Program-made: the position numbers and the translations under genes
Notes under the pieces: model-generated
What the model was told of the DNA's origin: nothing
Database searches by the model: none
What the model saw: only the letters and a program-made list of their open reading frames with translations
Shown: in pieces, positions 1-64,000 of the stretch
How positions within the stretch are numbered: position 1 is the first letter of the stretch
Layout of the letters: each line of letters begins with the position of its first letter
Source of the DNA: Sinorhizobium chiapasense
GTDB lineage: Bacteria; Pseudomonadota; Alphaproteobacteria; Rhizobiales; Rhizobiaceae
Length of the DNA stretch: 64,000 nt
Reading direction: 5' to 3'
NCBI RefSeq assembly: GCF_036488675.1
Contig: NZ_CP133148.1
Location: 3,965,001-4,029,000 of the forward strand

Positions 1-2606
<2,606 letters not shown>

Positions 2607-2618
2607 CCCATTGCTCAT

Positions 2619-2640
2619 GCTCATCGAAGATGAGCTTTTT
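2619..2640 (+). terminator. Terminator-like hairpin with U-run in the 23S-5S spacer
   Basis: GCTCATC-GAA-GATGAGC forms a perfect 7-bp stem with a 3-nt loop and is followed by five Ts. It starts about 13 bases after the end of 23S and has the form of an intrinsic terminator, yet 5S and tRNA-fMet lie downstream. It may instead be an RNA-processing signal, or be read through by antiterminated polymerase. A second perfect hairpin without a U-run, TTTGCTCCCC-GTC-GGGGAGCAAA, lies at about 2788-2810 in the same spacer. Confidence 0.4.
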
Positions 2641-2825
2641 GTCCTCACGCTGTCGGCCTTCGGCCTTCGCTGCGGACGGCGCGCGCCAAAAGGCGCGACG
2701 CGCTCTGCGCTTGCGGCCTTCGGCCGAAGGCACAGACAAAGACGTGTTCAAAACGAAGTGAAAACTTCACCAGCTTCTCGATTAAAGTTTGCTCCCCGTC
2801 GGGGAGCAAATGCTTGCGCTTTGCC

Positions 2826-2944
2826 GACCTGGTGGTTCTGGCGGGGTGGCTGCACCCGTTCCCATTCCGAACACGGCCGTGAAACGCCCCAGCGCCGATG
2901 GTACTTCGTCTTAAGACGCGGGAGAGTAGGTCGCTGCCAGGTCT
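2826..2944 (+). rRNA. rrf: 5S ribosomal RNA
   Basis: The gene begins GACCTGGTGG and ends in the complementary GCCAGGTCT, giving the terminal stem of 5S rRNA. Internal landmarks are CCCATTCCGAACACGG (loop B/C region) and GGGAGAGTAGGTC near the 3' end. Length is about 119 nt, normal for 5S. It lies 220 bp after 23S and 88 bp before tRNA-fMet in the same orientation, so it is part of the same rRNA transcript. Confidence 0.95.
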
Positions 2945-3031
2945 GCAAAACGCAAGATTAAACCAAACAAACATCTTCTCGCACATACGCCGGCAACCGG
3001 CATAACAACACCGAACCAATACCCAGGATAA

Positions 3032-3111
<80 letters not shown>

Positions 3112-3148
3112 CCTAAAAAGGCTGCCACACAAGTCGTCTCTCAGAGAC

Positions 3149-3186
3149 GCTCCTCCACATAAGTGTCGAGGAGCTTTTGTTTTTTG
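3149..3186 (+). terminator. Intrinsic terminator of the rRNA operon
   Basis: GCTCCTC at 3149-3155 pairs with GAGGAGC at 3168-3174 and is followed by the T-rich tract TTTTGTTTTTT. It lies 40 bp after tRNA-fMet, where the rRNA transcript should end. Confidence 0.8.
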
Positions 3187-3319
3187 GCCTCCGTGTCCAA
3201 CTCCCCCAGCCCTGAACAGCTCTTCCAACCCGGTGTGATACGACCTTCCGACTTCTATATCTGGCAAAAGCGGTCGTGAGGCTGGCGCAATAAGGAGCTC
3301 CCGATGTGATTGTTTCACA

Positions 3320-3355
3320 GTAAGCGGTGCATTGACCGTAAGCGGTGCATTGACC
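3320..3355 (+). repeat. Tandem duplication of the IS66 left-end sequence
   Basis: Two exact 18-bp copies, 3320-3337 and 3338-3355, of GTAAGCGGTGCATTGACC abut each other at the left end of the IS66 element. Confidence 0.9.
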
Positions 3356-3424
3356 CCGTCTGGCGATAGCGGTGGATCGGGTTTATTCGTGTGAGCTCAG
3401 GGAATGAGCTTGGTATGAATTGCT

Positions 3425-3784
3425 ATGTCTGAACCTATGTCCGAACATAGAACGTTCCATATGATCGAAGCCGTTGCGGGTCGCCTGGAGGGCGCGCCGC
3501 GAGAGGTTCGACGTTGGTCAAATGAGTTGAAGGCTCAGGCGGTAGCCGAAAGCATGGAGCCAGGTGCGAGCGTTTCTGCGATAGCGAGGCGCATAGGGAT
3601 CGACCCATCGCAATTGTTCACGTGGCGGCGCAATGCCCGACTGAAAGCGGAGGCTGTTGTTGATACGGCTCGGGGCGAAAGCTCCACCGCGGACATCATG
3701 ATCGGCGACGCTGTGATCCGGGTGAATGTCGCGATCGACGAGCCACATCTCGTCAGGCTGATCCGCGCGGTACGCTCTGCATGA
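3425..3784 (+). CDS. tnpA: IS66-family accessory protein TnpA
   Basis: A 119-residue protein with a helix-turn-helix of the IS3/IS66 TnpA type, running from about residue 28 (RRWSNELKAQAV) through the GASVSAIARRIGIDPSQLFTWRR segment. The family binds DNA and is needed with TnpB and TnpC for transposition of IS66 elements. The ATG stop/start overlap at 3781 couples it to tnpB. A second in-frame ATG at residue 5 is an alternative start. The length is normal and nothing in the frame suggests inactivation. Confidence 0.9.
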   Translation: MSEPMSEHRTFHMIEAVAGRLEGAPREVRRWSNELKAQAVAESMEPGASVSAIARRIGIDPSQLFTWRRNARLKAEAVVDTARGESSTADIMIGDAVIRVNVAIDEPHLVRLIRAVRSA

Positions 3785-4125
3785 TACCGGCTGGTACGAA
3801 GGTGTTCTTGGCCAGTCATCCCGTTGACTTCCGCAAAGGTCCAGACAGTCTTTTGGCGCTGGTGCGTGATGCTGGAAGTGATCCCTTCAATGGCTCGCTC
3901 TACGTTTTCCGCGCCAAAAGAGCAGACAGAATAAAGATCGCCTGGTGGGATGGCTCAGGCGTCTGCCTATATTCGAAGCGGCTCGAAAAAAATCAGTTCG
4001 TCTGGCCGAAGATCGGACCGGCCCGCGTGCAGCTCAATCACGCGCAACTGCTTGCACTCGTTGACGGCATGGACTGGAAACGGGTCCGCTCGGCTACGGT
4101 GAAACGACCGGAATTTGTTGGGTAA
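3781..4125 (+). CDS. tnpB: IS66-family accessory protein TnpB (IS66 Orf2)
   Basis: A 114-residue protein with the conserved IS66 Orf2 opening (MIPAGTKVFLASHPVDFRKG), followed by the FRAKRADRIKIAWWDGSG block and a C-terminal FVWPKIG segment, all typical of the family. Its biochemical role in IS66 transposition is not settled in general. It overlaps tnpA by four bases (ATGA), indicating translational coupling, and is followed 74 bp later by tnpC. Confidence 0.92.
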   Translation: MIPAGTKVFLASHPVDFRKGPDSLLALVRDAGSDPFNGSLYVFRAKRADRIKIAWWDGSGVCLYSKRLEKNQFVWPKIGPARVQLNHAQLLALVDGMDWKRVRSATVKRPEFVG

Positions 4126-4199
4126 AAGCCCTGCGGCAGAGTGAATCAGGCGGCTGAAACTGAGGGTAAATCTCGCCGAAACATGCTCTACATAAGGGC

Positions 4200-5798
4200 A
4201 TGAAACCAGCCGATCTCGAGCTTCCTGATGACGTTGATGCGCTGAAAGCCATGGTCATGGCGATGGCAGCAAAGGCTGCGCGCGCCGATGTTCTGGAAGA
4301 CGAAGTCGCTGATCTGAAGGCCCGCAATACGGACGCGGACGAACAGATCGCCAAGTTGAAGCTGATCCTCAAAGCTTTCAATCGATACAGGTATGGCCGC
4401 CGTTCGGAAAAGCAGGGCAAGTCCATCGAGGCAGACCTGGACGAACAGGGCGCGTTTGTCTTCGAAGAAATCGACATTGGCATTGCCGCGATTGAGGCGC
4501 TGGTTTCCAAGGGCCGCAATCCAGGCGCTGCAAAGCGTGCGCCGCGCCCGCGCAAGGGCTTCCCGCCGCACCTGGAGCGGGTCCATGTAGTCATCGAGCC
4601 GGACGAACTGCCCGAACACGCTGGCAAACAGAAGGTCCTGATCGGGGAAGATACCTCCGAGCGGCTTGATGTCATTCCGCCGAAGTTCCGGGTGATCGTC
4701 ACCCATCGCCCGAAGTATGCCTTCAAGAACGAAGACGGCGTCATCCAGGCCTCAGCCCCGGCGCATATCGTCGAAAGCGGCATTCCGACGGAAGCGCTGC
4801 TCGCCTATATCGCGGTCTCCAAATATGGCGACGGGTTGCCGCTCTATCGACAGGAGGCGATCTTCCTGCGCGACCATGTCGAGGTCGAGCGCGGTATCAT
4901 GGCGCGGTGGATGGGTAAGCTCGGGTTCGAACTCGAGATCCTCGCGGACTACACCTTCAGCCAGATCAAACGAGGTGAACGAATATTCGCCGACGAGACG
5001 ACATTACCGACACTTGTTCCCGGATCGGGGTCGGCAAAGACAGCGTATTTATGGGCGTACGCGCGGGACGATCGACCGTTCGGCGGCAGTGGTCCGCCGA
5101 TGGTGGCCTATCGTTTTGAAGACAGTCGATCCGGCGATTGTGTCGCGCGGCATCTCGAAGGCTATCGCGGTATCCTGCAAATCGACGGATACACTGCCTA
5201 TAACCGTGTTGCCCGCCCCGACCGCGGAAACGACGGCGCTCTATTGGCAGGATGCTGGGCGCATGGTCGCCGTCGGTTTTACGAACTGCACGCGAACGAC
5301 AGTTCCAAGGTGGCAACGGCGACAATCGAAAAGATGGGCGCACTTTGGTCGATTGAGGAAAAGGTGCGCGGACAAAGCCCCGATGTTCGCGCAGCCGCCC
5401 GCCAGGAGGCCTCCGCTGCAGTCGTTGCCGATCTCTACAAACTCTGGCAGGACACGCTGCCCCGCATCTCTGGAAAATCAAAGCTCGCCGAAGCCATTCG
5501 CTATGCCCTTCATCGACGGGAAGCCTTCGAACAGTTCCTCCATGACGGGCGCATCGAAATAGACTCCAACATTGTTGAGCGTGCAATCAGACCCCAGGCA
5601 ATTGTTCGGAAGAACAGCCTATTTGCCGGAAATGCAGGGGGCGGAAGGACTTGGGCCACACTCTCTACGCTCATCCAGTCCGCCAAGATGAACGAAGTTG
5701 ATCCGCTGGCCTGGCTGACGCAGACGCTTGAGCGTATCGCCGCAGGTTGGCCATCAAGCGATCTCGACGCTCTGATGCCCTGGAACTTCAAGAAGTAA
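4200..5798 (+). CDS. tnpC: IS66-family transposase TnpC (DDE type)
   Basis: A 532-residue transposase of full family length. The N-terminal third holds a leucine-zipper-like coiled coil (about residues 10-60) and the basic segment after it. The catalytic DDE core is visible as FADETT (first Asp), ILQIDGYTAYN (second Asp) and DSNIVERAIRP (Glu), and the C-terminus carries the IS66 C-terminal domain (AKMNEVDPLAWLTQTLERI). The frame is intact, so the element could be active. The stop codon lies 21 bases from the right terminal repeat. Confidence 0.95.
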   Translation: MKPADLELPDDVDALKAMVMAMAAKAARADVLEDEVADLKARNTDADEQIAKLKLILKAFNRYRYGRRSEKQGKSIEADLDEQGAFVFEEIDIGIAAIEALVSKGRNPGAAKRAPRPRKGFPPHLERVHVVIEPDELPEHAGKQKVLIGEDTSERLDVIPPKFRVIVTHRPKYAFKNEDGVIQASAPAHIVESGIPTEALLAYIAVSKYGDGLPLYRQEAIFLRDHVEVERGIMARWMGKLGFELEILADYTFSQIKRGERIFADETTLPTLVPGSGSAKTAYLWAYARDDRPFGGSGPPMVAYRFEDSRSGDCVARHLEGYRGILQIDGYTAYNRVARPDRGNDGALLAGCWAHGRRRFYELHANDSSKVATATIEKMGALWSIEEKVRGQSPDVRAAARQEASAAVVADLYKLWQDTLPRISGKSKLAEAIRYALHRREAFEQFLHDGRIEIDSNIVERAIRPQAIVRKNSLFAGNAGGGRTWATLSTLIQSAKMNEVDPLAWLTQTLERIAAGWPSSDLDALMPWNFKK

Positions 5799-5808
5799 CG
5801 GCCTCACG

Positions 5809-6165
5809 TCACCGCTTACGCTGGTGGCCGGGCGTCTTGCCGATCACCAGCTTCTGGATCAGATCGCGAACGACCGGCGTTAGATGCTGCTTCGCCAGCT
5901 CGTTGCTGTTGTTGCGTGCCTGAAAGGTCAGGCGGCGGATACCGATCTCGACATAGGCCGGATTGAACTGCACCCTTACCCTGGCGATCTTCTCCTGAAA
6001 ATCTTCGGCCGGCTGTTCGGCGTTCGCGACTTCCTGCGCCAGCTTCTCCCGTGCGACTTCCAGCTCGTCGAGCTGATCATCGAGCGCCGGCAGGCGCGGC
6101 CCGCCCTCGGCACACTTATCGACCGCCTTGGCAGCTGGCTTAGGGGTTGTATTTATCTTTACTAA
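5809..6165 (-). pseudogene. Serine site-specific recombinase, C-terminal fragment cut by IS66
   Basis: On the minus strand an open frame encodes a segment with a coiled coil (LDDQLDELEVAREKLAQEV) followed by NPAYVEIGIRRL and LTPVVRDLIQKLVIG. This resembles the coiled-coil and C-terminal region of large serine recombinases, where a similar block precedes an IEKIV-like segment. The frame runs into the IS66 right end, which supplies the stop codon (5809-5811), so the true C-terminus is missing. Upstream the frame stays open to about 6273, but nothing there is recognisable and no catalytic N-terminal domain remains. The family assignment is by pattern and is probable, not certain. Confidence 0.55.
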
Positions 6166-6420
6166 ATTACCTCTTGATGTATCATCGTTGCGGTGTCGGC
6201 TGCTTGGGGGATAAGATGATGCGCAGCTCGCTTCCTGCAGGTTACTCCTGTTGCTACTCAGCCCAGACCAATCTCATTCTGAACAGCACAACATCTCTCG
6301 AGCCGTCTTATTCCTAGTGCAGAATTAGGCTCATTTGGCGCGAATGACATAGTCGACGAGCCGTTTGATCTCTTGCTCATGAACCCGGGGGAGTCGCCCG
6401 GGAGTGATTGGAGGTATGTC

Positions 6421-6750
6421 ATGCCAGGCAGTTGGGATCTTAATCAGAATATCAACTTCGGCACGCATCGGGTCGAGTGGCCGACAGGTCCATTGGGACT
6501 CGAACCAGGCGAGACACCCAAGTGGGTCGAGGCGTGGGCTATGCAGAGCAGCACGGGCGCCAGTCAAAGGACCGCCCAGTGGACCGGTTGGGCGCCGAAT
6601 TACGTGGTCTGGACTGCAGACGGTATCCCGCCCGGGTGGATAAACGGACAGTTCCAGCCCGGACCGGCATTGGGGATCTCGCTCCTGGCTTACGACTCCA
6701 GTGGTACTGATGAATTCTACTGGTGGCTTGAGGTAGTCAATTTGTATTAG
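6421..6750 (+). CDS. Hypothetical protein, Trp-rich
   Basis: A 109-residue protein of unknown function. The ATG at 6421 is chosen because TGGAGG lies six bases upstream; the frame is open from 6373. It is rich in tryptophan and glycine (GSWDLNQN, WVEAWAMQ, WTGWAPNYVVW, FYWWLEVVNLY), with alternating hydrophobic and polar residues that suggest an all-beta fold, possibly a small lectin-like or jelly-roll protein. No signal peptide or membrane segment is visible. It lies in the accessory stretch between IS66 and the peroxidase. A longer open frame on the opposite strand looks like a shadow. Confidence 0.55.
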   Translation: MPGSWDLNQNINFGTHRVEWPTGPLGLEPGETPKWVEAWAMQSSTGASQRTAQWTGWAPNYVVWTADGIPPGWINGQFQPGPALGISLLAYDSSGTDEFYWWLEVVNLY

Positions 6751-6963
6751 CACCTCGCGGTAATTGGCGAGCGCGGCACTGCCCAAGCCGCAAAGCAGTT
6801 CTACAACGCCGAGTGATCCGGCATAGTAGGCTGCGGACGTGCATGACTCCCGCCGATCTCGTCGCATTCCTCTCGGAACGTGACGTTTCGCAAGTGCCAG
6901 GACATACGCATAGAAGTGACGTGGCCGTTCTACTTGGGTTTGATGATCAGATGGAGGGATGAA

Positions 6964-7134
6964 ATGGCCGTTGACTATGAGTTTATCGAGCGTTTCGAGA
7001 AGGAGATCAAAGTCCTCAGGGACTTGCAGAAGGCGGCCGAAGACGCGATCGAAAGAGCCCAGAACCGGATCGAGAGAATGCGAAATGGGGAGTCTAAGGA
7101 GGACGTCTTTGGCCCTGTCCCGCCAAAAAAATAG
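6964..7134 (+). CDS. Small coiled-coil hypothetical protein
   Basis: A 56-residue protein with a strong ribosome-binding site (GGAGG) just before the ATG at 6964. The frame is open further upstream, but those codons have no supporting signal. Residues 5-45 form one continuous amphipathic, heavily charged helix (FIERFEKEIKVLRDLQ, then AIERAQNRIERM) that would form a coiled coil. No family is recognised. It precedes a rhizobial palindromic repeat and may be a leftover of mobile DNA or a small accessory gene. Confidence 0.5.
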   Translation: MAVDYEFIERFEKEIKVLRDLQKAAEDAIERAQNRIERMRNGESKEDVFGPVPPKK

Positions 7135-7159
7135 GTCCGGCGGCTCAGGGTAGTGGTGG

Positions 7160-7286
7160 CTAGAGCGCCGTGCGTTCAAGTGAACGCACAAAGGACGCTC
7201 TAGCATTTTGATTCTGCCTCTAGCATTTTGATTCTAGAGCATCTTATCCGCTTTCAGTGATTCCACTTGAAAGCGGGATGCTCTAG
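7160..7286. repeat. Rhizobial mosaic palindromic repeat (RIME-like), two hairpins
   Basis: First hairpin, 7160-7203: outer arms CTAGAGCG/CGCTCTAG and inner arms GTGCGTTCA/TGAACGCAC are exact. Second hairpin, 7234-7286: outer arms CTAGAGCATC/GATGCTCTAG and inner arms CCGCTTTCA/TGAAAGCGG are exact. Between them an 18-bp unit, CTCTAGCATTTTGATTCT, is directly repeated at 7198 and 7218. The arrangement matches the intergenic mosaic elements known from rhizobia. It lies between the small coiled-coil gene and the convergent peroxidase gene. Confidence 0.8.
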
Positions 7287-7333
7287 CATCGCTCGGTGGA
7301 AGCGACCCAAAGGCAGTCGCAGTTGGGTTCTCT

Positions 7334-9178
7334 CTATGGTTGCGTTACCCCGGCGAAGGCCACCAGATCGGCCACAGTGAAGTTTCCAGGCGTGGACGAA
7401 GGAAGAATAGGTGTGAACCCGCCGGCGACGTTCAGGTAGGATGACGCATCCCGCTTCAGAATCCTGACAAACGTCTCCGCCACGATTCTGCCGCCGACTG
7501 GACCCAACTGATTTCCGCCGGCGAGGACGGCAGCCTCGCGAAGGACGTAATACCACAGAGGCGTCTTGTTCATCAGTAAACCGCCGCTGGAATTCAGCAC
7601 AGCCACTTCGGCCGCCGGCAACCCAGATGTCAACTGCGCCGCGGTCATGGGCGCGATGCCGAATGAGTTGGCCATGCCCTGTCCGCTCGGCAGACCGAGA
7701 GCTAGAGCGCGCCGGAGGTTGCGCGTTGCCAGAATCGCCATCATTCCTGAGAATCCGGGCAACGATTCCAATCCGCCAGCCATGAAGCTGTCGATTTTCC
7801 GGGCCTTATTATGAACCGGTATTGGGACTCCTGTGTCAAAGAACGCGTTGAAGTCAACGACCCAGTTGGAAAAGACCGGCAGCCGCGGATTGCGATTGAA
7901 CTCAAACACCTGCCCGAGTGTGGCGTTCGGGAAGTTGAAATTCACCCAGTACGTATCACGGACCATACTGTGGCCGAACCGATACGCTGCCACGGCGAAC
8001 TCGACGGGCATTCGGAACGAGCTCCCGATGGGAGCAGAAACGCTCGCCATCGCGTTGTTCACGACAGCCGCTCCGCAGATTCTTTCCAGAAAGTCATGCA
8101 CCACGGCCCATTGGTAGTGATGGGTCACGATTCGTTTGGCCTCTGCGAAGATGTCGCCCGCAAACGCTACTGCAACCAGCAGATCAACGACGGCATTATG
8201 GAAACGTAGCATAGCGTGCTGAAATTGCACGATGATCAGATTTTCGTCGTTGCGCGGATCACCGATCGCGGCAGTGTTCGTTCCCTGCATGCGGGGCACA
8301 TCCCAGTTCGTCTGCTGGACCATGCCCGATGGGTTACCGCTGTTACTCGGGCCGCCTGGGCCAACAGGCGTGTTCGTACCCCTATGCAGCTTGATTGCAG
8401 TCGCTGGACCAGATGGAGGAAAAACGTAGAGAAACGGATCTAAACCAGGTCCGCGGCCGTAAACGGAATCCAGATCGAGCGCCGGGCTTCGCATGTTGTT
8501 GATCGTATTCGCATCGGTATCGGCGTCGAGAGTCGACGAGACGTCGAATGTGATGTCATGGTCCACAAATTGACCAAAATAAGTGAAGCCTGCCGGTATC
8601 GAAGACACGCCCGCATCAGCCGGATTGTGGGACCCAGGGTTGGGATCACGGCCGACATCTCCCATCATGTTACCGAGTTGGCCGAGGAGTGCTTGCGTCG
8701 CGACATTGAATGGCAACTTCGTTGCCGCGCGGGTCGCCGGTGACGACATGTATCCGAAACGGTCTGCACAGGCAGAACTCAGCCACGGAAACGGGAACCA
8801 GTTGAGCGGAATTTTAACGCCGTGAAAACGTCGAGTCCCGGGCTTTAGTGCGGGGATAGACTCTTTGACGTCTTCCGGTAACTCCTCCGCGTGAACGTCC
8901 GCTGGCTTGATGCGATTTGCGCTTGCCAAGAATTGCTCCAGCGCAACGGTGGGACTCAGATTCATTTCGGTCACGCGCTTTCGCAACTCCGACAGCACGA
9001 TCGGCTTTGGGTTAACGAATCCGTTAGGAATCGATGTCTTCTCGAGAAATTCGCGAACTGGCTCGGGAATTTCGGAAGTTGCGGCGAGGTTGACTGTCTC
9101 AGCTTTTCGCTTAGTAGCCTTCGCTACACCGAGGCGCTTAGGGGCCTGTTTCGCGGGGGCTTTGTTTTTCGTGACCAT
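7334..9178 (-). CDS. Animal-type (myeloperoxidase-superfamily) haem peroxidase
   Basis: A 614-residue protein of the peroxidase-cyclooxygenase superfamily. The distal haem-pocket motif FGQFVDHDIT (His207) is followed by the SPALDLDSVYG block, which also binds calcium in this family. The distal-side Arg lies in HAMLRFHN (about residue 325) and the proximal His403 in YRFGHSMVRD. The first 100 residues are lysine- and proline-rich with no clear signal peptide, so the location is uncertain. The start at 9178 is chosen because AAGAGG lies correctly upstream; an ATG nine codons earlier would bury that site. Bacterial members are scarce and patchily distributed; the substrate is unknown. It lies in the accessory region and is probably transcribed alone. 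Confidence 0.88.
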   Translation of the reverse strand: MVTKNKAPAKQAPKRLGVAKATKRKAETVNLAATSEIPEPVREFLEKTSIPNGFVNPKPIVLSELRKRVTEMNLSPTVALEQFLASANRIKPADVHAEELPEDVKESIPALKPGTRRFHGVKIPLNWFPFPWLSSACADRFGYMSSPATRAATKLPFNVATQALLGQLGNMMGDVGRDPNPGSHNPADAGVSSIPAGFTYFGQFVDHDITFDVSSTLDADTDANTINNMRSPALDLDSVYGRGPGLDPFLYVFPPSGPATAIKLHRGTNTPVGPGGPSNSGNPSGMVQQTNWDVPRMQGTNTAAIGDPRNDENLIIVQFQHAMLRFHNAVVDLLVAVAFAGDIFAEAKRIVTHHYQWAVVHDFLERICGAAVVNNAMASVSAPIGSSFRMPVEFAVAAYRFGHSMVRDTYWVNFNFPNATLGQVFEFNRNPRLPVFSNWVVDFNAFFDTGVPIPVHNKARKIDSFMAGGLESLPGFSGMMAILATRNLRRALALGLPSGQGMANSFGIAPMTAAQLTSGLPAAEVAVLNSSGGLLMNKTPLWYYVLREAAVLAGGNQLGPVGGRIVAETFVRILKRDASSYLNVAGGFTPILPSSTPGNFTVADLVAFAGVTQP

Positions 9179-9377
9179 GCCTGACCTCTTCGAAAATGAT
9201 TTCAAGAAGTTGCATCCTCACCCAATGGGAAAGGGTCCTCAACAGATCGGGATTATCGGTTCGTGCTAGATATGAGAAAGGGACCTTCCAGCTCAGACTG
9301 GCGGGCGATGACGAAACGCGCTCCAGCGGACATCCCCTTGCCGCCTCCCTCTTGCCGCCTTCCAACAGTGTCACATC

Positions 9378-9535
9378 TTGACGAGCTTTCCGAGGCGGAG
9401 CCGGGTTGCGGCCGCGCCGCACGAGCACGCATGTGGGCGGCGCCAACGCACCTGTGTCACCAGGTTCCCGCTCGCAGTCAGCTGGACGCTGAGCCTAGCA
9501 AGTCCTCGGCCTCTTGGGAGACGCTGCCGACGTGA
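9378..9535 (-). pseudogene. Decayed copy of the C-terminus of the adjacent cyclase/ATPase gene
   Basis: Read on the minus strand, this segment encodes SGNLVTQVRWRR and then AAATRLRLGKLVKM followed by a stop. The intact regulator at 10128-13313 has SGDLLTQIRWRR and, at its very end, AAATRLRLAKIVRT. The two blocks lie about 70 residues apart in the intact gene but nearly abut here, so the fragment is a diverged second copy with an internal deletion of roughly 200 bp and no 5' part. It has no start signal. It lies just beyond an unknown gene (9689-10063), suggesting an old local duplication. Confidence 0.75.
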
Positions 9536-9688
9536 CCAGCATCGACCTGTACCAGCGATCAAATCCGGATTCATCTCCGAGGTCTAAAGTGACTGCAGCC
9601 GTGGCGGTTGCAGAGCCATCGCCTATCGCAGTTCCGATGCAGCATCGTCGAATGTCCTGCACTCGACGCTACCAAATACCGCGATTGC

Positions 9689-10063
9689 CTATCCGTGCTC
9701 TTCGGCCGACGAGTGGTGGCCTGCGCCCGGGCCCCTTTCTTCGTCGCCCTTCAAGAGGATAGCCTCCGTCCAATGAAACGCCCTTGTCTCTCCGTTCGCT
9801 TTTCTCGTGACCATCAGCCCCATCGCGCTTGCCGCGCCGGACCGGAACCCGTCTCCAAAGTGATCATCATGGGGGTCCGGGTTCATCTCCCACCTTTTCC
9901 CCCGGAAGGGACCACCTAAGAAGGCCATGCAGGCGCCGCGCGGTTGCCAGACCCAGACATCGAGCTTCAACACCGTCTCGTCTGCCTCCAGCTCCAGGGG
10001 GCCGGCAGGTGAAATACATCCATGCTCGTCAATCGCCAATTCATCATCGAAGCTCCCGGGCAT
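9689..10063 (-). CDS. Conserved-looking hypothetical protein
   Basis: A 124-residue acidic protein of unknown function. The start is supported by GGAGGGG placed before the ATG (10063). It contains regularly spaced aromatic and histidine residues (VWVWQPRGACMAFLGG, NPDPHDDHFGDGFRSG, ETRAFHWTEAI) and no signal peptide or membrane helix. It lies 65 bp downstream of the cyclase/ATPase regulator on the same strand and may share its transcript. No family is recognised. Confidence 0.65.
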   Translation of the reverse strand: MPGSFDDELAIDEHGCISPAGPLELEADETVLKLDVWVWQPRGACMAFLGGPFRGKRWEMNPDPHDDHFGDGFRSGAASAMGLMVTRKANGETRAFHWTEAILLKGDEERGPGAGHHSSAEEHG

Positions 10064-10127
10064 CGCATCCCCTCCGTTCCGAGTGGTCCACAGGATGTGC
10101 GGCTGAACCTGCCGCTGCCGTATGATC

Positions 10128-13100
10128 TCATGTTCTTACGATTTTCGCTAGGCGGAGGCGGGTCGCGGCCGCGGCGACCAGGTTTCCCTTCAGCTCGTAG
10201 AGATGCACCGCTTCGGACGCAGCGGCGACCGCCTCGTCGTATCGGCAGGACGCCTCGAGCACGTGCGACAGGTCGACCAGTGCATCCGCCCGCTCGTTAA
10301 TGAAGTCGGTCGCTTCGGCGATCGTCAATGCTTCGCCCGCGAGCGCCTCCGCCTCCCGGATCTCTGCCCGCCGCGCGAGCACGCGTGCGCGCACGCGACG
10401 CCAGCGGATCTGCGTCAGTAGGTCGCCACTCGCACCCAGCCGGGCGCTAACCTCAGCAAGGGCCTCGGCCTCCGCGTCGCGTCCCTGTTCGAGGACCACC
10501 AAGGCGAGGGTCGCTGCCATCGTCGAACGGAACGCGCGCTCGCCCATCTCCTCGAGCGCGCGATACGCCGCTCGCGCGCTCTCCTCGGCCGCAGCCGGGT
10601 TCCCCGCGAGCAATTCGACGACGGCCTCGTGTTCAGAGCCCGCCAGGAAGAGCGTGCGGCCGAGGTCGACATAGATGGCCTTGCTCGTCGCGATCAGCTC
10701 GCGGGCGAGCGCGAAGCGGCCGACAATCGCGTTGAGGCATGCGAGCTGCCGGAGGATTACCCCCTCGGATTCGGGGCTCTCGCGCACCTCCGCGCACATC
10801 GCCTCGCAACGGCGGATACCCTCGGCGGCGGGCGTCGGCCCGAACCAGAGCATGGACGCAATCCACCTGAGGGACTCGTAGAGCTCATGCCGATCCCCTG
10901 CGCGCCGTGCATGTAGGGCCGCGCGCTCCCACGCCGCGGCAGCCGCTTCGCCGCGAGCCTTGTTAAAAAAATACCACGCCTCAAGCCGCCGTGCGCGGCA
11001 CAGGCCGAGTTCATCCCCGAGACGCTCGAAAACCGGTGTCACCGTGGCCGCCGCCCGCGCCGCCTCCTCCAGCCCGCCTTCCTCGCCGTGCAGCGACCGG
11101 AGGAACTGCCGCTGAATGAGCACGTGCGACGCCAGGCGCTCATCCTTCGCGGCAGCAGCCAGGCGCTCCGCGTCATCGAGCGCGCGTCCGGCTTCGGCCA
11201 GCCGCCCGCTTTCGATCAGCGCGCCGCCCAGTTCGACGATCAGCGCTGCCCGCCGCGGATCGGCGGTTGGAAGTAGCCGGGAAACCCGATCGAGCAGGTT
11301 GATCGCCGCGGGCAGGTCGCTGCGGACGAGCGACCGCCGCCCGGCTGCCTCGAGCCGTTCGCACGCCCGGGCGGCAAGCGAGGCCGCGTGCACGTCGCGC
11401 GGGCCGAGCGCGACATGGTACAGAAAGGCCTGTTCGAGGTGATAACCGACAATCTCCTCGAACTCGCGTAGCCGGTCCTTGGCCGTTAGCTCGAGCCAGG
11501 CGGCGAAGCGCTCGTGCAGGTCGGCGCGCGCGTTCTTCGGCAGGGAGCGATACGCGGCGTCGCGGATCAGGACGTGACGGAAGCGATAGGCCTCATCGCC
11601 GACGAACGACGGCGCCTCCGGGCGGATTAGATCCCGGCGGACGAGTGCGAGCAAGCCGTCCTCGAGTGCGTCGAGCACGGGGCAGGCGAGCTCGTTGACA
11701 GCGCTCTTATGGAATACTGCGCCCTCGACCGCTCCAGCCGTCAGGATGACGCGCTCGACTGACGGGAGGCCGTCGAGGCGGGCAGCCAGAAGCGCGTTAA
11801 TTGTCAAGGGGACCGGTAGCTCGGAAAGATCAGAGCGAGCGACCCAGCAGTCCTCATCGCGCCTAAGCAGCTCTTCATCAATGAGCATTGCCACGAGTTC
11901 TTCCGCAAACAGCGGGTTGCCGCCGACGGCGCGTGTGATCATCGACTCGACCGCGGGTGATAGCGGGAGTCGGTCGACCAGATTCGAGATCATGTCGCGG
12001 GATTCCGCTTTACTCAGTGGTTCAAGCGCGATCGTCGTCGCATTCGGCTTCCCACTTCCCCAATCGGGCCGCGTATCGAGCAATTCTGGTCGTGCAGTGC
12101 CGACAATCATGATGGGGAAACCGTGGGAGAAATCGACAAGATGCTCGATGAGGTCCAGGAATGTCGGCTCGGCCCAGTGGAGGTCCTCCACCACGATCAC
12201 CAGCGGTCGTTCTCGTGCGACCACCTCGAAAAATCGCCGGACGGCCCAGAAAGTCTCTTCGCGGGTGCCTGGGTCTCCCTCGCCGAACCCGAGCAATGCA
12301 GCTATGCGCTCGGCGATGAGTTTGGCCTTGTTGACTCCGGCGAGGATTTCTGCAATCGCCGCCACGGACTGCTTGCCGGGGTCGTCGCCCCCAGCCCGCG
12401 TGATCTCCCGGACAATGTCCGCAAGCGGCCAATAGGTAATGCCGTCGCCGTAGTGCAGGCACCGGCCGTGCGCGACAATCATCTCGCTCGGAAGGTTTCC
12501 GGCGACTTCCGAAACAAGCCGCGATTTTCCCACGCCGGCCTCGCCCAGCACGGTCAACAGGTGGCAGGCTCTATTGCTGACCAAGTCACCAAATATCGTG
12601 CTGATCATCGCACACTGGCGCTTGCGTCCGACGAACGGCGTCTCGAAGCGGCGTTGAAAGCCAGCGGCTCTGGCGATGACGCTTACCACGATGATGGCGG
12701 GGAACGTCTCGCCGTGCTTGACCGCGCGCGGGCTGCTGGACTCTACCACAACGGCGTGGCGAACCAGCTTGAAGGTTGCTTCTCCAATCAGGATCTCGTT
12801 GGCCGCCGCGGCCTCCTGAAGACGCTTGGCAACACGCAGAGCTTCGCCAGTGAGAAATCGATGTCCCTCTCTGTCGATGCCGGTAAAGACCTCCCCGGTG
12901 TTGAGGCCAATCCGATGGGCCAGCTGGACGCTCCAAACCGTCTCAAAGTCATGGTTGAGCGTCGCAAGTGTATCGCGCATCTCGACAGCGGCGGATACGG
13001 CCCGCAGGGCGTCATCCTCACGAGCCCGTGGCACGCCAAACACGGCCATGATCTCGTCACCGACGTATCGCTCCACGACTCCACCGTGCCGTTGGATGAT

Positions 13101-13313
13101 GGAGGTCATCTCGTCAAAGTAGCGGGCGAGTAGGTCCTGGAGTGCCTCCGGATCGAGGGTGAGGCTAAGACGTGACGAATCTACGATGTCGGCGACGAGA
13201 ATAGTTATCGTCTTCCGAACGTCTTCTGCCGGCTTTCGCTCCGTCCCAGGCCCGGTCATCGCAATACCCTCGGCTCCCGTAAGACTCCGGCTTGGTCGTC
13301 TGATCACCGCCAT
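10128..13313 (-). CDS. Class III nucleotide cyclase with AAA ATPase and TPR region (transcription-regulator-like)
   Basis: A protein of about 1,061 residues. Residues 34-190 are a class III adenylate/guanylate cyclase domain with both metal-binding aspartates (ADIVDSS, Asp42; YVGDEIM, Asp86). Next comes a signalling P-loop ATPase of the AAA_16 type with Walker A GEAGVGKS (257-264) and Walker B LVIVVEDLHWAE (about 371-382). The last 400 residues are alanine/leucine/arginine-rich helical repeats of TPR type. Such fusions are frequent in Bradyrhizobium-like soil bacteria; the product is presumably cAMP, and the ATPase/TPR part presumably senses or binds a partner. The start is uncertain: GGAGG fits better with a GTG three codons inside the given ATG, and an ATG at codon 19 also has a GAGGG before it. 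Confidence 0.88.
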   Translation of the reverse strand: MAVIRRPSRSLTGAEGIAMTGPGTERKPAEDVRKTITILVADIVDSSRLSLTLDPEALQDLLARYFDEMTSIIQRHGGVVERYVGDEIMAVFGVPRAREDDALRAVSAAVEMRDTLATLNHDFETVWSVQLAHRIGLNTGEVFTGIDREGHRFLTGEALRVAKRLQEAAAANEILIGEATFKLVRHAVVVESSSPRAVKHGETFPAIIVVSVIARAAGFQRRFETPFVGRKRQCAMISTIFGDLVSNRACHLLTVLGEAGVGKSRLVSEVAGNLPSEMIVAHGRCLHYGDGITYWPLADIVREITRAGGDDPGKQSVAAIAEILAGVNKAKLIAERIAALLGFGEGDPGTREETFWAVRRFFEVVARERPLVIVVEDLHWAEPTFLDLIEHLVDFSHGFPIMIVGTARPELLDTRPDWGSGKPNATTIALEPLSKAESRDMISNLVDRLPLSPAVESMITRAVGGNPLFAEELVAMLIDEELLRRDEDCWVARSDLSELPVPLTINALLAARLDGLPSVERVILTAGAVEGAVFHKSAVNELACPVLDALEDGLLALVRRDLIRPEAPSFVGDEAYRFRHVLIRDAAYRSLPKNARADLHERFAAWLELTAKDRLREFEEIVGYHLEQAFLYHVALGPRDVHAASLAARACERLEAAGRRSLVRSDLPAAINLLDRVSRLLPTADPRRAALIVELGGALIESGRLAEAGRALDDAERLAAAAKDERLASHVLIQRQFLRSLHGEEGGLEEAARAAATVTPVFERLGDELGLCRARRLEAWYFFNKARGEAAAAAWERAALHARRAGDRHELYESLRWIASMLWFGPTPAAEGIRRCEAMCAEVRESPESEGVILRQLACLNAIVGRFALARELIATSKAIYVDLGRTLFLAGSEHEAVVELLAGNPAAAEESARAAYRALEEMGERAFRSTMAATLALVVLEQGRDAEAEALAEVSARLGASGDLLTQIRWRRVRARVLARRAEIREAEALAGEALTIAEATDFINERADALVDLSHVLEASCRYDEAVAAASEAVHLYELKGNLVAAAATRLRLAKIVRT

Positions 13314-13742
13314 GCCTCCAACTCACGCCGCTTCGGCTCCGGACGAGTGTTCAAGCTTGCATGGGTTCCGGGATGAACTCCATGTGAGCCTTCGATCTGT
13401 TCTGGGTTTTGGGTATGCTAGCACCTGTTCCCTCAGCGCTCCAGCCGCCCGCGTGACTGAGAGAAGCGCCCGCCGCGTCGGATAAACCAGAAGCCTCCTC
13501 CCCACTGCCAATAGGAAGGCGATCATGACCTCATCACCCTGACAACCATGCAGCATCCACCTCGATGCTATGTTTCGGAGCGCGAGGATCCGCTAGCTCG
13601 CCCTCGCCAAAATGGTTCACGGCCTAGCTAGGCTGTGGTCGCGGTGGCGAACGGCTACCTCCTTTGCACAAGCGACATTGATTGCGAATTGCGTAAAATT
13701 CAGTCAGCCTGTGCGTCAGGATTTTCACCAAGGGAGGGGCAA
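13314..13742. other. Intergenic region between divergent genes
   Basis: A 429-bp stretch between the start of the cyclase/ATPase gene and the start of the peptide-binding protein. It must hold the promoters of both. I see no convincing sigma-70 promoter, repeat or RNA gene; open frames on either strand here lack ribosome-binding sites and resemble no protein. Confidence 0.5.
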
Positions 13743-15347
13743 ATGGCAATCGGGTTGACACGGCGTCGCATTTTAGTCGCTGGAATGACGCATGCCGCCT
13801 TCGTCTCCATCGCGGGAACCTTCGCGATAGCGCCTTCGGCAAAGGCAGACGAGCAGATTGAATCGATCACGTGGGCGCTGCCTAGCATCCCCGAAACGCT
13901 TTTCATTCCGCATGCTTGGATGACCTACGCTGGCGCGATCATGTCGCTTGTCCAGGAAGGACCGCTGGCCATCGGCGACGATCTCGCTCTTCAGCCCGCA
14001 TCGGCCGACAGATGGGAGGAGGTTAATCCGACGACGGTCAAATATCACTTGCGAGGCGGCGTCAAATTCGGCGACGGAAGTCCGCTCACCGTTGACGATA
14101 TTGTCGCCACGTTCAAGTATCACATGAGCCCGGATTCCGGCTCACAGCTTGCTTCGTTCTACAATTCGGTGGCGACGGTCGAGGCGACGGCTCCCGATGA
14201 GGTGACCGTCAAATTGAAGGCACCGAACGTGCAGTTCGCCTTTACGCCCGCCCATATGGCGGGTTTCGTGTTCAAGAAGGAACAGCTCGCAGACAAGAAG
14301 ATCGGAACGCCCGAGGTTCTCCCACTTGGGACCGGCCCCTACAAGCTTGTTGAATTCGTTCCGGCAGATCGTGTCGTCCTCGAGGCTCGCGACGACTACT
14401 GGGGAGCGAAGCCAGTCGTTAAACGGATCACCTTCCAGGCGATCCCAGATCGCTCGGCTCGGCTTCTCGCCATGCAGCAAGGCGAGATCGACGGTACCTT
14501 CGATCTCGCCATCTCCGACATCGACCAGTGGAAGGCGCTAGGTAACGTCGACGTCGTCGCCACGCCGTCGCTCGGCGTATACTTGCTGACTCTGGACCAT
14601 TCGGCGCCGCCGTTCGACGATATCCATGTGCGCCGTGCAGTTGCCTATTCGGTGGATCGGAAAGGCCTGGTCGCAGCCCTTCTCAAGGGTAACGGCGAGG
14701 CAGCGACGGCATTGAACCCGCCCGAAATCTGGTCGGGAGTGCTGCCTCTTGACGAGGTTCGCGCCTTCTACGCTACGTTGATGCCGAACTATGCGTTCGA
14801 CTTGAAAAAGGCGAAGGCCGAGCTTGCGCAATCCAGCCATCCTGACGGCTTTGACGTCACCATTCCAGCGTCGACTGCCGATCCTTACATGGTCAACATC
14901 ATGCAGTCAGTGACGGAGAATCTAAAGCAGATAGGTATCCGCGCACACATACAGGAGATCGACAACAACACCTGGTTCACGAACTACATCAACCACGACA
15001 AACTAGGCATGCAGATCATGGCGTACTATCCGGACTTCGCCCACGCGGCCAACTATCCCTCCCTCTTCTTTTCAAGTGCGAATGCTAAGAAGGACGGCAT
15101 GAACGGCTCGAACTTCAACAACCCCGAAGTCGACGCGAAACTGGAGATCGCCAACGAGAACGCCGACCCGAACGCGCGTGCCGATGCGTTAAAGAAAGTG
15201 TTCAAGATCGCCAACGAGGAAGTCGCCGTTGTGCCGATCTTCTGGCCCGCCTCGGCAATGGCGATCAACAACAAATACAAGCTCACCGGCTACACTGCCT
15301 TTTGGTACAATATTCCGTGGGCGGTGCGAGGTTTCGGCCTAAAGTAA
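13743..15347 (+). CDS. Peptide/nickel-type ABC transporter, periplasmic binding protein
   Basis: A 534-residue extracellular solute-binding protein of family 5. The ATG at 13743 is chosen over upstream codons because GGGAGGGG lies seven bases before it and because the signal peptide follows immediately: LTRRRILVAG with a twin arginine suggests Tat export, ending around AKADEQ. The family hallmarks YHLRGGVKFGDGSPLTVDDIV and LGTGPYKLVEF are clear, and the C-terminal lobe is complete. Family members bind oligopeptides, dipeptides, glutathione or opines; the substrate cannot be told here. It is the first gene of a four-gene operon with two permeases and a double ATPase. Confidence 0.93.
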   Translation: MAIGLTRRRILVAGMTHAAFVSIAGTFAIAPSAKADEQIESITWALPSIPETLFIPHAWMTYAGAIMSLVQEGPLAIGDDLALQPASADRWEEVNPTTVKYHLRGGVKFGDGSPLTVDDIVATFKYHMSPDSGSQLASFYNSVATVEATAPDEVTVKLKAPNVQFAFTPAHMAGFVFKKEQLADKKIGTPEVLPLGTGPYKLVEFVPADRVVLEARDDYWGAKPVVKRITFQAIPDRSARLLAMQQGEIDGTFDLAISDIDQWKALGNVDVVATPSLGVYLLTLDHSAPPFDDIHVRRAVAYSVDRKGLVAALLKGNGEAATALNPPEIWSGVLPLDEVRAFYATLMPNYAFDLKKAKAELAQSSHPDGFDVTIPASTADPYMVNIMQSVTENLKQIGIRAHIQEIDNNTWFTNYINHDKLGMQIMAYYPDFAHAANYPSLFFSSANAKKDGMNGSNFNNPEVDAKLEIANENADPNARADALKKVFKIANEEVAVVPIFWPASAMAINNKYKLTGYTAFWYNIPWAVRGFGLK

Positions 15348-15503
15348 AGAGATCACGAGGCCACTTGGCGACGGCCATTTTCATCGTTTTCGCCGTAGCG
15401 ACTGCTCGGCGTTCAGCAATTGCTCGGCTCGACAAGCCGACGACGCCGACATATAGTTCGTGGAGACAGGAACCGATGCACCCCGAACGGGAGCACCAGC
15501 TCG

Positions 15504-16520
15504 ATGCATAGCGCCGCACCATCGACTGGTTCGACCGCTACCTCGGGTGGCGCAGGTAACGGCTCGAGTCTCGTCGTCTTCGTCATGCGACGGCTCGCCG
15601 TGACGATCCCACTCCTCCTTATAATCTCCTTCGGCGTCTTCGCCCTGGTTCACATCGCACCAGGCGACCCGGTGCGCTCCCTGCTTGGCGCACGCGCCCC
15701 AGACCCGGCAACGGTCGCAGCCATTCGCGCGCGTTACCATTTGGACGATCCGTTCCTTGTCCAATATGGCAAGTGGCTGTCGCAGGTGATCCGAGGCGAT
15801 CTCGGCGTCTCCATCCAGGGCAACCGGGCGGTGACGAGCACCATTGCGGATCGGCTCGGCGTCACCATCTTCCTCAGCTTGATGAGCACTATTCTTGTTC
15901 TCGGCCTCGGTATCCTGCTCGGTGCGGTCGCCGCCTTCCGCCGTGGCACGCGGCTCGATCGGGCCGTCGTCATGTTCAGTGTTTTCGGCATCAGCTCTCC
16001 GGCCTTCGTCACTGGCATTTTCCTTCTCTATCTCTTCGGCGTTCTGCTGCACTGGTTCCCGATCTTCGGTCCGGGAAAGGGATTCCTCGACCGTGCCTGG
16101 CACCTGGCGCTTCCGGCGCTTGCGCTTGCGACCTCGGTCATGGCTATCGTCGTCAAAATCACGCGCGCGGCGATGATCGAGGAACTGGCCCGAGACTACG
16201 TCACGTTTGCGCGGGCGCGCGGACTAAGTTCGCGTCGCATTTTGTTTGCCTACGTGCTCAGGAACTCCCTCATTCCCGTGGTCACGGCCGCAGGGCTCAT
16301 CGTCGTCGGCATCGTGGCCGGCGCGATCTACGTCGAGGTCACCTTTTCTTTGCCAGGTCTCGGCGCCTCGATGGTAGATGCGATCCAGAAGCGCGACATT
16401 CCGACGATCCAAGGGACCACTTTGCTTTTCTCTGCCTTCGTCTTGCTGGTCAACCTCGCGGTCGACGTGATCTATACGCTGATCGACCCGCGCATCCGTT
16501 TCGGCAGAGTCGAGTCATGA
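15504..16520 (+). CDS. Peptide-type ABC transporter permease, DppB-like
   Basis: An inner-membrane permease of about 338 residues with six predicted helices. It has the DppB/OppB N-terminal pattern (MRRLAVTIPLLLIISFGVFALVHIAPGDP) and the cytoplasmic loop RDYVTFARARGLSSRRILFAYVLRNS that contacts the ATPase. The start is ambiguous: the ATG at 15504 has GGGAG upstream at a slightly long distance, while an ATG at 15585 would begin directly at the first helix. The end overlaps the next permease by four bases (ATGA), showing coupling. Confidence 0.92.
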   Translation: MHSAAPSTGSTATSGGAGNGSSLVVFVMRRLAVTIPLLLIISFGVFALVHIAPGDPVRSLLGARAPDPATVAAIRARYHLDDPFLVQYGKWLSQVIRGDLGVSIQGNRAVTSTIADRLGVTIFLSLMSTILVLGLGILLGAVAAFRRGTRLDRAVVMFSVFGISSPAFVTGIFLLYLFGVLLHWFPIFGPGKGFLDRAWHLALPALALATSVMAIVVKITRAAMIEELARDYVTFARARGLSSRRILFAYVLRNSLIPVVTAAGLIVVGIVAGAIYVEVTFSLPGLGASMVDAIQKRDIPTIQGTTLLFSAFVLLVNLAVDVIYTLIDPRIRFGRVES

Positions 16521-17359
16521 GCGCCCAAGCCACTGGCGCGACGCGACGGACGAAGCAGCCATTGCGCGTTCCAATGGGCATTCTCATTGCTGCGCTGATT
16601 ATCACGGCGGTGGTGATCTGCGCCGTTCTTGGGGAAAGGATTGCCCCCGATTCGCCCTTCCTCCAGCGTCTCGAGGTCGGCGATACGCTGTCTTCCTCCG
16701 TCCACATTGCCGGAACGGATCTACTCGGCCGCGATGTGCTGTCGCGCGTGATCTACGGTGCGAGAACCGCCTTGGTCGGCCCAGTTGTTGTCGCCGCCGG
16801 AGCTTTCGCGATCGCGACCCTGCTTGGCCTTCTTTCGGGCTATCTCGGCGGTCTGGTCGATTCGGCGATCATGCGCTGGGTGGATTTCATGTTCGCGTTG
16901 CCGGTGCCGCTCGTGGCGATCGTCGTCGTCGGCGTTGTGGGAGGCGGATACTGGACCGCCGTCCTCGTCCTGGTCATCCTTTTCACCGCCCCTGATACGC
17001 GCATCGTGCGGAGCGCGGTCCTCGAGCAGCGGCCACTTCCTTATATCGACGCCGCGCGCACTCTCGGCATCTCGAAGACGCGTATTCTGTTCGTGCACAT
17101 CCTCCCAAACATCGTGCCGATCATCCTCGCGTATGTAGTCCTCGACTTTGCCTTCGCGCTGGTCAATCTCGCCGGGCTGTCGTTCCTCGGCCTCGGCGTT
17201 GAGCCCGGGACCCCTGACTGGGGTCGGATGCTCTTCGAGAACCGCAATATCCTCTTCTCCAATCCGGTTGCACTGCTCCTGCCCGCAGCAATGATCATCC
17301 TGACCGCGGCCAGCATGAACCTCGTCGGCGACTGGCTGTTCGAGCGGTTTGCAGAGTGA
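16517..17359 (+). CDS. Peptide-type ABC transporter permease, DppC-like
   Basis: A 280-residue inner-membrane permease. The ATG at 16517 overlaps the stop of the preceding permease. After a short cytoplasmic segment and one helix it has the DppC signature GTDLLGRDVLSRVIYGAR, and later the ATPase-contact loop YIDAARTLGISKTRILFVHILPN. It pairs with the upstream DppB-like protein to form the channel. Its stop overlaps the GTG start of the ATPase gene. Confidence 0.93.
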   Translation: MSAQATGATRRTKQPLRVPMGILIAALIITAVVICAVLGERIAPDSPFLQRLEVGDTLSSSVHIAGTDLLGRDVLSRVIYGARTALVGPVVVAAGAFAIATLLGLLSGYLGGLVDSAIMRWVDFMFALPVPLVAIVVVGVVGGGYWTAVLVLVILFTAPDTRIVRSAVLEQRPLPYIDAARTLGISKTRILFVHILPNIVPIILAYVVLDFAFALVNLAGLSFLGLGVEPGTPDWGRMLFENRNILFSNPVALLLPAAMIILTAASMNLVGDWLFERFAE

Positions 17360-19203
17360 ACACGGCCGTGGCGCGCGCAGGTCAGGAAGGTCCGCTCCTC
17401 AAGGTCGAGGGGCTAGCGATCTCACATGGTGCCGTGCCCATTACGATGCCCTTGGACATCGTGGTGGAGCGGGGCGAGACCATTGCGATCGTCGGCGAAT
17501 CCGGGTCCGGAAAATCGCTCACGGCACGGGCAATCGCCGGCATATTGCCGCCAGGCATAAATGCCACAGGCGCCGTCACGCTCGACGGCGTCCCCCTGAT
17601 GCGGCTTGCCGAGAGCGAACTCCGCAAGATCCGCGGATCTCGCGTGTCGATGCTTATGCAGGATCCGTTCACGATGCTGAATCCGCTCATGCGAAGCGGC
17701 GACCACATTGACGAGATGCTGCGCGGCCGGCCCGAATTCGCCTCGCGCGCCGCAAGATCGGATGAAGTGAAAAGACGCCTCGCAGAAGTCGGCATAGTCG
17801 ACGAGGATGTAGCCCGCCGCATGCCATTCCAGCTGTCTGGGGGCATGTGCCAGCGCGTCGCACTTGCCGCCGCTCTTGCTCGCGACCCGGAGCTGCTCAT
17901 TGCCGATGAGCCCTCGACCGCGCTCGACGCAACGACTCAGGCGGAGATCATCAAGCTCCTGCGTCGTGTCCAGCGCGAGCGACATATGAGCCTCATTCTC
18001 ATTACCCACAACCTGCGGCTCGCGTTCTCGACCTGCCAGCGCATCTATGTGCTTTACGCCGGCTCAATGCTCGAAGTCGGCGACGCAGCAGCTGTCGAGC
18101 GTCAGCCGTTCCATCCTTACACCTTGGGACTTCTGCTCTCGGAACCGCCGGTCGATATTCGCGTGCCTCGGCTCGTCGCGATCCGGGGCTCCGTGCCGCG
18201 CGCGGCCGATGTTGTCGACTGCTGTGGTTTCGCTGACCGCTGCGACTGGGCGAAGGAGAGTTGCCGCGCTGGCAAGCCGCCGCTGGCCGCTCGCGATGCG
18301 AGCCGGTTCACTGCATGCATCCGTCAGGACGAGATCCAGGCCGAACTCGACGCTCGGCGCACTGCGGCGCTCTCGGCGGCGCCGATAGCCCCGCGTCGGG
18401 GAGAAACCGCTGGGTCACTCGTTCGCGTCGACGCGCTCGTCAAGACATTCGTGGGCGGGCGGGGCCGTCCGATCTGCGCCGTAAAGGACGTGTCGCTGCA
18501 CATTATGCCCGGGGAAAGCGTCGGCCTCGTCGGCGAATCCGGCTCGGGCAAGACCACGCTCGGGCGCTGCCTCGTCGGCCTCGAAACTCCGACTGACGGC
18601 GACATCCGTATCGACGGCATCCGGGCAGCGGATTTCGGCGCTATGGCCAAGGCGGACCGCGCCCGCGTTCGGCGGACAATTCAGATGATCTTCCAGGATC
18701 CGTATTCGACACTAAATCCCAAGCATAGCGTCGGTCAGGCCCTGAGCGAGGCACTCTGGGCGTCGGCGGGCGCTACCAGCCCAGCGACGCCGGAACGGAT
18801 CGCGTCGCTGCTGGCGGAAGTCGGCTTGTCTGCCGCGTACGCCACGCGCCGTCCGAAGTCCCTCTCGGGCGGCGAGCGCCAGCGAGTCGCCATCGCACGT
18901 GCACTTGCTGTCAAACCGGCAATCCTCGTTTGCGACGAACCAGTATCTGCCCTCGACGTCTCGGTGCAGGCGCAGGTGCTCAACCTATTTAAGCGCCTGC
19001 AAGTCGAGCGCGGGCTCTCATATCTCTTCATCACGCACGACCTTGCTGTCGTCCGCCAGATCACCGAGCGCATTTATGTCCTCTACCTTGGCGAGATCGT
19101 CGAGGAGGGGCCGACGGAGAGGGTCATCGGCAACCCGCAGCACCCGTATACACGTCGCCTCGTTGAATCGATCCCGCGTTCGGCCATTCAACGTACCCCC
19201 TGA
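17356..19203 (+). CDS. Peptide-type ABC transporter, fused double ATPase (DppD-DppF type)
   Basis: A 615-residue protein made of two ATP-binding cassettes in tandem, as in GsiA and YejF. Cassette 1 has Walker A GESGSGKS, signature LSGGMCQR and Walker B ELLIADEPSTALD. Cassette 2 has GESGSGKT, LSGGERQR and ILVCDEPVSALD. The oligopeptide-type C-terminal extension after cassette 1 contains a cysteine group (CCGFADRCDWAKESCRAG) characteristic of this subfamily. GTG at 17356 overlaps the previous stop (GTGA). It completes the operon and powers the importer. Confidence 0.94.
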   Translation: MNTAVARAGQEGPLLKVEGLAISHGAVPITMPLDIVVERGETIAIVGESGSGKSLTARAIAGILPPGINATGAVTLDGVPLMRLAESELRKIRGSRVSMLMQDPFTMLNPLMRSGDHIDEMLRGRPEFASRAARSDEVKRRLAEVGIVDEDVARRMPFQLSGGMCQRVALAAALARDPELLIADEPSTALDATTQAEIIKLLRRVQRERHMSLILITHNLRLAFSTCQRIYVLYAGSMLEVGDAAAVERQPFHPYTLGLLLSEPPVDIRVPRLVAIRGSVPRAADVVDCCGFADRCDWAKESCRAGKPPLAARDASRFTACIRQDEIQAELDARRTAALSAAPIAPRRGETAGSLVRVDALVKTFVGGRGRPICAVKDVSLHIMPGESVGLVGESGSGKTTLGRCLVGLETPTDGDIRIDGIRAADFGAMAKADRARVRRTIQMIFQDPYSTLNPKHSVGQALSEALWASAGATSPATPERIASLLAEVGLSAAYATRRPKSLSGGERQRVAIARALAVKPAILVCDEPVSALDVSVQAQVLNLFKRLQVERGLSYLFITHDLAVVRQITERIYVLYLGEIVEEGPTERVIGNPQHPYTRRLVESIPRSAIQRTP

Positions 19204-19247
19204 CGCAACACTCGCAGATTGTCGACGACGCGCTCTCCGAAGGCCAA

Positions 19248-19364
19248 TCAATGGCTGCCGTCACGGCGAGCGACAAGATCGGATTGAACCACCGCCGCAC
19301 TCTGCAGCGCCGCCACGATCTTCTTGCCGTCTTCCCGACGGTCCGAGTTCCTCCGATCTCTCAT
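19248..19364 (-). CDS. Possible small protein upstream of the histidine kinase
   Basis: A 38-codon frame starting MRDRRNSDRREDGKKIVAAL, charged at the start and helical after it. AGAGGCG lies about ten bases before the ATG. It diverges from the histidine kinase gene and begins only 20 bp from the first palindromic operator, so the operator pair would lie in a shared regulatory region. It matches nothing I recognise and may be chance or a remnant. Confidence 0.25.
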   Translation of the reverse strand: MRDRRNSDRREDGKKIVAALQSAAVVQSDLVARRDGSH

Positions 19365-19384
19365 GGCGTCGTCGCCTCTTGACT

Positions 19385-19428
19385 GGTAACGGTCATTACC
19401 GTACGTATTAAGGGTAACGCCAATTACC
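19385..19428. promoter_or_regulatory. Pair of palindromic operators before the histidine kinase
   Basis: Two 16-bp palindromes, GGTAACGGTCATTACC (19385-19400) and GGTAACGCCAATTACC (19413-19428), lie 28 bp apart centre to centre, just before the ribosome-binding site of the kinase gene. The same pattern, GGTAAY-N4-ATTACC, occurs at the start of the tetR-type gene at 21778-21793, which suggests that this regulator binds all three. Confidence 0.65.
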
Positions 19429-19438
19429 GGAGGTCGCC

Positions 19439-21070
19439 GTGGCGCAACCCGACAAGAAATGGCTCGGAACATCGATCGACATCGACGGCTGCAGACAAAC
19501 CAAAGAGGCGTTGCGCGAGCGCGAGCGGGAGCTCTCGCAGCTGATCGACATGGTTCCGGGCCAACTCTGGCGATTGACGCCCGACGGCGAGCCAACCTTC
19601 TTCAACAGGCAGATGGTGGACTTTCTCGGCTTGGGCGTGGGGGACACGGACAGACCGGGCATGAGCCGACTGGATGCGTTCGTACAGGCCGTCGTCCATC
19701 CCGACGATGCCGCCAAGATGGCGGACGCGCTCGACCACTGCCTCGTCACCGGCGAGGACTTTTCCATGCGGCATCGCTTGCGCCGCGCCGACGGCGTCTA
19801 TCGCTGGATGTTGTGCCGCGCGGAGCCGATGCGGGATGAGGGCGGCCGCATCGTCCAGTGGTACGGCCTTTGTCACGACATTGACGATCAGATGCGCGCC
19901 GAAGAGGCGCTGCGGCGCAGCGAAGGGAAGCTTCGGGAGCTGATCGACGCCTTGCCGGTCCACATCTGGAGCTGGACGCCCAAAGGAAAGCTGTCGTACG
20001 TCAACAAGCGATGCCTGACCTATCTCGGCCTCTCCGAGGCGAACTTCGAGGATCTCGCAGGAGTGGTGCAAGAACTGGTTCATCCCGAAGACGCTTCTGA
20101 GGCGCAGCGGACGGCAGCGAACTGCATCAAGACCGGCGACGTCTTCCGTATGCGGTATCGCCGGCGTCGAAGAGATGGCGTCTATCGCTGGAGTGAGGGC
20201 AGGTGCGAGCCTTTGCGCGATCAGGACGGAAAGATCGTGCAATGGTACGGCGTTACTGTCGATATTGACGACGCCGTGCGCGCGCAGGAGGAGTTGCGCC
20301 ACGCCCGGGAAAATCTCGCCCGCGCGAGCCAGGCGGCGAGCCTTGCCGAACTCTCCGCGTCCATCGCGCACGAGGTCAGCCAGCCGTTGACGGCCGTGAT
20401 TACCTCCTCCAACGTCTGCCAGCGGTGGCTTACAGCGGAACCGCCAAACATCGAGCGGGCGCTGAAGACCCTGGAGCGCATCGCTCGCGCTGCAAATGCC
20501 GCGGCCGACGTCGTAGGCCGCGTCCGCGCCCTGTTCAGACAATCCGTGGAAACGAGGGACCCGATGGCGCTTGCAAGCCTCGTCGCGGAGGCGCGCGACC
20601 TCATGGCCGAGGAGGCCGCGCGCCGTCGAGTCCGCATCGATATCGAGGTCGAAAACGAGCTTCCGCCCGTCGTAGTCGATCGCATCCAGGTTCAGCAGGT
20701 TCTGATCAATCTCGTGCGCAACGGCCTGGAGGCAATGGAGTCCGCTGCAAGCGACAGGGTCCTTCGGATGTGCGTGCGGCGATTGGGGGGCGTGGTCCGG
20801 ACCGAAATCAGCGACCGCGGCCCGGGCATCGAGTTTCCCGACAGGATATTCGAGCCCTTCTTTACGACGAAGGGGCACGGCATGGGCATGGGGCTCGCGA
20901 TCTGCCGTTCGATCGTCGAGTCCCACGGCGGGCAATTATGGGCGGAGAACAACGAACCGCATGGAGCGACGTTCATCTTCGCGCTGCCGGTCGACGCGAC
21001 GATGGCGCCACTTTCTCAAGGCGGACCCGATAGCGTCGGGCGCCCTTCAGACGCAGAAAGGTCGCTGTAG
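19439..21070 (+). CDS. PAS-domain sensor histidine kinase
   Basis: A 543-residue soluble sensor kinase. GTG at 19439 is supported by GGAGG five bases before it. Residues 8-30 look like the tail of a PAS/PAC unit (WLGTSIDID...EALRERERE), so a first PAS domain seems to be missing at the N-terminus. Two complete PAS-PAC units follow (about 31-155 and 164-285). The phosphoacceptor His311 is in SIAHEVSQPLTAV, the N-box is LINLVRNGLEAM and the G-boxes are DRGPGIEF and GMGMGLAICRSIVESHGG. There are no membrane helices and no adjacent response regulator. The last 14 codons and the stop overlap a degenerate palindromic repeat. Confidence 0.9.
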   Translation: MAQPDKKWLGTSIDIDGCRQTKEALRERERELSQLIDMVPGQLWRLTPDGEPTFFNRQMVDFLGLGVGDTDRPGMSRLDAFVQAVVHPDDAAKMADALDHCLVTGEDFSMRHRLRRADGVYRWMLCRAEPMRDEGGRIVQWYGLCHDIDDQMRAEEALRRSEGKLRELIDALPVHIWSWTPKGKLSYVNKRCLTYLGLSEANFEDLAGVVQELVHPEDASEAQRTAANCIKTGDVFRMRYRRRRRDGVYRWSEGRCEPLRDQDGKIVQWYGVTVDIDDAVRAQEELRHARENLARASQAASLAELSASIAHEVSQPLTAVITSSNVCQRWLTAEPPNIERALKTLERIARAANAAADVVGRVRALFRQSVETRDPMALASLVAEARDLMAEEAARRRVRIDIEVENELPPVVVDRIQVQQVLINLVRNGLEAMESAASDRVLRMCVRRLGGVVRTEISDRGPGIEFPDRIFEPFFTTKGHGMGMGLAICRSIVESHGGQLWAENNEPHGATFIFALPVDATMAPLSQGGPDSVGRPSDAERSL

Positions 21071-21071
21071 C
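21029..21071. repeat. Degenerate copy of the CTACAGCG palindromic repeat
   Basis: CAGACGCAGAAAGGTCGCTGTAG matches the right half of the repeat seen intact at 49964-50006 and 53618-53661, and the left half is recognisable but decayed. It overlaps the 3' end of the histidine kinase gene, whose TAG stop lies inside the repeat. Confidence 0.45.
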
Positions 21072-21116
21072 ATCCCTGAGCCGGCTGCGATTTTAAGGAC
21101 ACCTTGAATAGACGTC

Positions 21117-21740
21117 CTAACCGTTGTGGCGAGGTCGGACTCCGTTCAGGAAGACCTCCACGGCGGAAGCGACCGCCTCCCGTGCCTCTTCGTCCGTCGG
21201 CGGCGGGCGGAGTGCAAGGATGACCTGAAGAAGGTTGTCGCGGATCATGCCGACAAAGTGCGCGGCCAGGCGCGGGCAATCGTCAGCCCGAATTTCCCCT
21301 CGTTCCCTGGCGAGTTCAAGGACCTCGGCAAGCCGGGACGTGGCCCGGCCCGGCCCCTGTTCATAGAACGCCTTCACAAGATCAGGGAAGCGATTGGCCT
21401 CGGTGATGGCGATTCGGTAAATGCCGATCAAGGTGGATGACATGTAAAGGCCCATGAGACGCTGACCAAACGCCGTAAGCGTCTCCTCCACGTCGCGTCC
21501 TTCGATTTCCTCGATGACCAGGGTCGACAGCAGCTTGTCTGCACTCTCGGCGACCAGGGCCGAGAACAGGCCCTCCTTGTTGCCGAATTCATTGTAGATG
21601 TTGCGCTTCGATCCGCCGGTACGTTCGATGATCGCGTCGATGCTCGTCGCTGCATAGCCTTGCTCGAAAAAGACCTCGGCCGCCGCTTGAAGAAGGGCTT
21701 TCCGGCGGTCTTTTACCCGCCCTGACTTTGCTTCAACCAC
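21117..21740 (-). CDS. TetR/AcrR-family transcriptional regulator
   Basis: A protein of about 207 residues with an N-terminal TetR helix-turn-helix (KALLQAAAEVFFEQGY and then IIERTGGSKRNIYNEFGNKEGLF). The C-terminal helical domain resembles the AcrR group (LRPPPTDEEAREAVASAVEVFLNG). GTG at 21740 is chosen because GGGAGGGA precedes it at good distance; an ATG at 21770 is possible. The palindrome at 21778-21793 lies just upstream, so it probably represses itself; the same site pattern lies before the histidine kinase. It is convergent with that kinase. Confidence 0.88.
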   Translation of the reverse strand: MVEAKSGRVKDRRKALLQAAAEVFFEQGYAATSIDAIIERTGGSKRNIYNEFGNKEGLFSALVAESADKLLSTLVIEEIEGRDVEETLTAFGQRLMGLYMSSTLIGIYRIAITEANRFPDLVKAFYEQGPGRATSRLAEVLELARERGEIRADDCPRLAAHFVGMIRDNLLQVILALRPPPTDEEAREAVASAVEVFLNGVRPRHNG

Positions 21741-21777
21741 AGATTTAAATCCCTCCCAATGATGCACCATTGTGAGT

Positions 21778-21793
21778 GGTAATGCGAATTACC
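21778..21793. promoter_or_regulatory. Candidate TetR autoregulatory operator
   Basis: GGTAATGCGAATTACC is a palindrome with perfect 6-bp arms immediately upstream of the tetR-type gene. It matches the two sites before the histidine kinase (GGTAAC-N4-ATTACC). Confidence 0.65.
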
Positions 21794-21832
21794 GTCTATG
21801 TCAATGGTGACAGTCAATCGACACGAGCTCGA

Positions 21833-22831
21833 CTAGATGTAGCTCCTGATGGCGGTCAGGATTTTTGCATCCAAAGTGATGAAGTCAGCACCGTTTTTCG
21901 CCGCCGGGGATGATCTTCGGCCCGGAATATAAACGCCGAACTGCTCGAGGCGCTTGACCTGTCCGGCGACGCGAGCGCCGAAGTCCTCTCCGATCGCGTC
22001 CGGCGACAGCGTGACAATGCTCAAGCCGGTACCAGGACACTCGGTTCCGGATCTGAAGTCTGGCGCGTCGAGTGACCAGGACGCGCCCGACAGGCCCGCC
22101 GCCAGGATCTCGACCATCAAAGCAATGTTGGCTCCTCGAGGCCCGCCAAAGGCGAGCAACGCGCCTCGCAGCGCCTTGTTCGGATCGATGGTGACTTCGC
22201 CGTTTTCATCGGTGGCCCATCCCTCGGGAATAGTGCGCCCCTCTGAAGCAGCCCGGACGATGTTGACAAACGCCGTTGCGCTCGACGACTGGTCGATGAC
22301 CAGCGGTCGCTCTGATCCCGACAGCGGAACACCGAAGGCCAGCGGATTGGTGCCGTAGACAGCCTTTGCTCCCGGCGTCGCAGCCACCACCGCAGGACTG
22401 TTGGCCACCGCAAGCGAGACCAGCCCATCGAAGGCCAGGCGCCTGACGTAGTATCCCAATTCTCCTGCCGTATAGCTGTTCTTCTGTGTGAAGATTGCCG
22501 CGCCGAAGGTGCGGGCGCGGTTGACGAGATCCTCAAAAACGAGGTCGAAGCCGAGCTGGGCGATTCCTCCATTGGCATCCGAGTGAATAAGGGCCGGAAG
22601 CCGATGCACGATGCGGGGGCTGGCACTCCCGTCAATGCGGCCCTCTCGGAAGCTCTGCAGGTAGTCCAGGAAATGTGGAAACCCCAGTTCCTCGCGGCCG
22701 ACCTCGATGGCAGACAGCGTCGCGTCCACGAGCGACTTCGTCATCAAATGGCTGGCACCTGCGGACAGGCAGGCTTCGGTCGCGAGCGACCGGGCCTCGG
22801 CAACGGACAACGTGATCCTCTCGACTGTCAT
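21833..22831 (-). CDS. Ldh_2-family NAD(P)H-dependent oxidoreductase, possible cyclic-imine reductase
   Basis: A 332-residue protein of the malate/L-lactate dehydrogenase type 2 family (YbiC, ureidoglycolate dehydrogenase, and delta1-piperideine-2-carboxylate/delta1-pyrroline-2-carboxylate reductases). Family blocks seen are the AAIFTQKNSYTAGELGYYV segment, VANSPAVVAATPGAKAVYGTNPLAFGVP, and GGPRGANIALMVEILAAGLSG. The ATG overlaps the stop of the upstream demethylase gene (TAATG), so the two are translationally coupled. Among family activities, reduction of a cyclic imine derived from proline or pipecolate fits the neighbours best, but that is inference. It is the last gene of the minus-strand betaine operon. 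Confidence 0.85.
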   Translation of the reverse strand: MTVERITLSVAEARSLATEACLSAGASHLMTKSLVDATLSAIEVGREELGFPHFLDYLQSFREGRIDGSASPRIVHRLPALIHSDANGGIAQLGFDLVFEDLVNRARTFGAAIFTQKNSYTAGELGYYVRRLAFDGLVSLAVANSPAVVAATPGAKAVYGTNPLAFGVPLSGSERPLVIDQSSSATAFVNIVRAASEGRTIPEGWATDENGEVTIDPNKALRGALLAFGGPRGANIALMVEILAAGLSGASWSLDAPDFRSGTECPGTGLSIVTLSPDAIGEDFGARVAGQVKRLEQFGVYIPGRRSSPAAKNGADFITLDAKILTAIRSYI

Positions 22832-24816
22832 TAGAGCTCCAATGCAACCTTCCTGCCTTCATAGAAGGCATAAGGCGCCTGTCGTGGGGCCGCGCAATCT
22901 CCGATTTGATGGAACGCCAGATCCTGACCCTCCAGATCTTGGGCCAGCCAGTTGGCCGACATATTTGTCGTGGCGAGGACGAGACAGTCTCCCGCGACGA
23001 AGGATTGTTGCCCGGTATTGTGGTCGACAACCGTTGCGCCGTTCCCGTGCCATTCGGCGACGCTGACTTCGAGCAGCCAGTTGACGTTGAGCCTGCTCAA
23101 GATTCGCCGAAGCGGCACGTCGGCCGTCGTTCGCTGGAGTTCCTTGCCGACGAACGGGTCCGGCGAGAGAATGGTCACCTCGTGGCCGTCCTCGGCAAGC
23201 TTCCAGGCCGTGCCGCAGCCCCGCCAGCCACCGCCTTCGTCGAGGAGCAGAACGCGCTTTCCGGGTCTTGCTTGACGCGCCATGACGGCCTCGACGGTGA
23301 ACACGTTGCCTTTCTCCATTCCAGGCAGTGTCTCGACCGCGGGCAGGGCCTTCTGAAACCCGGTTTCCGGTGAAAAGGAGCCTGTCGCAAGGATGACGGA
23401 ATCGGCCCCGTAGTCCGAAATCTCCGATGCCTCGAGATAACAGTTGAGACGCACCTCGACCTTCAGCTTGTCCAGTTGGCGTTCATACCACTGAATGAGA
23501 TCGAGGATCTGCCCGCGACGCGGCTGCATTCCGGCGAGCAGGAAGTTGCCGCCGAGCCGGCTCGAGGCTTCCACAAGGGTAACCCTATGCCCTCTCTCCG
23601 CCGCGACCCGCGCGGCCTCCAACCCTGCCGGCCCACCGCCCACGACCAGGATCTTCTTCGGTTCGGCAGTCCGGGTAAAACGGTCGCCGCCCCATTCAAA
23701 CTCCCGTCCGGCGGACGGGTTGATGAGACAGCTTATCCAGTAGTCGCGCGAGCGTCGGCCCCAACACATCTGATTGCAGGAAATGCATCCCCTGATGTCG
23801 TCCGGGCGATCGTCGCTTGCCTTTCGAGCGAGATGCGGATCGGCGATCTGGCCGCGGACGATGGACACCAGGTCCGCCGCACCTTCACCGAGTACGGTCT
23901 CGGCATTTTCCGGCGTTCTGATATGACTCTCGGCAATAACCAGCGCCTTCTTCACGGTCCGCTTGAGCGTCGCCGAGAGGTCGGCTCCGAGTTTTTCGGG
24001 GTAGAGGAAGGTGGGCATCAGCTTATGGAAGTCCAGGTAACCGCCGGACCCGCACGTGACGTAGTCGATCAGCCCGAGCTCGTCATGGATGCCGACGATC
24101 GCGGCAAGCTCCTCCCTGGAGAGCGCGACGCTGTAATCTGGCTCGTCGCTGACAGCGAGTCCGACGATGAAATCAGGCCCGCAGATCGCCCGGATCCGAG
24201 TTAGGATCTCTCGTGACATTCGCGTGCGGTTTTCCAAAGAGCCGCCCCAATCGTCGTCCCGGCGGTTCGACCACGGCGTCCAGAATTGATCGACCATGCC
24301 GAGGTAGGCGGCCCAGACCTCGACGCCGTCGAAACCCGCCTCCTGGCAGCGGCGTGCCGCCTGGACGAAGCCGTCGACCGTTTCCCAGATTTCCGCCTCG
24401 CTCATCGGATGCGAGCCATCGCTGTCATGATAGCTCGGAAGACCTGACGGCGACCAATGCGGGTGATAGGAATTGTCCGAATCGCCGTGAGCGCCGACAT
24501 GATAGAGCTGCTGGATGGCGACAGCGCCATTGTCCTTGATGGCGGCGGAAACCTTTCTGAAATGCGGGATCACGCTGTCGTCCGAGGGGCGAAAGTTCCC
24601 ACGCGTCAGCACGGCGGCGGGATGGACCGGCATGGGTTCCACAACGATCATGGCTGCCCCGCCGATCGCCCGCTCGGCGTAGTACGCCGCATGCCGCTCG
24701 GTCGGAAGGCCGCCTTCGGCCATGTTCGCCGTATGGGCTCCGAAGACGATCCTGTTTCTCAAGGTGCGCCCACCCAGTTTGATGGGGGAGGACAGGTGCG
24801 GGAAGAGCTTGGACAT
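22831..24816 (-). CDS. FMN/FAD/4Fe-4S demethylase of the NADH:flavin oxidoreductase family (StcD/TMADH-like)
   Basis: A 661-residue protein. The N-terminal 370 residues form an old-yellow-enzyme TIM barrel (LRNRIVFGAHTANMAEGG; DGVEVWAAY; WGGSLENRTR). A four-cysteine iron-sulphur site follows (CISCNQMC and a fourth Cys in WISCLINPSAG), then an FAD/NAD half with ILVVGGGPAGLEAARVAAERGH. This is the layout of trimethylamine dehydrogenase, N-methylproline demethylase and dimethylglycine dehydrogenase DgcA. The start at 24816 is supported by GGAGA six bases upstream. It sits between a betaine ABC importer and the Ldh_2 enzyme. I infer oxidative N-demethylation of an imported tertiary amine. A second family member is divergent at 29605. 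Confidence 0.88.
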   Translation of the reverse strand: MSKLFPHLSSPIKLGGRTLRNRIVFGAHTANMAEGGLPTERHAAYYAERAIGGAAMIVVEPMPVHPAAVLTRGNFRPSDDSVIPHFRKVSAAIKDNGAVAIQQLYHVGAHGDSDNSYHPHWSPSGLPSYHDSDGSHPMSEAEIWETVDGFVQAARRCQEAGFDGVEVWAAYLGMVDQFWTPWSNRRDDDWGGSLENRTRMSREILTRIRAICGPDFIVGLAVSDEPDYSVALSREELAAIVGIHDELGLIDYVTCGSGGYLDFHKLMPTFLYPEKLGADLSATLKRTVKKALVIAESHIRTPENAETVLGEGAADLVSIVRGQIADPHLARKASDDRPDDIRGCISCNQMCWGRRSRDYWISCLINPSAGREFEWGGDRFTRTAEPKKILVVGGGPAGLEAARVAAERGHRVTLVEASSRLGGNFLLAGMQPRRGQILDLIQWYERQLDKLKVEVRLNCYLEASEISDYGADSVILATGSFSPETGFQKALPAVETLPGMEKGNVFTVEAVMARQARPGKRVLLLDEGGGWRGCGTAWKLAEDGHEVTILSPDPFVGKELQRTTADVPLRRILSRLNVNWLLEVSVAEWHGNGATVVDHNTGQQSFVAGDCLVLATTNMSANWLAQDLEGQDLAFHQIGDCAAPRQAPYAFYEGRKVALEL

Positions 24817-24886
24817 CAGGATTCTCCGGCAATGGGAATGGGAGGCGCGCTGGTCTTCGCGTCGGGTCTTGCGAGTGCTTGCCGGC

Positions 24887-25966
24887 CTACAAAGCCCTCG
24901 CCACAGAGCCGCCGTCCTGGGACGCCGCGCTATGGGAGTTGACCATCGCACCTGCAAGCTGGCGCAGGTTGACCGTCCCGATCGGTTTTCCAGTGGGGCC
25001 AACGACGGCGACATCGCCATCGGGGCCTTCGGCTATCACGCGCATGGCATCCTCGATGGTGGTTCCGGCCGGGATCGTGATGGCGCTCGGTGAAAAGCCC
25101 ACCCGTGGAGGCACCATGACAGCCTCGACGTGGACGACGCGTCCGCGATTGACCTCCTTGACGAAGTTCGCGACGTAATCATCGGCGGGCTTGAGCACGA
25201 TGTCCTGGCTGGTGCCCTGCTGGATGACTTCGCCATCGCGCAGGATGGCGATCTGGTCGCCCAGCCTGAGTGCCTCGTCGAGATCGTGGGTGATGAAGAC
25301 GATGGTCTTCCGGATCTCCTTCTGCAGGTCGAGAAGGACCGTCTGCATATCCATGCGGATCAGCGGATCGAGAGCCGAATAGGCCTCGTCCATGAGGAGC
25401 ACCGGTGCATCGTTGGCAAGCGCGCGTGCCAGACCGACGCGCTGCTGCATGCCGCCCGAAAGCTGGTTGGGGTACTTGCTCTCGAAGCCTTTCAGCCCGA
25501 CCCGCTCGATCCAGCGCATGGCGACGTCGACCGCCTTCGCGCGCTCAATGCCCTGGACCTCGAGACCATAGAGCGTGTTGTCGACGACGTTGCGATGGGG
25601 AAGAAGCGCAAACTTCTGGAACACCATCGCGGTCTGGTGCCTGCGAAACTCCCGCAGTTCGGGCTCGTTCATTTTCACGACATCGACCCCGTTCACCAGC
25701 ACCTCGCCGGCGGTCGGATCGATCAGGCGGTTGATGTGCCGGATCAGCGTCGACTTTCCCGAACCGGACAGGCCCATGATGACCTGAATGCAGCCCGAGG
25801 GCATCTCGATGTTGATGTCCTTCAGGCCCAGCACGTGGCCGAACTTCTCGTTCAACTCGGTCTTCGAGAGGCCATTTCTGACAGCCTCGACATGGGTTGC
25901 AGCGCTCGATCCGAAAATCTTGTAAAGGTTGCGGATCTTGATGCCGTCGAAATGGTGATCAGCCAT
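24887..25966 (-). CDS. Glycine betaine/proline-type ABC transporter ATPase
   Basis: A 359-residue ProV/OpuAA-type ATPase. The N-terminal KIFG...AVRNGLSKTEL extension is typical of quaternary-amine importers. Walker A is GLSGSGKS, signature LSGGMQQR, Walker B APVLLMDEAYSALDP, and the C-terminal 80 residues are a CBS-like regulatory part. The ATG at 25966 has GGGAGA upstream and overlaps the end of the permease gene by 8 bp. With the permease and binding protein upstream it forms the first of two betaine-type importers in the window. Confidence 0.94.
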   Translation of the reverse strand: MADHHFDGIKIRNLYKIFGSSAATHVEAVRNGLSKTELNEKFGHVLGLKDINIEMPSGCIQVIMGLSGSGKSTLIRHINRLIDPTAGEVLVNGVDVVKMNEPELREFRRHQTAMVFQKFALLPHRNVVDNTLYGLEVQGIERAKAVDVAMRWIERVGLKGFESKYPNQLSGGMQQRVGLARALANDAPVLLMDEAYSALDPLIRMDMQTVLLDLQKEIRKTIVFITHDLDEALRLGDQIAILRDGEVIQQGTSQDIVLKPADDYVANFVKEVNRGRVVHVEAVMVPPRVGFSPSAITIPAGTTIEDAMRVIAEGPDGDVAVVGPTGKPIGTVNLRQLAGAMVNSHSAASQDGGSVARAL

Positions 25967-26840
25967 GGACGATCTCCCGGTGCTTCTGGAGCCGCTTGCC
26001 ATAGGCCTGGCTGACCCGGTCGAAGATGATGGCGATGCCGACGATGGCAACGCCGTTGAAGATACCGAGTGTGAAATACTGGTTGGCAATCGCCTTCAGA
26101 ACCGGCTGGCCGAGGCCCTGGACACCGATCATCGAAGCGATGACGACCATCGCGAGCGCCATCATGATGGTCTGGTTGATGCCGGCCATTATGGTCGGCA
26201 GCGCCAGCGGCAATTGCACGTTCTTAAGCTTCTGCCAGCTCGACGAGCCGAAGGCGTCGGCGGCCTCGAGGACGTCCTTGTCGACCAGCCGAATGCCGAG
26301 ATCGGTGAGGCGGATCATCGGCGGGATGGCGTAGATGACCACCGCGATCAGCCCTGGAACCTTGCCGATGCCGAGCAGCATAACCACGGGAATGAGATAG
26401 ACGAAACTCGGCATCGTCTGCATGACGTCGAGCACCGGATTGACCAGCCGCTGCAGCCGGTCGGAACGGGACATCAGGATCGGGATGCCGATTGCGATCG
26501 ACAGAAGAGTGCAGACGAAGATCATCGAGATCGTCCGCATCGTGTCGTCCCACATGTCGAAGTAGCCGATCGCCAGCAATGTGACGAGGCAGCCAAGCAC
26601 CACTTTCCAGTTTCTGCTCGCGCCCCAGGCGATCCCCAGGACGATCAGCGTGATGATCGGCCAGGGCGTCTGCGTCATGAAGCGTTCGGAAGCGATCAGG
26701 AAGTGCTGCAAGGGCGAGAAGAAGCCCTCGATCGCATCACCGTACGCGCGCGTGAATGCCCGGAATCCCTCGTCGATCGCCTTCTTCAGATTGCGCAGGG
26801 AGTCGTCGTTCATGTGCGGGAATTCGTAAAACCAGTCCAT
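25959..26840 (-). CDS. Glycine betaine/proline-type ABC transporter permease
   Basis: A 293-residue ProW-like inner-membrane protein. A long N-terminal part precedes the helices, and the permease loop reads LLGIGKVPGLIAVVIYAIPPMIRLTDLGIR and later AADAFGSSSWQKLKNVQLPLALPTIMAGINQTI, the hallmark of this family. This importer has only one permease gene, so the channel would be a homodimer. It lies between the binding-protein gene (96 bp upstream, with a strong hairpin) and the ATPase gene (8-bp overlap). Confidence 0.94.
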   Translation of the reverse strand: MDWFYEFPHMNDDSLRNLKKAIDEGFRAFTRAYGDAIEGFFSPLQHFLIASERFMTQTPWPIITLIVLGIAWGASRNWKVVLGCLVTLLAIGYFDMWDDTMRTISMIFVCTLLSIAIGIPILMSRSDRLQRLVNPVLDVMQTMPSFVYLIPVVMLLGIGKVPGLIAVVIYAIPPMIRLTDLGIRLVDKDVLEAADAFGSSSWQKLKNVQLPLALPTIMAGINQTIMMALAMVVIASMIGVQGLGQPVLKAIANQYFTLGIFNGVAIVGIAIIFDRVSQAYGKRLQKHREIVHG

Positions 26841-26901
26841 TCGGTTCCCCTTTTTGAAGAAGCCGGCACACGTCTTTTTCTCATTTTTCGGCTGGATGAG
26901 C

Positions 26902-26923
26902 GCGGCGCGCCGTTGCGCGCCGC
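26902..26923. other. Strong hairpin between binding-protein and permease genes
   Basis: GCGGCGCGC-CGTT-GCGCGCCGC is a perfect 9-bp stem just downstream of the binding-protein stop codon, without a U-run on the minus strand. Such hairpins after binding-protein genes usually stabilise the upstream mRNA and lower expression of the permease and ATPase. Confidence 0.6.
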
Positions 26924-26936
26924 AGGTTGAGGTCTA

Positions 26937-27938
26937 TCAGAGCGCCGCCTTGATCTTCTCGGCGGCCTCCGGAGAGACCCACTTCGTCCAGAGGTCCTCG
27001 TTCTCCTCGAGGAAGTGCTTGGCGCCTTCTTCGCCGCTCGCCTGGTTGTCCGTCATCCAGGCCATCAGCTTGCTGACGGTGTCGTTGCTCCAGGACCGTT
27101 TGTTCAGGTAGTCCATGACCTCCGGACCAGCCTTCTCCGAGAAGGGCTTGGCCACCAGCGTCACGATGGTGTCGACCGGCCACGCGGTTGGCTTCGGGTC
27201 AGGGCAATCGGCCACGGTAACGCACCGCTTCCACTCCGCTGAGTCTTCCGCAACGCCTGGTTCCAGCTTGACCATCTGATATTTGCCAAGCAGCGCGGTT
27301 GGTGCCCAATAGTAGCCGACCCAGGCTTCCTTGGACTCGTATGCCTTGGCGATAGAGCCGTCCAAGCCGGCGGCAGAACCGGTGTCGACGAGCTTGAATC
27401 CGGCTTTCTCGGCATCGAACGCCTTGAAGAGCTGAGAAGTGACGACGGTGCCGCCCCAGCCCTGGGGGCCATTGAAGATCGCACCCTTCTTGGGGTCTTC
27501 CGGATCGGGAAACAGGTCCGGGTGCTTCAACATGTCGGGAATTGTCTTGATGTCCGGATGGGCATCCGCGAAATATTTCGGGATCCACCAGCCTTGCACG
27601 CCGCCATCAGGCAGCGGAGAGCCGACCTTGATGATACGGCCTTCTTCCGTTCCCTTCTTGACAACGTCCGGCAGCAGATCGATCCACGCCTCCGGCGCGA
27701 TATCCGGCTCGCCCTTTTCCGCCATGGAGGTGATCGTCGGCACGGTGTCGCCGATGGTGATTTCGGCGTCGCAGCCATAGCCCTCGTTCAATATGATCTT
27801 GTCGAGGTTGGAGAGCACTTCCGCGCTCTGCCAGTTCATGCTCGCGATTGTCAGCGATCCGCATTCCGCGGCGCTGCTGGCGGACGCGCCTCCCAGTACG
27901 CCCAGCATGAGGCAAGTCGATGCAAGTAGATACTTCAT
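26937..27938 (-). CDS. Glycine betaine/proline-type ABC transporter, substrate-binding protein
   Basis: A 333-residue exported binding protein of the OpuAC family. The ATG at 27938 has GGGAA upstream and starts a standard signal peptide (MKYLLASTCLMLGVLGGASASSAAE); earlier in-frame codons encode arginine-rich nonsense. The mature protein begins with LTIASMNWQSAE and contains several tryptophans spaced as in betaine-binding pockets (PEAWID, QGWW, GYYWAPT). Cysteine pairs near the start (ECGSL and GYGCDAE) and at KRCVTVADC could form disulphides. It leads the importer genes on the minus strand. Confidence 0.93.
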   Translation of the reverse strand: MKYLLASTCLMLGVLGGASASSAAECGSLTIASMNWQSAEVLSNLDKIILNEGYGCDAEITIGDTVPTITSMAEKGEPDIAPEAWIDLLPDVVKKGTEEGRIIKVGSPLPDGGVQGWWIPKYFADAHPDIKTIPDMLKHPDLFPDPEDPKKGAIFNGPQGWGGTVVTSQLFKAFDAEKAGFKLVDTGSAAGLDGSIAKAYESKEAWVGYYWAPTALLGKYQMVKLEPGVAEDSAEWKRCVTVADCPDPKPTAWPVDTIVTLVAKPFSEKAGPEVMDYLNKRSWSNDTVSKLMAWMTDNQASGEEGAKHFLEENEDLWTKWVSPEAAEKIKAAL

Positions 27939-28018
27939 TGCCGTTCCCTTTATTCTGGATTGTGGCGGCACAATAAGTTGGCGAAGCTGACCTGCCGCGA
28001 TCGTCGGCTTCGATCGAT

Positions 28019-28813
28019 TCAGGAGTGCTCCCCCATATTCATCGATTTCTGAAAGGCTGCCGCGAGCCCGTCCCGGACGGCGGCGTCGAAGCCGGCGGCG
28101 CGCATGGCTTCGATCGCAGCGGCGGTGGTCCCGCGGTAGCCGACAAACGCCTCGACCGTATCGGCGGGACATTCGCCGTTCTTCTCGAAGAGACGCCCGG
28201 ACCCGATGAGCACGGAGATAACCGCCCGTCGTGCCACGTCCGGCTTGATGCCGCGCGACACGGCATCGCGCATCATGGCGTCAGCCAGGAGCGCCGGGAA
28301 AGCCGGCCCGGAACCGGAAAGGCCGGTCAGATAGTCGATGTCGCTCTCGCTTGCGACCTCGTCCTGCGTTCCGCAGGCCCCGAAAATTGCGCGCACCGCA
28401 GCGCGGTCCTGGTCGTTCACGCCTTCCGTGCCGATCCAGGGTGTGTAGGACTTGCCGACCTCAGCCGCGGCGTTAGGCAAAGCGCGGACGACCCTCTTCG
28501 TGTTGTGGTGTTCAGCCAACTGGGTCAAACGAATGCCGGCCATGACGGATATTACGAGCCTGCCATCGGCATCGATCACGAGCGGCGGCCAATCGGCGGG
28601 CCGGACCGAGACAATGATCACGTCCGACCGGTCGGCCAGCTGTTGATTGTCGGTGGTCCAGAAAGAACCGTTAAAGCGGTTCGGTTGCGCCGTGCGATAA
28701 GAGAGGGAAAGATCACGCGGCTGCACCAGACCGGTATCGAGGAGTGAAGCGGCAATCGCCCCACCGAGCCAGCCGCCTCCACCAACTATGCCGATCCGCA
28801 ATGAGCCGCTCAT
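28019..28813 (-). CDS. Pyrroline-5-carboxylate reductase family protein (ProC-like)
   Basis: A 264-residue NAD(P)H-dependent reductase of the ProC fold. The N-terminal Rossmann motif is RIGIVGGGGWLGGAIAASLL, then VVRALPNAAAEVGKS and the C-terminal dimer domain with LTGLSGSGPAFPALLADAM, the ProC signature. Canonical ProC makes proline from P5C. Its place between a TetR gene and a betaine importer, next to demethylases and an Ldh_2 enzyme, suggests a catabolic or related imine substrate instead, or proline salvage. It starts 6 bp after the TetR stop and is probably in one operon with it and the importer genes. Confidence 0.87.
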   Translation of the reverse strand: MSGSLRIGIVGGGGWLGGAIAASLLDTGLVQPRDLSLSYRTAQPNRFNGSFWTTDNQQLADRSDVIIVSVRPADWPPLVIDADGRLVISVMAGIRLTQLAEHHNTKRVVRALPNAAAEVGKSYTPWIGTEGVNDQDRAAVRAIFGACGTQDEVASESDIDYLTGLSGSGPAFPALLADAMMRDAVSRGIKPDVARRAVISVLIGSGRLFEKNGECPADTVEAFVGYRGTTAAAIEAMRAAGFDAAVRDGLAAAFQKSMNMGEHS

Positions 28814-28819
28814 CGTCGG

Positions 28820-29458
28820 TTATCCTCTCCCCTCAGGCTTGTAGCCGTGCCGCGAAAAGAAACGATCCAGTTCCCTTTGCTCCGGCACCTGGCCTGTGTA
28901 GATGGCGATGTACTCGGGGATCCGCTTCATGCGGGTGGCGATATCCTCCTGAGTCTGCATCGTGATGTAGCCGATCTGAACCAGGTAGGTCGTGCGGGCG
29001 CGGACATCGGCGGTGATGTCCGAATGACCGAAACGGATAAACATCCGCTTGAGAGCCTCCAATCGGACCTGGTCGGCCCGCTGAACTTCGCTCAGAATGT
29101 CTTCGGACTGGAGCGCCCAGCTGCGCACGGCAAACTCGAATTTCGAGTCGAACAGGTCCTTGTTCAGCCAGCAATCGAAAACGTTAAGCATCGCTTCGGC
29201 CAGAGATTCCGCATAGGCCTCCGACTGCTTCACGATATTGCCGGTATTCTTGTCCCGCCAACGGCCAATGAGCGCTGCCAACAGTTCTTCCCGGTCCTTG
29301 AAGAACCAGTAGAAGCTCGTTCGCGACAGACTGAGCCTCTTTGCCAATGGCAGAATCTTTACCGAGTCCACGCCGCCTTCCAGCAGGGACTCGTAGGCCG
29401 CCTCCAGCCATCCCTCCTGCGATCCGCGCCAGCCGCTATCGTTCAAAACCTGCTCCAT
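28820..29458 (-). CDS. TetR-family regulator of the betaine genes
   Basis: A 212-residue TetR-family protein: the helix-turn-helix is LAKRLSLSRTSFYWFFKDREELLAAL (residues 38-63), followed by an all-helical ligand domain. It is divergent from the StcD-like demethylase at 29605 and first in the minus-strand operon leading to the ProC-like protein and importer. The 146-bp divergent gap holds two ATGTACAT palindromes, the best candidates for its binding sites. It probably represses both directions in the absence of the betaine or a breakdown product. Confidence 0.86.
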   Translation of the reverse strand: MEQVLNDSGWRGSQEGWLEAAYESLLEGGVDSVKILPLAKRLSLSRTSFYWFFKDREELLAALIGRWRDKNTGNIVKQSEAYAESLAEAMLNVFDCWLNKDLFDSKFEFAVRSWALQSEDILSEVQRADQVRLEALKRMFIRFGHSDITADVRARTTYLVQIGYITMQTQEDIATRMKRIPEYIAIYTGQVPEQRELDRFFSRHGYKPEGRG

Positions 29459-29498
29459 GGTGAGTTCCTAACAAATCGTGAGAAGATATACAAGGAAA

Positions 29499-29558
29499 AT
29501 GTACATGTATGTCCATGAACTATACCTAACTGTTTTGCATCTTGACACATATGTACAT
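29499..29558. promoter_or_regulatory. Two ATGTACAT palindromes in the divergent TetR/demethylase region
   Basis: ATGTACAT occurs at 29499-29506 and 29551-29558, 52 bp apart, close to five helical turns. Flanking bases are related too (GAAAATGTACATGTATG and CACATATGTACATTTCC, partly inverted). The location between two divergent betaine genes fits operators for the adjacent TetR protein. Confidence 0.5.
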
Positions 29559-29604
29559 TTCCGCGTAGCGTTCGACCTGAAATCTCTAAACCGGAGCCCG
29601 ACAT

Positions 29605-31641
29605 ATGTCGAACGACCCCCTCCTTCAGCCCTATCAGCTCAAGCACCTGACGCTGCGCAACCGCATCATCGTGACCGCGCACGAGCCAGCCTATCCGGAG
29701 GACGGCATGCCGAAGGCGCGCTATCGCGCCTACACCGTGGAGCGTGCGAAGGGGGGCGTGGCGATGACGATGACCGCAGGCTCCGCGGCCGTCTCGAAAG
29801 ACAGTCCTCCGGTGTTCAACAACCTGCTCGCCTACAAGGACGAGATCGTGCCTTGGATCAGGGAGATGACCGACGCCGTGCATGAGGAGGGTGCGGCGAT
29901 TATGATCCAGCTCACCCATCTCGGCCGGCGCACCCGCTGGGACAAGGGTGAATGGCTGCCGGTTGTCGCGCCCTCGCATCACCGCGAAGCATCGCACCGC
30001 GCCTTCCCCAAGAAGATCGAAGACTGGGACATCGAGAGGATCATCAAGGATTTCGCCGATGCGGCGGAGCGCATGAAGGCGGGCGGCATGGATGGTGTCG
30101 AGCTGGAGGCCTACGGTCACCTCCTCGACCAGTTCACGTCGCCGCTGACGAACGAGCTCGATGGCCCTTACGGCGGCTCGCTCGACAACCGGATGCGCTT
30201 CTGTTTCGACGTCCTGAAAGCGATCCGAGCGCGCGTCGGAGACGAGTTCATCCTGGGCGTGCGATACACGGCCGATGAATGTCTTCCCGGCGGGACGGGC
30301 AAGGAGGAAGGCCTAGAAATCTCGAAGCGCCTCAAGGAAAGCGGGCTTATCGATTACCTGAACGTCATTCGCGGCCATATCGATACGGACGCCGGCCTCA
30401 CCGACGTAATCCCGATCCAGGGCATGGCCAATTCGCCGCATCTCGATTTCGCCGGCGAGATTCGCGCCGCCACGAACTTTCCGACCTTCCACGCCGCAAA
30501 GATTCCCGATGTCGCGACCGCGCGCCATGCAATCGCGTCCGGCAAGGTCGACATGGTCGGGATGACCCGCGCCCACATGACGGATCCGCATATCGTCCGA
30601 AAGATCATCGAGAAGCGGGAAGAGGACATTCGGCCCTGCGTTGGGGCGAACTACTGTCTCGATCGCATCTATCAGGGCGGTGCCGCCTACTGCATCCACA
30701 ACGCCGCGACCGGACGTGAGCTCACCATGCCGCACACGATCGCGAAGGCGGAGCGCCGCAAGAAGGTCGTCATCGTCGGTGCCGGGCCTGCCGGCCTTGA
30801 GGCTGCGCGTGTCGCCGGCGAGCGCGGCCATGAGGTCGTCGTCTTCGAAGCAGCCAACGATCCCGGAGGACAGATCAGGCTCACGGCTCAAAGCGAGCGG
30901 CGCCGGGAAATGATCAGCATCATCGACTGGCGCATGAGCCAGTGCGAGAAGCTGGGCGTCACTTTTCATTTCAACACCTGGGCGGAAGCGGAAACGGTTC
31001 AGGCGGAAAATCCAAACGTCGTCATCATCGCGACGGGCGGGATGCCGCATACGGAGGTGCTCACCAAGGGCAACGAGCTCGTCGTCTCTGCCTGGGACAT
31101 CATATCGGGCGACGTCAAACCGGGCACCAACGTGCTGATCTTCGACGACGCCGGCGATCATGCCGGCCTGCAGGCCGCAGAGTTCATCGCCAAGGCAGGG
31201 GCCAAAGTCGAGATCATGACCCCCGATCGCTCCTTCGCGCCGGAGGTCATGGCAATGAACCTCGTCCCCTACATGCGCTCGCTTCAGAAGCTCGATGTGA
31301 CCTTCACCGTCACCTACCGCTTGGAAGCGGTCGAGAAGAGCGGCAACGAACTCGTCGCCCATGTCGGCAGCGACTATGGCGGGGTTGCCAAGCGGCGTAC
31401 ATTCGATCAGATCGTCGTCAATCACGGCACCATTCCGCTCGACGAACTGTATTTCGAGCTGAAACCGGCGTCGAGCAATCTCGGGGAGATGTCGCACGAC
31501 CAGTTGATCGCCGGCAGGCAGCAAACCGTCTGGCGCAACCCCGATGGCAAATTCCAGCTCTTCCGCATCGGCGACGCGGTCGCGGCGCGCAACACACACG
31601 CAGCGATCTACGACGCGCTTCGGCTTCTCAAGGATATCTGA
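29605..31641 (+). CDS. N-methylproline demethylase-like FMN/FAD enzyme (StcD-like)
   Basis: A 678-residue old-yellow-enzyme/TMADH-type protein. The TIM barrel begins LKHLTLRNRIIVTAHEPAY and contains YGGSLDNRMR; the linker has PCVGANYC and GGAAYCIHN; the FAD/NAD half has KVVIVGAGPAGLEAARVAGERGH. The cysteine linker differs from the paralogue at 22831: the second Cys is Ala (CVGANYC instead of CISCNQMC). Close relatives demethylate N-methylproline to proline in stachydrine (proline betaine) catabolism. The start has GGAG eight bases upstream. The following genes (DddL-like cupin, etfB, etfA) could form its operon, with EtfAB as electron acceptor. Confidence 0.87.
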   Translation: MSNDPLLQPYQLKHLTLRNRIIVTAHEPAYPEDGMPKARYRAYTVERAKGGVAMTMTAGSAAVSKDSPPVFNNLLAYKDEIVPWIREMTDAVHEEGAAIMIQLTHLGRRTRWDKGEWLPVVAPSHHREASHRAFPKKIEDWDIERIIKDFADAAERMKAGGMDGVELEAYGHLLDQFTSPLTNELDGPYGGSLDNRMRFCFDVLKAIRARVGDEFILGVRYTADECLPGGTGKEEGLEISKRLKESGLIDYLNVIRGHIDTDAGLTDVIPIQGMANSPHLDFAGEIRAATNFPTFHAAKIPDVATARHAIASGKVDMVGMTRAHMTDPHIVRKIIEKREEDIRPCVGANYCLDRIYQGGAAYCIHNAATGRELTMPHTIAKAERRKKVVIVGAGPAGLEAARVAGERGHEVVVFEAANDPGGQIRLTAQSERRREMISIIDWRMSQCEKLGVTFHFNTWAEAETVQAENPNVVIIATGGMPHTEVLTKGNELVVSAWDIISGDVKPGTNVLIFDDAGDHAGLQAAEFIAKAGAKVEIMTPDRSFAPEVMAMNLVPYMRSLQKLDVTFTVTYRLEAVEKSGNELVAHVGSDYGGVAKRRTFDQIVVNHGTIPLDELYFELKPASSNLGEMSHDQLIAGRQQTVWRNPDGKFQLFRIGDAVAARNTHAAIYDALRLLKDI

Positions 31642-31674
31642 GCAAACACGGGACGCCCGACCGGCGGCCCGCTA

Positions 31675-31778
31675 CTGCATGTTTCCTAAAATCGCAGCCG
31701 ATTTAAGGATAAAAACATGCAGCAATTCAAAGTGCTACAGCGTCCTTGGCGCGTCTAACGAGACGCGCGGCGCTGTAG
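31675..31778. repeat. Two-part palindromic intergenic repeat
   Basis: First palindrome, 31675-31722: CTGCATGTTT and AAACATGCAG enclose an AAATCG...CGATTT stem. Second palindrome, 31735-31778: outer arms CTACAGCG/CGCTGTAG and inner GCGCGTCT/AGACGCGC. The same compound element recurs at 53558-53661 and, in the other orientation, at 60833-60929. It lies between the demethylase and the cupin gene. Confidence 0.8.
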
Positions 31779-31797
31779 TCATCCAGGGGGATACACA

Positions 31798-32400
31798 ATG
31801 ACAGCTCGAAGCGAAGCCCTTCAGTTGTTCATCGACGCCGTGATCATCGCCTTCGACCAGTTCGCGCTTGCCCCGGAATCGCGTCGGTCGATCCGGCAGA
31901 TCTTTTCTGCGCTGGAAGTGCCCGGCGCGCAAAGGTCCGGGCCCGGAAGTCGGCTGCCCGTATGTTCTCATCTCGACACCGCGCTGGCGATGGAAACGGA
32001 ACACGACTCGCTCCGCCGCTTGGCGAATCGCTTCGAGGCGATCGAGCCGCTGCTCGAATGGCGGCGGCGCTCGAATTATGACGGTTCGGCGAGTGATAAT
32101 TTCCACGACGGCCATGCGAATGCGATGATCATCGGACCCGGTGGCCTCGAAGCGCGCACGGATGTGTGGATCGGCGTAACGCTGATGGCACCTCACGTCC
32201 GCTACCCAGACCACAATCATCGACCGGAGGAAGTCTATCTCGTCCTTTCGGACGGGGCGTTTCGTCAGGGCGACGGGCAATGGTTCAGGCCGGGTTTTGG
32301 CGGCTCATTTTACAACGAGCCCGGCATCAAACATGCGATGCGCTCCTTCGAAAAGCCGTTCCTGGCTTTCTGGGCGCTGCTTGCAGACCGCCCGGCATGA
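31798..32400 (+). CDS. DddL-like cupin (dimethylsulfoniopropionate-lyase family)
   Basis: A 200-residue protein. The N-terminal half is helical; the C-terminal half is a cupin with metal-binding motif 1 [17 protein letters not shown] (two His, Glu and Tyr) and motif 2 [16 protein letters not shown] (His), as in the DMSP lyase DddL and its relatives. DddL cleaves dimethylsulfoniopropionate to dimethylsulphide and acrylate. Family membership does not prove that activity here: the setting is nitrogen-betaine catabolism, so a related lyase or isomerase acting on a betaine is equally possible. A GGGGG site precedes the ATG. It lies 38 bp before etfB. Confidence 0.75.
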
Positions 32401-32437
32401 GCGCCCTCGGTCAATCAACAAAGAGATGGGAGCACCC

Positions 32438-33187
32438 ATGAAAATCCTAGTCACGGTGAAGCGTGTGGTCGACTACAACGTCAAGATCCGGGTGAAGGCG
32501 GACGGGTCGGGCGTCGAGCTGGCCAATGTCAAGATGTCGATGAACCCGTTCGACGAGATCTCGGTCGAAGAGGCGCTGCGCTTGAAGGAAGCCGGCAAGG
32601 CGAGCGAAGTGGTGGTCGTCTCGGTCGGCCCGGCCAAGGCCGAGGAGACGCTGCGGACCGCGCTCGCCATGGGCGCCGATCGGGCGATCCTGGTCGAGAC
32701 CGAGGACCAGGTCGAGCCGCTCACTGTGGCCAAGATCGTCAAGGGCGTGGCGCAAGCGGAACAGCCGGGGCTGATCATCGTCGGCAAGCAGGCGATCGAC
32801 GACGATTCGAACCAGACCGGCCAGATGCTCTCGGCGCTCTTGGGCTGGGCCCAGGGCACGTTTGCCTCCAAGGTCGAGATCGGCGACGGCAAGGTCGACG
32901 TCACCCGCGAGGTCGACGGCGGCCTGCAGACGGTGGAACTGAAGCTGCCGGCGGTGGTGACCACCGATCTGCGCTTGAACGAGCCGCGTTATGCCTCGCT
33001 GCCGAACATCATGAAGGCGAAGAAGAAGCCGCTCGACAAGAAGAGCCCGGCCGATTTCGGCGTCGACACCGCGCCGCGGCTGAAGGTGCTGAAGACGGAA
33101 GAGCCGTCCGGCCGCAAGGCCGGCATCAAGGTCAAGTCGGTCGCCGAGCTCGTCGAGAAGCTCAAGGGCGAAGCCGGCGTATTGTAA
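32438..33187 (+). CDS. etfB: Electron transfer flavoprotein beta subunit
   Basis: A 249-residue EtfB. The ATG at 32438 has GGGAG upstream and begins the standard [19 protein letters not shown]. Further marks are [18 protein letters not shown], the adenine-nucleotide site [20 protein letters not shown] and the [19 protein letters not shown] recognition loop region. With EtfA it accepts electrons from flavoprotein dehydrogenases and passes them to ETF-quinone oxidoreductase. Its position beside two StcD-like demethylases suggests they are the donors. It is followed by etfA after 25 bp. Confidence 0.95.
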
Positions 33188-33212
33188 GGTTCAGGAAAGG
33201 GAGAACACCACC

Positions 33213-34142
33213 ATGGCCATTCTGCTTCTGGCTGACCACGACACCACCCACCTTTCCGATCAGACCGCGAAGGCGCTGACGGCGGCCACCAAGATCGGCG
33301 GCGATGTGCATGTGCTGGTCGCCGGTTCGAACGTCAAAGGTATTGCCGAACAGGCTGCCAAGCTTTCCGGCGTCGCCAAGGTGCTCGTCGCCGACGACGC
33401 CAGCCTCGCCAACAATCTCGCCGAGCCGCTCGCCGCCACGATCGTCGCGCTCGCCGGCTCTTACGACACGCTCATTGCCGCCGCCACCTCGGTCGGCAAG
33501 AACGTCATGCCGCGCGTTGCGGCGCTGCTCGACGTCGCACAGGTGTCGGAGATCATCGAGGTGGTTTCGTCCGATACGTTCAAGCGGCCGATCTATGCCG
33601 GCAACGCCATCCAGACGGTGCAGACGAGCGAGCCGAAGAAGGTGATCACCGTCAGGACCGCCTCCTTCGCGTCGGCGCCGGACGGCGGCGCGGCATCGGT
33701 CGAGACGGTCTCGGCCGCCGCCAATCCGGGCGTTTCGAGCTTCGTTGCCGATGCGCTGTCGTCGTCCGACCGGCCGGAGCTGACCTCGGCGAAGATCATC
33801 ATCTCCGGTGGCCGCGCGCTCGGCTCGTCGGAGAAGTTCAAGGAAGTGATCCTGCCGGTCGCCGACAAGCTCGGCGCCGCCGTCGGCGCCAGCCGCGCCG
33901 CCGTCGATGCCGGTTATGCGCCGAACGACTGGCAGGTCGGCCAGACCGGCAAGGTGGTCGCCCCCGACCTCTACATCGCCTGCGGCATCTCCGGGGCGAT
34001 CCAGCATCTCGCCGGCATGAAGGATTCCAAGGTGATCGTCGCGATCAACAAGGATGAGGAGGCGCCGATCTTCCAGGTCGCCGACTACGGCCTCGTCGCC
34101 GACCTCTTCGACGTCCTGCCGGAACTCGAAAAGGCGCTTTGA
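33213..34142 (+). CDS. etfA: Electron transfer flavoprotein alpha subunit
   Basis: A 309-residue EtfA with the C-terminal FAD-binding domain: [64 protein letters not shown] and [20 protein letters not shown], all family signatures. Full length. It forms the heterodimer with EtfB. A bidirectional terminator follows at 34234-34266, ending the plus-strand unit that begins with the demethylase. Confidence 0.95.
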
Positions 34143-34233
34143 GGCCTCGATGAGTGGAGCGGGATGCGGAAGAAACCGCACATGCTTTTCCTCGTCCCGC
34201 CCTGTCAGGCCCGCACCTGCGGCCATTCCAACA

Positions 34234-34266
34234 AAAAGGGCAGCCTTACTTGCGAGGCTGCCTTTT
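34234..34266. terminator. Bidirectional intrinsic terminator between etfA and the reductase gene
   Basis: AAAAAGGGCAGCC pairs with GGCTGCCTTTT across a 10-nt loop, with A-runs on one side and T-runs on the other. It separates the convergent etfA and ferredoxin-reductase genes. Confidence 0.85.
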
Positions 34267-34285
34267 CGCGGCTTACCCCGGCCTG

Positions 34286-35374
34286 CTATCGGTCGATGAC
34301 GAGGTCGCTCAGGGGCTTGGAGCAGCACGGGAGGAAAAAGCCGGCGTCGATTTCCCTCTGCCTGATGCCGCCGGAGTGCTTCATGTCGACCGAGCCGCTG
34401 ACAAGCTTCGACTTGCAGGTTCCGCATAGGCCGTTGGCGCAGGAGGACGGTATCCTGACGCCCGATTTCTTGGCGCAGGAAAGCACGGTCTGTTCGGCAG
34501 CCACCTCGATCGTGCGCGATTGCTTGGCGAATTCGACCTTGAACGTCTTGATTTCCGTCAGGTCCGATACCGGGAGTGCTTCCTCTTCGAGGACGGTGGC
34601 ATCGAAGCTTTCCTCGATATAGTTCGGCGCGGGTACGCCGAGCTCCGCCGTCAGCCTCCGCGCCGCGGCCATGAAGGGCGCCGGCCCGCAGCACATGACC
34701 ACCCGCTCGGCGAGATCGGGAACGGCGAGGCCGAGATATTCGCGAGAAATCCGGCCGGAGAGACCCGGCCAGGAGCGCTCGCCGATGACGTCTTCGGGAA
34801 GGAAATGAAGCCGAAGGCCTTTCATCCTGTTCGCCAGGTTCGTGAGCTCCTCGCGGAAGACAAGGTCTTGCGGCGTTCTGCCCGCATGCATGAACACGAT
34901 GTCGGCCGGCTCCGAAGTATCGGCGAGTTCTCGTACCATGGACATCACGGGCGTGACGCCTGACCCGCCTGACAGGAAGAGAAACTTCCTGCTTGGGCCG
35001 GATGGCCGGACGAAGCGGCCAAGCGGACCATTGGCCCGCACCGCGGCGCCGGCAGCGAGATTGTCGTGGAGCCAGTTCGACACCTTGCCGCCGGGCACGC
35101 GCTTGACCGTGATCGAGACCGCGTTCTTCCTGCAGGGCGATGACGAGATGCTGTAGCAACGGCTCTCGGCATCGCCGCCGAGCGCCACGTCGAGGAGGAG
35201 ATACTGGCCGGCAAGAAAGGCAAATTGCTTGCCGTCCGGAGCGGCGAACGTGAAGGTCTTCACGTCGTGGGTCTCCTGATGGACGTCGACACAGACCAGC
35301 GTGTCGTCGATCTCGGGATTCCATTCTCCGGTCCCGCTCGTGTCGGCGGTCGATGTTTGTGGCTTAAAATCCAT
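34286..35374 (-). CDS. Flavin/2Fe-2S oxygenase reductase (GbcB/Stc-type)
   Basis: A 362-residue electron-transfer protein. It has an FAD-binding barrel (SRCYSISSSP), an NAD domain (FLFLSGGSGVTPVMSMV and VMCCGPAPFM) and a C-terminal plant-type 2Fe-2S domain with ligands in SSCANGLCGTCKSKL and LPCC. This order matches reductases that feed Rieske oxygenases acting on glycine betaine (GbcB) or stachydrine. The start overlaps the oxygenase gene by 11 bp, so the two are one unit. It passes electrons from NAD(P)H to the Rieske centre of the upstream-encoded protein. Confidence 0.92.
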   Translation of the reverse strand: MDFKPQTSTADTSGTGEWNPEIDDTLVCVDVHQETHDVKTFTFAAPDGKQFAFLAGQYLLLDVALGGDAESRCYSISSSPCRKNAVSITVKRVPGGKVSNWLHDNLAAGAAVRANGPLGRFVRPSGPSRKFLFLSGGSGVTPVMSMVRELADTSEPADIVFMHAGRTPQDLVFREELTNLANRMKGLRLHFLPEDVIGERSWPGLSGRISREYLGLAVPDLAERVVMCCGPAPFMAAARRLTAELGVPAPNYIEESFDATVLEEEALPVSDLTEIKTFKVEFAKQSRTIEVAAEQTVLSCAKKSGVRIPSSCANGLCGTCKSKLVSGSVDMKHSGGIRQREIDAGFFLPCCSKPLSDLVIDR

Positions 35375-36617
35375 GGGCGCGCATCCGGTTGATGTACCAC
35401 GTTGCGAAATCGTCGAGATGACCTTCGGCGAAGCGGGAATAGGCGCCCGGCTCGTAGGCGGGATCCTGGATGCCGGCGTGAGAGCGTGCGACGAGTTCGG
35501 CGTCCTGGTCGGTGGTCGCGAGCCAGACGCTCGTCAGTTTATCGAGATCGTAGTCGACGCCTTCGACCGCATCCTTGTGGACCAGCCACTTGGTTCGAAC
35601 CAGCGTCGTGTCGGCAGAAAGAGGGATGACGATCGACGTCACGGCATGATCGCCCATGAAGTGGTTCCAGCTGTTGTGTCCCCAGAGATGCGTGTCGCCG
35701 AGATCCTTGCGCGTGACGGAGCCGAGCAGCTTGGCCGATGCGGCGGTCGCATCCGGCGTCTGAGACTCGCCAGCACCGGCGATGATCAGTCGCTGAGTCC
35801 GGAAGTTGGTTGCTCCGTCGACGACCGGCTCCACCGCCGATGATGGATGCCCCGCAGCTTCCCAGGCGGTCGTACGCTCCTGATAGAGGGCCTGGTGCGA
35901 TTCAGCCTCTTCCCGGTCCTCCGGGCTCAGACCCTCGGGGTCAAAGCCGAAATCGAGGTCGACGAACGACACGCAGAGTTCCGGATGATTGGCCGAGCAG
36001 TGATAGCACTCGCGATTGTTCTCGATGGTCAGCTTCCAGTTACCCTTCTCGATCACGTCGGACTGGAATGCGACCTTGGCGCTGCGAATGTCGTAGGGGG
36101 CGAGCCGCTCCTCCATGACCTCTTCGAGGCGCGCAATGTCCTCAGGCGGATTGTCGGAAAGGCATACATAGATCAGACCGCCGATCGACTTGAAGTTGAC
36201 CGGCTTCAGGTTCTTGCAGCTCTTGTCGAAATCGACGCCCATGTGCGGGGCATAACTCAGCTCGCCGGACAGCTCATAGGTCCATTGATGGTAGGGACAG
36301 ACGAGCTTCGACACCACCGTCGTTCCGGCGTCCAGCAGCCGTGCACCACGGTGGCGACAGACATTGTGCACGACGCGGATCTCACCATCGTCGTCGCGAA
36401 GCAAAATCAGGCTGGAGTTTCCGATGTCGACGACAGTCGCGTCGCCGGGTTCCGGGACGTCGCATTCGAGGCCTATGCAGATCCAGTGTCTGCGGAAAAA
36501 GACCTCGAGATCCGCTTCGAAGACGTCGTCCCGGGTGTAAAGACCCGCCGGCAACGAATGACCGTCTGCGCGTGCGTCGAGCAGTGGCGATATGGAGGAA
36601 GAGAAGGTCTGAAGCAT
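35364..36617 (-). CDS. Rieske-type betaine N-demethylase, oxygenase component (GbcA/Stc2-like)
   Basis: A 417-residue ring-hydroxylating-type oxygenase alpha subunit. The Rieske 2Fe-2S ligands are Cys87/His89 (NVCRHRGARL) and Cys107/His110 (LVCPYHQW). The mononuclear iron site shows His206 and His211 in NNRECYHCSANHPEL. Relatives with this form (GbcA, Stc2) remove a methyl group from glycine betaine or proline betaine as formaldehyde, rather than hydroxylating aromatics. The setting with StcD-like demethylases, EtfAB and betaine importers supports a quaternary-amine substrate. It is divergent from a LysR gene. Confidence 0.92.
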   Translation of the reverse strand: MLQTFSSSISPLLDARADGHSLPAGLYTRDDVFEADLEVFFRRHWICIGLECDVPEPGDATVVDIGNSSLILLRDDDGEIRVVHNVCRHRGARLLDAGTTVVSKLVCPYHQWTYELSGELSYAPHMGVDFDKSCKNLKPVNFKSIGGLIYVCLSDNPPEDIARLEEVMEERLAPYDIRSAKVAFQSDVIEKGNWKLTIENNRECYHCSANHPELCVSFVDLDFGFDPEGLSPEDREEAESHQALYQERTTAWEAAGHPSSAVEPVVDGATNFRTQRLIIAGAGESQTPDATAASAKLLGSVTRKDLGDTHLWGHNSWNHFMGDHAVTSIVIPLSADTTLVRTKWLVHKDAVEGVDYDLDKLTSVWLATTDQDAELVARSHAGIQDPAYEPGAYSRFAEGHLDDFATWYINRMRAHGF

Positions 36618-36691
36618 AAGGCACCCTTATCGTTGGATGACCGAATGATCGGGGGAAAATGCCGCTTTCTCAACGGCAGAAATGGGCGCGC

Positions 36692-36720
36692 TTGACATAA
36701 TGAAAAGTAATGCAAGATTC
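36692..36720 (+). promoter_or_regulatory. Possible LysR promoter and binding site
   Basis: TTGACA at 36692-36697 is a good -35 box, but the -10 at normal spacing (AGATTC) is weak. Overlapping it, CATAATGAAAAGTAATG at 36696-36712 is an imperfect dyad with the T-N11-A form of LysR sites. It lies in the 115-bp gap between the divergent Rieske and LysR genes. Confidence 0.35.
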
Positions 36721-36732
36721 GGTGTCTGACGA

Positions 36733-37698
36733 ATGGAACGGCGCCGTTTCGCCACCGCTCTTGTGCAAGAACAGCTCACGGGGTTGCTTGTGGCCGGTTT
36801 GAGGAAAAAGTTACCGCCACTCACCGGAATGACCGTCTTCGAAGCGGCTGCGCGTCTTCTGAGCTTCACCAGGGCGGCGGCTGAGCTCGGCGTAACGCAG
36901 GCAGCCGTCAGTCGACAGATCCACCTGCTCGAGGAAGCGTTCGGCTTTCCCCTGTTTCGGCGGCTGCATCGAAGAATAGAGTTGACGGAGAAGGGAAGGC
37001 TGCTGTCGTCTGCCACGACGAGCGCCTTCAACCTCATCGCGGACACGGTTTCTGATATCACGAAGGACGAATCCAGCGGTGAACTGGCCATCTCCGCGAC
37101 GGTGGCGTTCTCGCAATTCTGGCTGCTCCCCAAGATTTCCGCGTTCTCGCGGGCCTATCCGCAGGTGAAACTGCGGATTATCACTCAGGACAAATCCGCC
37201 GATGTTGAAAGCGACGACATCGATCTTGCCATAAGGTACGGAAACGGAATGTGGCCCGACGGCCAGGCCGAGTTCCTGTTTGACGACGAGATATTTCCTG
37301 TTTGCAGCCCCGAGTACTTCCGGGAAATCGGAGAGATTTCGACATTGGCCGAACTCGTCCAATATCCCCTTATCGCCAACGATACCGATGATCCGACCTG
37401 GACCGGCTGGAATGAATGGCTGGCGGCATTTTCTGTAGAGGGCCCGAGAAGATCCACGGGGCTGCGCTGCAGCTTCTACACCGAGGCGATCTATGCGGCG
37501 CTGAACGGGCAGGGCATAGCACTGGGTTGGAAGCGCCTGGTCGAGGACTTGCTTAACCAGAATCGCTTGGTCCGCCTCACCGATGCGTCGATCAGCACCA
37601 GGAACGGCTACTTCGTCGTGCTTCCACGAAGGCAGAAGAAAAAGGAACACGCAGAGCTGCTTGTTCGATGGTTGAAAACGTCATCCGGGGCGTCTTAG
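36733..37698 (+). CDS. LysR-family regulator (GcvA-like)
   Basis: A protein of about 321 residues with the GcvA-type N-terminal winged helix (LPPLTGMTVFEAAARLLSFTRAAAELGVTQAAVSRQI) and a LysR effector domain. The start is uncertain: family members usually begin just before KLPPL, so a GTG or TTG near 36790-36799 could be used instead of the ATG at 36733. Divergent transcription from the Rieske oxygenase gene is the classical arrangement for a LysR activator of that gene. Confidence 0.9.
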   Translation: MERRRFATALVQEQLTGLLVAGLRKKLPPLTGMTVFEAAARLLSFTRAAAELGVTQAAVSRQIHLLEEAFGFPLFRRLHRRIELTEKGRLLSSATTSAFNLIADTVSDITKDESSGELAISATVAFSQFWLLPKISAFSRAYPQVKLRIITQDKSADVESDDIDLAIRYGNGMWPDGQAEFLFDDEIFPVCSPEYFREIGEISTLAELVQYPLIANDTDDPTWTGWNEWLAAFSVEGPRRSTGLRCSFYTEAIYAALNGQGIALGWKRLVEDLLNQNRLVRLTDASISTRNGYFVVLPRRQKKKEHAELLVRWLKTSSGAS

Positions 37699-38110
37699 AG
37701 CGAGCCCCTCGGCCGCTCCATGGCGAAGCTGCGATACTCGGAGAATCGTAGTTCTCCTTGTCAGGGACATGCCGATCGCGGCGGATGTCGCGGGTTCTGA
37801 TCTTGATCAAAAGTTCCAACCGACGCTGGCCTCATCACTCTGTGTCGGCGGTGGAGCTCGCATGCCTGCCAGAAGCTCGTTGATCCTCACGCTTGACGCG
37901 CGCGACGCGCGTCGGCTTGGAGCGCAGCTTCGGCCCGAGGCTTCGGGGCTAACCAGCCGATTTTCTGTGACTTTCTTCGCTGAAATCACCGGATTGTATT
38001 TCCTGCGCATAACGAATGTATAATGCTGTAATACAATTTTCTTGACTCGCCGCCCCTCGAATGCGACCTTGTGCGAACCGAGCCAACTTCCGACGTTCGA
38101 GGAGGTCCCT
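37699..38110. other. Intergenic region upstream of the GntR gene
   Basis: A 412-bp stretch after the LysR gene. Its right part holds a promoter candidate with inverted repeats for the GntR gene; the rest shows a short GC palindrome (GACGCGCGCGACGCGCGTC near 37894). No gene with a ribosome-binding site is seen on either strand. Confidence 0.5.
37993..38037 (+). promoter_or_regulatory. Promoter with flanking inverted repeat before the GntR gene
   Basis: TATAAT at 38019-38024 is a perfect -10 box, preceded by TTGTAT at 37994-37999 with 19-bp spacing. Exact 8-bp arms ATTGTATT (37993-38000) and AATACAAT (38030-38037) flank it, the form of a GntR/FadR operator pair. Confidence 0.5.
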
Positions 38111-38824
38111 GTGAAGAGCGGCAAAAACGGTCTCTACGAAGATTTGAAACGGCAGATCCTGACGATGGAGCTCGATCCCGACGAGGACCTGGACGAGCTG
38201 GCCCTCAGCGAGCGGTACGGCGTGTCGCGCACTCCGGTGCGCGAAATCATCCGCCGTCTTGAGGGCGAGGGCTACGTCGAGATTCGCGAGAACCGGGGCG
38301 CGCGGGTGGCGCCGATGAACCACTCGACGCTCAGGAACTTCTTTCTGGTCGCGCCGATGGTCTACGCGGCGATCGGCCGGCTCTCCGTACAGAACTTCAA
38401 GCCCAGGCAGCTCGTAGACCTTAAGGACACCCAGGAGCGGTTTCGCACTGCGGCCAGTTCCAAGGACGCCCCTTCGATGGTGCTGGAGAACAACCGTTTC
38501 CACGAGATCATGGGCGAGATGTCGGGCAACGTCTACCTGCAGCCCAGTCTCAGCCGCCTCCTGATCGATCACGCGCGCATCGGCCACACCTTCTTCCGCC
38601 CGCGCAACGAGGACATGGAAAAGCGCCTGCGCATCGCCGTCGAGCATCACGACGCGTTCATTGCGGCGATCGCGGCACATGACGAAGACGCGGTCGTCGA
38701 CCTTGTCTTCGAGCACTGGGAACTCTCGCGAGAGAACATGCAGATGTTCATAGCGCCGCAAGGCCTCAAGGCGGACGCCTTGGTCGATGGCCCGGTCACA
38801 CTGTCGATGGAGAAACTGTCTTGA
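38111..38824 (+). CDS. GntR-family (FadR/VanR subgroup) regulator
   Basis: A 237-residue regulator. GTG at 38111 follows GAGGAGG by five bases and is preferred over an earlier ATG. The N-terminal winged helix (YEDLKRQILTMELDPDEDLDELALSERYGVSRTPVREIIRRLEGEGYV) is followed by an FCD ligand domain with the conserved metal-binding His residues (NNRFHEIMGEM, HHDAFI). It overlaps the next gene by four bases, so it is first in an operon with the DapA-family enzyme, aldehyde dehydrogenase and oxidase, and probably regulates it. Confidence 0.9.
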   Translation: MKSGKNGLYEDLKRQILTMELDPDEDLDELALSERYGVSRTPVREIIRRLEGEGYVEIRENRGARVAPMNHSTLRNFFLVAPMVYAAIGRLSVQNFKPRQLVDLKDTQERFRTAASSKDAPSMVLENNRFHEIMGEMSGNVYLQPSLSRLLIDHARIGHTFFRPRNEDMEKRLRIAVEHHDAFIAAIAAHDEDAVVDLVFEHWELSRENMQMFIAPQGLKADALVDGPVTLSMEKLS

Positions 38825-39729
38825 AGTTCGAAGGTATCTACGCCCCGGCGGTCACGCCTTACACCAACGGCACGATCGACAAGAAGGCGTTCGCCGAGGT
38901 TCTCGAATCTCTGATCGAAGCCAAGGTCCACGGGATCATCGTCGGCGGATCCACCGGGGAATACTACGCGCAGACAGCGCAGGAGCGCCTCGAACTTGCC
39001 GCCCACGCCAAGGACGTCATTGGCACGCGGCTGCCGCTGATCGTCGGCACCGGTGCGACGCGGACGGAAGACTCGGTCGAATACGCCAAAGCGGCCAAGG
39101 ACATCGGCGCCGATGCGATCCTGGTGTCGTCGCCGCCCTACGCGCTGCCGACCGAGCGCGAGAACGCCGTCCATGCGCTCACCATCGACCGTGCGGCCAA
39201 CCTGCCGATCATGCTCTACAACTATCCGGCCCGGATGGGCGTGATGATGGGCGACGAATATTTCTCCCGCGTCGGCAAGTCCAGGAACGTCGTGGCGATC
39301 AAGGAAAGCTCCGGCGACATGGGCAACCTGCACCTGCTCGCCCGAAAATTTCCGCACATCTCGCTCTCCTGCGGCTGGGACGATCAGGCGCTCGAATTCT
39401 TCGCATGGGGAGCGAAAAGCTGGGTCTGTGCCGGGTCCAACTTCCTGCCGCGCGAACACGTCGCCCTCTACGAAGCGTGCGTGGTCGAGAAGAATTTTGA
39501 CAAGGGCCGCCAGATCATGACGGCGATGCTGCCACTGATGGATTTCCTCGAATGCGGCAAGTTCGTCCAGTCGATCAAGTTCGGCTGCGAACTGAACGGG
39601 CTGAATGTCGGCGAGGTGCGCGCACCGCTGCGTCCCCTGAATTCTGAAGAAAAGCGAACCCTCCAGACCGTCGTCAGCAACCTGAAGCGGTCCGTCGCGC
39701 ACATCACATCGGGAGCCAACTATGCATGA
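38821..39729 (+). CDS. DapA-family aldolase/deaminase, possibly hydroxyproline-pathway (HypD-like)
   Basis: A 302-residue protein of the dihydrodipicolinate synthase/N-acetylneuraminate lyase family. It has a TTG start overlapping the GntR stop. The Schiff-base lysine is Lys161 in VVAIKESSGD, the catalytic tyrosine is Tyr133 in MLYNYPARMG, and the GGSTGEYY carboxylate-binding loop is present. One family branch is delta1-pyrroline-4-hydroxy-2-carboxylate deaminase of 4-hydroxyproline breakdown, yielding 2-oxoglutarate semialdehyde for an aldehyde dehydrogenase. The next gene is such a dehydrogenase and an epimerase-family gene lies further down, so this role is likely but not proven. Confidence 0.82.
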   Translation: MKFEGIYAPAVTPYTNGTIDKKAFAEVLESLIEAKVHGIIVGGSTGEYYAQTAQERLELAAHAKDVIGTRLPLIVGTGATRTEDSVEYAKAAKDIGADAILVSSPPYALPTERENAVHALTIDRAANLPIMLYNYPARMGVMMGDEYFSRVGKSRNVVAIKESSGDMGNLHLLARKFPHISLSCGWDDQALEFFAWGAKSWVCAGSNFLPREHVALYEACVVEKNFDKGRQIMTAMLPLMDFLECGKFVQSIKFGCELNGLNVGEVRAPLRPLNSEEKRTLQTVVSNLKRSVAHITSGANYA

Positions 39730-41239
39730 TCTTCTGACCGCAGCGGAATATACGGCGATCGCGAAGTCGATGTCCTATCCGTCGAACGCCTTTATCGACG
39801 GAGCCTTCCGCCCGGCTCAATCCGGTAAGACCTTCAGGACGACCAATCCGGCGACCGGAGAGGTCCTGACGGAAATCGCCGCCTGCGACACTGCGGATGT
39901 CGACTATACCGTTGCGAAAGCGAAGGAAGCGTTCGAGGATGGCCGCTGGCATCTGCGCTCCCCCGGTGAAAGGAAGGAAGTCCTTCTCAAATTCGCGAGG
40001 CTGCTCGAGCGCAATCGGCACGAACTTGCCGTTCTGGAAAGTCTCGACAGCGGCAAGCCGATCCGCGAGGTCCAGACGATCGATGTGCCGGATACGATCC
40101 ACACGATCCGCTGGCATGCCGAACTGATCGACAAGATTTACGACAACACCGCGCCGGTCGGATCGAACGCGCTGACACTGGTCGTGCGCGAACCGATCGG
40201 CGTCGTCGGCTTGGTGCTGCCATGGAACTTTCCGCTGCTGATGCTCGCCTGGAAGATCGGCCCGGCGCTCGCGGCCGGCTGCTCCATCGTGGTGAAGCCG
40301 GCACAGGAAACGACGCTGACGGCACTCAGGGTGGCGGAACTGGCCCATGAAGCCGGGGTTCCCGCAGGCGTCTTCAACGTGGTGACCGGCAGCGGCAAGG
40401 ACGTCGGCGAGCCGCTCGGCATGCACATGGACGTCTCCATGGTCAGCTTCACCGGCTCGACGGCGACCGGCCGGCGCTTCCTGCGCTACGCGGCGGATTC
40501 GAACCTGAAGCGGGTTGTCCTGGAATGCGGCGGCAAGAACCCGGCCGTGGTCATGAATGACGTCGAAGACCTCGACCTGGTCGCCGAACAGGTGGTCAAC
40601 GGCGCCTTCTGGAACATGGGCGAAAACTGCTCCGCCACCTCGCGTCTGATCGTTCACGCCGACGTCAAGGACGAGCTGTTGAAGCGCATCGGCGCTTACA
40701 TGCGGGAATGGAGGATGGGCGATCCGCTCAATCCGGAAAATCGTATCGGATCGTTGGTCAGCAAGGCTCATTTCGAGAAGGTGAAGTCCTATCTCGAAAC
40801 GGTCGAGACCGAGAAGTTGTCGCTGCTCTTTGGCGGAGACACGCGCGAAGGCAACTTTGTCGAGCCGACCGTCGTCGACGGCGTCGGCCGCGACAGCCGC
40901 CTCTTCCAGGAGGAGATCTTTGGTCCGGTCCTTTCCGTCACCACGTTCAACAGCCTGTCGGAGGCGATCACCCTCGCCAATGACACGGTCTACGGCCTGA
41001 CGGCGTCGGTCTATACCGGCAGTCTCCGGAATGCGATCAAGCTGTCACGCGAAATCCGTGCCGGCGTCGTCACCGTCAACTGCTTCGGCGAGGGCGACGC
41101 GACGACGCCCTTCGGCGGCTACAAGGAATCTGGTTTCGGCGGTCGCGACAAGTCCATCTGGGCCCACGATCAGTACACCGAACTGAAGACGATCTGGATC
41201 GATGTCTCGGATCGCTCCGTTGACGAGACGGTTCGATGA
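39722..41239 (+). CDS. NAD(P)-dependent aldehyde dehydrogenase
   Basis: A 505-residue aldehyde dehydrogenase. The proton-abstracting Glu is in RVVLECGGKNP and the nucleophilic Cys in NMGENCSATSR; the coenzyme loop is FTGSTATGRRF and the late motif is EEIFGPVLSV. The sequence resembles the PuuC/betaine-aldehyde branch. After a DapA-family deaminase the expected substrate is 2-oxoglutarate semialdehyde; with the neighbouring FAD oxidase a PuuB/PuuC-like amine route is the alternative. It overlaps the deaminase gene by 8 bp and the oxidase gene by 4 bp. Confidence 0.92.
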   Translation: MHDLLTAAEYTAIAKSMSYPSNAFIDGAFRPAQSGKTFRTTNPATGEVLTEIAACDTADVDYTVAKAKEAFEDGRWHLRSPGERKEVLLKFARLLERNRHELAVLESLDSGKPIREVQTIDVPDTIHTIRWHAELIDKIYDNTAPVGSNALTLVVREPIGVVGLVLPWNFPLLMLAWKIGPALAAGCSIVVKPAQETTLTALRVAELAHEAGVPAGVFNVVTGSGKDVGEPLGMHMDVSMVSFTGSTATGRRFLRYAADSNLKRVVLECGGKNPAVVMNDVEDLDLVAEQVVNGAFWNMGENCSATSRLIVHADVKDELLKRIGAYMREWRMGDPLNPENRIGSLVSKAHFEKVKSYLETVETEKLSLLFGGDTREGNFVEPTVVDGVGRDSRLFQEEIFGPVLSVTTFNSLSEAITLANDTVYGLTASVYTGSLRNAIKLSREIRAGVVTVNCFGEGDATTPFGGYKESGFGGRDKSIWAHDQYTELKTIWIDVSDRSVDETVR

Positions 41240-42582
41240 ACCAGCACTCGGTCAGGCGACTGCCCGTCGATACCGGAACATCCGGCTGGGAGGCAATCAG
41301 CACCCGCGGATTCCCGACGCAGACGCTTGAGAACGACGTACGCGCCGACTGGCTTGTCATCGGCGCGGGCTTCGCCGGTCTCTCGGCCGCCCGGAGACTG
41401 TCGCAGCTGAGGCCCGGCGAGAAGATCGTCGTGCTCGATGCAACGGAGGTTGCAAAGAGCACGGCGGGACGCAACTCGGGTTACATGATCGACGTGCCGC
41501 ACAATCTTTCGTCCGGCGAATATTCGGTCGCCGACGAGAAGTCGACACTCCTGGAAATCGAGCAGAATCGGCTGGCAATCTCCTTTGCCGCGGAGGCTGC
41601 CGCCGAATACGGCATGTCGAAGGAGACATTCGATCCATCCGGCAAGATCAATGCCGCGGCAAGCGAACGCGGACTGAAACTCAACGACAACTATAGCCGG
41701 TCGCTCGAGCGCATAGGCGAGAAATCCGAGCTCTTCGACGCGAAGCAGATGCGCGAGATTACCGGCTCGGACTATTACCGCGGCGGGCTCCACACGCCCG
41801 GCGCCGTCATGATTCAGCCGGCGGACTACATCCGCGGTCTGGTGAGCGGCCTGGGACCGAAGATCGAACTTTACGAGCGATCGCCGGTCCTCGAACTGAC
41901 CCGGCAGCAAAAACACTGGAAGGCACGGTCCGGTCGCGGCACGGTAACGGCTCCGAAGGTGATCCTTGGCGTGAATGGCCATGTCGAGAGCTTCGGCTAC
42001 TTCCGTCATCGGCTGATGCATGTCTTCACCTACGCATCGATGACGGCCGCCTTCTCGCCGGACCAGATCCGAAAAGGGGTGACCGGCGTCGACCGGTGGG
42101 CGCTGCTGCCGGCAGATCCGATGGGCGCCACGGTGAGGAAGATCAGCAGCGGCGGACGTTCGCGCATCGTGATCAGAACCCGCTTCACCTATGACCCGAG
42201 CCTTGAAGTATCTGCGAAGCGTGTCGCCGGAATAGCGGCCGAGCAGAGACGGTCGCTCGACGCCCGTTTTCCCGGACTTGAGCGCCTGCCGTTCGAGTTC
42301 AGCTGGGCCGGTGCGCTTTGCCTCAGCAGGAATCATGTTCCGGCCTTCGGCGAACTCGAGGAGGGGCTGTATTCCGCCTGCTGCGAAAACGGCCTTGGCA
42401 CGGTCAAGAGCACCCTGGCCGGCATGATGGCGGCGGAACTCGCCACCGACACCGAGAGTCCGAATCTCGAGAAATACAAGTCACAACCGAAACCGAGCCG
42501 GTTGCCGCCGGAGCCTCTGGCCTGGCTCGGCATCAACTCGGTCATCCGCTGGCAGGAATTGCGAGCTGGCCGGGAGGGCTAA
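41236..42582 (+). CDS. FAD-dependent amino-acid/amine oxidoreductase (DAO family)
   Basis: A 448-residue flavoprotein with the dinucleotide motif DWLVIGAGFAGLSAARRL (about residues 38-55), the DAO-family second motif SAGRNSGYM-like segment (KSTAGRNSGYMIDVPHN) and a C-terminal flavin-contacting ENGLGTVKSTLAG. It resembles PuuB/OrdL oxidases. No signal peptide is visible. In this operon it may oxidise an N-methyl or D-amino acid such as D-hydroxyproline to the cyclic imine used by the deaminase. It starts in overlap with the dehydrogenase stop (ATGA). Confidence 0.86.
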   Translation: MNQHSVRRLPVDTGTSGWEAISTRGFPTQTLENDVRADWLVIGAGFAGLSAARRLSQLRPGEKIVVLDATEVAKSTAGRNSGYMIDVPHNLSSGEYSVADEKSTLLEIEQNRLAISFAAEAAAEYGMSKETFDPSGKINAAASERGLKLNDNYSRSLERIGEKSELFDAKQMREITGSDYYRGGLHTPGAVMIQPADYIRGLVSGLGPKIELYERSPVLELTRQQKHWKARSGRGTVTAPKVILGVNGHVESFGYFRHRLMHVFTYASMTAAFSPDQIRKGVTGVDRWALLPADPMGATVRKISSGGRSRIVIRTRFTYDPSLEVSAKRVAGIAAEQRRSLDARFPGLERLPFEFSWAGALCLSRNHVPAFGELEEGLYSACCENGLGTVKSTLAGMMAAELATDTESPNLEKYKSQPKPSRLPPEPLAWLGINSVIRWQELRAGREG

Positions 42583-42657
42583 GCCCGTGGCCACGCAATG
42601 ACGAAGACTGAATGAGCGGTCTTCGAAGAACAATGGGAACAAGAACAGGAGTGAACC

Positions 42658-43509
42658 GTGAAGACACTTTGGAAAGCATTGTGCGCCGCTGCAATGGTCG
42701 GCCTGACCATGATGCCCGCTCGCGCCGAAGAGAAGACCATCGAGATGGGAACCCTCTCGTGGGAGGACCTGACGCCGATCACCGGCATTACGAAGAAGGT
42801 TCTGGAAGACGCCGGCTATACCGTGAAGGTAACCGAGTTTTCGGAGTGGGGCATCGCCTATGCGGCGCTCAGCAAGGGCGATATCCAGATCCTCGCCTCG
42901 CAGACCGACTATGTCGCCCAGGACTACTGGGACAAGAACAAGAACCGACTCGAGAAGATCTCGCCGGTGTCTCACGGTCTCTACCAGGGCGTCGCGGTGC
43001 CCAAATACGTCAGCATCGACTCCGTCGACCAGCTCAATGACAACGCGGACAAGTTCGGCGGAAAGATCATCGGGATCGAGCCGGGCTCGGGCCTGATGCG
43101 CGACACCGCGTCGGCAGTCAAGGAATATGACCTCAAGCTTCAACTCGTGGAAGGCAGCACCGCGGCCATGACCGCAGCGCTCAAGTCGGCAATCGACAGA
43201 CAGGAGTGGGTCGCCGTCACCATCTGGGAGCCGTCGTGGATGATGCAGAAATACGACGTGAAGTTCCTGAAGGACCCGAAGGGCGTCTTTCCGCCGCCGC
43301 AGAGCTACTACTGGATCGGCCAAAAAGGCTTCTCGGAGGAAAACCCGCAGGCACGCGAGGTGCTGGCAAGCGTCTACGTTCCTCTGGCGGACATCACCGC
43401 GATCAATAGTGCCGTCAGCGACGGCAAGAAGATGGATGAGGCCGTCAAGGACTGGACGGATCGCCACGCCGACCTCCTGAAACGGTGGGCAAACATCAAG
43501 AACTACTGA
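42658..43509 (+). CDS. Second betaine-type ABC transporter, substrate-binding protein
   Basis: A 283-residue OpuAC-family binding protein with a clear signal peptide (MKTLWKALCAAAMVGLTMMPARAEE). GTG at 42658 is used, with an AGGAG site upstream. The ligand-binding region has EFSEWGIAYAAL, QTDYVAQDYWDKN and VTIWEPSWMMQKY, with aromatic residues suited to a quaternary ammonium group. It is clearly different from the first binding protein at 26937, so the two importers probably take different substrates. It is followed by its ATPase and two permeases. Confidence 0.93.
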   Translation: MKTLWKALCAAAMVGLTMMPARAEEKTIEMGTLSWEDLTPITGITKKVLEDAGYTVKVTEFSEWGIAYAALSKGDIQILASQTDYVAQDYWDKNKNRLEKISPVSHGLYQGVAVPKYVSIDSVDQLNDNADKFGGKIIGIEPGSGLMRDTASAVKEYDLKLQLVEGSTAAMTAALKSAIDRQEWVAVTIWEPSWMMQKYDVKFLKDPKGVFPPPQSYYWIGQKGFSEENPQAREVLASVYVPLADITAINSAVSDGKKMDEAVKDWTDRHADLLKRWANIKNY

Positions 43510-43617
43510 GTCCCAACCGCAACTGGCCGTCTGGAGATCCGTCCGGGCGGCCACCGCCAAGGCTTGTGAAGACTTGAGAAATGCCAGCACAAGATTGGCT
43601 CCAAGGGGAACGAAAAG

Positions 43618-44706
43618 ATGACAAGCATCCATACGAATGAAGTGCTGATCGACTGCCAATCGGTGTGGAAGATCTTTGGTGACAAGGCACCCGCCGCGAT
43701 GGAAGCAGTTGCGAAGCGCGGTTTGTCGAAAAAGCAGATCCTGCAGGACTACAATTGCGTGGTCGGCGTTTCCGACGCCAGCCTGCAGGTTCGTCGCGGC
43801 GAAATCTTCTGCATCATGGGATTGTCGGGCAGCGGCAAGTCTACCTTGATCAGGCTTCTGAACAGGTTGATCGCCCCAAGCTTCGGCAAGGTGCTGGTGA
43901 AGGGCAGGGACCTGTCGGCCCTCGACGCGACTGAACTCCGGCAGATGCGAGCCCAGAACATCGGCATGGTCTTCCAGAGCGTGGCGCTGCTTCCGCATCG
44001 AACGGTGCTCGAGAATGCGGCCTTCGGTCTCGAGGTGCAGGGCATTGCGAAAGCCGAGAGGAACCGGACCGCTCAAGCAGCGCTTGAGAAAGTCGGACTT
44101 GGCGACTGGCTCGGTCGCTATCCCGCAGAACTATCCGGCGGCATGCAGCAGCGCGTCGGCCTGGCGCGTGCCATCGCCTCGGATCCGGAAATCATCCTCA
44201 TGGACGAGCCGTTCAGCGCGCTTGACCCGCTCATTCGCCGGCAGTTGCAGGACGAATTCCGGCAGCTCACGAAAGAGCTCGGCAAATCAGCGGTGTTCAT
44301 CACGCACGACCTCGACGAGGCCATCCGCATCGGCGACCGCATCGCGATCATGAAGGACGGCGTCATCATACAGGTGGGGACCGCCGAGGACATCGTTCTC
44401 AATCCGGCGGATCAATATGTCGCCGACTTTGTGGCCGGTATTTCCCGCCTCCACCTTATCAAGGCCCATTCGGTCATGGTCCCGGTCGCCGACTATCAGC
44501 GACAGCATCCGGGCAGCGACATCGGCACCCTCGGCAGAACGACGCCCGAGGCCGATATCGATGAGCTGATCGGGCTCACCATGCAATCGGACCGCGACGC
44601 GATCGCCGTTCTGGACAGCGGAACTGTCGTCGGAGTGGTGACCGCGCGGAGCCTGCTTGCCGGCGTCAAGGGGACGCCGATCGGCGAGCAGGCCGCGGCA
44701 GCCTAG
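43618..44706 (+). CDS. Second betaine-type ABC transporter, ATPase
   Basis: A 362-residue ProV/OpuAA-type protein: VWKIFG...AVAKRGLSKKQIL extension, Walker A GLSGSGKS, signature LSGGMQQR, Walker B EIILMDEPFSALDP, and a C-terminal CBS-like part (DIDELIGLTMQSDRDAIAVLDSG). AAGGGG precedes the ATG. It lies 108 bp after the binding-protein gene and 13 bp before the first permease gene. Confidence 0.94.
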   Translation: MTSIHTNEVLIDCQSVWKIFGDKAPAAMEAVAKRGLSKKQILQDYNCVVGVSDASLQVRRGEIFCIMGLSGSGKSTLIRLLNRLIAPSFGKVLVKGRDLSALDATELRQMRAQNIGMVFQSVALLPHRTVLENAAFGLEVQGIAKAERNRTAQAALEKVGLGDWLGRYPAELSGGMQQRVGLARAIASDPEIILMDEPFSALDPLIRRQLQDEFRQLTKELGKSAVFITHDLDEAIRIGDRIAIMKDGVIIQVGTAEDIVLNPADQYVADFVAGISRLHLIKAHSVMVPVADYQRQHPGSDIGTLGRTTPEADIDELIGLTMQSDRDAIAVLDSGTVVGVVTARSLLAGVKGTPIGEQAAAA

Positions 44707-44719
44707 AGGAGCGTTCGAC

Positions 44720-45568
44720 ATGGAGACTGCGGCTTTCGCGGATACGTTCGACGCGTGGACGGACTCGGCTCTGGAGTGGCTGAGCGACAATGGTGAATTC
44801 CTCTTCGACCTCGTGCGAACGATGCTTGAAGGATTCTACGAGGGCATTCTATGGCTGCTCGAGCTACCGCCCTTTTATGTGATGGCGATTGTTCTCGCCA
44901 TTGCCGGATGGCGGCTGGTCGGTGCGTGGTTTGGCGCACTGACCGGCACAGCCCTCGTCATTTGCTCGCTCATGGGGCTGTGGCCGGAAACCATGAGCAC
45001 CTTGGCCCTGGTGATGACCGCGACTTCGTTGGCGCTTTGCGTTGGATTGCCGATCGGCGTGCTTGCCGGCTTTCTGCCGGCGCTCGACCGATTGCTGGAG
45101 CCGGCCCTGGATCTCATCCAGACCCTGCCGCCGTACATCTACCTCCTGCCGGCGATTGCGCTTTTGGGCTACGGACCAGCGACGGCGCTCATCGCGACCT
45201 TTGTCGTCGCCATGCCTCCGGCCGTCCGACTGACGTCGCTCGGCATCCGCATGACCCCGCACGAGTTCATCGAACTGGGCCAGGCAGTCGGGATCACGAA
45301 ATGGCAGATGTTCTTCAAGATCCGTCTGCCCTTCGCGATGCCGAGCATCATGGCGGGCATCAACCAGAGCCTGATGATGGCGTTCGGAATGGTCGTCATC
45401 GCCGGCATCGTCGGGTCAGGCGGCCTTGGCGAGACGATCTACGGGGCAATCCGCACGCTCGATATCGCCAGGTCGATCGATGCCGCCATCGCAATCGTCG
45501 TGCTGACCATGGTGCTTGATCGCATCACGCAGAGTGCGGCCCGCTTCGGCAAGGGAGGGACACCATGA
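44720..45568 (+). CDS. Second betaine-type ABC transporter, permease 1
   Basis: A 282-residue ProW-like permease. The ATG at 44720 has GAGGAG upstream, while in-frame codons before it overlap the ATPase gene. The membrane loop reads LLGYGPATALIATFVVAMPPAVRLTSLGIR, then GITKWQMFFKIRLPFAMPSIMAGINQSLMM. It overlaps the second permease gene by four bases (ATGA). Confidence 0.93.
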   Translation: METAAFADTFDAWTDSALEWLSDNGEFLFDLVRTMLEGFYEGILWLLELPPFYVMAIVLAIAGWRLVGAWFGALTGTALVICSLMGLWPETMSTLALVMTATSLALCVGLPIGVLAGFLPALDRLLEPALDLIQTLPPYIYLLPAIALLGYGPATALIATFVVAMPPAVRLTSLGIRMTPHEFIELGQAVGITKWQMFFKIRLPFAMPSIMAGINQSLMMAFGMVVIAGIVGSGGLGETIYGAIRTLDIARSIDAAIAIVVLTMVLDRITQSAARFGKGGTP

Positions 45569-46416
45569 ATCCGGATAGCTTTCAGTTTTCGCCGGGAACA
45601 TACTTGGCGCCCGCTGTCGACTGGCTAAACGCCAACTTCCATCCGCTGTTCGCCTTGATCACCAATGTCGTCGAGGCTGTGCTTTCGGGGATCGAGGCGG
45701 CGCTGCTCTCGCTGCCAGCCATCATGCTGATCACAATCGTGATGCTTCTCGCTTTCTTCCTCGTGAACATTCGGGCGACCATCCTCGCGGGCCTGGCACT
45801 CGGTTTTTGCCTTCTCATGGGTCTCTGGGACGCTTCGATGCAGACGATTGCTCTTGTCACCGTGGCCGTGGCGATTTCCGTCCTGATCGGCTTCCCGCTT
45901 GGCATCCTTGCCTCTCGCGTCAAGGCGGTCGAGGCGGCGATCCGCCCGGTTCTCGACATTATGCAGACCGTGCCTCCATGGGTCTATCTCATTCCTGCGG
46001 TCATGATCTTCAGCCTGGGGCGGGTACCCGCGATCATTGCGACGATCGTCTACGGCATACCGCCGATGCTGCGCCTGACGACACTCGCCTTCAACCAGGT
46101 TCCGAAGGACATGCTCGAACTCGGCCAGGCGATCGGCGCCTCGCCGCGCTCCATTCTGTTCAAGATCGAAATTCCCGCGGCAAAGCCAACCCTGCTTGTC
46201 GGCCTCAATCAATGCATCCTGCTGTCGCTTGCCATGGTCGTCTTGGCTGGCCTCGTCGGCGCGGGCGGGCTCGGCGCCGAAGTGACACGCGGATTGACGC
46301 GAATGGAGATGGGCCTTGGCCTGCGCGCCGGGCTTGCGATCGTTGCGGTCGCGCTTCTTCTCGACAGGCTCTCGCGCGGCGCGCTTCAGCGTGACCGAAG
46401 CAGAGCCACAGGCTGA
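45565..46416 (+). CDS. Second betaine-type ABC transporter, permease 2
   Basis: A 283-residue ProW-like permease, homologous to its neighbour: FSLGRVPAIIATIVYGIPPMLRLTTLAFN and GASPRSILFKIEIPAAKPTLLVGLNQCI. Two permeases imply a heterodimeric channel, unlike the one-permease importer at 24887-27938. The following epimerase-family gene starts 13 bp after its stop. Confidence 0.93.
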   Translation: MNPDSFQFSPGTYLAPAVDWLNANFHPLFALITNVVEAVLSGIEAALLSLPAIMLITIVMLLAFFLVNIRATILAGLALGFCLLMGLWDASMQTIALVTVAVAISVLIGFPLGILASRVKAVEAAIRPVLDIMQTVPPWVYLIPAVMIFSLGRVPAIIATIVYGIPPMLRLTTLAFNQVPKDMLELGQAIGASPRSILFKIEIPAAKPTLLVGLNQCILLSLAMVVLAGLVGAGGLGAEVTRGLTRMEMGLGLRAGLAIVAVALLLDRLSRGALQRDRSRATG

Positions 46417-46428
46417 TTGGATCTGATC

Positions 46429-47427
46429 ATGCGGCACAGTTTCTTCTGCATCGATTCACACACCTGCGGCAATCCGGTCCGTGTCGTCGCCGGGGGCGGG
46501 CCTCTGCTTCCGCATCTGCCGATCTTCGAGCGCCGCGAGATCTTCGTCCGCGACCATGACTGGATCCGCAAGGCGCTGATGTTCGAGCCGCGCGGCCACG
46601 ACGTGATGTCCGGCGCTATCATCTATCCGGCCTTCAGGGACGATTGCGACTTCGCGGCGCTCTTCATCGAGGTTAGCGGCTGCCTGCCGATGTGCGGCGC
46701 AGGCACCATCGGCCTCTCGACCGTCGTGCTTGAGGAAGGTCTTGTCCGATCCAGGACGCCCGGCACCCTCTCGATCGAGACGCCGGCGGGACGGGTGGAC
46801 GTCAAGTACGGGATGGACGGCGATTTCGTTAAAAGCGTCCGCCTGTTCAATGTCGCGAGCTACCTGCATGACGCGGACGTCGAGGTCGATGTTCCCGGTG
46901 TCGGGCGCCTCGTGGTGGACATCGCCTACGGCGGCAACTTCTACGCGGTCGTCGAACCTCAGCGGAACTGGCCGGGCCTTGACGGCACGACGGCGTCCGA
47001 GCTCGTCGGCCTCAGCCAGAAACTCCGCACGGCACTTGCAGACGCTTGCGATCCCGTGCATCCCGAGGATGAGCGGATTCGTGGCGTCCACCATGTCATC
47101 TGGTGCGATCGGGCAAGAGACGAAAACGCCGACGGTCGCGGCGCCGTCTTCTATGGCGATAAGGCGATCGATCGTTCGCCGGGCGGGACCGGAACGTCCG
47201 CCCGCATGGCTCAGTTGCACGGAAAAGGGCGATTGAGGATCGGCGAGACCTACCGAAGCGAAAGCCTGATCGGTACGATTTTCGAAGGGCGGGTCGACGC
47301 GGCCGCCAAGGTCGGGACGCACGAGGGCATCATGCCGAGCATCGGCGCATGGGCGCGGATCACCGGGCACAACACGATCTTCGTCGATGATCGCGATCCA
47401 TTGGCCCACGGGTTTCAGATCAAATGA
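46429..47427 (+). CDS. Proline racemase/hydroxyproline epimerase superfamily protein with altered active site
   Basis: A 332-residue protein of the proline racemase superfamily. The first catalytic cysteine is present (Cys89 in LPMCGAGTIGL), but the His that normally follows (MCGHG) is Ala91. The second catalytic position, Cys in racemases and epimerases and Thr in trans-3-hydroxyproline dehydratases, is Gly252 (DRSPGGTGTSARM). The start ATG at 46429 is preferred to an upstream TTG; its ribosome-binding site is weak. It follows the second betaine importer closely. A classical two-base epimerisation looks unlikely, so the reaction may differ. Confidence 0.85.
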   Translation: MRHSFFCIDSHTCGNPVRVVAGGGPLLPHLPIFERREIFVRDHDWIRKALMFEPRGHDVMSGAIIYPAFRDDCDFAALFIEVSGCLPMCGAGTIGLSTVVLEEGLVRSRTPGTLSIETPAGRVDVKYGMDGDFVKSVRLFNVASYLHDADVEVDVPGVGRLVVDIAYGGNFYAVVEPQRNWPGLDGTTASELVGLSQKLRTALADACDPVHPEDERIRGVHHVIWCDRARDENADGRGAVFYGDKAIDRSPGGTGTSARMAQLHGKGRLRIGETYRSESLIGTIFEGRVDAAAKVGTHEGIMPSIGAWARITGHNTIFVDDRDPLAHGFQIK

Positions 47428-47508
47428 ACCGGCGTGACCGAGGCACCGTGAGACTGCCGACCGATACGCACGTTCACTACCGCGCATGACCAGAAAAGTG
47501 CGAGCGAA

Positions 47509-48573
47509 ATGGGACACTCCATTCAATCATCGTCGTCGGGGGTCGCCCCGCAGCTGCAGCGGCTGAAAATCGGCTTCATCCTCGCCCGATCCTTCACGTT
47601 GTCGGCCTTCGCGTTGTTCGTCGACACCCTGCGGCTGGCGAGCGACCAGCTCGACCGATCGGGCCGGGTCCTCGCCGATTGGCAGGTCCTCGGCAGCACG
47701 AGGCACCTGATCACCTCGAGCTGCGGTGTTCAGGTCGCTCCGACTTCCGACTTCGTCGATCCCTGCCAATTCGATTACATCGCCGTTGTCGGCGGCCTGC
47801 TGACTGTCGAACAACCGGTCGACCATGAAACCATCCGCTTTCTCAGACAGGCCGCTTCGAAAAGGGTCCCGTTGATTGGCCTGTGCACCGGTTCCTTCAT
47901 TCTCGCGGAAGCGGGCCTGATGAAAGAGCACGCGACCTGTGTGAGCTGGCTTCACTATCACCAGTTCCGCGAACGTTTTCCTGATCATGAAGTCCGACCG
48001 GACCGGCTGTTCAATCTGGACCGCAAGCGCGGCTCTTGCGCAGGGGGAAGCAGCGCCGCCGATCTCGCGGCCGCCCTGGTGAGGCGGCACATCAGTTCGG
48101 ACGCCGAGCGTAACGCGCTTGAAGTGCTGCAGATTGAGAAGGCCCGTTCGCAGTTCGACAATCAGACGCGACAGCCGCTGCGCGATTACGTCAACGACTC
48201 CCGGGTTGCGGCCGTTCTGATAACCATGGAACAGCATCTTGAAGGTGGAATCACCATTGAGGGGCTTGCGGCCTCGGTCGGGCTTTCAAGGCGCCAACTC
48301 GAGCGGCTGTTCACTGAAAAAACGAGGATGTCTCCCGCTCTGGCTTTCCGTCGTCTCCGACTGGATCGAGCGAAGCAGATTTTGCTGACGAGCAGGAAAC
48401 CCATAATCGAAGTTGCCCTCGACGTCGGGTTTGTGAACACCTCGCATTTTACCAAGGAGTTTCGGCGCACCTACGGTCGAACGCCCGCAGAAATCCGGGA
48501 TTCCGCGGCGCGCGATCGGGAAGCGCCTGGCGAGAAAGGGTCCCCCGCGATGAAACACGCGGGTTGGCTGTAA
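47509..48573 (+). CDS. GlxA/GbdR-type AraC-family regulator
   Basis: A 354-residue regulator with an N-terminal DJ-1/PfpI-like domain (KIGFILARSFTLSAFALFVDTLRLA; nucleophile-elbow-like LIGLCTGSFILAEAG) and a C-terminal AraC DNA-binding domain (ITIEGLAASVGLSRRQLERLF and DVGFVNTSHFTKEFRRTYGRTPAEIR). This architecture is shared with GbdR, CdhR and related regulators of glycine-betaine, carnitine and choline catabolism, which fits the betaine genes before it. It is transcribed in the same direction, 81 bp after the epimerase-family gene. Confidence 0.92.
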   Translation: MGHSIQSSSSGVAPQLQRLKIGFILARSFTLSAFALFVDTLRLASDQLDRSGRVLADWQVLGSTRHLITSSCGVQVAPTSDFVDPCQFDYIAVVGGLLTVEQPVDHETIRFLRQAASKRVPLIGLCTGSFILAEAGLMKEHATCVSWLHYHQFRERFPDHEVRPDRLFNLDRKRGSCAGGSSAADLAAALVRRHISSDAERNALEVLQIEKARSQFDNQTRQPLRDYVNDSRVAAVLITMEQHLEGGITIEGLAASVGLSRRQLERLFTEKTRMSPALAFRRLRLDRAKQILLTSRKPIIEVALDVGFVNTSHFTKEFRRTYGRTPAEIRDSAARDREAPGEKGSPAMKHAGWL

Positions 48574-48693
48574 CGTCCAAGCCGCCATCAAAAGCGTAGG
48601 CAATCTCTTCCCAATTTACGGTTGAAATCAGGGACATCTCGGTTAAGCTGTTTGCGGCACCGAGGCATTACACAGATCCGGCTGGCGTCGGAG

Positions 48694-49962
48694 ATGGCGT
48701 ATTCTGTCGACCAAGCGGGATGTGCGGTGCTCCGTATACTCATACTGTTTATCTCTGTTCTTCTCGCGGCTCCAAGCCTATCGAGCGCCGTTGCGCAGGA
48801 GTCTTCACCCGCGCCGGCCGACAAGACGGCTCCAGCTAAACAAGTATCGGAGATCAAGCTCGGTTATCTTCGTGCCTATGCTCCGCAACTCGCCCTTTCG
48901 GTGCTGGACGTGCCGCCGCGCGACGAAGGTGTCGCGGGGGCGAAGATCGCGATCGGCGACAACAACACGACCGGTAGGTTTCTCGGACAGAAGTTTACGC
49001 TCGATGTGTCCGAGGTGAAGCCGGATGCCGACGTCGTGCCGGCTTTCAATGACATGGTGTCGAGGGGCGTTCTCTACATTCTGACCGATCTCTCCGCGAC
49101 GCAGCTCCTGTCGATTGCCGACCTCGCTCGCGAAAAGCGTGTCCAGATCTTTAACGTCGGCGCCACGGACGACCGTCTGCGCGAGGAGGACTGCCGGGCG
49201 AACGTCTTCCACACAGCGCCGACGCGCACCATGCTCGCCGATGGCCTGGCGCAGTATCTGGTCTGGAAGCAGTGGCGGCGATGGGTGCTGGTCTACGGCT
49301 CCCATGAGCCGGACAAGCTGTTTGCCGATGCGCTCCGCCGTGCCGCGACCCGCTTCGGCGGCCAGATCGTCGCGCAAAAGGAGTTCACCGACACCGGCAC
49401 CGCGCGGCGGACGGATACAGGAGTGGTTCAGATCCAACGGCAGATGCCGGTCTTCACGCAGGATTTCCCCGAGCACGATGTGCTGCTCGTGGCAGACGAA
49501 AGCGAGGTTTTCGGAACCTATGTGCCGTTCCGGACCTGGATTCCGCGCCCGGTAGCCGGAACCGCCGGTCTGATCCCTTCCGCTTGGCATCCGGCCAGCG
49601 AGCAATGGGGCGGCACGCAGATACAAAACCGTTTCGCCAAGGCGAATGGCAGACGAATGTTGTCGAAGGATATGGCCGCGTGGACGGCAGCGAGGATTGT
49701 CGGCGAGGCGGCCACGCGCACGCAAAGCTCCGATTCCGAAAAGCTCGCGGCCTTCATTCGCGCCGACGATTTTTCGATCGCCGCCTTCAAGGGGCAGAGG
49801 CTGACCTTCCGCAAATGGAACTTGCAATTGCGCCAGCCGATCTTCCTTGGAGACGGCCGTTCCGTCGTATCGACGTCGCCGCAGGAAGGATTCCTGCATC
49901 AGGTCTCCGAACTCGACACGCTCGGGATCGACCAGCCGGAGACGCAATGTGCGCTGAAGTAG
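48694..49962 (+). CDS. PQQ-catabolism-associated ABC system, periplasmic binding protein
   Basis: A protein of about 422 residues with a hydrophobic signal segment (LRILILFISVLLAAPSLSSAVAQ) and the periplasmic-binding fold of branched-chain-amino-acid type (LGYLRAYAPQLALSVLD; NVGATDDRLREEDCRANVFHTAPTRTMLADGLAQYL). It matches the binding-protein class regularly found beside PQQ-dependent alcohol dehydrogenases. Its ligand is not established. The start is uncertain: ATG at 48694 or GTG at 48727. A palindromic repeat follows, then a beta-propeller gene, an ATPase and a permease, which together recur as a set. Confidence 0.85.
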   Translation: MAYSVDQAGCAVLRILILFISVLLAAPSLSSAVAQESSPAPADKTAPAKQVSEIKLGYLRAYAPQLALSVLDVPPRDEGVAGAKIAIGDNNTTGRFLGQKFTLDVSEVKPDADVVPAFNDMVSRGVLYILTDLSATQLLSIADLAREKRVQIFNVGATDDRLREEDCRANVFHTAPTRTMLADGLAQYLVWKQWRRWVLVYGSHEPDKLFADALRRAATRFGGQIVAQKEFTDTGTARRTDTGVVQIQRQMPVFTQDFPEHDVLLVADESEVFGTYVPFRTWIPRPVAGTAGLIPSAWHPASEQWGGTQIQNRFAKANGRRMLSKDMAAWTAARIVGEAATRTQSSDSEKLAAFIRADDFSIAAFKGQRLTFRKWNLQLRQPIFLGDGRSVVSTSPQEGFLHQVSELDTLGIDQPETQCALK

Positions 49963-49963
49963 A

Positions 49964-50006
49964 CTACAGCGCCGCGCGTCCAACGGACGCGCTAAGGTCG
50001 CTGTAG
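49964..50006. repeat. Single CTACAGCG palindromic repeat
   Basis: CTACAGCG and CGCTGTAG form the outer arms; GCGCGTCC and GGACGCGC form the inner arms, with a CAA loop. It is the same family as at 31735-31778 and 53618-53661, here without the CTGCATGTTT partner. It starts two bases after the binding-protein stop codon. Confidence 0.8.
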
Positions 50007-50025
50007 CAGACAGGGAGAGAGCCAG

Positions 50026-51003
50026 ATGCTGCGAAGACCGACCCTTCTTTCGGCTGGACTTGCTGCGGCGGCAAGCATGGCTTCGCCGGCGTTCGCTTAC
50101 ATGGTCTATGTCTCCAACGAGAAGGACAACACGGTAACTGTCGTCGACTCGACCACGATGGAGGTGGTCCGCACCATCGATGTCGGCCAGCGGCCGCGCG
50201 GCATCACGATTTCGCACGACGGCAAGTTCATCTATCTCTGCGCAAGCGACGACGACACGATCGAGATCATCGATACGGCCACCTACGAGATCGTCGGGTC
50301 GCTGCCGTCCGGACCGGACCCCGAGTTGTTCGTCCTTTCTCCCGACGGCAAGACACTCTACGTCGCCAACGAGGACGACAATCTGGTCACCGTCATCGAC
50401 CTCGAGAGCAAGAGTGTGGCGATGGAGGTACCGGTTGGCGTGGAACCCGAGGGAATGGGTATCAGTCCGGACGGCAAATCATTGGTCAACACCTCGGAAA
50501 CGACCAACATGGCGCACTTCATCGATACCGAGACCCACGAGATCACCGATAATGTCCTCGTCGATGCCCGGCCGCGCTTCGCCGAGTTCAAGCCCGACAA
50601 TTCCGAGGTCTGGGTGAGCGCCGAAATCGGCGGCACCGTCTCGGTTATCGACAATGTCAGCCGTGAGGTGAAACAAAAGATCACCTTCGAGATTCCCGGT
50701 TTGCGCTCGGAATCGATCCAGCCGGTCGGCGTCCGCATCACCGCCGATGGCAAGAAGGCCTATGTGGCGCTTGGCCCCGCCAATCGCGTCGCCGTGGTCA
50801 ATGCGGAGACCTACGAGGTCGAAAAATACGTCCTCGTCGGGCAGCGGGCCTGGCAGCTGGCCTTCACGCCCGACCAGAAGACGATCATCAGCACCAACGG
50901 CGTTTCGAACGACATCACCTTCATCGACGTTGCTACCGATGAACCCGTTCAGTCGGTGATCGTCGGGGCGCTGCCGTGGGGGGTCGTCGTCAGCCCGAAC
51001 TGA
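50026..51003 (+). CDS. PQQ-catabolism-associated YVTN beta-propeller protein
   Basis: A 325-residue exported protein: a signal peptide (MLRRPTLLSAGLAAAASMASPAFA) followed by seven YVTN-type repeats, each with a DG(K/T)-type turn (HDGKFIYLC, PDGKTLYVAN, PDGKSLVN, ADGKKAYVA). Such propellers recur beside XoxF/PedE-type alcohol dehydrogenases. Whether they serve electron transfer, cofactor handling or the adjacent ABC system is unknown. The GAGAGCC site precedes the ATG. Confidence 0.9.
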   Translation: MLRRPTLLSAGLAAAASMASPAFAYMVYVSNEKDNTVTVVDSTTMEVVRTIDVGQRPRGITISHDGKFIYLCASDDDTIEIIDTATYEIVGSLPSGPDPELFVLSPDGKTLYVANEDDNLVTVIDLESKSVAMEVPVGVEPEGMGISPDGKSLVNTSETTNMAHFIDTETHEITDNVLVDARPRFAEFKPDNSEVWVSAEIGGTVSVIDNVSREVKQKITFEIPGLRSESIQPVGVRITADGKKAYVALGPANRVAVVNAETYEVEKYVLVGQRAWQLAFTPDQKTIISTNGVSNDITFIDVATDEPVQSVIVGALPWGVVVSPN

Positions 51004-51148
51004 CGTACAGGGCAAGAACGCTTCAGTCACAAAGTAAGAGGCTACACGTCGTCCGTTCCCGATCTGCCGAGAAAGGTTTGCAAGGAACGATCACCATCAA
51101 ATAGGCTGGGATGCGGGCTAACCTTGCTTCGCGGAGGAACACGACACC

Positions 51149-51937
51149 ATGCAGCATGTTAAGGCCAACGATGGAGTGAGCTTGCCTGCCGCACTTGATG
51201 TGGCGGGGGTCAATCATTCCTACGGCCGGAAGCAGGTTCTGTCCGACATTTCCTTCTCAATCGCCCCGGGGCGCTTTACCGTCTTGCTCGGCCTCAACGG
51301 CGCGGGCAAGACGACGCTGTTCTCCTTGATCACCCACCTCTACAGCACCCGCCACGGCACAATCCGCATCTTCGGCCACGACGTCGGCCGGGAACCGGGC
51401 GAGGCACTGCGCCGGCTTGGCATCGTGTTTCAGGCGCGCACCCTCGATCTTGACCTGAGCGTCTACCAGAACCTCTCCTACCACGCATCGCTGCATGGCA
51501 TTGGGCGAAGAGACGCCTTGTCACGGATCAAGTCACTGCTTGCCCAGATCGACATGAGCGACCGGTTGTATGACAAGGCACGCAGCCTCTCCGGCGGCCA
51601 GATGCGTCGCATCGAGATCGTGCGGGCTCTGCTGCATCGTCCGCCGCTTCTCTTGTTGGACGAGGCGACCGTGGGGCTCGACATCCAGTCGCGTGCCGAG
51701 ATCCTTGCCACCATCCGTAAGCTCGTGATTACCGATGGCATCAGCGTCTTCTGGGCGACCCACCTCATCGATGAGGTCGAGGAAACCGACCATGTCATCA
51801 TACTCGACAAGGGCCGGGTGCTCGCGGACGGCAGGGTCGATGACGTCGTCCGTTCCTGTGGCTCAAGCAGCATTCGTGGGGCCTTCGCGACGCTGACCGG
51901 GGTCGCTTCGGTTCCGGCCAGTGGAGAACGTCGATGA
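51149..51937 (+). CDS. PQQ-catabolism-associated ABC transporter ATPase
   Basis: A 262-residue ATPase with Walker A GLNGAGKT, signature LSGGQMRR, Walker B PPLLLLDEATVGLD and switch His in FWATHLIDEV. The LNGAGKT form and the ABC-2 permease that follows indicate an exporter-type (NodI/DrrA-like) ATPase, not an importer, although a binding-protein gene lies upstream. It overlaps the permease gene by four bases. An independent promoter could lie in the 145-bp gap before it. Confidence 0.92.
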   Translation: MQHVKANDGVSLPAALDVAGVNHSYGRKQVLSDISFSIAPGRFTVLLGLNGAGKTTLFSLITHLYSTRHGTIRIFGHDVGREPGEALRRLGIVFQARTLDLDLSVYQNLSYHASLHGIGRRDALSRIKSLLAQIDMSDRLYDKARSLSGGQMRRIEIVRALLHRPPLLLLDEATVGLDIQSRAEILATIRKLVITDGISVFWATHLIDEVEETDHVIILDKGRVLADGRVDDVVRSCGSSSIRGAFATLTGVASVPASGERR

Positions 51938-52806
51938 CTATGCAATCTGCCGCAGGACCCATTTCGGCAGGCCCCGCCATGGAGCGTGGCTTCGGCGTCC
52001 GTCAATACCTCGTGTGCCTCAAAGGCATCCTGGTCCGGGAAGGGCTCCGTTTTCTCAATCAGCGAGAGCGCTTCATCTCGTCGCTGGTTCGCCCGCTCCT
52101 GTGGCTCTTCGTTTTTGCAGCCGGCTTCCGCCAGGTGCTTGGCGTCTCCATCATCCCGCCCTACAAGACCTACGTGCTGTACGAGGTCTATATCACGCCG
52201 GGCCTCTGCGGCATGATCCTGTTGTTCAGCGGCATGCAGTCATCACTGTCGATGGTCTACGACCGGGAGATGGGCAACATGCGGACCCTGCTGGTCAGCC
52301 CGTTTCCGCGCTGGTTCCTGCTGGTGTCGAAGCTGCTCGCGGGCGTCACCGTATCGATCCTGCAGGTCTACGCCTTTCTCGCCATCGCCTGGTTCTGGGG
52401 CGTCAAACCGCCATGGACCGGCTACCTCGTGGTCCTGCCGGCGCTCTTCCTCTCAGGAATGATGCTGTGCTCACTCGGGATGCTTTTGTCGTCGATGATC
52501 AAGCAACTGGAGAATTTCGCGGGGATCATGAACTTTGTGATCTTCCCGATGTATTTTGCCTCCCCCGCGCTCTATCCGCTCTGGCGGATTCAGGAATCGA
52601 GCCCGCTTCTCTACAAGATCTGCCTTGTAAACCCTTTCACTTACGCCGTCGAGTTGGTTCGCTTCGCCCTTTACGGACAGGTCGACTGGGGATCGCTGAT
52701 GCTCGTGGTTGCGTTCACCATACTGTTTCTGGGCGGTGCAATCCTCGCCTATGACCCGTCGACCGGCCTGCTCGGCCGCAAGCAGGATGCCGGAGGAAAT
52801 GCCTGA
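51934..52806 (+). CDS. PQQ-catabolism-associated ABC-2 type permease
   Basis: A 290-residue ABC-2 membrane protein with six predicted helices (VRPLLWLFVFAAGFRQVLG; GLCGMILLFSGMQSSLSMVYDREMGNMRTLLVSPFPRWFLLVSKLLAG; YALYPLWRIQES-like C-terminal segment). The DREMGNMRTLLVSP motif is the family signature. It pairs with the preceding ATPase. Relatives sit next to alcohol-oxidation genes (PedC type); the substrate is unknown. Its stop overlaps the next gene by one base. Confidence 0.9.
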   Translation: MTMQSAAGPISAGPAMERGFGVRQYLVCLKGILVREGLRFLNQRERFISSLVRPLLWLFVFAAGFRQVLGVSIIPPYKTYVLYEVYITPGLCGMILLFSGMQSSLSMVYDREMGNMRTLLVSPFPRWFLLVSKLLAGVTVSILQVYAFLAIAWFWGVKPPWTGYLVVLPALFLSGMMLCSLGMLLSSMIKQLENFAGIMNFVIFPMYFASPALYPLWRIQESSPLLYKICLVNPFTYAVELVRFALYGQVDWGSLMLVVAFTILFLGGAILAYDPSTGLLGRKQDAGGNA

Positions 52807-53438
52807 TGCGGTGGCTATCCCTGGCACGCCTCATGCCCGCCGCGGCCGTCGCTGCAATCGCCGCATGGCCGGCCTTTGCAGCGCAGGGAGACGACCCGGA
52901 CTGGCCGTGTATCCAGCGCAAGGTTCCGGACCTTTCGCTCGGCCAGATATGGACCGGTGGCGAACTGCCGCAAACGGCGGCCGACTGGTCCAAAGATGCG
53001 GCCATTTCAGCCTTGGTGACGGAACTGTCGGCCCGTCGCGTTCCGCTTCCGGAGGCGCAGCAAAAGATCAAAAGTTATGCGGAAGGCCTGCCTGAGGGCG
53101 AGAGAGAGCAGCGCATGACCATGCTCGTGCAGGGTCTGTTCGACCATATGAACCGGGAGCGCTCGGACGTTATCGCCGGTATTGCGCGCTACGCCCACAG
53201 GCAGAGGGACATGGCGACGCTCCTGCGGCAGGAGGCGTCTGCCGTGGACGCCTTGCGGGCCAAACCCGATTCTAACCCGAACGAGCTGGCAGTGCGGAGC
53301 GATCGGCTGGTGTTTCAGACGCGCATTTTTCAGGAGCGGGCGGAATCACTGAGCTTCGTCTGCGAGGTACCGACGCTGATCGAGCAGCGCTTGTACGCTC
53401 TGGCCAAGGCGATTGCGGAAACGCTGAAAGACCAGTGA
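52806..53438 (+). CDS. Exported hypothetical protein of the PQQ-associated ABC operon
   Basis: A 210-residue protein with a signal peptide (LMPAAAVAAIAAWPAFA) and a mostly helical mature part (DPDWPCIQRKVPDLSLGQIW; then charged helices). One Cys pair (PCIQ and FVCEVP) could form a disulphide. It is encoded directly after the ABC-2 permease with a one-base overlap (TGATG), so it probably works with it in the periplasm. Its function is unknown. Confidence 0.82.
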   Translation: MRWLSLARLMPAAAVAAIAAWPAFAAQGDDPDWPCIQRKVPDLSLGQIWTGGELPQTAADWSKDAAISALVTELSARRVPLPEAQQKIKSYAEGLPEGEREQRMTMLVQGLFDHMNRERSDVIAGIARYAHRQRDMATLLRQEASAVDALRAKPDSNPNELAVRSDRLVFQTRIFQERAESLSFVCEVPTLIEQRLYALAKAIAETLKDQ

Positions 53439-53557
53439 GTCCCGGAGCTGTCGCCGTGGCACCTTGCAGTCGGCGGAGTTTCGCGAACGAATTGACGCTC
53501 GTTTGTCGCACGCGTATCCTCCTCGTGGGCTTTCCGTCGGGCACCTTGCGAAGGCTA

Positions 53558-53661
53558 CTGCACGTTTCCTTAAATCGTAGCCGATTTAAGGATAAAAACA
53601 TGCAGCATTTCAAAGTGCTACAGCGTCCTTTGCGCGTCTGATAAGACGCGCGGCGCTGTAG
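53558..53661. repeat. Two-part palindromic intergenic repeat
   Basis: The copy nearly matches that at 31675-31778: CTGCACGTTT...AAACATGCAG palindrome (53558-53605) followed by CTACAGCG...CGCTGTAG (53618-53661) with inner GCGCGTCT/AGACGCGC arms. It lies between two transcription units. Confidence 0.8.
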
Positions 53662-53732
53662 TTGTCGAAGCGGCATGCAGCACATCAGCGAACGTGATTG
53701 CCGTGCGCGTTCGCACAGGGAAAGGTGCTCCA

Positions 53733-53942
53733 TTGAACCTCGTCGACCTCGTCCTGACCGTCTGCATGTTGGCCAACCCTAGCAGTTGCCGCACCGAGCA
53801 CCTGTACTTCGAGGCGCGGGGATCGCTTTTCCAATGCATGGTGTTGGCTCCGACCGAGATCGCGAAGTGGTCCGAGAGCCATCCGACGCTGAAGATCGTG
53901 CGATGGAAATGTGCGTTCCCCGACAAGAGCCTGGAAACGTGA
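53733..53942 (+). CDS. Small conserved-type hypothetical protein
   Basis: A protein of about 69 residues with NLVDLVLTVCMLANPSSC, EHLYFEARGSLFQCMVLAPTEIAKWSESHP and IVRWKC. The regular cysteines and the protein-like composition suggest a genuine gene. The start is uncertain: TTG at 53733 has AAAGG seven bases before it; the frame is open from GTG at 53694. It lies between the PQQ-associated set and the NitT/TauT-type ABC operon. Confidence 0.55.
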   Translation: MNLVDLVLTVCMLANPSSCRTEHLYFEARGSLFQCMVLAPTEIAKWSESHPTLKIVRWKCAFPDKSLET

Positions 53943-53967
53943 CATTGCGTTGTTGGGAGGTGGCATC

Positions 53968-54957
53968 ATGAATATATCGCGGCGCGCGCTTTGCGGGATG
54001 GCTTTGCTGGCCGCTGCCAGTCCTCTGGGCTTCCAGGCCTCGGCAGCCCCATCCCCGAAGATACGGGTGGGTGTGCTGAAGTTCGGCACGGTGAACTGGG
54101 AGCTCGACACCATCAAGCACAACAAATTCGATGCGGCTAACGGCATAGACGTGGAGGTCGTCTATTTCGCCGGCGAGGACGCCACCAACGTGGCCATGTT
54201 GGCGGGCGACCTGGACGTTATCGTTTCCGACTGGTTGTGGGTGTCGCGCCAGCGCTCTGAGGGCGAGGATCTCACACTAGCGCCCTACTCGACCGCCGTT
54301 GGCGCCATTATGGTCAGGCAGGACGCGCCGATCCGTGCCATCCCCGATCTCGTGGGGAAGAAAATCGGCGTGACCGGCGGATCGCTCGACAAGAGCTGGC
54401 TTCTGATCCAGGGGCTTGCGCGGCGTGATCACAAGATCGATCTGCCCAAGGAGAGTGAGATTGTTTTCGGTGCCCCGCCCTTGCTGTCGGAAAAGGCTGT
54501 CTCCGGCGAGCTCGATGCGGTCTTGAATTTTTGGCATTTCTGCGCACGGCTGGAGGCAAACGGCTTCCGTCGCCTGATTGGCGCCGACGACGCGGCAAGG
54601 GCGCTCGGGGCATCTGGGCCGGTCTCGGCCTTGGGATATGTATTCCACGACAAATGGGCGAACGAAAACACGGATGTGGCGATGAGCTTCGTCAAGGCAA
54701 GCGCTGAGGCCAAGAAGCTTCTGGCTCAGTCCGACGCCGAATGGCAGCGTCTGGCACCGATCGTCCGGGCCGAGGGCAGGGAACTCGAGGTGCTGCGCGA
54801 TCGCTATCGCGAAGGCATTCCAAGGAGGCCGCTCGCCGAAGAGGAAAGCGATGCCGCCAAGCTTTACGAAGTTCTTGCGGAGATCGGCGGCGAGAAGCTC
54901 GTCGGGGAGGCGCGGCACATGGCTCCCGGGACGTTCTGGGCTGCATTGAAGACATGA
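53968..54957 (+). CDS. NitT/TauT-type ABC transporter, substrate-binding protein
   Basis: A 329-residue binding protein. The ATG at 53968 follows GGGAGG; a signal peptide with twin arginine (MNISRRALCGMALLAAASPLGFQASA) suggests Tat export. The mature part has KIRVGVLKFGTVNWELDTIKH, SDWLWVSRQRSEG and LVGKKIGVTGGSLDKSWLLIQG, as in nitrate/sulphonate-type binding proteins. The substrate is unknown; its position next to xoxF suggests a role in methanol or lanthanide/PQQ metabolism, which is inference. The stop overlaps the permease start (ATGA). Confidence 0.9.
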   Translation: MNISRRALCGMALLAAASPLGFQASAAPSPKIRVGVLKFGTVNWELDTIKHNKFDAANGIDVEVVYFAGEDATNVAMLAGDLDVIVSDWLWVSRQRSEGEDLTLAPYSTAVGAIMVRQDAPIRAIPDLVGKKIGVTGGSLDKSWLLIQGLARRDHKIDLPKESEIVFGAPPLLSEKAVSGELDAVLNFWHFCARLEANGFRRLIGADDAARALGASGPVSALGYVFHDKWANENTDVAMSFVKASAEAKKLLAQSDAEWQRLAPIVRAEGRELEVLRDRYREGIPRRPLAEEESDAAKLYEVLAEIGGEKLVGEARHMAPGTFWAALKT

Positions 54958-55781
54958 CGGCAGAATTCGGATCGGAAAACGGCGTATCCGCAAGCCGGCG
55001 CACGCGCACGGTCCCCCGTGGGATCGGCAGCACGCTGCCTGCGGTGACGGCCGTGGCATCGCTCGTCGGATTGTGTCTGCTCTGGAGCCTTGCGGCCGAG
55101 ATCTGGCCGAGCCGCGCGTTTCCGCCGCCGCTCGACGTCTGGCGGGTGCTTGTCAAGGAGGCGGCGAGCGGCGACCTTGGCTATCACCTGGCGATGACGC
55201 TTTGGCGGGTCGCAGCCGCCTACGTCGTTGCCATGGTCGTCGGGTCCGTCATCGGTGTCCTGCTCGGCACGCACAGGCGGACGGATTCCTTCTTCAATCC
55301 GTGGCTTGTCCTCTTTCTCAACCTCCCGGCCCTGGTCGTCATCGTCCTCGCCTACATCTGGTTCGGGCTGACCGAGGCCGCCGCGATCGGCGCCGTCGCG
55401 ATCAACAAGATACCCAATGTCGTCGTCACCATGCGCGAGGGCGCGCGCGCGCTCGATCCCCGTTTCGCGGAAATGGCCACCGTCTACCGGCTCGGGCGGC
55501 TCGACCGTCTCCGCCACGTCCTGATGCCGCAGTTGCAGCCCTATATCGCCGCCGCCTCGCGCTCCGGCATTGCGCTGATCTGGAAGATCGTGCTCGTCGT
55601 TGAACTGCTCGGCCGCTCGAGCGGCGTCGGCTTCCAGATCTATCTCTATTTTCAGATATTCGATGTTGCCGCCATCCTTGCCTACACGCTAGCTTTCGTG
55701 GCCATCATGCTGTTGATCGAACTCCTTCTGGTGCAGCCACTTGAACGACATGCAACCCGCTGGCGTCGCCGCCCCGCTTAA
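54954..55781 (+). CDS. NitT/TauT-type ABC transporter permease
   Basis: A 275-residue SsuC/TauC-like permease. The ATG at 54954 overlaps the binding-protein stop. Helices include VASLVGLCLLWSLAAEIWP and VVAMVVGSVIGVLLGTH; the coupling loop is FAEMATVYRLGRLDRLRHVLMPQLQPYIAAASRSGIALIWKIVLVVELL. The 3' end overlaps the ATPase gene by about 30 bp. Confidence 0.92.
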   Translation: MTAEFGSENGVSASRRTRTVPRGIGSTLPAVTAVASLVGLCLLWSLAAEIWPSRAFPPPLDVWRVLVKEAASGDLGYHLAMTLWRVAAAYVVAMVVGSVIGVLLGTHRRTDSFFNPWLVLFLNLPALVVIVLAYIWFGLTEAAAIGAVAINKIPNVVVTMREGARALDPRFAEMATVYRLGRLDRLRHVLMPQLQPYIAAASRSGIALIWKIVLVVELLGRSSGVGFQIYLYFQIFDVAAILAYTLAFVAIMLLIELLLVQPLERHATRWRRRPA

Positions 55782-56490
55782 GGTCGACATTACCGAGAAG
55801 ACGTTCCGGTCGGCGGAGGGCGTTACGATTGTCGCGTTGCGCGGACTTTCCTTCGAGGTGAGGCAGGGCGAATTCGCCTGTCTGCTGGGGCCGTCTGGCT
55901 GCGGCAAGACCACGACACTGCGAATCCTGCTGGGCCTCGATCGGCGATTCGCGGGCAGCTATCAGTTGCCCGAAGGCGGCTCCAAGCGTATCGCTGCGGT
56001 CTTCCAGGAGCCGGTGCTTCTCCCCTGGCGGACAGTGGAGCAGAATGTCCGCCTTGCGCTGTCTCCGCGGTTGAGGGGCAAGGACCTGGACTCGCTGTTC
56101 GAAATCCTGGGTCTCTCGGCAATGCGGTCGCTCTACCCTTCGGAGCTTTCGCTTGGCCTTGCGCGCCGCGCCGCCCTGGCACGGGCCTTCGCGACAGAGC
56201 CCGCCATTCTTTTCCTGGACGAGCCTTTCACCTCGCTCGACGAGCGCACCGCCGACAGATTGCGCCGTCTCCTGATGACGGTGTGGGCGGCGAGGCCCAC
56301 CACCGCCCTGATGGTGACCCACAATCTGCGCGAGGCCCTCCTGCTTGCCGATCGCATCATCGTGCTCTCACCCCGCCCGGCGCAGGTGCTCGGTATCTTC
56401 GACGTAGGCCTCTCGCGCCATTCGCGCGACACGCCGGCGCTCGACAATCTCGTTTCGGATTTTCACAAGCGGTATCCGGACGCCGTGTGA
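55750..56490 (+). CDS. NitT/TauT-type ABC transporter ATPase with unusual signature motif
   Basis: A protein of about 246 residues. Walker A GPSGCGKT and Walker B AILFLDEPFTSLDE are normal, as is the switch histidine (MVTHNLREAL). The ABC signature, normally LSGGQxQR, reads LSLGLARRAALARAF, so both conserved glycines of LSGG are altered in part. The start is ATG 55750, or TTG 55741. It belongs with the permease and binding protein directly upstream. Confidence 0.9.
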   Translation: MQPAGVAAPLKVDITEKTFRSAEGVTIVALRGLSFEVRQGEFACLLGPSGCGKTTTLRILLGLDRRFAGSYQLPEGGSKRIAAVFQEPVLLPWRTVEQNVRLALSPRLRGKDLDSLFEILGLSAMRSLYPSELSLGLARRAALARAFATEPAILFLDEPFTSLDERTADRLRRLLMTVWAARPTTALMVTHNLREALLLADRIIVLSPRPAQVLGIFDVGLSRHSRDTPALDNLVSDFHKRYPDAV

Positions 56491-56529
56491 TCGCGCGCCA
56501 AAACCGCCATCCGCTGATTGGGCGACGGC

Positions 56530-56877
56530 TCAGAAGCAGCGGACGTCCGCTTCGGCCTGCGCGCGCCTCAGTTCGGCGATGGCGGATTTCGCCGGGGCAG
56601 TCTGTCGGAATAGAGCTCCTCTTTCGCCCGTCTCGAGTCCCAGGCTCCTGAACGTTGCGGCCGCCTCGTAGTGTTCGTAGGGCATGATCGAGGCTATGAC
56701 GTCGATGGAACAGGAACAGCTCTCGAGCGCGGCGCGTGTTTCGCCATTGGCTTTCATGCAGCCATACACATAGTCGACGATTGCAACGGTCGGGTAGCTT
56801 CCGGCTGCCGATGCGGTCGCAGCATAGGCGAACGCGGCGAGGAAGGCGATCACGTCCAAGTTACCAGTCGTCACCAT
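56530..56877 (-). CDS. Small exported cysteine-containing hypothetical protein
   Basis: A 115-residue protein with a short signal peptide (DVIAFLAAFAYAATASA). The mature part has VDYVYGCMKANGETRAALESCSCSIDVIASIMPYEHYEAAATFRSLG and a C-terminal Cys (DVRCF); four cysteines suggest disulphides or metal binding. It lies opposite to its neighbours between the NitT/TauT-type ABC operon and xoxF. I recognise it only as a protein of the kind found beside PQQ-dehydrogenase genes; its function is unknown. GGAG lies before the ATG (RC strand). Confidence 0.75.
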   Translation of the reverse strand: MVTTGNLDVIAFLAAFAYAATASAAGSYPTVAIVDYVYGCMKANGETRAALESCSCSIDVIASIMPYEHYEAAATFRSLGLETGERGALFRQTAPAKSAIAELRRAQAEADVRCF

Positions 56878-57306
56878 GAAAATCTCCAGGTATTAATGCG
56901 TAGATGGGGGCCAGGTTACGCCGATCTGCACGCTGTATTATTATAGTAACTACCTTGGCGAAAGAAATCTAAAGCTTATAAATATTAGTAATATATGTGT
57001 TGCACAGCAGCATTTTTTTGTTGTTGCGCTGCAAGCATATCGTATATTTAATCTTGCCTTAACCGGTCTAATCGCCTATTCTGCTAGGTGTTTCCGGCTT
57101 CAAGCCTTGTCTCTTGGGAGCGTAAAAGTCGCGTCGGTCAAGAGGACGGGCAATAACGGTGCCCTCTGCCCATCCAACTGAACCGTGAAACGCTGAAGGA
57201 AGCAGATATCCCACGACAAGCATGACAGAGCTTGGGCTGGCCTTGTGGTCTCCCGAGGATTGTGTTGACGCGCCTCGGATCCACATCGACATCGGGAGGA
57301 ATCCGC
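56878..57306. other. Upstream region of xoxF
   Basis: A 429-bp, partly AT-rich stretch between the divergent small exported protein and xoxF, so it should hold the xoxF promoter and any lanthanide-responsive control sites. An imperfect hairpin, TTGCACAGC...GCTGCAA, lies at about 57000-57035 around a run of seven Ts. No clear sigma-70 boxes and no gene are seen. Confidence 0.45.
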
Positions 57307-59208
57307 ATGCGCATACTCGGAAAACTATATCTGCCGATGACCGCCGCTGGACTTCTGACGGCGGCTCTCGCCGGAAATGCGTTCGCCAATGACGAACTGA
57401 CGAAACTGGCGGCCGACGCGAAGAACTGGGCGATGCCCACGGGCGACTATGCCAATCACCGTTATTCCAAGCTCAACCAGATCACAAAGGACAACGTCAA
57501 GGACCTGCAGGTCAAGTGGACCTTCTCGACCGGTGTCCTGCGTGGCCATGAGGGCGGACCGCTGGTGATCGGCGACGTCATGTACATTCATACGCCGTTT
57601 CCCAACAACGTCTATGCCCTTGATCTCAACAACGACGGCAAGATCCTCTGGAAATACGAGCCAAAGCAGGATGCGAACGTCATCGGCATCATGTGCTGCG
57701 ACACGGTCTATCGCGGCGTCGCCTATGGCGATGGCAAGATAATCCTGGCCCAGGCGGACACGACGGTCGTTGCTCTCGACGCCAAGACCGGCAAGGTCGT
57801 CTGGTCTGTGAAGAATGGAGAGCACATCGATGGCAGCAAGGCGGAATCCAGCACCGGTGCGCCGATGGTCGTCAAGGACAAGGTGCTGGTCGGCATATCT
57901 GGTGCGGAATATGGTGTCCGCGGCTCGATGGCGGCGTACAATCTGAAAGACGGGTCGCTTGCCTGGAGAGCCTATTCGACTGGCCCCGACTCTGAAATGC
58001 TCGTCGACCCCGAAAAGACCACTCACCTCGGAAAGCCGATCGGACCTGACTCTGGTGTAAAGAGCTGGGAAGGCGAGGAGTGGAAGACCGGCGGCGGCAC
58101 GACGTGGGGGTGGTACTCCTATGATCCGAAGCTGAACCTGATTTACTATGGCACGGCTAATCCGGGGACCTGGAATCCCGTGCAGCGCCCAGGCGACAAT
58201 CGCTGGTCCATGACCCTGATGGCGCGTGACGTCGATACCGGTATGGCCAAGTGGCTTTATCAGATGACCCCGCACGACGAATGGGACTTTGACGGCGTCA
58301 ACGAGAACATTCTCGTCGATCAGATGCAGATCAACGGTCAGCCGCGCGACGTGCTCGTGCATTTTGACCGCAACGGCTTTGCCTACACCCTCGATCGGGC
58401 GACGGGAGAGCTTCTGGTTGCCAAGAAGTATGATCCGAAGGTCAACTGGGCGACGGAAGTCGTCATGGATCCGAAGAGCGATAAGTATGGCCGGCCGCAG
58501 GTCGTGGCGAAATACTCCACCGAACAGAACGGCGAGGACGTGAATTCGACGGGGATATGCCCCGCTGCCCTCGGCACGAAGGATCAGCAGCCAGCGACTT
58601 ATTCACCGAAGACCGGCTTGTTCTACGTGCCGACAAACCACGTCTGCATGGACTATGAGCCCTACAAGGTCAGCTATACGGCCGGTCAACCTTATGTCGG
58701 TGCGACCCTTTCGATGTATCCGGCCCCCGACAGCCATGGCGGCATGGGCAACTTCATTGCCTGGGATGCTGCCAAGGGCGAGATCGTCTGGTCGAAGCCC
58801 GAGCGGTTCTCGGTCTGGTCGGGCGCTCTGGCGACCGAAGGGGACGTGGTCTTTTACGGAACACTGGAAGGCTACATCGTTGCGGTCGATACGGCGGGTA
58901 ACGAACTCTACCGGTTCAAGACGCCCTCCGGCATCATCGGCAATATCAACACGTTCGAACACGGCGGCAAGCAGTATATCGCCGTCTTGTCCGGCGTTGG
59001 CGGCTGGGCAGGCATCGGGCTCGCCGGCGGCCTTCTGGGAGCGGAGGGTGCAGCGGCGTGGCAGCAGGCCGTGGCCGGTAAGAACGCTCCGACCGAAGAA
59101 AGCGAAAGCATCTCCACGGCAGGCTTGGGTGCAGTCGGTGGTTATGCCGGACTGGCGGAGTACACGACGCTTGGCGGGCAGTTGACCGTCTTCGGGCTTC
59201 CGGACTGA
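57307..59208 (+). CDS. xoxF: Lanthanide-dependent PQQ methanol dehydrogenase XoxF
   Basis: A 633-residue periplasmic quinoprotein. The ATG at 57307 has GGGAGGA upstream and starts a signal peptide ([19 protein letters not shown]). The eight-bladed propeller carries the vicinal disulphide IMCCDT and the tryptophan-docking repeats. The catalytic Asp327 is in [14 protein letters not shown]; Asp329 two residues later is the extra acidic ligand that marks lanthanide-type XoxF, where calcium-type MxaF has Ala (DYA). It oxidises methanol to formaldehyde or formate and passes electrons to cytochrome XoxG, the next gene. PQQ synthesis genes are not in the window. Confidence 0.96.
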
Positions 59209-59371
59209 TGACCTGTTCAAGAGTGATGGGGCGGTGTCTGCGGCGCCGCTCCATCAGACATCGATCGCCCGAGGCAATGACCGCCGGGCAATCCGTATCT
59301 CCGTTCGTAAAAACCCTGATAGGTCCTGCTGGAGCAGCGTGTTCCGGTTTTCCCAAAGCGTGGAGTTGTTG

Positions 59372-59896
59372 ATGGCTTTCCGTAATGCAGTTCTGGCGCT
59401 CGGCGCCGTGTTCCCGCTCCTGATTTCCGGAAATGTTGCAGCGGCAGACGACAAGGAAAAAGCCGCAGCGGTCAAAGACGAAGACGGCAAATACTTCGAT
59501 GCGGAGGGAAACCCGACATTCAAGTTTCAGAGCGACGGGACGGTCGACTGGTACACCTTCAGCGGCTATCGGCGCTATCACTCGGACTGTCACGTCTGTC
59601 ACGGCCCCGATGGGGTCGGCTCGAGTTATGCACCCGCCTTGGCCACGTCCATGAAGAACATGGATTATCCGACTTTCCTCTCGGTTGTTGCGGAGGGACG
59701 CAAGAACGTCGGCGGCGGCAAGGAAAACGTCATGCCGGCATTCGGCGACAACAAGAACGTCTATTGCTACCTCGACGACATCTACGTCTACCTGCGCGCC
59801 CGCGCCGTTGGCGCCGCGCCTCGGGGTCGTCCGCCCAAAAAGGCCGACAAGCCCGAAGCGGCGAAGGCCTACGAGGCGTCCTGCATGGGTGAATGA
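59372..59896 (+). CDS. xoxG: c-type cytochrome, electron acceptor of XoxF
   Basis: A 174-residue periplasmic cytochrome. ATG 59372 has GGAG upstream and a signal peptide (MAFRNAVLALGAVFPLLISGNVAAA). Haem attachment is CHVCH, with a likely Met ligand in ENVMPAFGD, and two further cysteines (YCYLDD, SCMGE) make it the four-cysteine type found with XoxF and PedE. The order xoxF-xoxG-xoxJ is the standard one. It ends one base before the xoxJ start codon. Confidence 0.93.
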   Translation: MAFRNAVLALGAVFPLLISGNVAAADDKEKAAAVKDEDGKYFDAEGNPTFKFQSDGTVDWYTFSGYRRYHSDCHVCHGPDGVGSSYAPALATSMKNMDYPTFLSVVAEGRKNVGGGKENVMPAFGDNKNVYCYLDDIYVYLRARAVGAAPRGRPPKKADKPEAAKAYEASCMGE

Positions 59897-59897
59897 C

Positions 59898-60764
59898 ATG
59901 GCACACGGCGCCCATCGGACCTGCAAGATAGCCCTCATCTCGACGGCGATGGCCGCCGCACTGATGCCGCTCCAGGCGCTATCCCAGGGCGCCGGGCTCG
60001 GAGCCGCTGGCGAACTGGTCGATCCGGAGACGCTGCGCGTCTGCGCCGACCCGTCCAATATGCCCTTCTCCGACCAGAGCGGCGAAGGCTTCGAGGACAA
60101 GCTCGCCAAGATGGTCGCAGCCAAGACAGGACGAGGCTCCGTCGCCTACATGTGGTATCCTTCGATCACTGGTTTTGTGCGCAACACGCTCGGTGCCAAT
60201 CGCTGTGACATCATCATGGGCTATGCGCAGGGAGACGAACTCGTCCAGAACACCAACGCCTATTATCGCTCCTCCTATGTGTTGGTTTACAGGAAGGATG
60301 GCGACCTTGCAGGCGTAGAAACGCTGGTCGATCCGAAGCTTGCCGACAAGAGGATCGGCGTGGTCCAGGGGACGCCGCCCTCCGCCAATATGGCGGCGGC
60401 AAAACTGATGCGCAAGGCGAAGGTCTATCCGCTCACGGTCGACACGCGGATAATGCCGTCGGTGGCGGAGATCATGATCCGGGACATGCTGGCAGGCGTG
60501 ATTGACGCCGCCGTGATCTGGGGTCCGATGGCAGGCTATTACGCCGGCAAGTCCGGGGCCGAACTGGCGATCGTGCCTTTGACCAGCGAGAAGGGCGGCC
60601 AGCGCATGATCTATCGTATCACGATGGGAGTACGGCCCTCCGACCAGCAATGGAAACGCACGCTCAATTCCTTCATCAGGGACAACCAGGCGGAAATCAA
60701 CAAGCTCCTGCTCTCCTATGGCGTCCCGCTGCTCAATGAACGCGACGAAAGGATCACGCAGTGA
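59898..60764 (+). CDS. xoxJ: XoxJ, quinoprotein-dehydrogenase-associated binding protein
   Basis: A 288-residue exported protein of extracellular solute-binding family 3. The signal peptide is ALISTAMAAALMPLQALS; the mature part has LRVCADPSNMPFSDQSGEGFEDKLAKMVA and CDIIMGYAQGDELVQNTNAYYRSSYVLVYRK. MoxJ/XoxJ proteins are thought to help activate the dehydrogenase rather than to import a solute. It starts two bases after the xoxG stop. Confidence 0.92.
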   Translation: MAHGAHRTCKIALISTAMAAALMPLQALSQGAGLGAAGELVDPETLRVCADPSNMPFSDQSGEGFEDKLAKMVAAKTGRGSVAYMWYPSITGFVRNTLGANRCDIIMGYAQGDELVQNTNAYYRSSYVLVYRKDGDLAGVETLVDPKLADKRIGVVQGTPPSANMAAAKLMRKAKVYPLTVDTRIMPSVAEIMIRDMLAGVIDAAVIWGPMAGYYAGKSGAELAIVPLTSEKGGQRMIYRITMGVRPSDQQWKRTLNSFIRDNQAEINKLLLSYGVPLLNERDERITQ

Positions 60765-60832
60765 TGTTCGAGTACCTCGCGACACTGGAAATGCGCGATG
60801 CCGGAGATACCGCGGTGTCATCTGCCGGTGAT

Positions 60833-60929
60833 CGTCGCCGCGCGTCCTATCAGGCGCGCCAGGGACGTTGCAGCACTTTGAATTGCTGCTTGTTCCCCTA
60901 AATCGGGTACGATTTAGGGGAACAGGCAG
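60833..60929. repeat. Palindromic intergenic repeat, inverted orientation
   Basis: A CCGCGCGTCC...GGCGCGCC stem is followed by TTGCAGCACTTTGAATTGCTG and a hairpin in which TGTTCCCCTAAATCG pairs with CGATTTAGGGGAACA. This is the compound element of 31675 and 53558 in the opposite order, with a diverged second part. It lies between xoxJ and gfa. Confidence 0.7.
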
Positions 60930-60991
60930 CGAGCCGAAGCGCCGCCGCATGCAAGACGGACCGGGCTTCGACACAACAGGGAGGACAAGCA

Positions 60992-61567
60992 ATGGAAAGT
61001 TCTGTTCGCATTCATCCGGCGGTGGATGGCGGCATCCGACCGGCCAACCCGGATTTTGCCGGAGGTACGCTTGTTTGCGCCTGCACGGACAGGCCCGTCA
61101 AGGTCCGGATCGAGGGCCAGATCGCCCACAACCACGCTTGCGGCTGTACCAAATGCTGGAAGCCAAGTGGCGCCGATTTCTCCATTGTCGCAGTTGTTCC
61201 GCACGACAAGTTGACGGTGCTCGAGAACGGCGACAAGCTGCAAGTGGTCGACCCGTCCGCGCTGATCCAGCGGCACGCCTGCAGGGAGTGCGGCGTTCAT
61301 ATGTATGGACCGGTGGAGCGGGAACATGCCTTCCAGGGGCTGGACTTCATTCACCCCGAGCGCTTCCAGGAGTCGGGCTGGGCTCCGCCCGGCTTCGCCG
61401 CCTTCGTCTCCTCGATCATCGAATCGGGTGTCGACCCTGGCCGCATGGATGGCGTCCGCGCTCGCCTGAGGGAGCTCGGGCTGGAGCCCTATGACTGCCT
61501 GTCGCCAGCCCTGATGGACTATGTTGCCACCTGGGTCGCGAAGAAATCGGGCGCGCTTTCGAGCTGA
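60992..61567 (+). CDS. gfa: Glutathione-dependent formaldehyde-activating enzyme
   Basis: A 191-residue Gfa (S-(hydroxymethyl)glutathione synthase). The zinc-binding cysteines are seen in [27 protein letters not shown] and [14 protein letters not shown], and the C-terminal [16 protein letters not shown] is typical. GGGAGG precedes the ATG. It condenses formaldehyde with glutathione, the first step of glutathione-linked formaldehyde oxidation. Here it serves formaldehyde from methanol and could also serve formaldehyde released by the betaine demethylases. Confidence 0.93.
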
Positions 61568-61830
61568 TCGCGCAGGCGGATTTGATGCGGGCCGGTCAGC
61601 GTCCTGACCCTGACGCTGACCGGGAGCGCGGACTTTGTTGTATGGAAACATCTTCGCGTCCGGGCTATCCTGTCTGCAGGCCCGAAACGCCACGGTCATA
61701 TCGCCCGCAGTGGCGCTTCCCGATGGCCCTCTTTCGCACTCACACATCCTCTTCGCTGCGCCGAAAACGGGTTGAAGTCGGGGTCGGAAAGCACGATTCT
61801 TATGTCATAGGAAACGTGGAGGCCCACGTG

Positions 61831-62391
61831 ATGGGACAAACAGTGTACCATTACCTCATCTTCGAAACCGTTGGCGGTTTCTGCGGCATCGCCTGGAACG
61901 ACAACGGCATAACGCGCTTCCAGCTGCCGACAAAAGATGCCGCCGCGACCGAGCAAATGCTGCTGCGTCGCATTCCGGATGCCGAGCCCGGTACGCCTAC
62001 GCCGGACGTGCTGGAAGCAGTCGCGGCCGCGAAGCGCTACTTCGAGGGTGAGGAAACGGATTTCTCCGGCGTGAGGCTTGATCTCGCCGGACAGGAAGCG
62101 TTTTTCAAGGAGGTATATGCCGCTGCGCGGCGAGTCCGGTGGGGGCAGACGACCACCTATGGCGCGTTGGCGAAGGAGCTCGGTGCCGGACCGGAAGCGG
62201 CGCGAGACGTCGGCCAAGCCATGGCGAAGAATCCGGTTCCGCTGATCATTCCCTGCCACCGCGTCCTCGCCGCTGGCGGCAAGATCGGCGGTTTCTCCGC
62301 GCCGGGCGGTGCATCGGCAAAGACGCGCATGCTCGAACTGGAAGGCGTTCATGTCGGCGCGCCGCCCGTGCAACAATCCTTCGGCTTCTGA
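61831..62391 (+). CDS. ogt: Methylated-DNA-protein-cysteine methyltransferase
   Basis: A 186-residue Ogt-type DNA repair protein. The ATG at 61831 is chosen because GGAGG lies eight bases upstream; codons before it are not protein-like. The active-site IPCHRVLAAGGKIGGFSAPGG motif and the DNA-recognition segment TTTYGALAKELGAGPEAARDVGQAMAKNP are clear. The acceptor cysteine removes alkyl groups from O6-alkylguanine. The link with one-carbon metabolism next door may be chance. No Ada-like regulatory domain is present. Confidence 0.92.
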   Translation: MGQTVYHYLIFETVGGFCGIAWNDNGITRFQLPTKDAAATEQMLLRRIPDAEPGTPTPDVLEAVAAAKRYFEGEETDFSGVRLDLAGQEAFFKEVYAAARRVRWGQTTTYGALAKELGAGPEAARDVGQAMAKNPVPLIIPCHRVLAAGGKIGGFSAPGGASAKTRMLELEGVHVGAPPVQQSFGF

Positions 62392-62933
62392 AGCAATAAC
62401 AAGAAAAGTGCGTAACGTCCGGAACAGAGGCGCGTTCGAATCGACGCGCAAGACACGCTCTGGCGCTTTCTTCTCTGAACCGCTTCCGTGATTCCGCTTG
62501 AAGCCGGCATCCCCAGCCGCCTGCGCCGCGTGTGACCGCCACCTACAGCGGTCTCACATCGATCCTGGCATCGATATCACGCGGATCCAGTGGCGTGCAG
62601 CGTTAACCACAAATCCATGTAATCCGGGCGCTGGCCTCGGCGAGCTTGTTAAAGGATCGTTAATGACAATATAAGTTCCGCAGCTCAATAGAAGAGAGAC
62701 GACGTGGATGTAAAACAATGCGGGTTTTTTTGGCGGATGCATAATAACTATCGATTGAGGAATTGTGTAAAATTTTAGAAAAAGAGTATCGGTCCGCAAT
62801 TGTATCCTTTTGTGGTTTTCGTTCCGATCCAGATTGATTTACCATTTCAATGAAAACACTCGACAGTTAACTCTTGCTGTCGATATCCCGGCTATATTTT
62901 CCGCGTTGTCAGCGGGCGTCAGAGTATCTCGTC
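62392..62933. other. Intergenic region with a degenerate repeat upstream of asnB
   Basis: A 542-bp region. Bases 62427-62510 hold a worn copy of the RIME-like element seen at 7160-7286 (CGCGTTCGAATCGACGCG stem, then a CGCTTCCGTGATTCCGCTTGAAG part). The rest, 62520-62930, is AT-rich and probably carries the asnB promoter and leader. Short frames there have no support. Confidence 0.55.
62427..62510. repeat. Degenerate RIME-like repeat
   Basis: The order of parts follows the element at 7160-7286: an inner GCGCGTTCGA/TCGACGCGC stem, CGCTCT, then a CCGCTTCCGTGATTCCGCTTGAAGCCGG segment matching the second hairpin with several changes. Confidence 0.55.
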
Positions 62934-64000
62934 ATGTGCGGTTTTGGTGGCTATTTCGGCTCGGTTCCGGATGGAAAGGCTCTTCTTGAGAAGATGACGG
63001 TCGCGATTGCCCATCGCGGACCGGATGAGCAAGGCGTTTTCACGGCGCCGCAGGCCGGTCTTGGCCATGTCAGGCTGTCGATCGTCGGGTTGGGGGATGG
63101 CCAGCAGCCGATGTCCGATGCCTCCGGCGAGCTGACGATCGCCTTCAACGGCGAGATCTTCAATTATGTCGAACTGCGCGACGAGCTTCGCGCCAAGGGC
63201 CGCCGTTTCCGCACATCCAGCGACACGGAGGTCATCCTCCATCTTTACGATCAGATGGGCGAGGATTGCGTATCCCGCCTCAACGGCGATTTTGCCTTTG
63301 CACTGTGGGACAATCGGCGTCGGCGGATGCTGCTGGCGCGTGACCGCATGGGTGTCCGGCCGTTGTTTTATACGATGCGGGCGGGAACGCTCTATTTCGC
63401 CTCAGAAGTCAAGGCGCTCCTTCAGGTTCCCGGCATTTCCGCGGAGATCGACCCGATCGCGCTCGACCAGATTTTTACGCTCTGGGCGCCGATCGCGCCG
63501 CGCACGCCGTTCAAGGACATCTTTGAGCTCGAACCGGCAAGCCTGGTGGTTGCCGACGAGCGGGGCGTGGCCACGCGGAGCTATTGGAGCCTCGAGTTTG
63601 CGGACCGCGATGCGCCGCCCCGGCATGTGAACGAAGGCAAGGCTGCCGAGGAACTGCGCACGCTTCTGACCGACGCGACGCGCATCCGCATGCGGGCCGA
63701 CGTGCCGGTCGGCTCCTATCTGTCGGGTGGCCTCGATTCGTCCATCGTTTCGGCGCTCGCCGCCGGCATGGCGCCGCAAGGGCTTCGAACCTTTTCCGTG
63801 ACCTTCGACAGCGCCGAACATGACGAGAGCGCCTTCCAGAACGAGATGGCTGTCGCCCTCGGCACCGATCACAGGGCTGTCGCCTGCCGCGCCGGCGATA
63901 TCGCGAAGGTTTTCCCGGACGTGGTCCGCTATGCCGAGAGGCCGGTGCTTCGAACTGCGCCGGCCCCCTTGTACCAACTCTCCGGCCTGGTGCGCGATAC
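62934..64000 (+). CDS. asnB: Asparagine synthetase (glutamine-hydrolysing), 3' part outside the window
   Basis: The first 355 codons of an asparagine synthetase. The ATG at 62934 is directly followed by Cys2 (MCGFGGYFG), the glutaminase nucleophile after Met removal. Class-II amidotransferase motifs IAHRGPDEQG, LSIVGLGDGQQPM and AFNGEIFNYVELR follow, then the synthetase P-loop-like SYLSGGLDSSIVSAL. It converts aspartate, glutamine and ATP to asparagine, though many rhizobial homologues act in peptide or polysaccharide modification. The frame is open to the window end. Confidence 0.93.
   Translation, partial: MCGFGGYFGSVPDGKALLEKMTVAIAHRGPDEQGVFTAPQAGLGHVRLSIVGLGDGQQPMSDASGELTIAFNGEIFNYVELRDELRAKGRRFRTSSDTEVILHLYDQMGEDCVSRLNGDFAFALWDNRRRRMLLARDRMGVRPLFYTMRAGTLYFASEVKALLQVPGISAEIDPIALDQIFTLWAPIAPRTPFKDIFELEPASLVVADERGVATRSYWSLEFADRDAPPRHVNEGKAAEELRTLLTDATRIRMRADVPVGSYLSGGLDSSIVSALAAGMAPQGLRTFSVTFDSAEHDESAFQNEMAVALGTDHRAVACRAGDIAKVFPDVVRYAERPVLRTAPAPLYQLSGLVRD

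Follow-up and report, generated by a model that had tools for sequence, protein, structure and literature searches.

The window is a stretch of 64,000 nucleotides from the root-nodule bacterium Sinorhizobium chiapasense, and positions 21833-48573 were resolved by a Pfam scan of the open reading frames (ORFs) into two adjoining modules, module A (21833-37698) and module B (38111-48573) (Table 1). All the gene classes that a preliminary description had named for this region are present, according to Pfam, to NCBIfam names in the case of GntR, and to the translation and an annotated orthologue in the case of EtfA. They include two OpuA importers, one composed of ATPase, permease and binding protein and the other having two permeases, a Rieske oxygenase and its NAD/FAD/Fer2 reductase, two StcD-like demethylases (Oxidored_FMN/Pyr_redox_2 proteins), EtfB with its ETF domain next to EtfA, ProC-like (P5CR_dimer) and Ldh_2 reductases, DHDPS, Aldedh, DAO and Pro_racemase proteins, and four regulators (TetR, LysR, AraC and GntR). 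Both scans used ORFs from the first start codon, some of which have extended starts; the starts of StcD1, OpuA ATPase 1, OpuAC1, EtfB, GntR and permease 2 were assessed separately. A literature search of titles and passages found no publication on this cluster.

Table 1. Genes of modules A and B, with positions in the window and the matches on which their names rest.
Gene	Position	Strand	Support
Ldh_2-family reductase, ketimine-reductase candidate	21833..22831	-	PF02615, E 2e-65
StcD1, second TMADH/StcD-like demethylase	22831..24816	-	PF00724 + PF07992; start via Shine-Dalgarno-like sequence
OpuA-type ATPase 1, module A importer	24887..25966	-	PF00005; proV TIGR01186 334 bits, cut-off 326.6
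OpuA-type permease 1	25959..26840	-	PF00528
OpuAC1 binding protein, module A	26937..27938	-	PF04069, E 1e-64
ProC-like reductase	28019..28813	-	PF14748; proC TIGR00112 172 bits, below cut-off 197
TetR regulator of module A	28820..29458	-	PF00440
StcD2, N-methylproline demethylase (StcD) candidate	29605..31641	+	PF00724
Cupin, DMSP-lyase family	31798..32400	+	PF16867 DMSP_lyase, E 4e-62
EtfB	32438..33187	+	PF01012
EtfA	33213..34142	+	translation; 82% to annotated R. johnstonii EtfA
Rieske oxygenase reductase (FAD/NAD/2Fe-2S)	34286..35374	-	PF00970, PF00175, PF00111
Rieske oxygenase, quaternary-amine type, divergent from Stc2	35364..36617	-	PF00355 + PF00848
LysR (GcvA-like) regulator	36733..37698	+	PF03466/PF00126
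GntR regulator, first gene of module B	38111..38824	+	GntR-type NCBIfam matches below cut-offs
DapA-family lyase/deaminase, HypD-like candidate	38821..39729	+	PF00701, E 4e-56
Aldehyde dehydrogenase, nearest model PuuC	39722..41239	+	PF00171; NF007352 529 bits, cut-off 850
DAO-family oxidase, distantly AmaA-like	41236..42582	+	PF01266; NF050086 112 bits, cut-off 600
OpuAC2 binding protein	42658..43509	+	PF04069, E 2e-65
OpuA-type ATPase 2	43618..44706	+	PF00005; proV 351 bits, cut-off 326.6
OpuA-type permease 2	44720..45568	+	PF00528
OpuA-type permease 3	45565..46416	+	PF00528
PRS-G, proline-racemase-superfamily protein	46429..47427	+	PF05544, E 6e-128; start as in 332-aa homologues
AraC-family regulator, GbdR-like	47509..48573	+	PF12833 + PF01965; NF052371 GbdR 225 bits, cut-off 480

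Module A is laid out like a stachydrine locus in which a divergent Rieske gene occupies the place of the Stc2-type gene. With Rieske classes defined through pairwise identities and bit scores, the closest solved relatives of its product are 4qup ('Monoxygenase; demethylase') and 3vca, which we take to be S. meliloti Stc2, followed by 3n0q and the carnitine oxygenase 6y8j. As its nearest solved relatives are quaternary-ammonium demethylases, the protein falls in the quaternary-amine group. The Ldh_2 reductase has relatives of 58-62% identity in L102 and L103, both of them stc-type loci, and of 88% in locus L115, which is also the only one of the scanned module A loci where a counterpart of StcD1 was seen. 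Judging from the order of the locus tags, the OpuA1 system is probably the counterpart of the Qat3 system of R. leguminosarum (pRL120514-6; passages of PMC6421345).

The cupin gene, absent from the preliminary description, encodes a protein alignable with the DMSP lyases 5cu1 and DddQ 4la2. Two DMSP-lyase-like proteins are unexplained members of stachydrine-type loci. The idea that an M24 DddP-like gene and a second cupin replace one another was rejected, since both occur in loci L038 and L046, where the second cupin is found on the upstream side (L097 and L096).

Module B is a conserved operon of the order GntR-DapA-ALDH-DAO-OpuA-'epimerase'-AraC. A PDB sequence search gave no match for its DAO-family oxidase. 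Pipecolate betaine, also proposed as a substrate, was dismissed, the distant likeness of this oxidase to AmaA being the single pointer to it. In the binding protein OpuAC2, a stretch conserved in 77 orthologues reads SQTDY where the alignment has one of the Trp residues of the OpuAC family. That position is presumably part of the ligand site, and its missing Trp speaks against an ordinary betaine as ligand.

The active site of PRS-G

The epimerase-family protein of module B, named PRS-G here, had been described as altered, and correctly so. Its two active-site motifs read PMCGAGTIG and DRSPGGTG, against PMCGHGTIG and DRSPCGTG in a Cys/Cys paralogue of the same genome (58% identical), which corresponds to Cys89 and Gly252 at the two catalytic sites, with Ala91 replacing His and Asp248 kept. 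DRSPGGTG is present in 80/80 named loci and MCGAG in all of the 77 loci that could be read, the first-site pattern being unmatched in 3/80 loci and 8/120 proteins. Likewise, 119 of the 120 homologues listed have Gly at the second site and the remaining one has Ser; the misframed L125, L127, OWN_t3HypD, OWN_L004 and OWN_L005 were left out of the motif alignment, and L132 has X in two positions of the first site. PRS-G (Cys/Gly, His to Ala) has thus lost the two-base Cys/Cys dyad, which puts in doubt the ordinary role in 4-hydroxyproline degradation that had been assigned to the protein. A single-sequence structure prediction (mean pLDDT 31) was set aside.

Database names met for PRS-G homologues are mostly '4-hydroxyproline epimerase', implying an ordinary 4-hydroxyproline 2-epimerase that tolerates Gly, with module B as a second hydroxyproline operon, and the score on NCBIfam PRK13971 (559 bits, cut-off 376) agrees with this. 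Of the two family members that the genome of R. rhizogenes NBRC 13257 (L049) has in all, one is a PRS-G, and we take the accessions B9J8G8 and B9JHU6 to be proteins of R. rhizogenes K84. Both were among those assayed in a 2014 superfamily study (passages of PMC4113996), so that one assayed protein may be a PRS-G, although this link is loose, since more family members are present in L031, a further genome under the name R. rhizogenes. On the other hand, a 4-hydroxyproline 2-epimerase has two acid/base residues (Cys/Cys or Ser/Cys), whereas Gly is unable to act as one. Such an activity would also be redundant in the six genomes checked, as in each of them a further family member carries Cys at site two (the three of these genes that were read at site one have Ser there) and Ser/Cys members epimerise (passages of PMC4113996). 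We therefore hold an ordinary epimerase to be rather improbable.

Alternatively, PRS-G could dehydrate a demethylated or methylated ring in the manner of the 3-hydroxyproline dehydratases, the cyclic imine then being converted to proline by the ProC-like or the Ldh_2 reductase. In known trans-3-hydroxyproline dehydratases, too, the second Cys is gone while the first catalytic residue is retained, and MLD2 (Ldh_2) proteins encoded near family members reduce proline ketimine (passages of PMC4113996). Both reductases are found in module A, and a ProC-like gene lies directly 3′ of PRS-G in 6/80 loci. However, the known enzymes have Thr at the second site (Cys/Thr or Ser/Thr) where PRS-G has Gly, the protein scores below cut-off on the dehydratase-test models NF045511 and NF047722, and the route would have no use for the DAO, DapA and aldehyde dehydrogenase of module B, which makes it quite unlikely.

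It could also be suggested, tentatively, that PRS-G has a new function within the superfamily and takes the place of the enolase-type epimerase HpbD, its target being the C-alpha of a hydroxyproline in N-methylated form (betaine or N-methyl compound). The missing His is the residue that contacts the prolyl nitrogen in 4-hydroxyproline epimerases, and its loss together with that of Cys would leave space for N-methyl groups. If so, many proteins now named 4-hydroxyproline epimerase are misnamed; in any case, this group of 'epimerase' annotations is exposed as unsupported by the active-site sequence.

Linkage of modules A and B across genomes

Linkage was counted in 50 genomes hand-picked from 80, with different contigs scored as not near. 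Of 19 genomes with a window-type Rieske gene, 11 have it no more than 30 kb from PRS-G, and the same holds for other Rieske genes in 6/45, for StcD2 (at least 75% identity) in 8/33, and for the Cys/Cys-type paralogue, taken as control, in 0/16; since the genomes are related and were chosen by hand, these fractions are not independent counts. The table of StcD-like proteins used here omits matches below 56% and two partial ones (59% in G221, 65% in G219). Chance adjacency of the modules is disfavoured by these counts.

A Rieske gene accompanies module B in 26/80 loci (27 under a looser coverage rule), 21 of them at 80-82% and 5 at 41-44%. It stands upstream of module B in the window and in loci L111 and L141, and downstream in 21/80. 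In Pseudomonas, module B lies between another Rieske gene and StcD2. In R. johnstonii pRL12, modules A and B and formaldehyde detoxification are joined in one locus (StcD2-cupin-EtfBA-cupin-AdhIII-FghA-Gfa-B-reductase-Rieske, with putA about 15 kb further on), and in locus L050 an MTTB-family methyltransferase gene lies beside module B. In 48/80 loci, the fetched flanks of at most 10 kb per side contained none of the tested demethylase and C1 gene types; the SoxA piece of L010 used in this screen had a guessed frame, with 19 stops turned into X, and the one Sox locus affected by it was also matched by intact SoxB.

The modules also occur apart. Module B without A was found in Allorhizobium ampelinum S4 and Rhizobium indicum, and module A without B in one Shinella and one Sinorhizobium. 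StcD2 lies 3.35 Mb from module B in BR816 and on a different contig in S. americanum, S. fredii and S. glycinis. The comparison across Sinorhizobium proposed in the preliminary description gave, among 33 genomes, a B-type epimerase-family gene (at least 86% identity) in 8 and a window-type Rieske gene in 4, with both in only 3. Separate conservation of the sub-operons, which would have spoken against a joint role, is thus seen in so far as each module also stands alone, yet the two still join repeatedly in different orders.

Such a distribution could result from two independent pathways that share the rhizosphere niche and adjoin for convenience, module A serving proline betaine and module B the import and degradation of a free (hydroxy)imino acid. 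The existence of each module alone, the distant StcD2 genes and the altered site of OpuAC2 would fit this explanation, while the recurrent joining in unlike gene orders and with unlike Rieskes, the adjoining formaldehyde detoxification genes and the MTTB gene of one locus speak against it; we consider it possible but doubtful. Recurrent adjacency in distant bacteria suggests instead that the modules probably work together on plant betaines.

A possible route and its relation to known systems

We therefore regard the region as two separable catabolic modules, repeatedly joined by selection for the use of cyclic betaines, among which proline betaine and hydroxyproline betaine are the likeliest substrates, and give this reading a probability of about 50%. 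Of the region for hydroxyproline/proline betaine that had been proposed, the adjoining stachydrine-type and hydroxyproline-like modules and their linkage in several gene orders stand, while a single indivisible pathway does not. Most likely, module A demethylates both betaines and module B degrades the hydroxylated product. The betaine would be imported by OpuA1, the two-component Rieske oxygenase would release the first N-methyl group as formaldehyde, and the second would be taken off by StcD-type flavoenzymes with EtfBA as their partner. Proline would then pass to PutA, and the hydroxylated imino acid to module B, where PRS-G may act at C-alpha, the DAO oxidase could form a cyclic imine, the DapA-like enzyme could open and deaminate the ring, and the aldehyde dehydrogenase could yield 2-oxoglutarate.

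Points against a joint pathway are the modules found apart, the 48 loci whose flanks lack demethylase and C1 genes, the missing second acid/base residue of PRS-G, the missing Trp of OpuAC2, and the identity of only 37% (DapA) and 40% (aldehyde dehydrogenase) to the proteins encoded beside another Pro_racemase gene of the same genome.

Root colonisation and nodulation are promoted by the stachydrine of Medicago seeds, which also activates NodD2 (passages of PMC12239276). A conserved cluster tying betaine demethylation to a hydroxyproline-like route would offer a defined pathway, open to testing, by which bacteria of soil and roots use hydroxyproline betaine.

In the hydroxyproline betaine pathway that Zhao and Kumar are said to have described in 2013 and 2014 (both cited in PMC4113996), the enolase-type epimerase HpbD acts first, and Rieske and flavin demethylation and then hydroxyproline degradation reportedly follow. 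In agreement with the preliminary description, Pfam found no enolase-superfamily gene among the scanned ORFs of the region, which has a racemase-superfamily protein instead.

Furthermore, this genome has four other Pro_racemase genes, two of them in a stretch (L006) outside module B that aligns over 9.7 kb, at 83-84% identity, with S. meliloti pSymB DNA (L012), which we take to be the hyp region. L012 itself gives only scattered weak protein matches to module B, the proline-racemase-family protein (58%) excepted, and module B is thus no orthologue of an S. meliloti-type hyp locus. The trans-4-hydroxyproline pathway consists of 4-hydroxyproline epimerase, cis-4-hydroxyproline oxidase, a DHDPS-type deaminase and 2-oxoglutarate semialdehyde dehydrogenase (passages of PMC4113996), and all four superfamilies are matched in module B, which differs in the Cys/Gly pair of PRS-G and in its ChoXWV/OpuA-like importer.

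Module A has most of the genes of the stc-type locus of S. fredii USDA 205 (L103), with which it shares the Rieske oxygenase, reductase, LysR, Ldh_2, OpuA, ProC-like, TetR, StcD2, cupin and EtfBA genes. StcD-like, EtfBA, OpuA and ProC-like genes thus lie in one neighbourhood in the window too, with 96% identity to the S. fredii gene for StcD2 and 86-96% for the OpuA1 proteins. The S. fredii Rieske oxygenase matches 3vca over 412/412 residues (833 bits), while that of the window reaches 354 bits, is about 44% identical to the S. fredii protein and does not qualify as an Stc2 orthologue. In the window, the Rieske operon lies on the opposite side of the gene set, the M24 gene is missing, StcD1 is added, and module B is attached.

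Gene content of the region and the altered enzyme of module B

In regard to the gene classes of the region, the preliminary description was right, as 23 of the 24 genes counted are of the kinds it named, although it overlooked one, a PF16867 DMSP_lyase cupin. The genes fall into a demethylation-type set (module A) and a hydroxyproline-like operon (module B), whose members overlap or are separated by short gaps. The genome measures 6.87 Mb; judged by PRS-G, the proline-racemase-superfamily protein of module B, the named genomes closest to it belong to Sinorhizobium sp. 6-70 and to Ensifer sp. BR816 (GTDB genome scan, best 80 of 196 loci). Upstream, the region is flanked by a fused double-ATPase ABC protein of the peptide type and, nearer to it, a PAS histidine kinase; for neither was a link to the region seen. 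About 12 kb past module B lies a Gfa-like gene (72% to R. johnstonii Gfa), of a type involved in glutathione-dependent formaldehyde handling.

Features of the window and of comparison loci, with positions in each stretch
Feature	Stretch	Position	Strand
Double-ATPase ABC protein	window	17356-19203	
PAS histidine kinase	window	19439-21070	
Whole region, 24 genes	window	21833-48573	
Ldh_2, StcD1, OpuA1 (three genes), ProC-like, TetR	window, module A		minus
StcD1 alone	window, module A	22831-24816	minus
StcD2, cupin, EtfBA	window, module A		plus
PF16867 cupin alone, between StcD2 and EtfB	window, module A	31798-32400	plus
Reductase, Rieske	window, module A		minus
LysR	window, module A		plus
GntR, DapA, ALDH, DAO, OpuA2 (four genes), PRS-G, AraC	window, module B		plus
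PRS-G alone	window, module B	46429-47427	plus
Gfa-like gene	window	60992-61567	
MTTB-superfamily methyltransferase	L050	12163-13785	
PF16867 cupins	L093	935-1540; 3290-3985	
M24 gene	L041	12073-13353	
M24 gene	L092	13097-14368	
M24 gene	L102, L103		
Serine hydroxymethyltransferase / sarcosine oxidase	L085	8629-9909	
Serine hydroxymethyltransferase / sarcosine oxidase	L018	12139-20114	
Serine hydroxymethyltransferase / sarcosine oxidase	L010	1-5264	

The sequence shows module B to be a conserved operon, one of whose enzymes is altered. A single GTDB genome scan (best 80 of 196 loci) found it in Rhizobium, Sinorhizobium, Mesorhizobium, Agrobacterium, Pseudomonas, Azospirillum, Paracoccus and others, with the whole set in most of the 80 loci and mainly the importer genes and PRS-G kept in a few others, for example L018, L025 and L059. 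The second catalytic motif, DRSPGGTG, is present in all 80 of these loci, and the first, MCGAG, in all 77 in which it was matched. The second site is Gly in 119 and Ser in 1 of 120 homologues among the matches listed from a large protein database, while Cys89, Ala91, Asp248 and Gly252 are invariant in 19 aligned PRS-G members. The nearest proteins read outside the PRS-G group (L120, L122, L123 and L124; 60-66% identical) carry the canonical MCGHG and DRSPCG. According to PMC4113996, enzymes of the superfamily epimerise by means of two residues that sit on opposite faces, and His90 and Asp232 make contact with the prolyl nitrogen. The second Cys is missing from the dehydratases, and the authors add that other clusters are without one or both Cys. 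Having Gly at the second site, PRS-G is predicted not to be a two-base epimerase; it is not the textbook enzyme. An NCBIfam model nevertheless assigns it to 4-hydroxyproline epimerases, well over the cut-off.

An assay of a PRS-G protein may already be on record: PMC4113996 lists two accessions that presumably come from R. rhizogenes K84, and of the only two family members in R. rhizogenes NBRC 13257 one is a PRS-G. This link is loose, because L031, another genome labelled R. rhizogenes, has more members. Other genomes have serine hydroxymethyltransferase inside or near module B, and sarcosine oxidase genes beside it.

Module B is also separate from the genome's ordinary hydroxyproline locus. 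Two of the five Pro_racemase genes, one Cys/Cys and one Ser/Thr, share the stretch C1:3468-3472 kb, beside an apparent aconitase-X gene (judged by eye). This stretch matches S. meliloti pSymB DNA (fetched unannotated) at 83-84% over 7.1 and 2.6 kb, presumably the hyp locus. That identification is helped by PMC5144071, which, dealing with hydroxyproline metabolism, names SMb20269 as the aconitase-X (LhpI) gene of S. meliloti. Each of six PRS-G genomes has at least one further family member whose second site is Cys.

Linkage of modules A and B

Linkage was counted in 50 genomes, selected by the author from 80, within 30 kb of PRS-G, a 60-kb span being by arithmetic about 1% of such genomes. Relatives of the window's own Rieske lie within this distance in 11 of the 19 genomes having them, other quaternary-amine Rieskes in 6/45, StcD2 (75% or more) in 8/33 and the control, the Cys/Cys-type paralogue, in 0/16. 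In the genus sample, 9 of 33 genomes give a PRS match with an E-value of 1e-150 or less, and since one of these matches (L122, 63%) is Cys/Cys, 8 are left; the window-type Rieske occurs in 4/33, and both occur in 3/33, about 10 kb apart.

The arrangements differ between genomes. The Rieske is upstream of module B in the window, L141 and L111, and downstream in 21 of the best 80 of 196 loci. Two Pseudomonas genomes (L104-L107) have a different Rieske on one side of module B and TetR, ProC and StcD2 on the other, joined in L107 by EtfBA and an AdhIII-like gene. On pRL12 of R. johnstonii 3841, one stretch holds StcD2, a cupin, EtfBA, a second cupin, glutathione-dependent formaldehyde oxidation genes, module B, reductase, Rieske and LysR, followed by putA, and L096-L098 agree with this order for the part fetched. 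In Mesorhizobium sp. WSM3862 (L050), an MTTB-superfamily methyltransferase adjoins module B, whose importer is replaced by a module-A-type one. Against a link, no demethylase or C1 genes of the types tested were found in the flanks of 48 of the 80 loci; these flanks reach 10 kb at most and miss, for example, the Rieskes of L057 and L013, which lie 9.6-9.8 kb upstream of PRS-G.

The preliminary description had proposed a single pathway, to be abandoned if the parts were conserved separately. Such separation does occur, as module B lies among unrelated neighbours in A. ampelinum S4 and, without module A, adjoins sarcosine oxidase genes in R. indicum. The claim is half right: the inference of a connection, recurring in varied orders, is better supported than could then be known, yet the modules are separable.

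Putative route and its ligand

The best reading of the predicted activities is that module A strips the methyl groups and module B degrades the hydroxylated product. Module A would remove both N-methyls with release of formaldehyde; PutA would take over the proline, and module B would receive the hydroxylated imino acid and turn it by oxidation, deamination and dehydrogenation into 2-oxoglutarate. OpuAC2, the binding protein of module B, keeps Trp in two conserved stretches common to solved OpuAC proteins, Trp residues that we take to be the betaine cage. Where the solved proteins have a third Trp, OpuAC2 and its 77 orthologues have SQTDY, with T reading I in 6 of the 78 sequences, so that OpuAC2 may bind something other than glycine betaine. 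A ligand that is hydroxylated or has lost part of its methyl groups would agree with this, and a free imino acid would do so just as well.

Comparison with stachydrine-type loci

PMC12239276 mentions stcD and describes stachydrine as exuded by Medicago seeds. Qat3 (pRL120514-6) is probably the OpuA1 of R. leguminosarum, since the tag pRL120524 denotes the AdhI gene in PMC5758756. A gene 96% identical to pRL120516, which encodes QatX3, is up in bean and pea bacteroids, according to PMC6421345.

Two unrelated DMSP-lyase families have relatives in these loci. The cupin takes the same position as in the window in L093, L096-L098, L100, L103 and L139; it adjoins StcD2 in L099, with no Etf hit beyond, and in L101 and L115, where the stretch ends. 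It is absent beside StcD2 in L104, L107-L110 and L114, L113 has a relative (34%) at a distance of up to about 4 kb, and L102 ends before the position. The second is a peptidase-M24 relative of the DMSP lyase DddP (367-431 bits, cut-off 600), which in stachydrine-type loci adjoins the genes for the Rieske and the reductase. It is present in 17 of 83 module B loci (16 rhizobial, one Pseudomonas) and absent from the window. In Ensifer sp. BR816, the stachydrine-type locus (L102) also contains, at 6.7-9.9 kb, a second Ldh_2 gene and two more Pro_racemase genes, both distant (29% and 32%).

StcD1 could have joined module A recently, since among the module A loci scanned the window has it in common with L115 (Sinorhizobium sp. 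6-70) alone. Relatives of the window Rieske at 80-90% occur on many plasmid records of Rhizobium, Ensifer, Shinella and others. Sinorhizobium L139 has module A and a Rieske 92% to the window's, with no strong PRS match in its genome. The single other Rieske match in the window's genome (E up to 1e-20), at C1:659 kb, lies with a reductase, and neither StcD2 nor OpuA1 is present in the 20 kb fetched.

Module A as a whole reads as a stachydrine-type locus. S. fredii USDA 205 (L103) has M24-reductase-Rieske, LysR, Ldh_2, OpuA1, ProC-like, TetR, StcD2, cupin and EtfBA. Its Rieske aligns along the full 412 residues (833 bits) with the S. meliloti structure 3vca, which we take to be the stachydrine demethylase Stc2, whereas the window Rieske scores 354 bits against this structure and belongs to another group. 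StcD2 of the window is 96% identical to that of L103, and the OpuA1 proteins are 86-96% identical.
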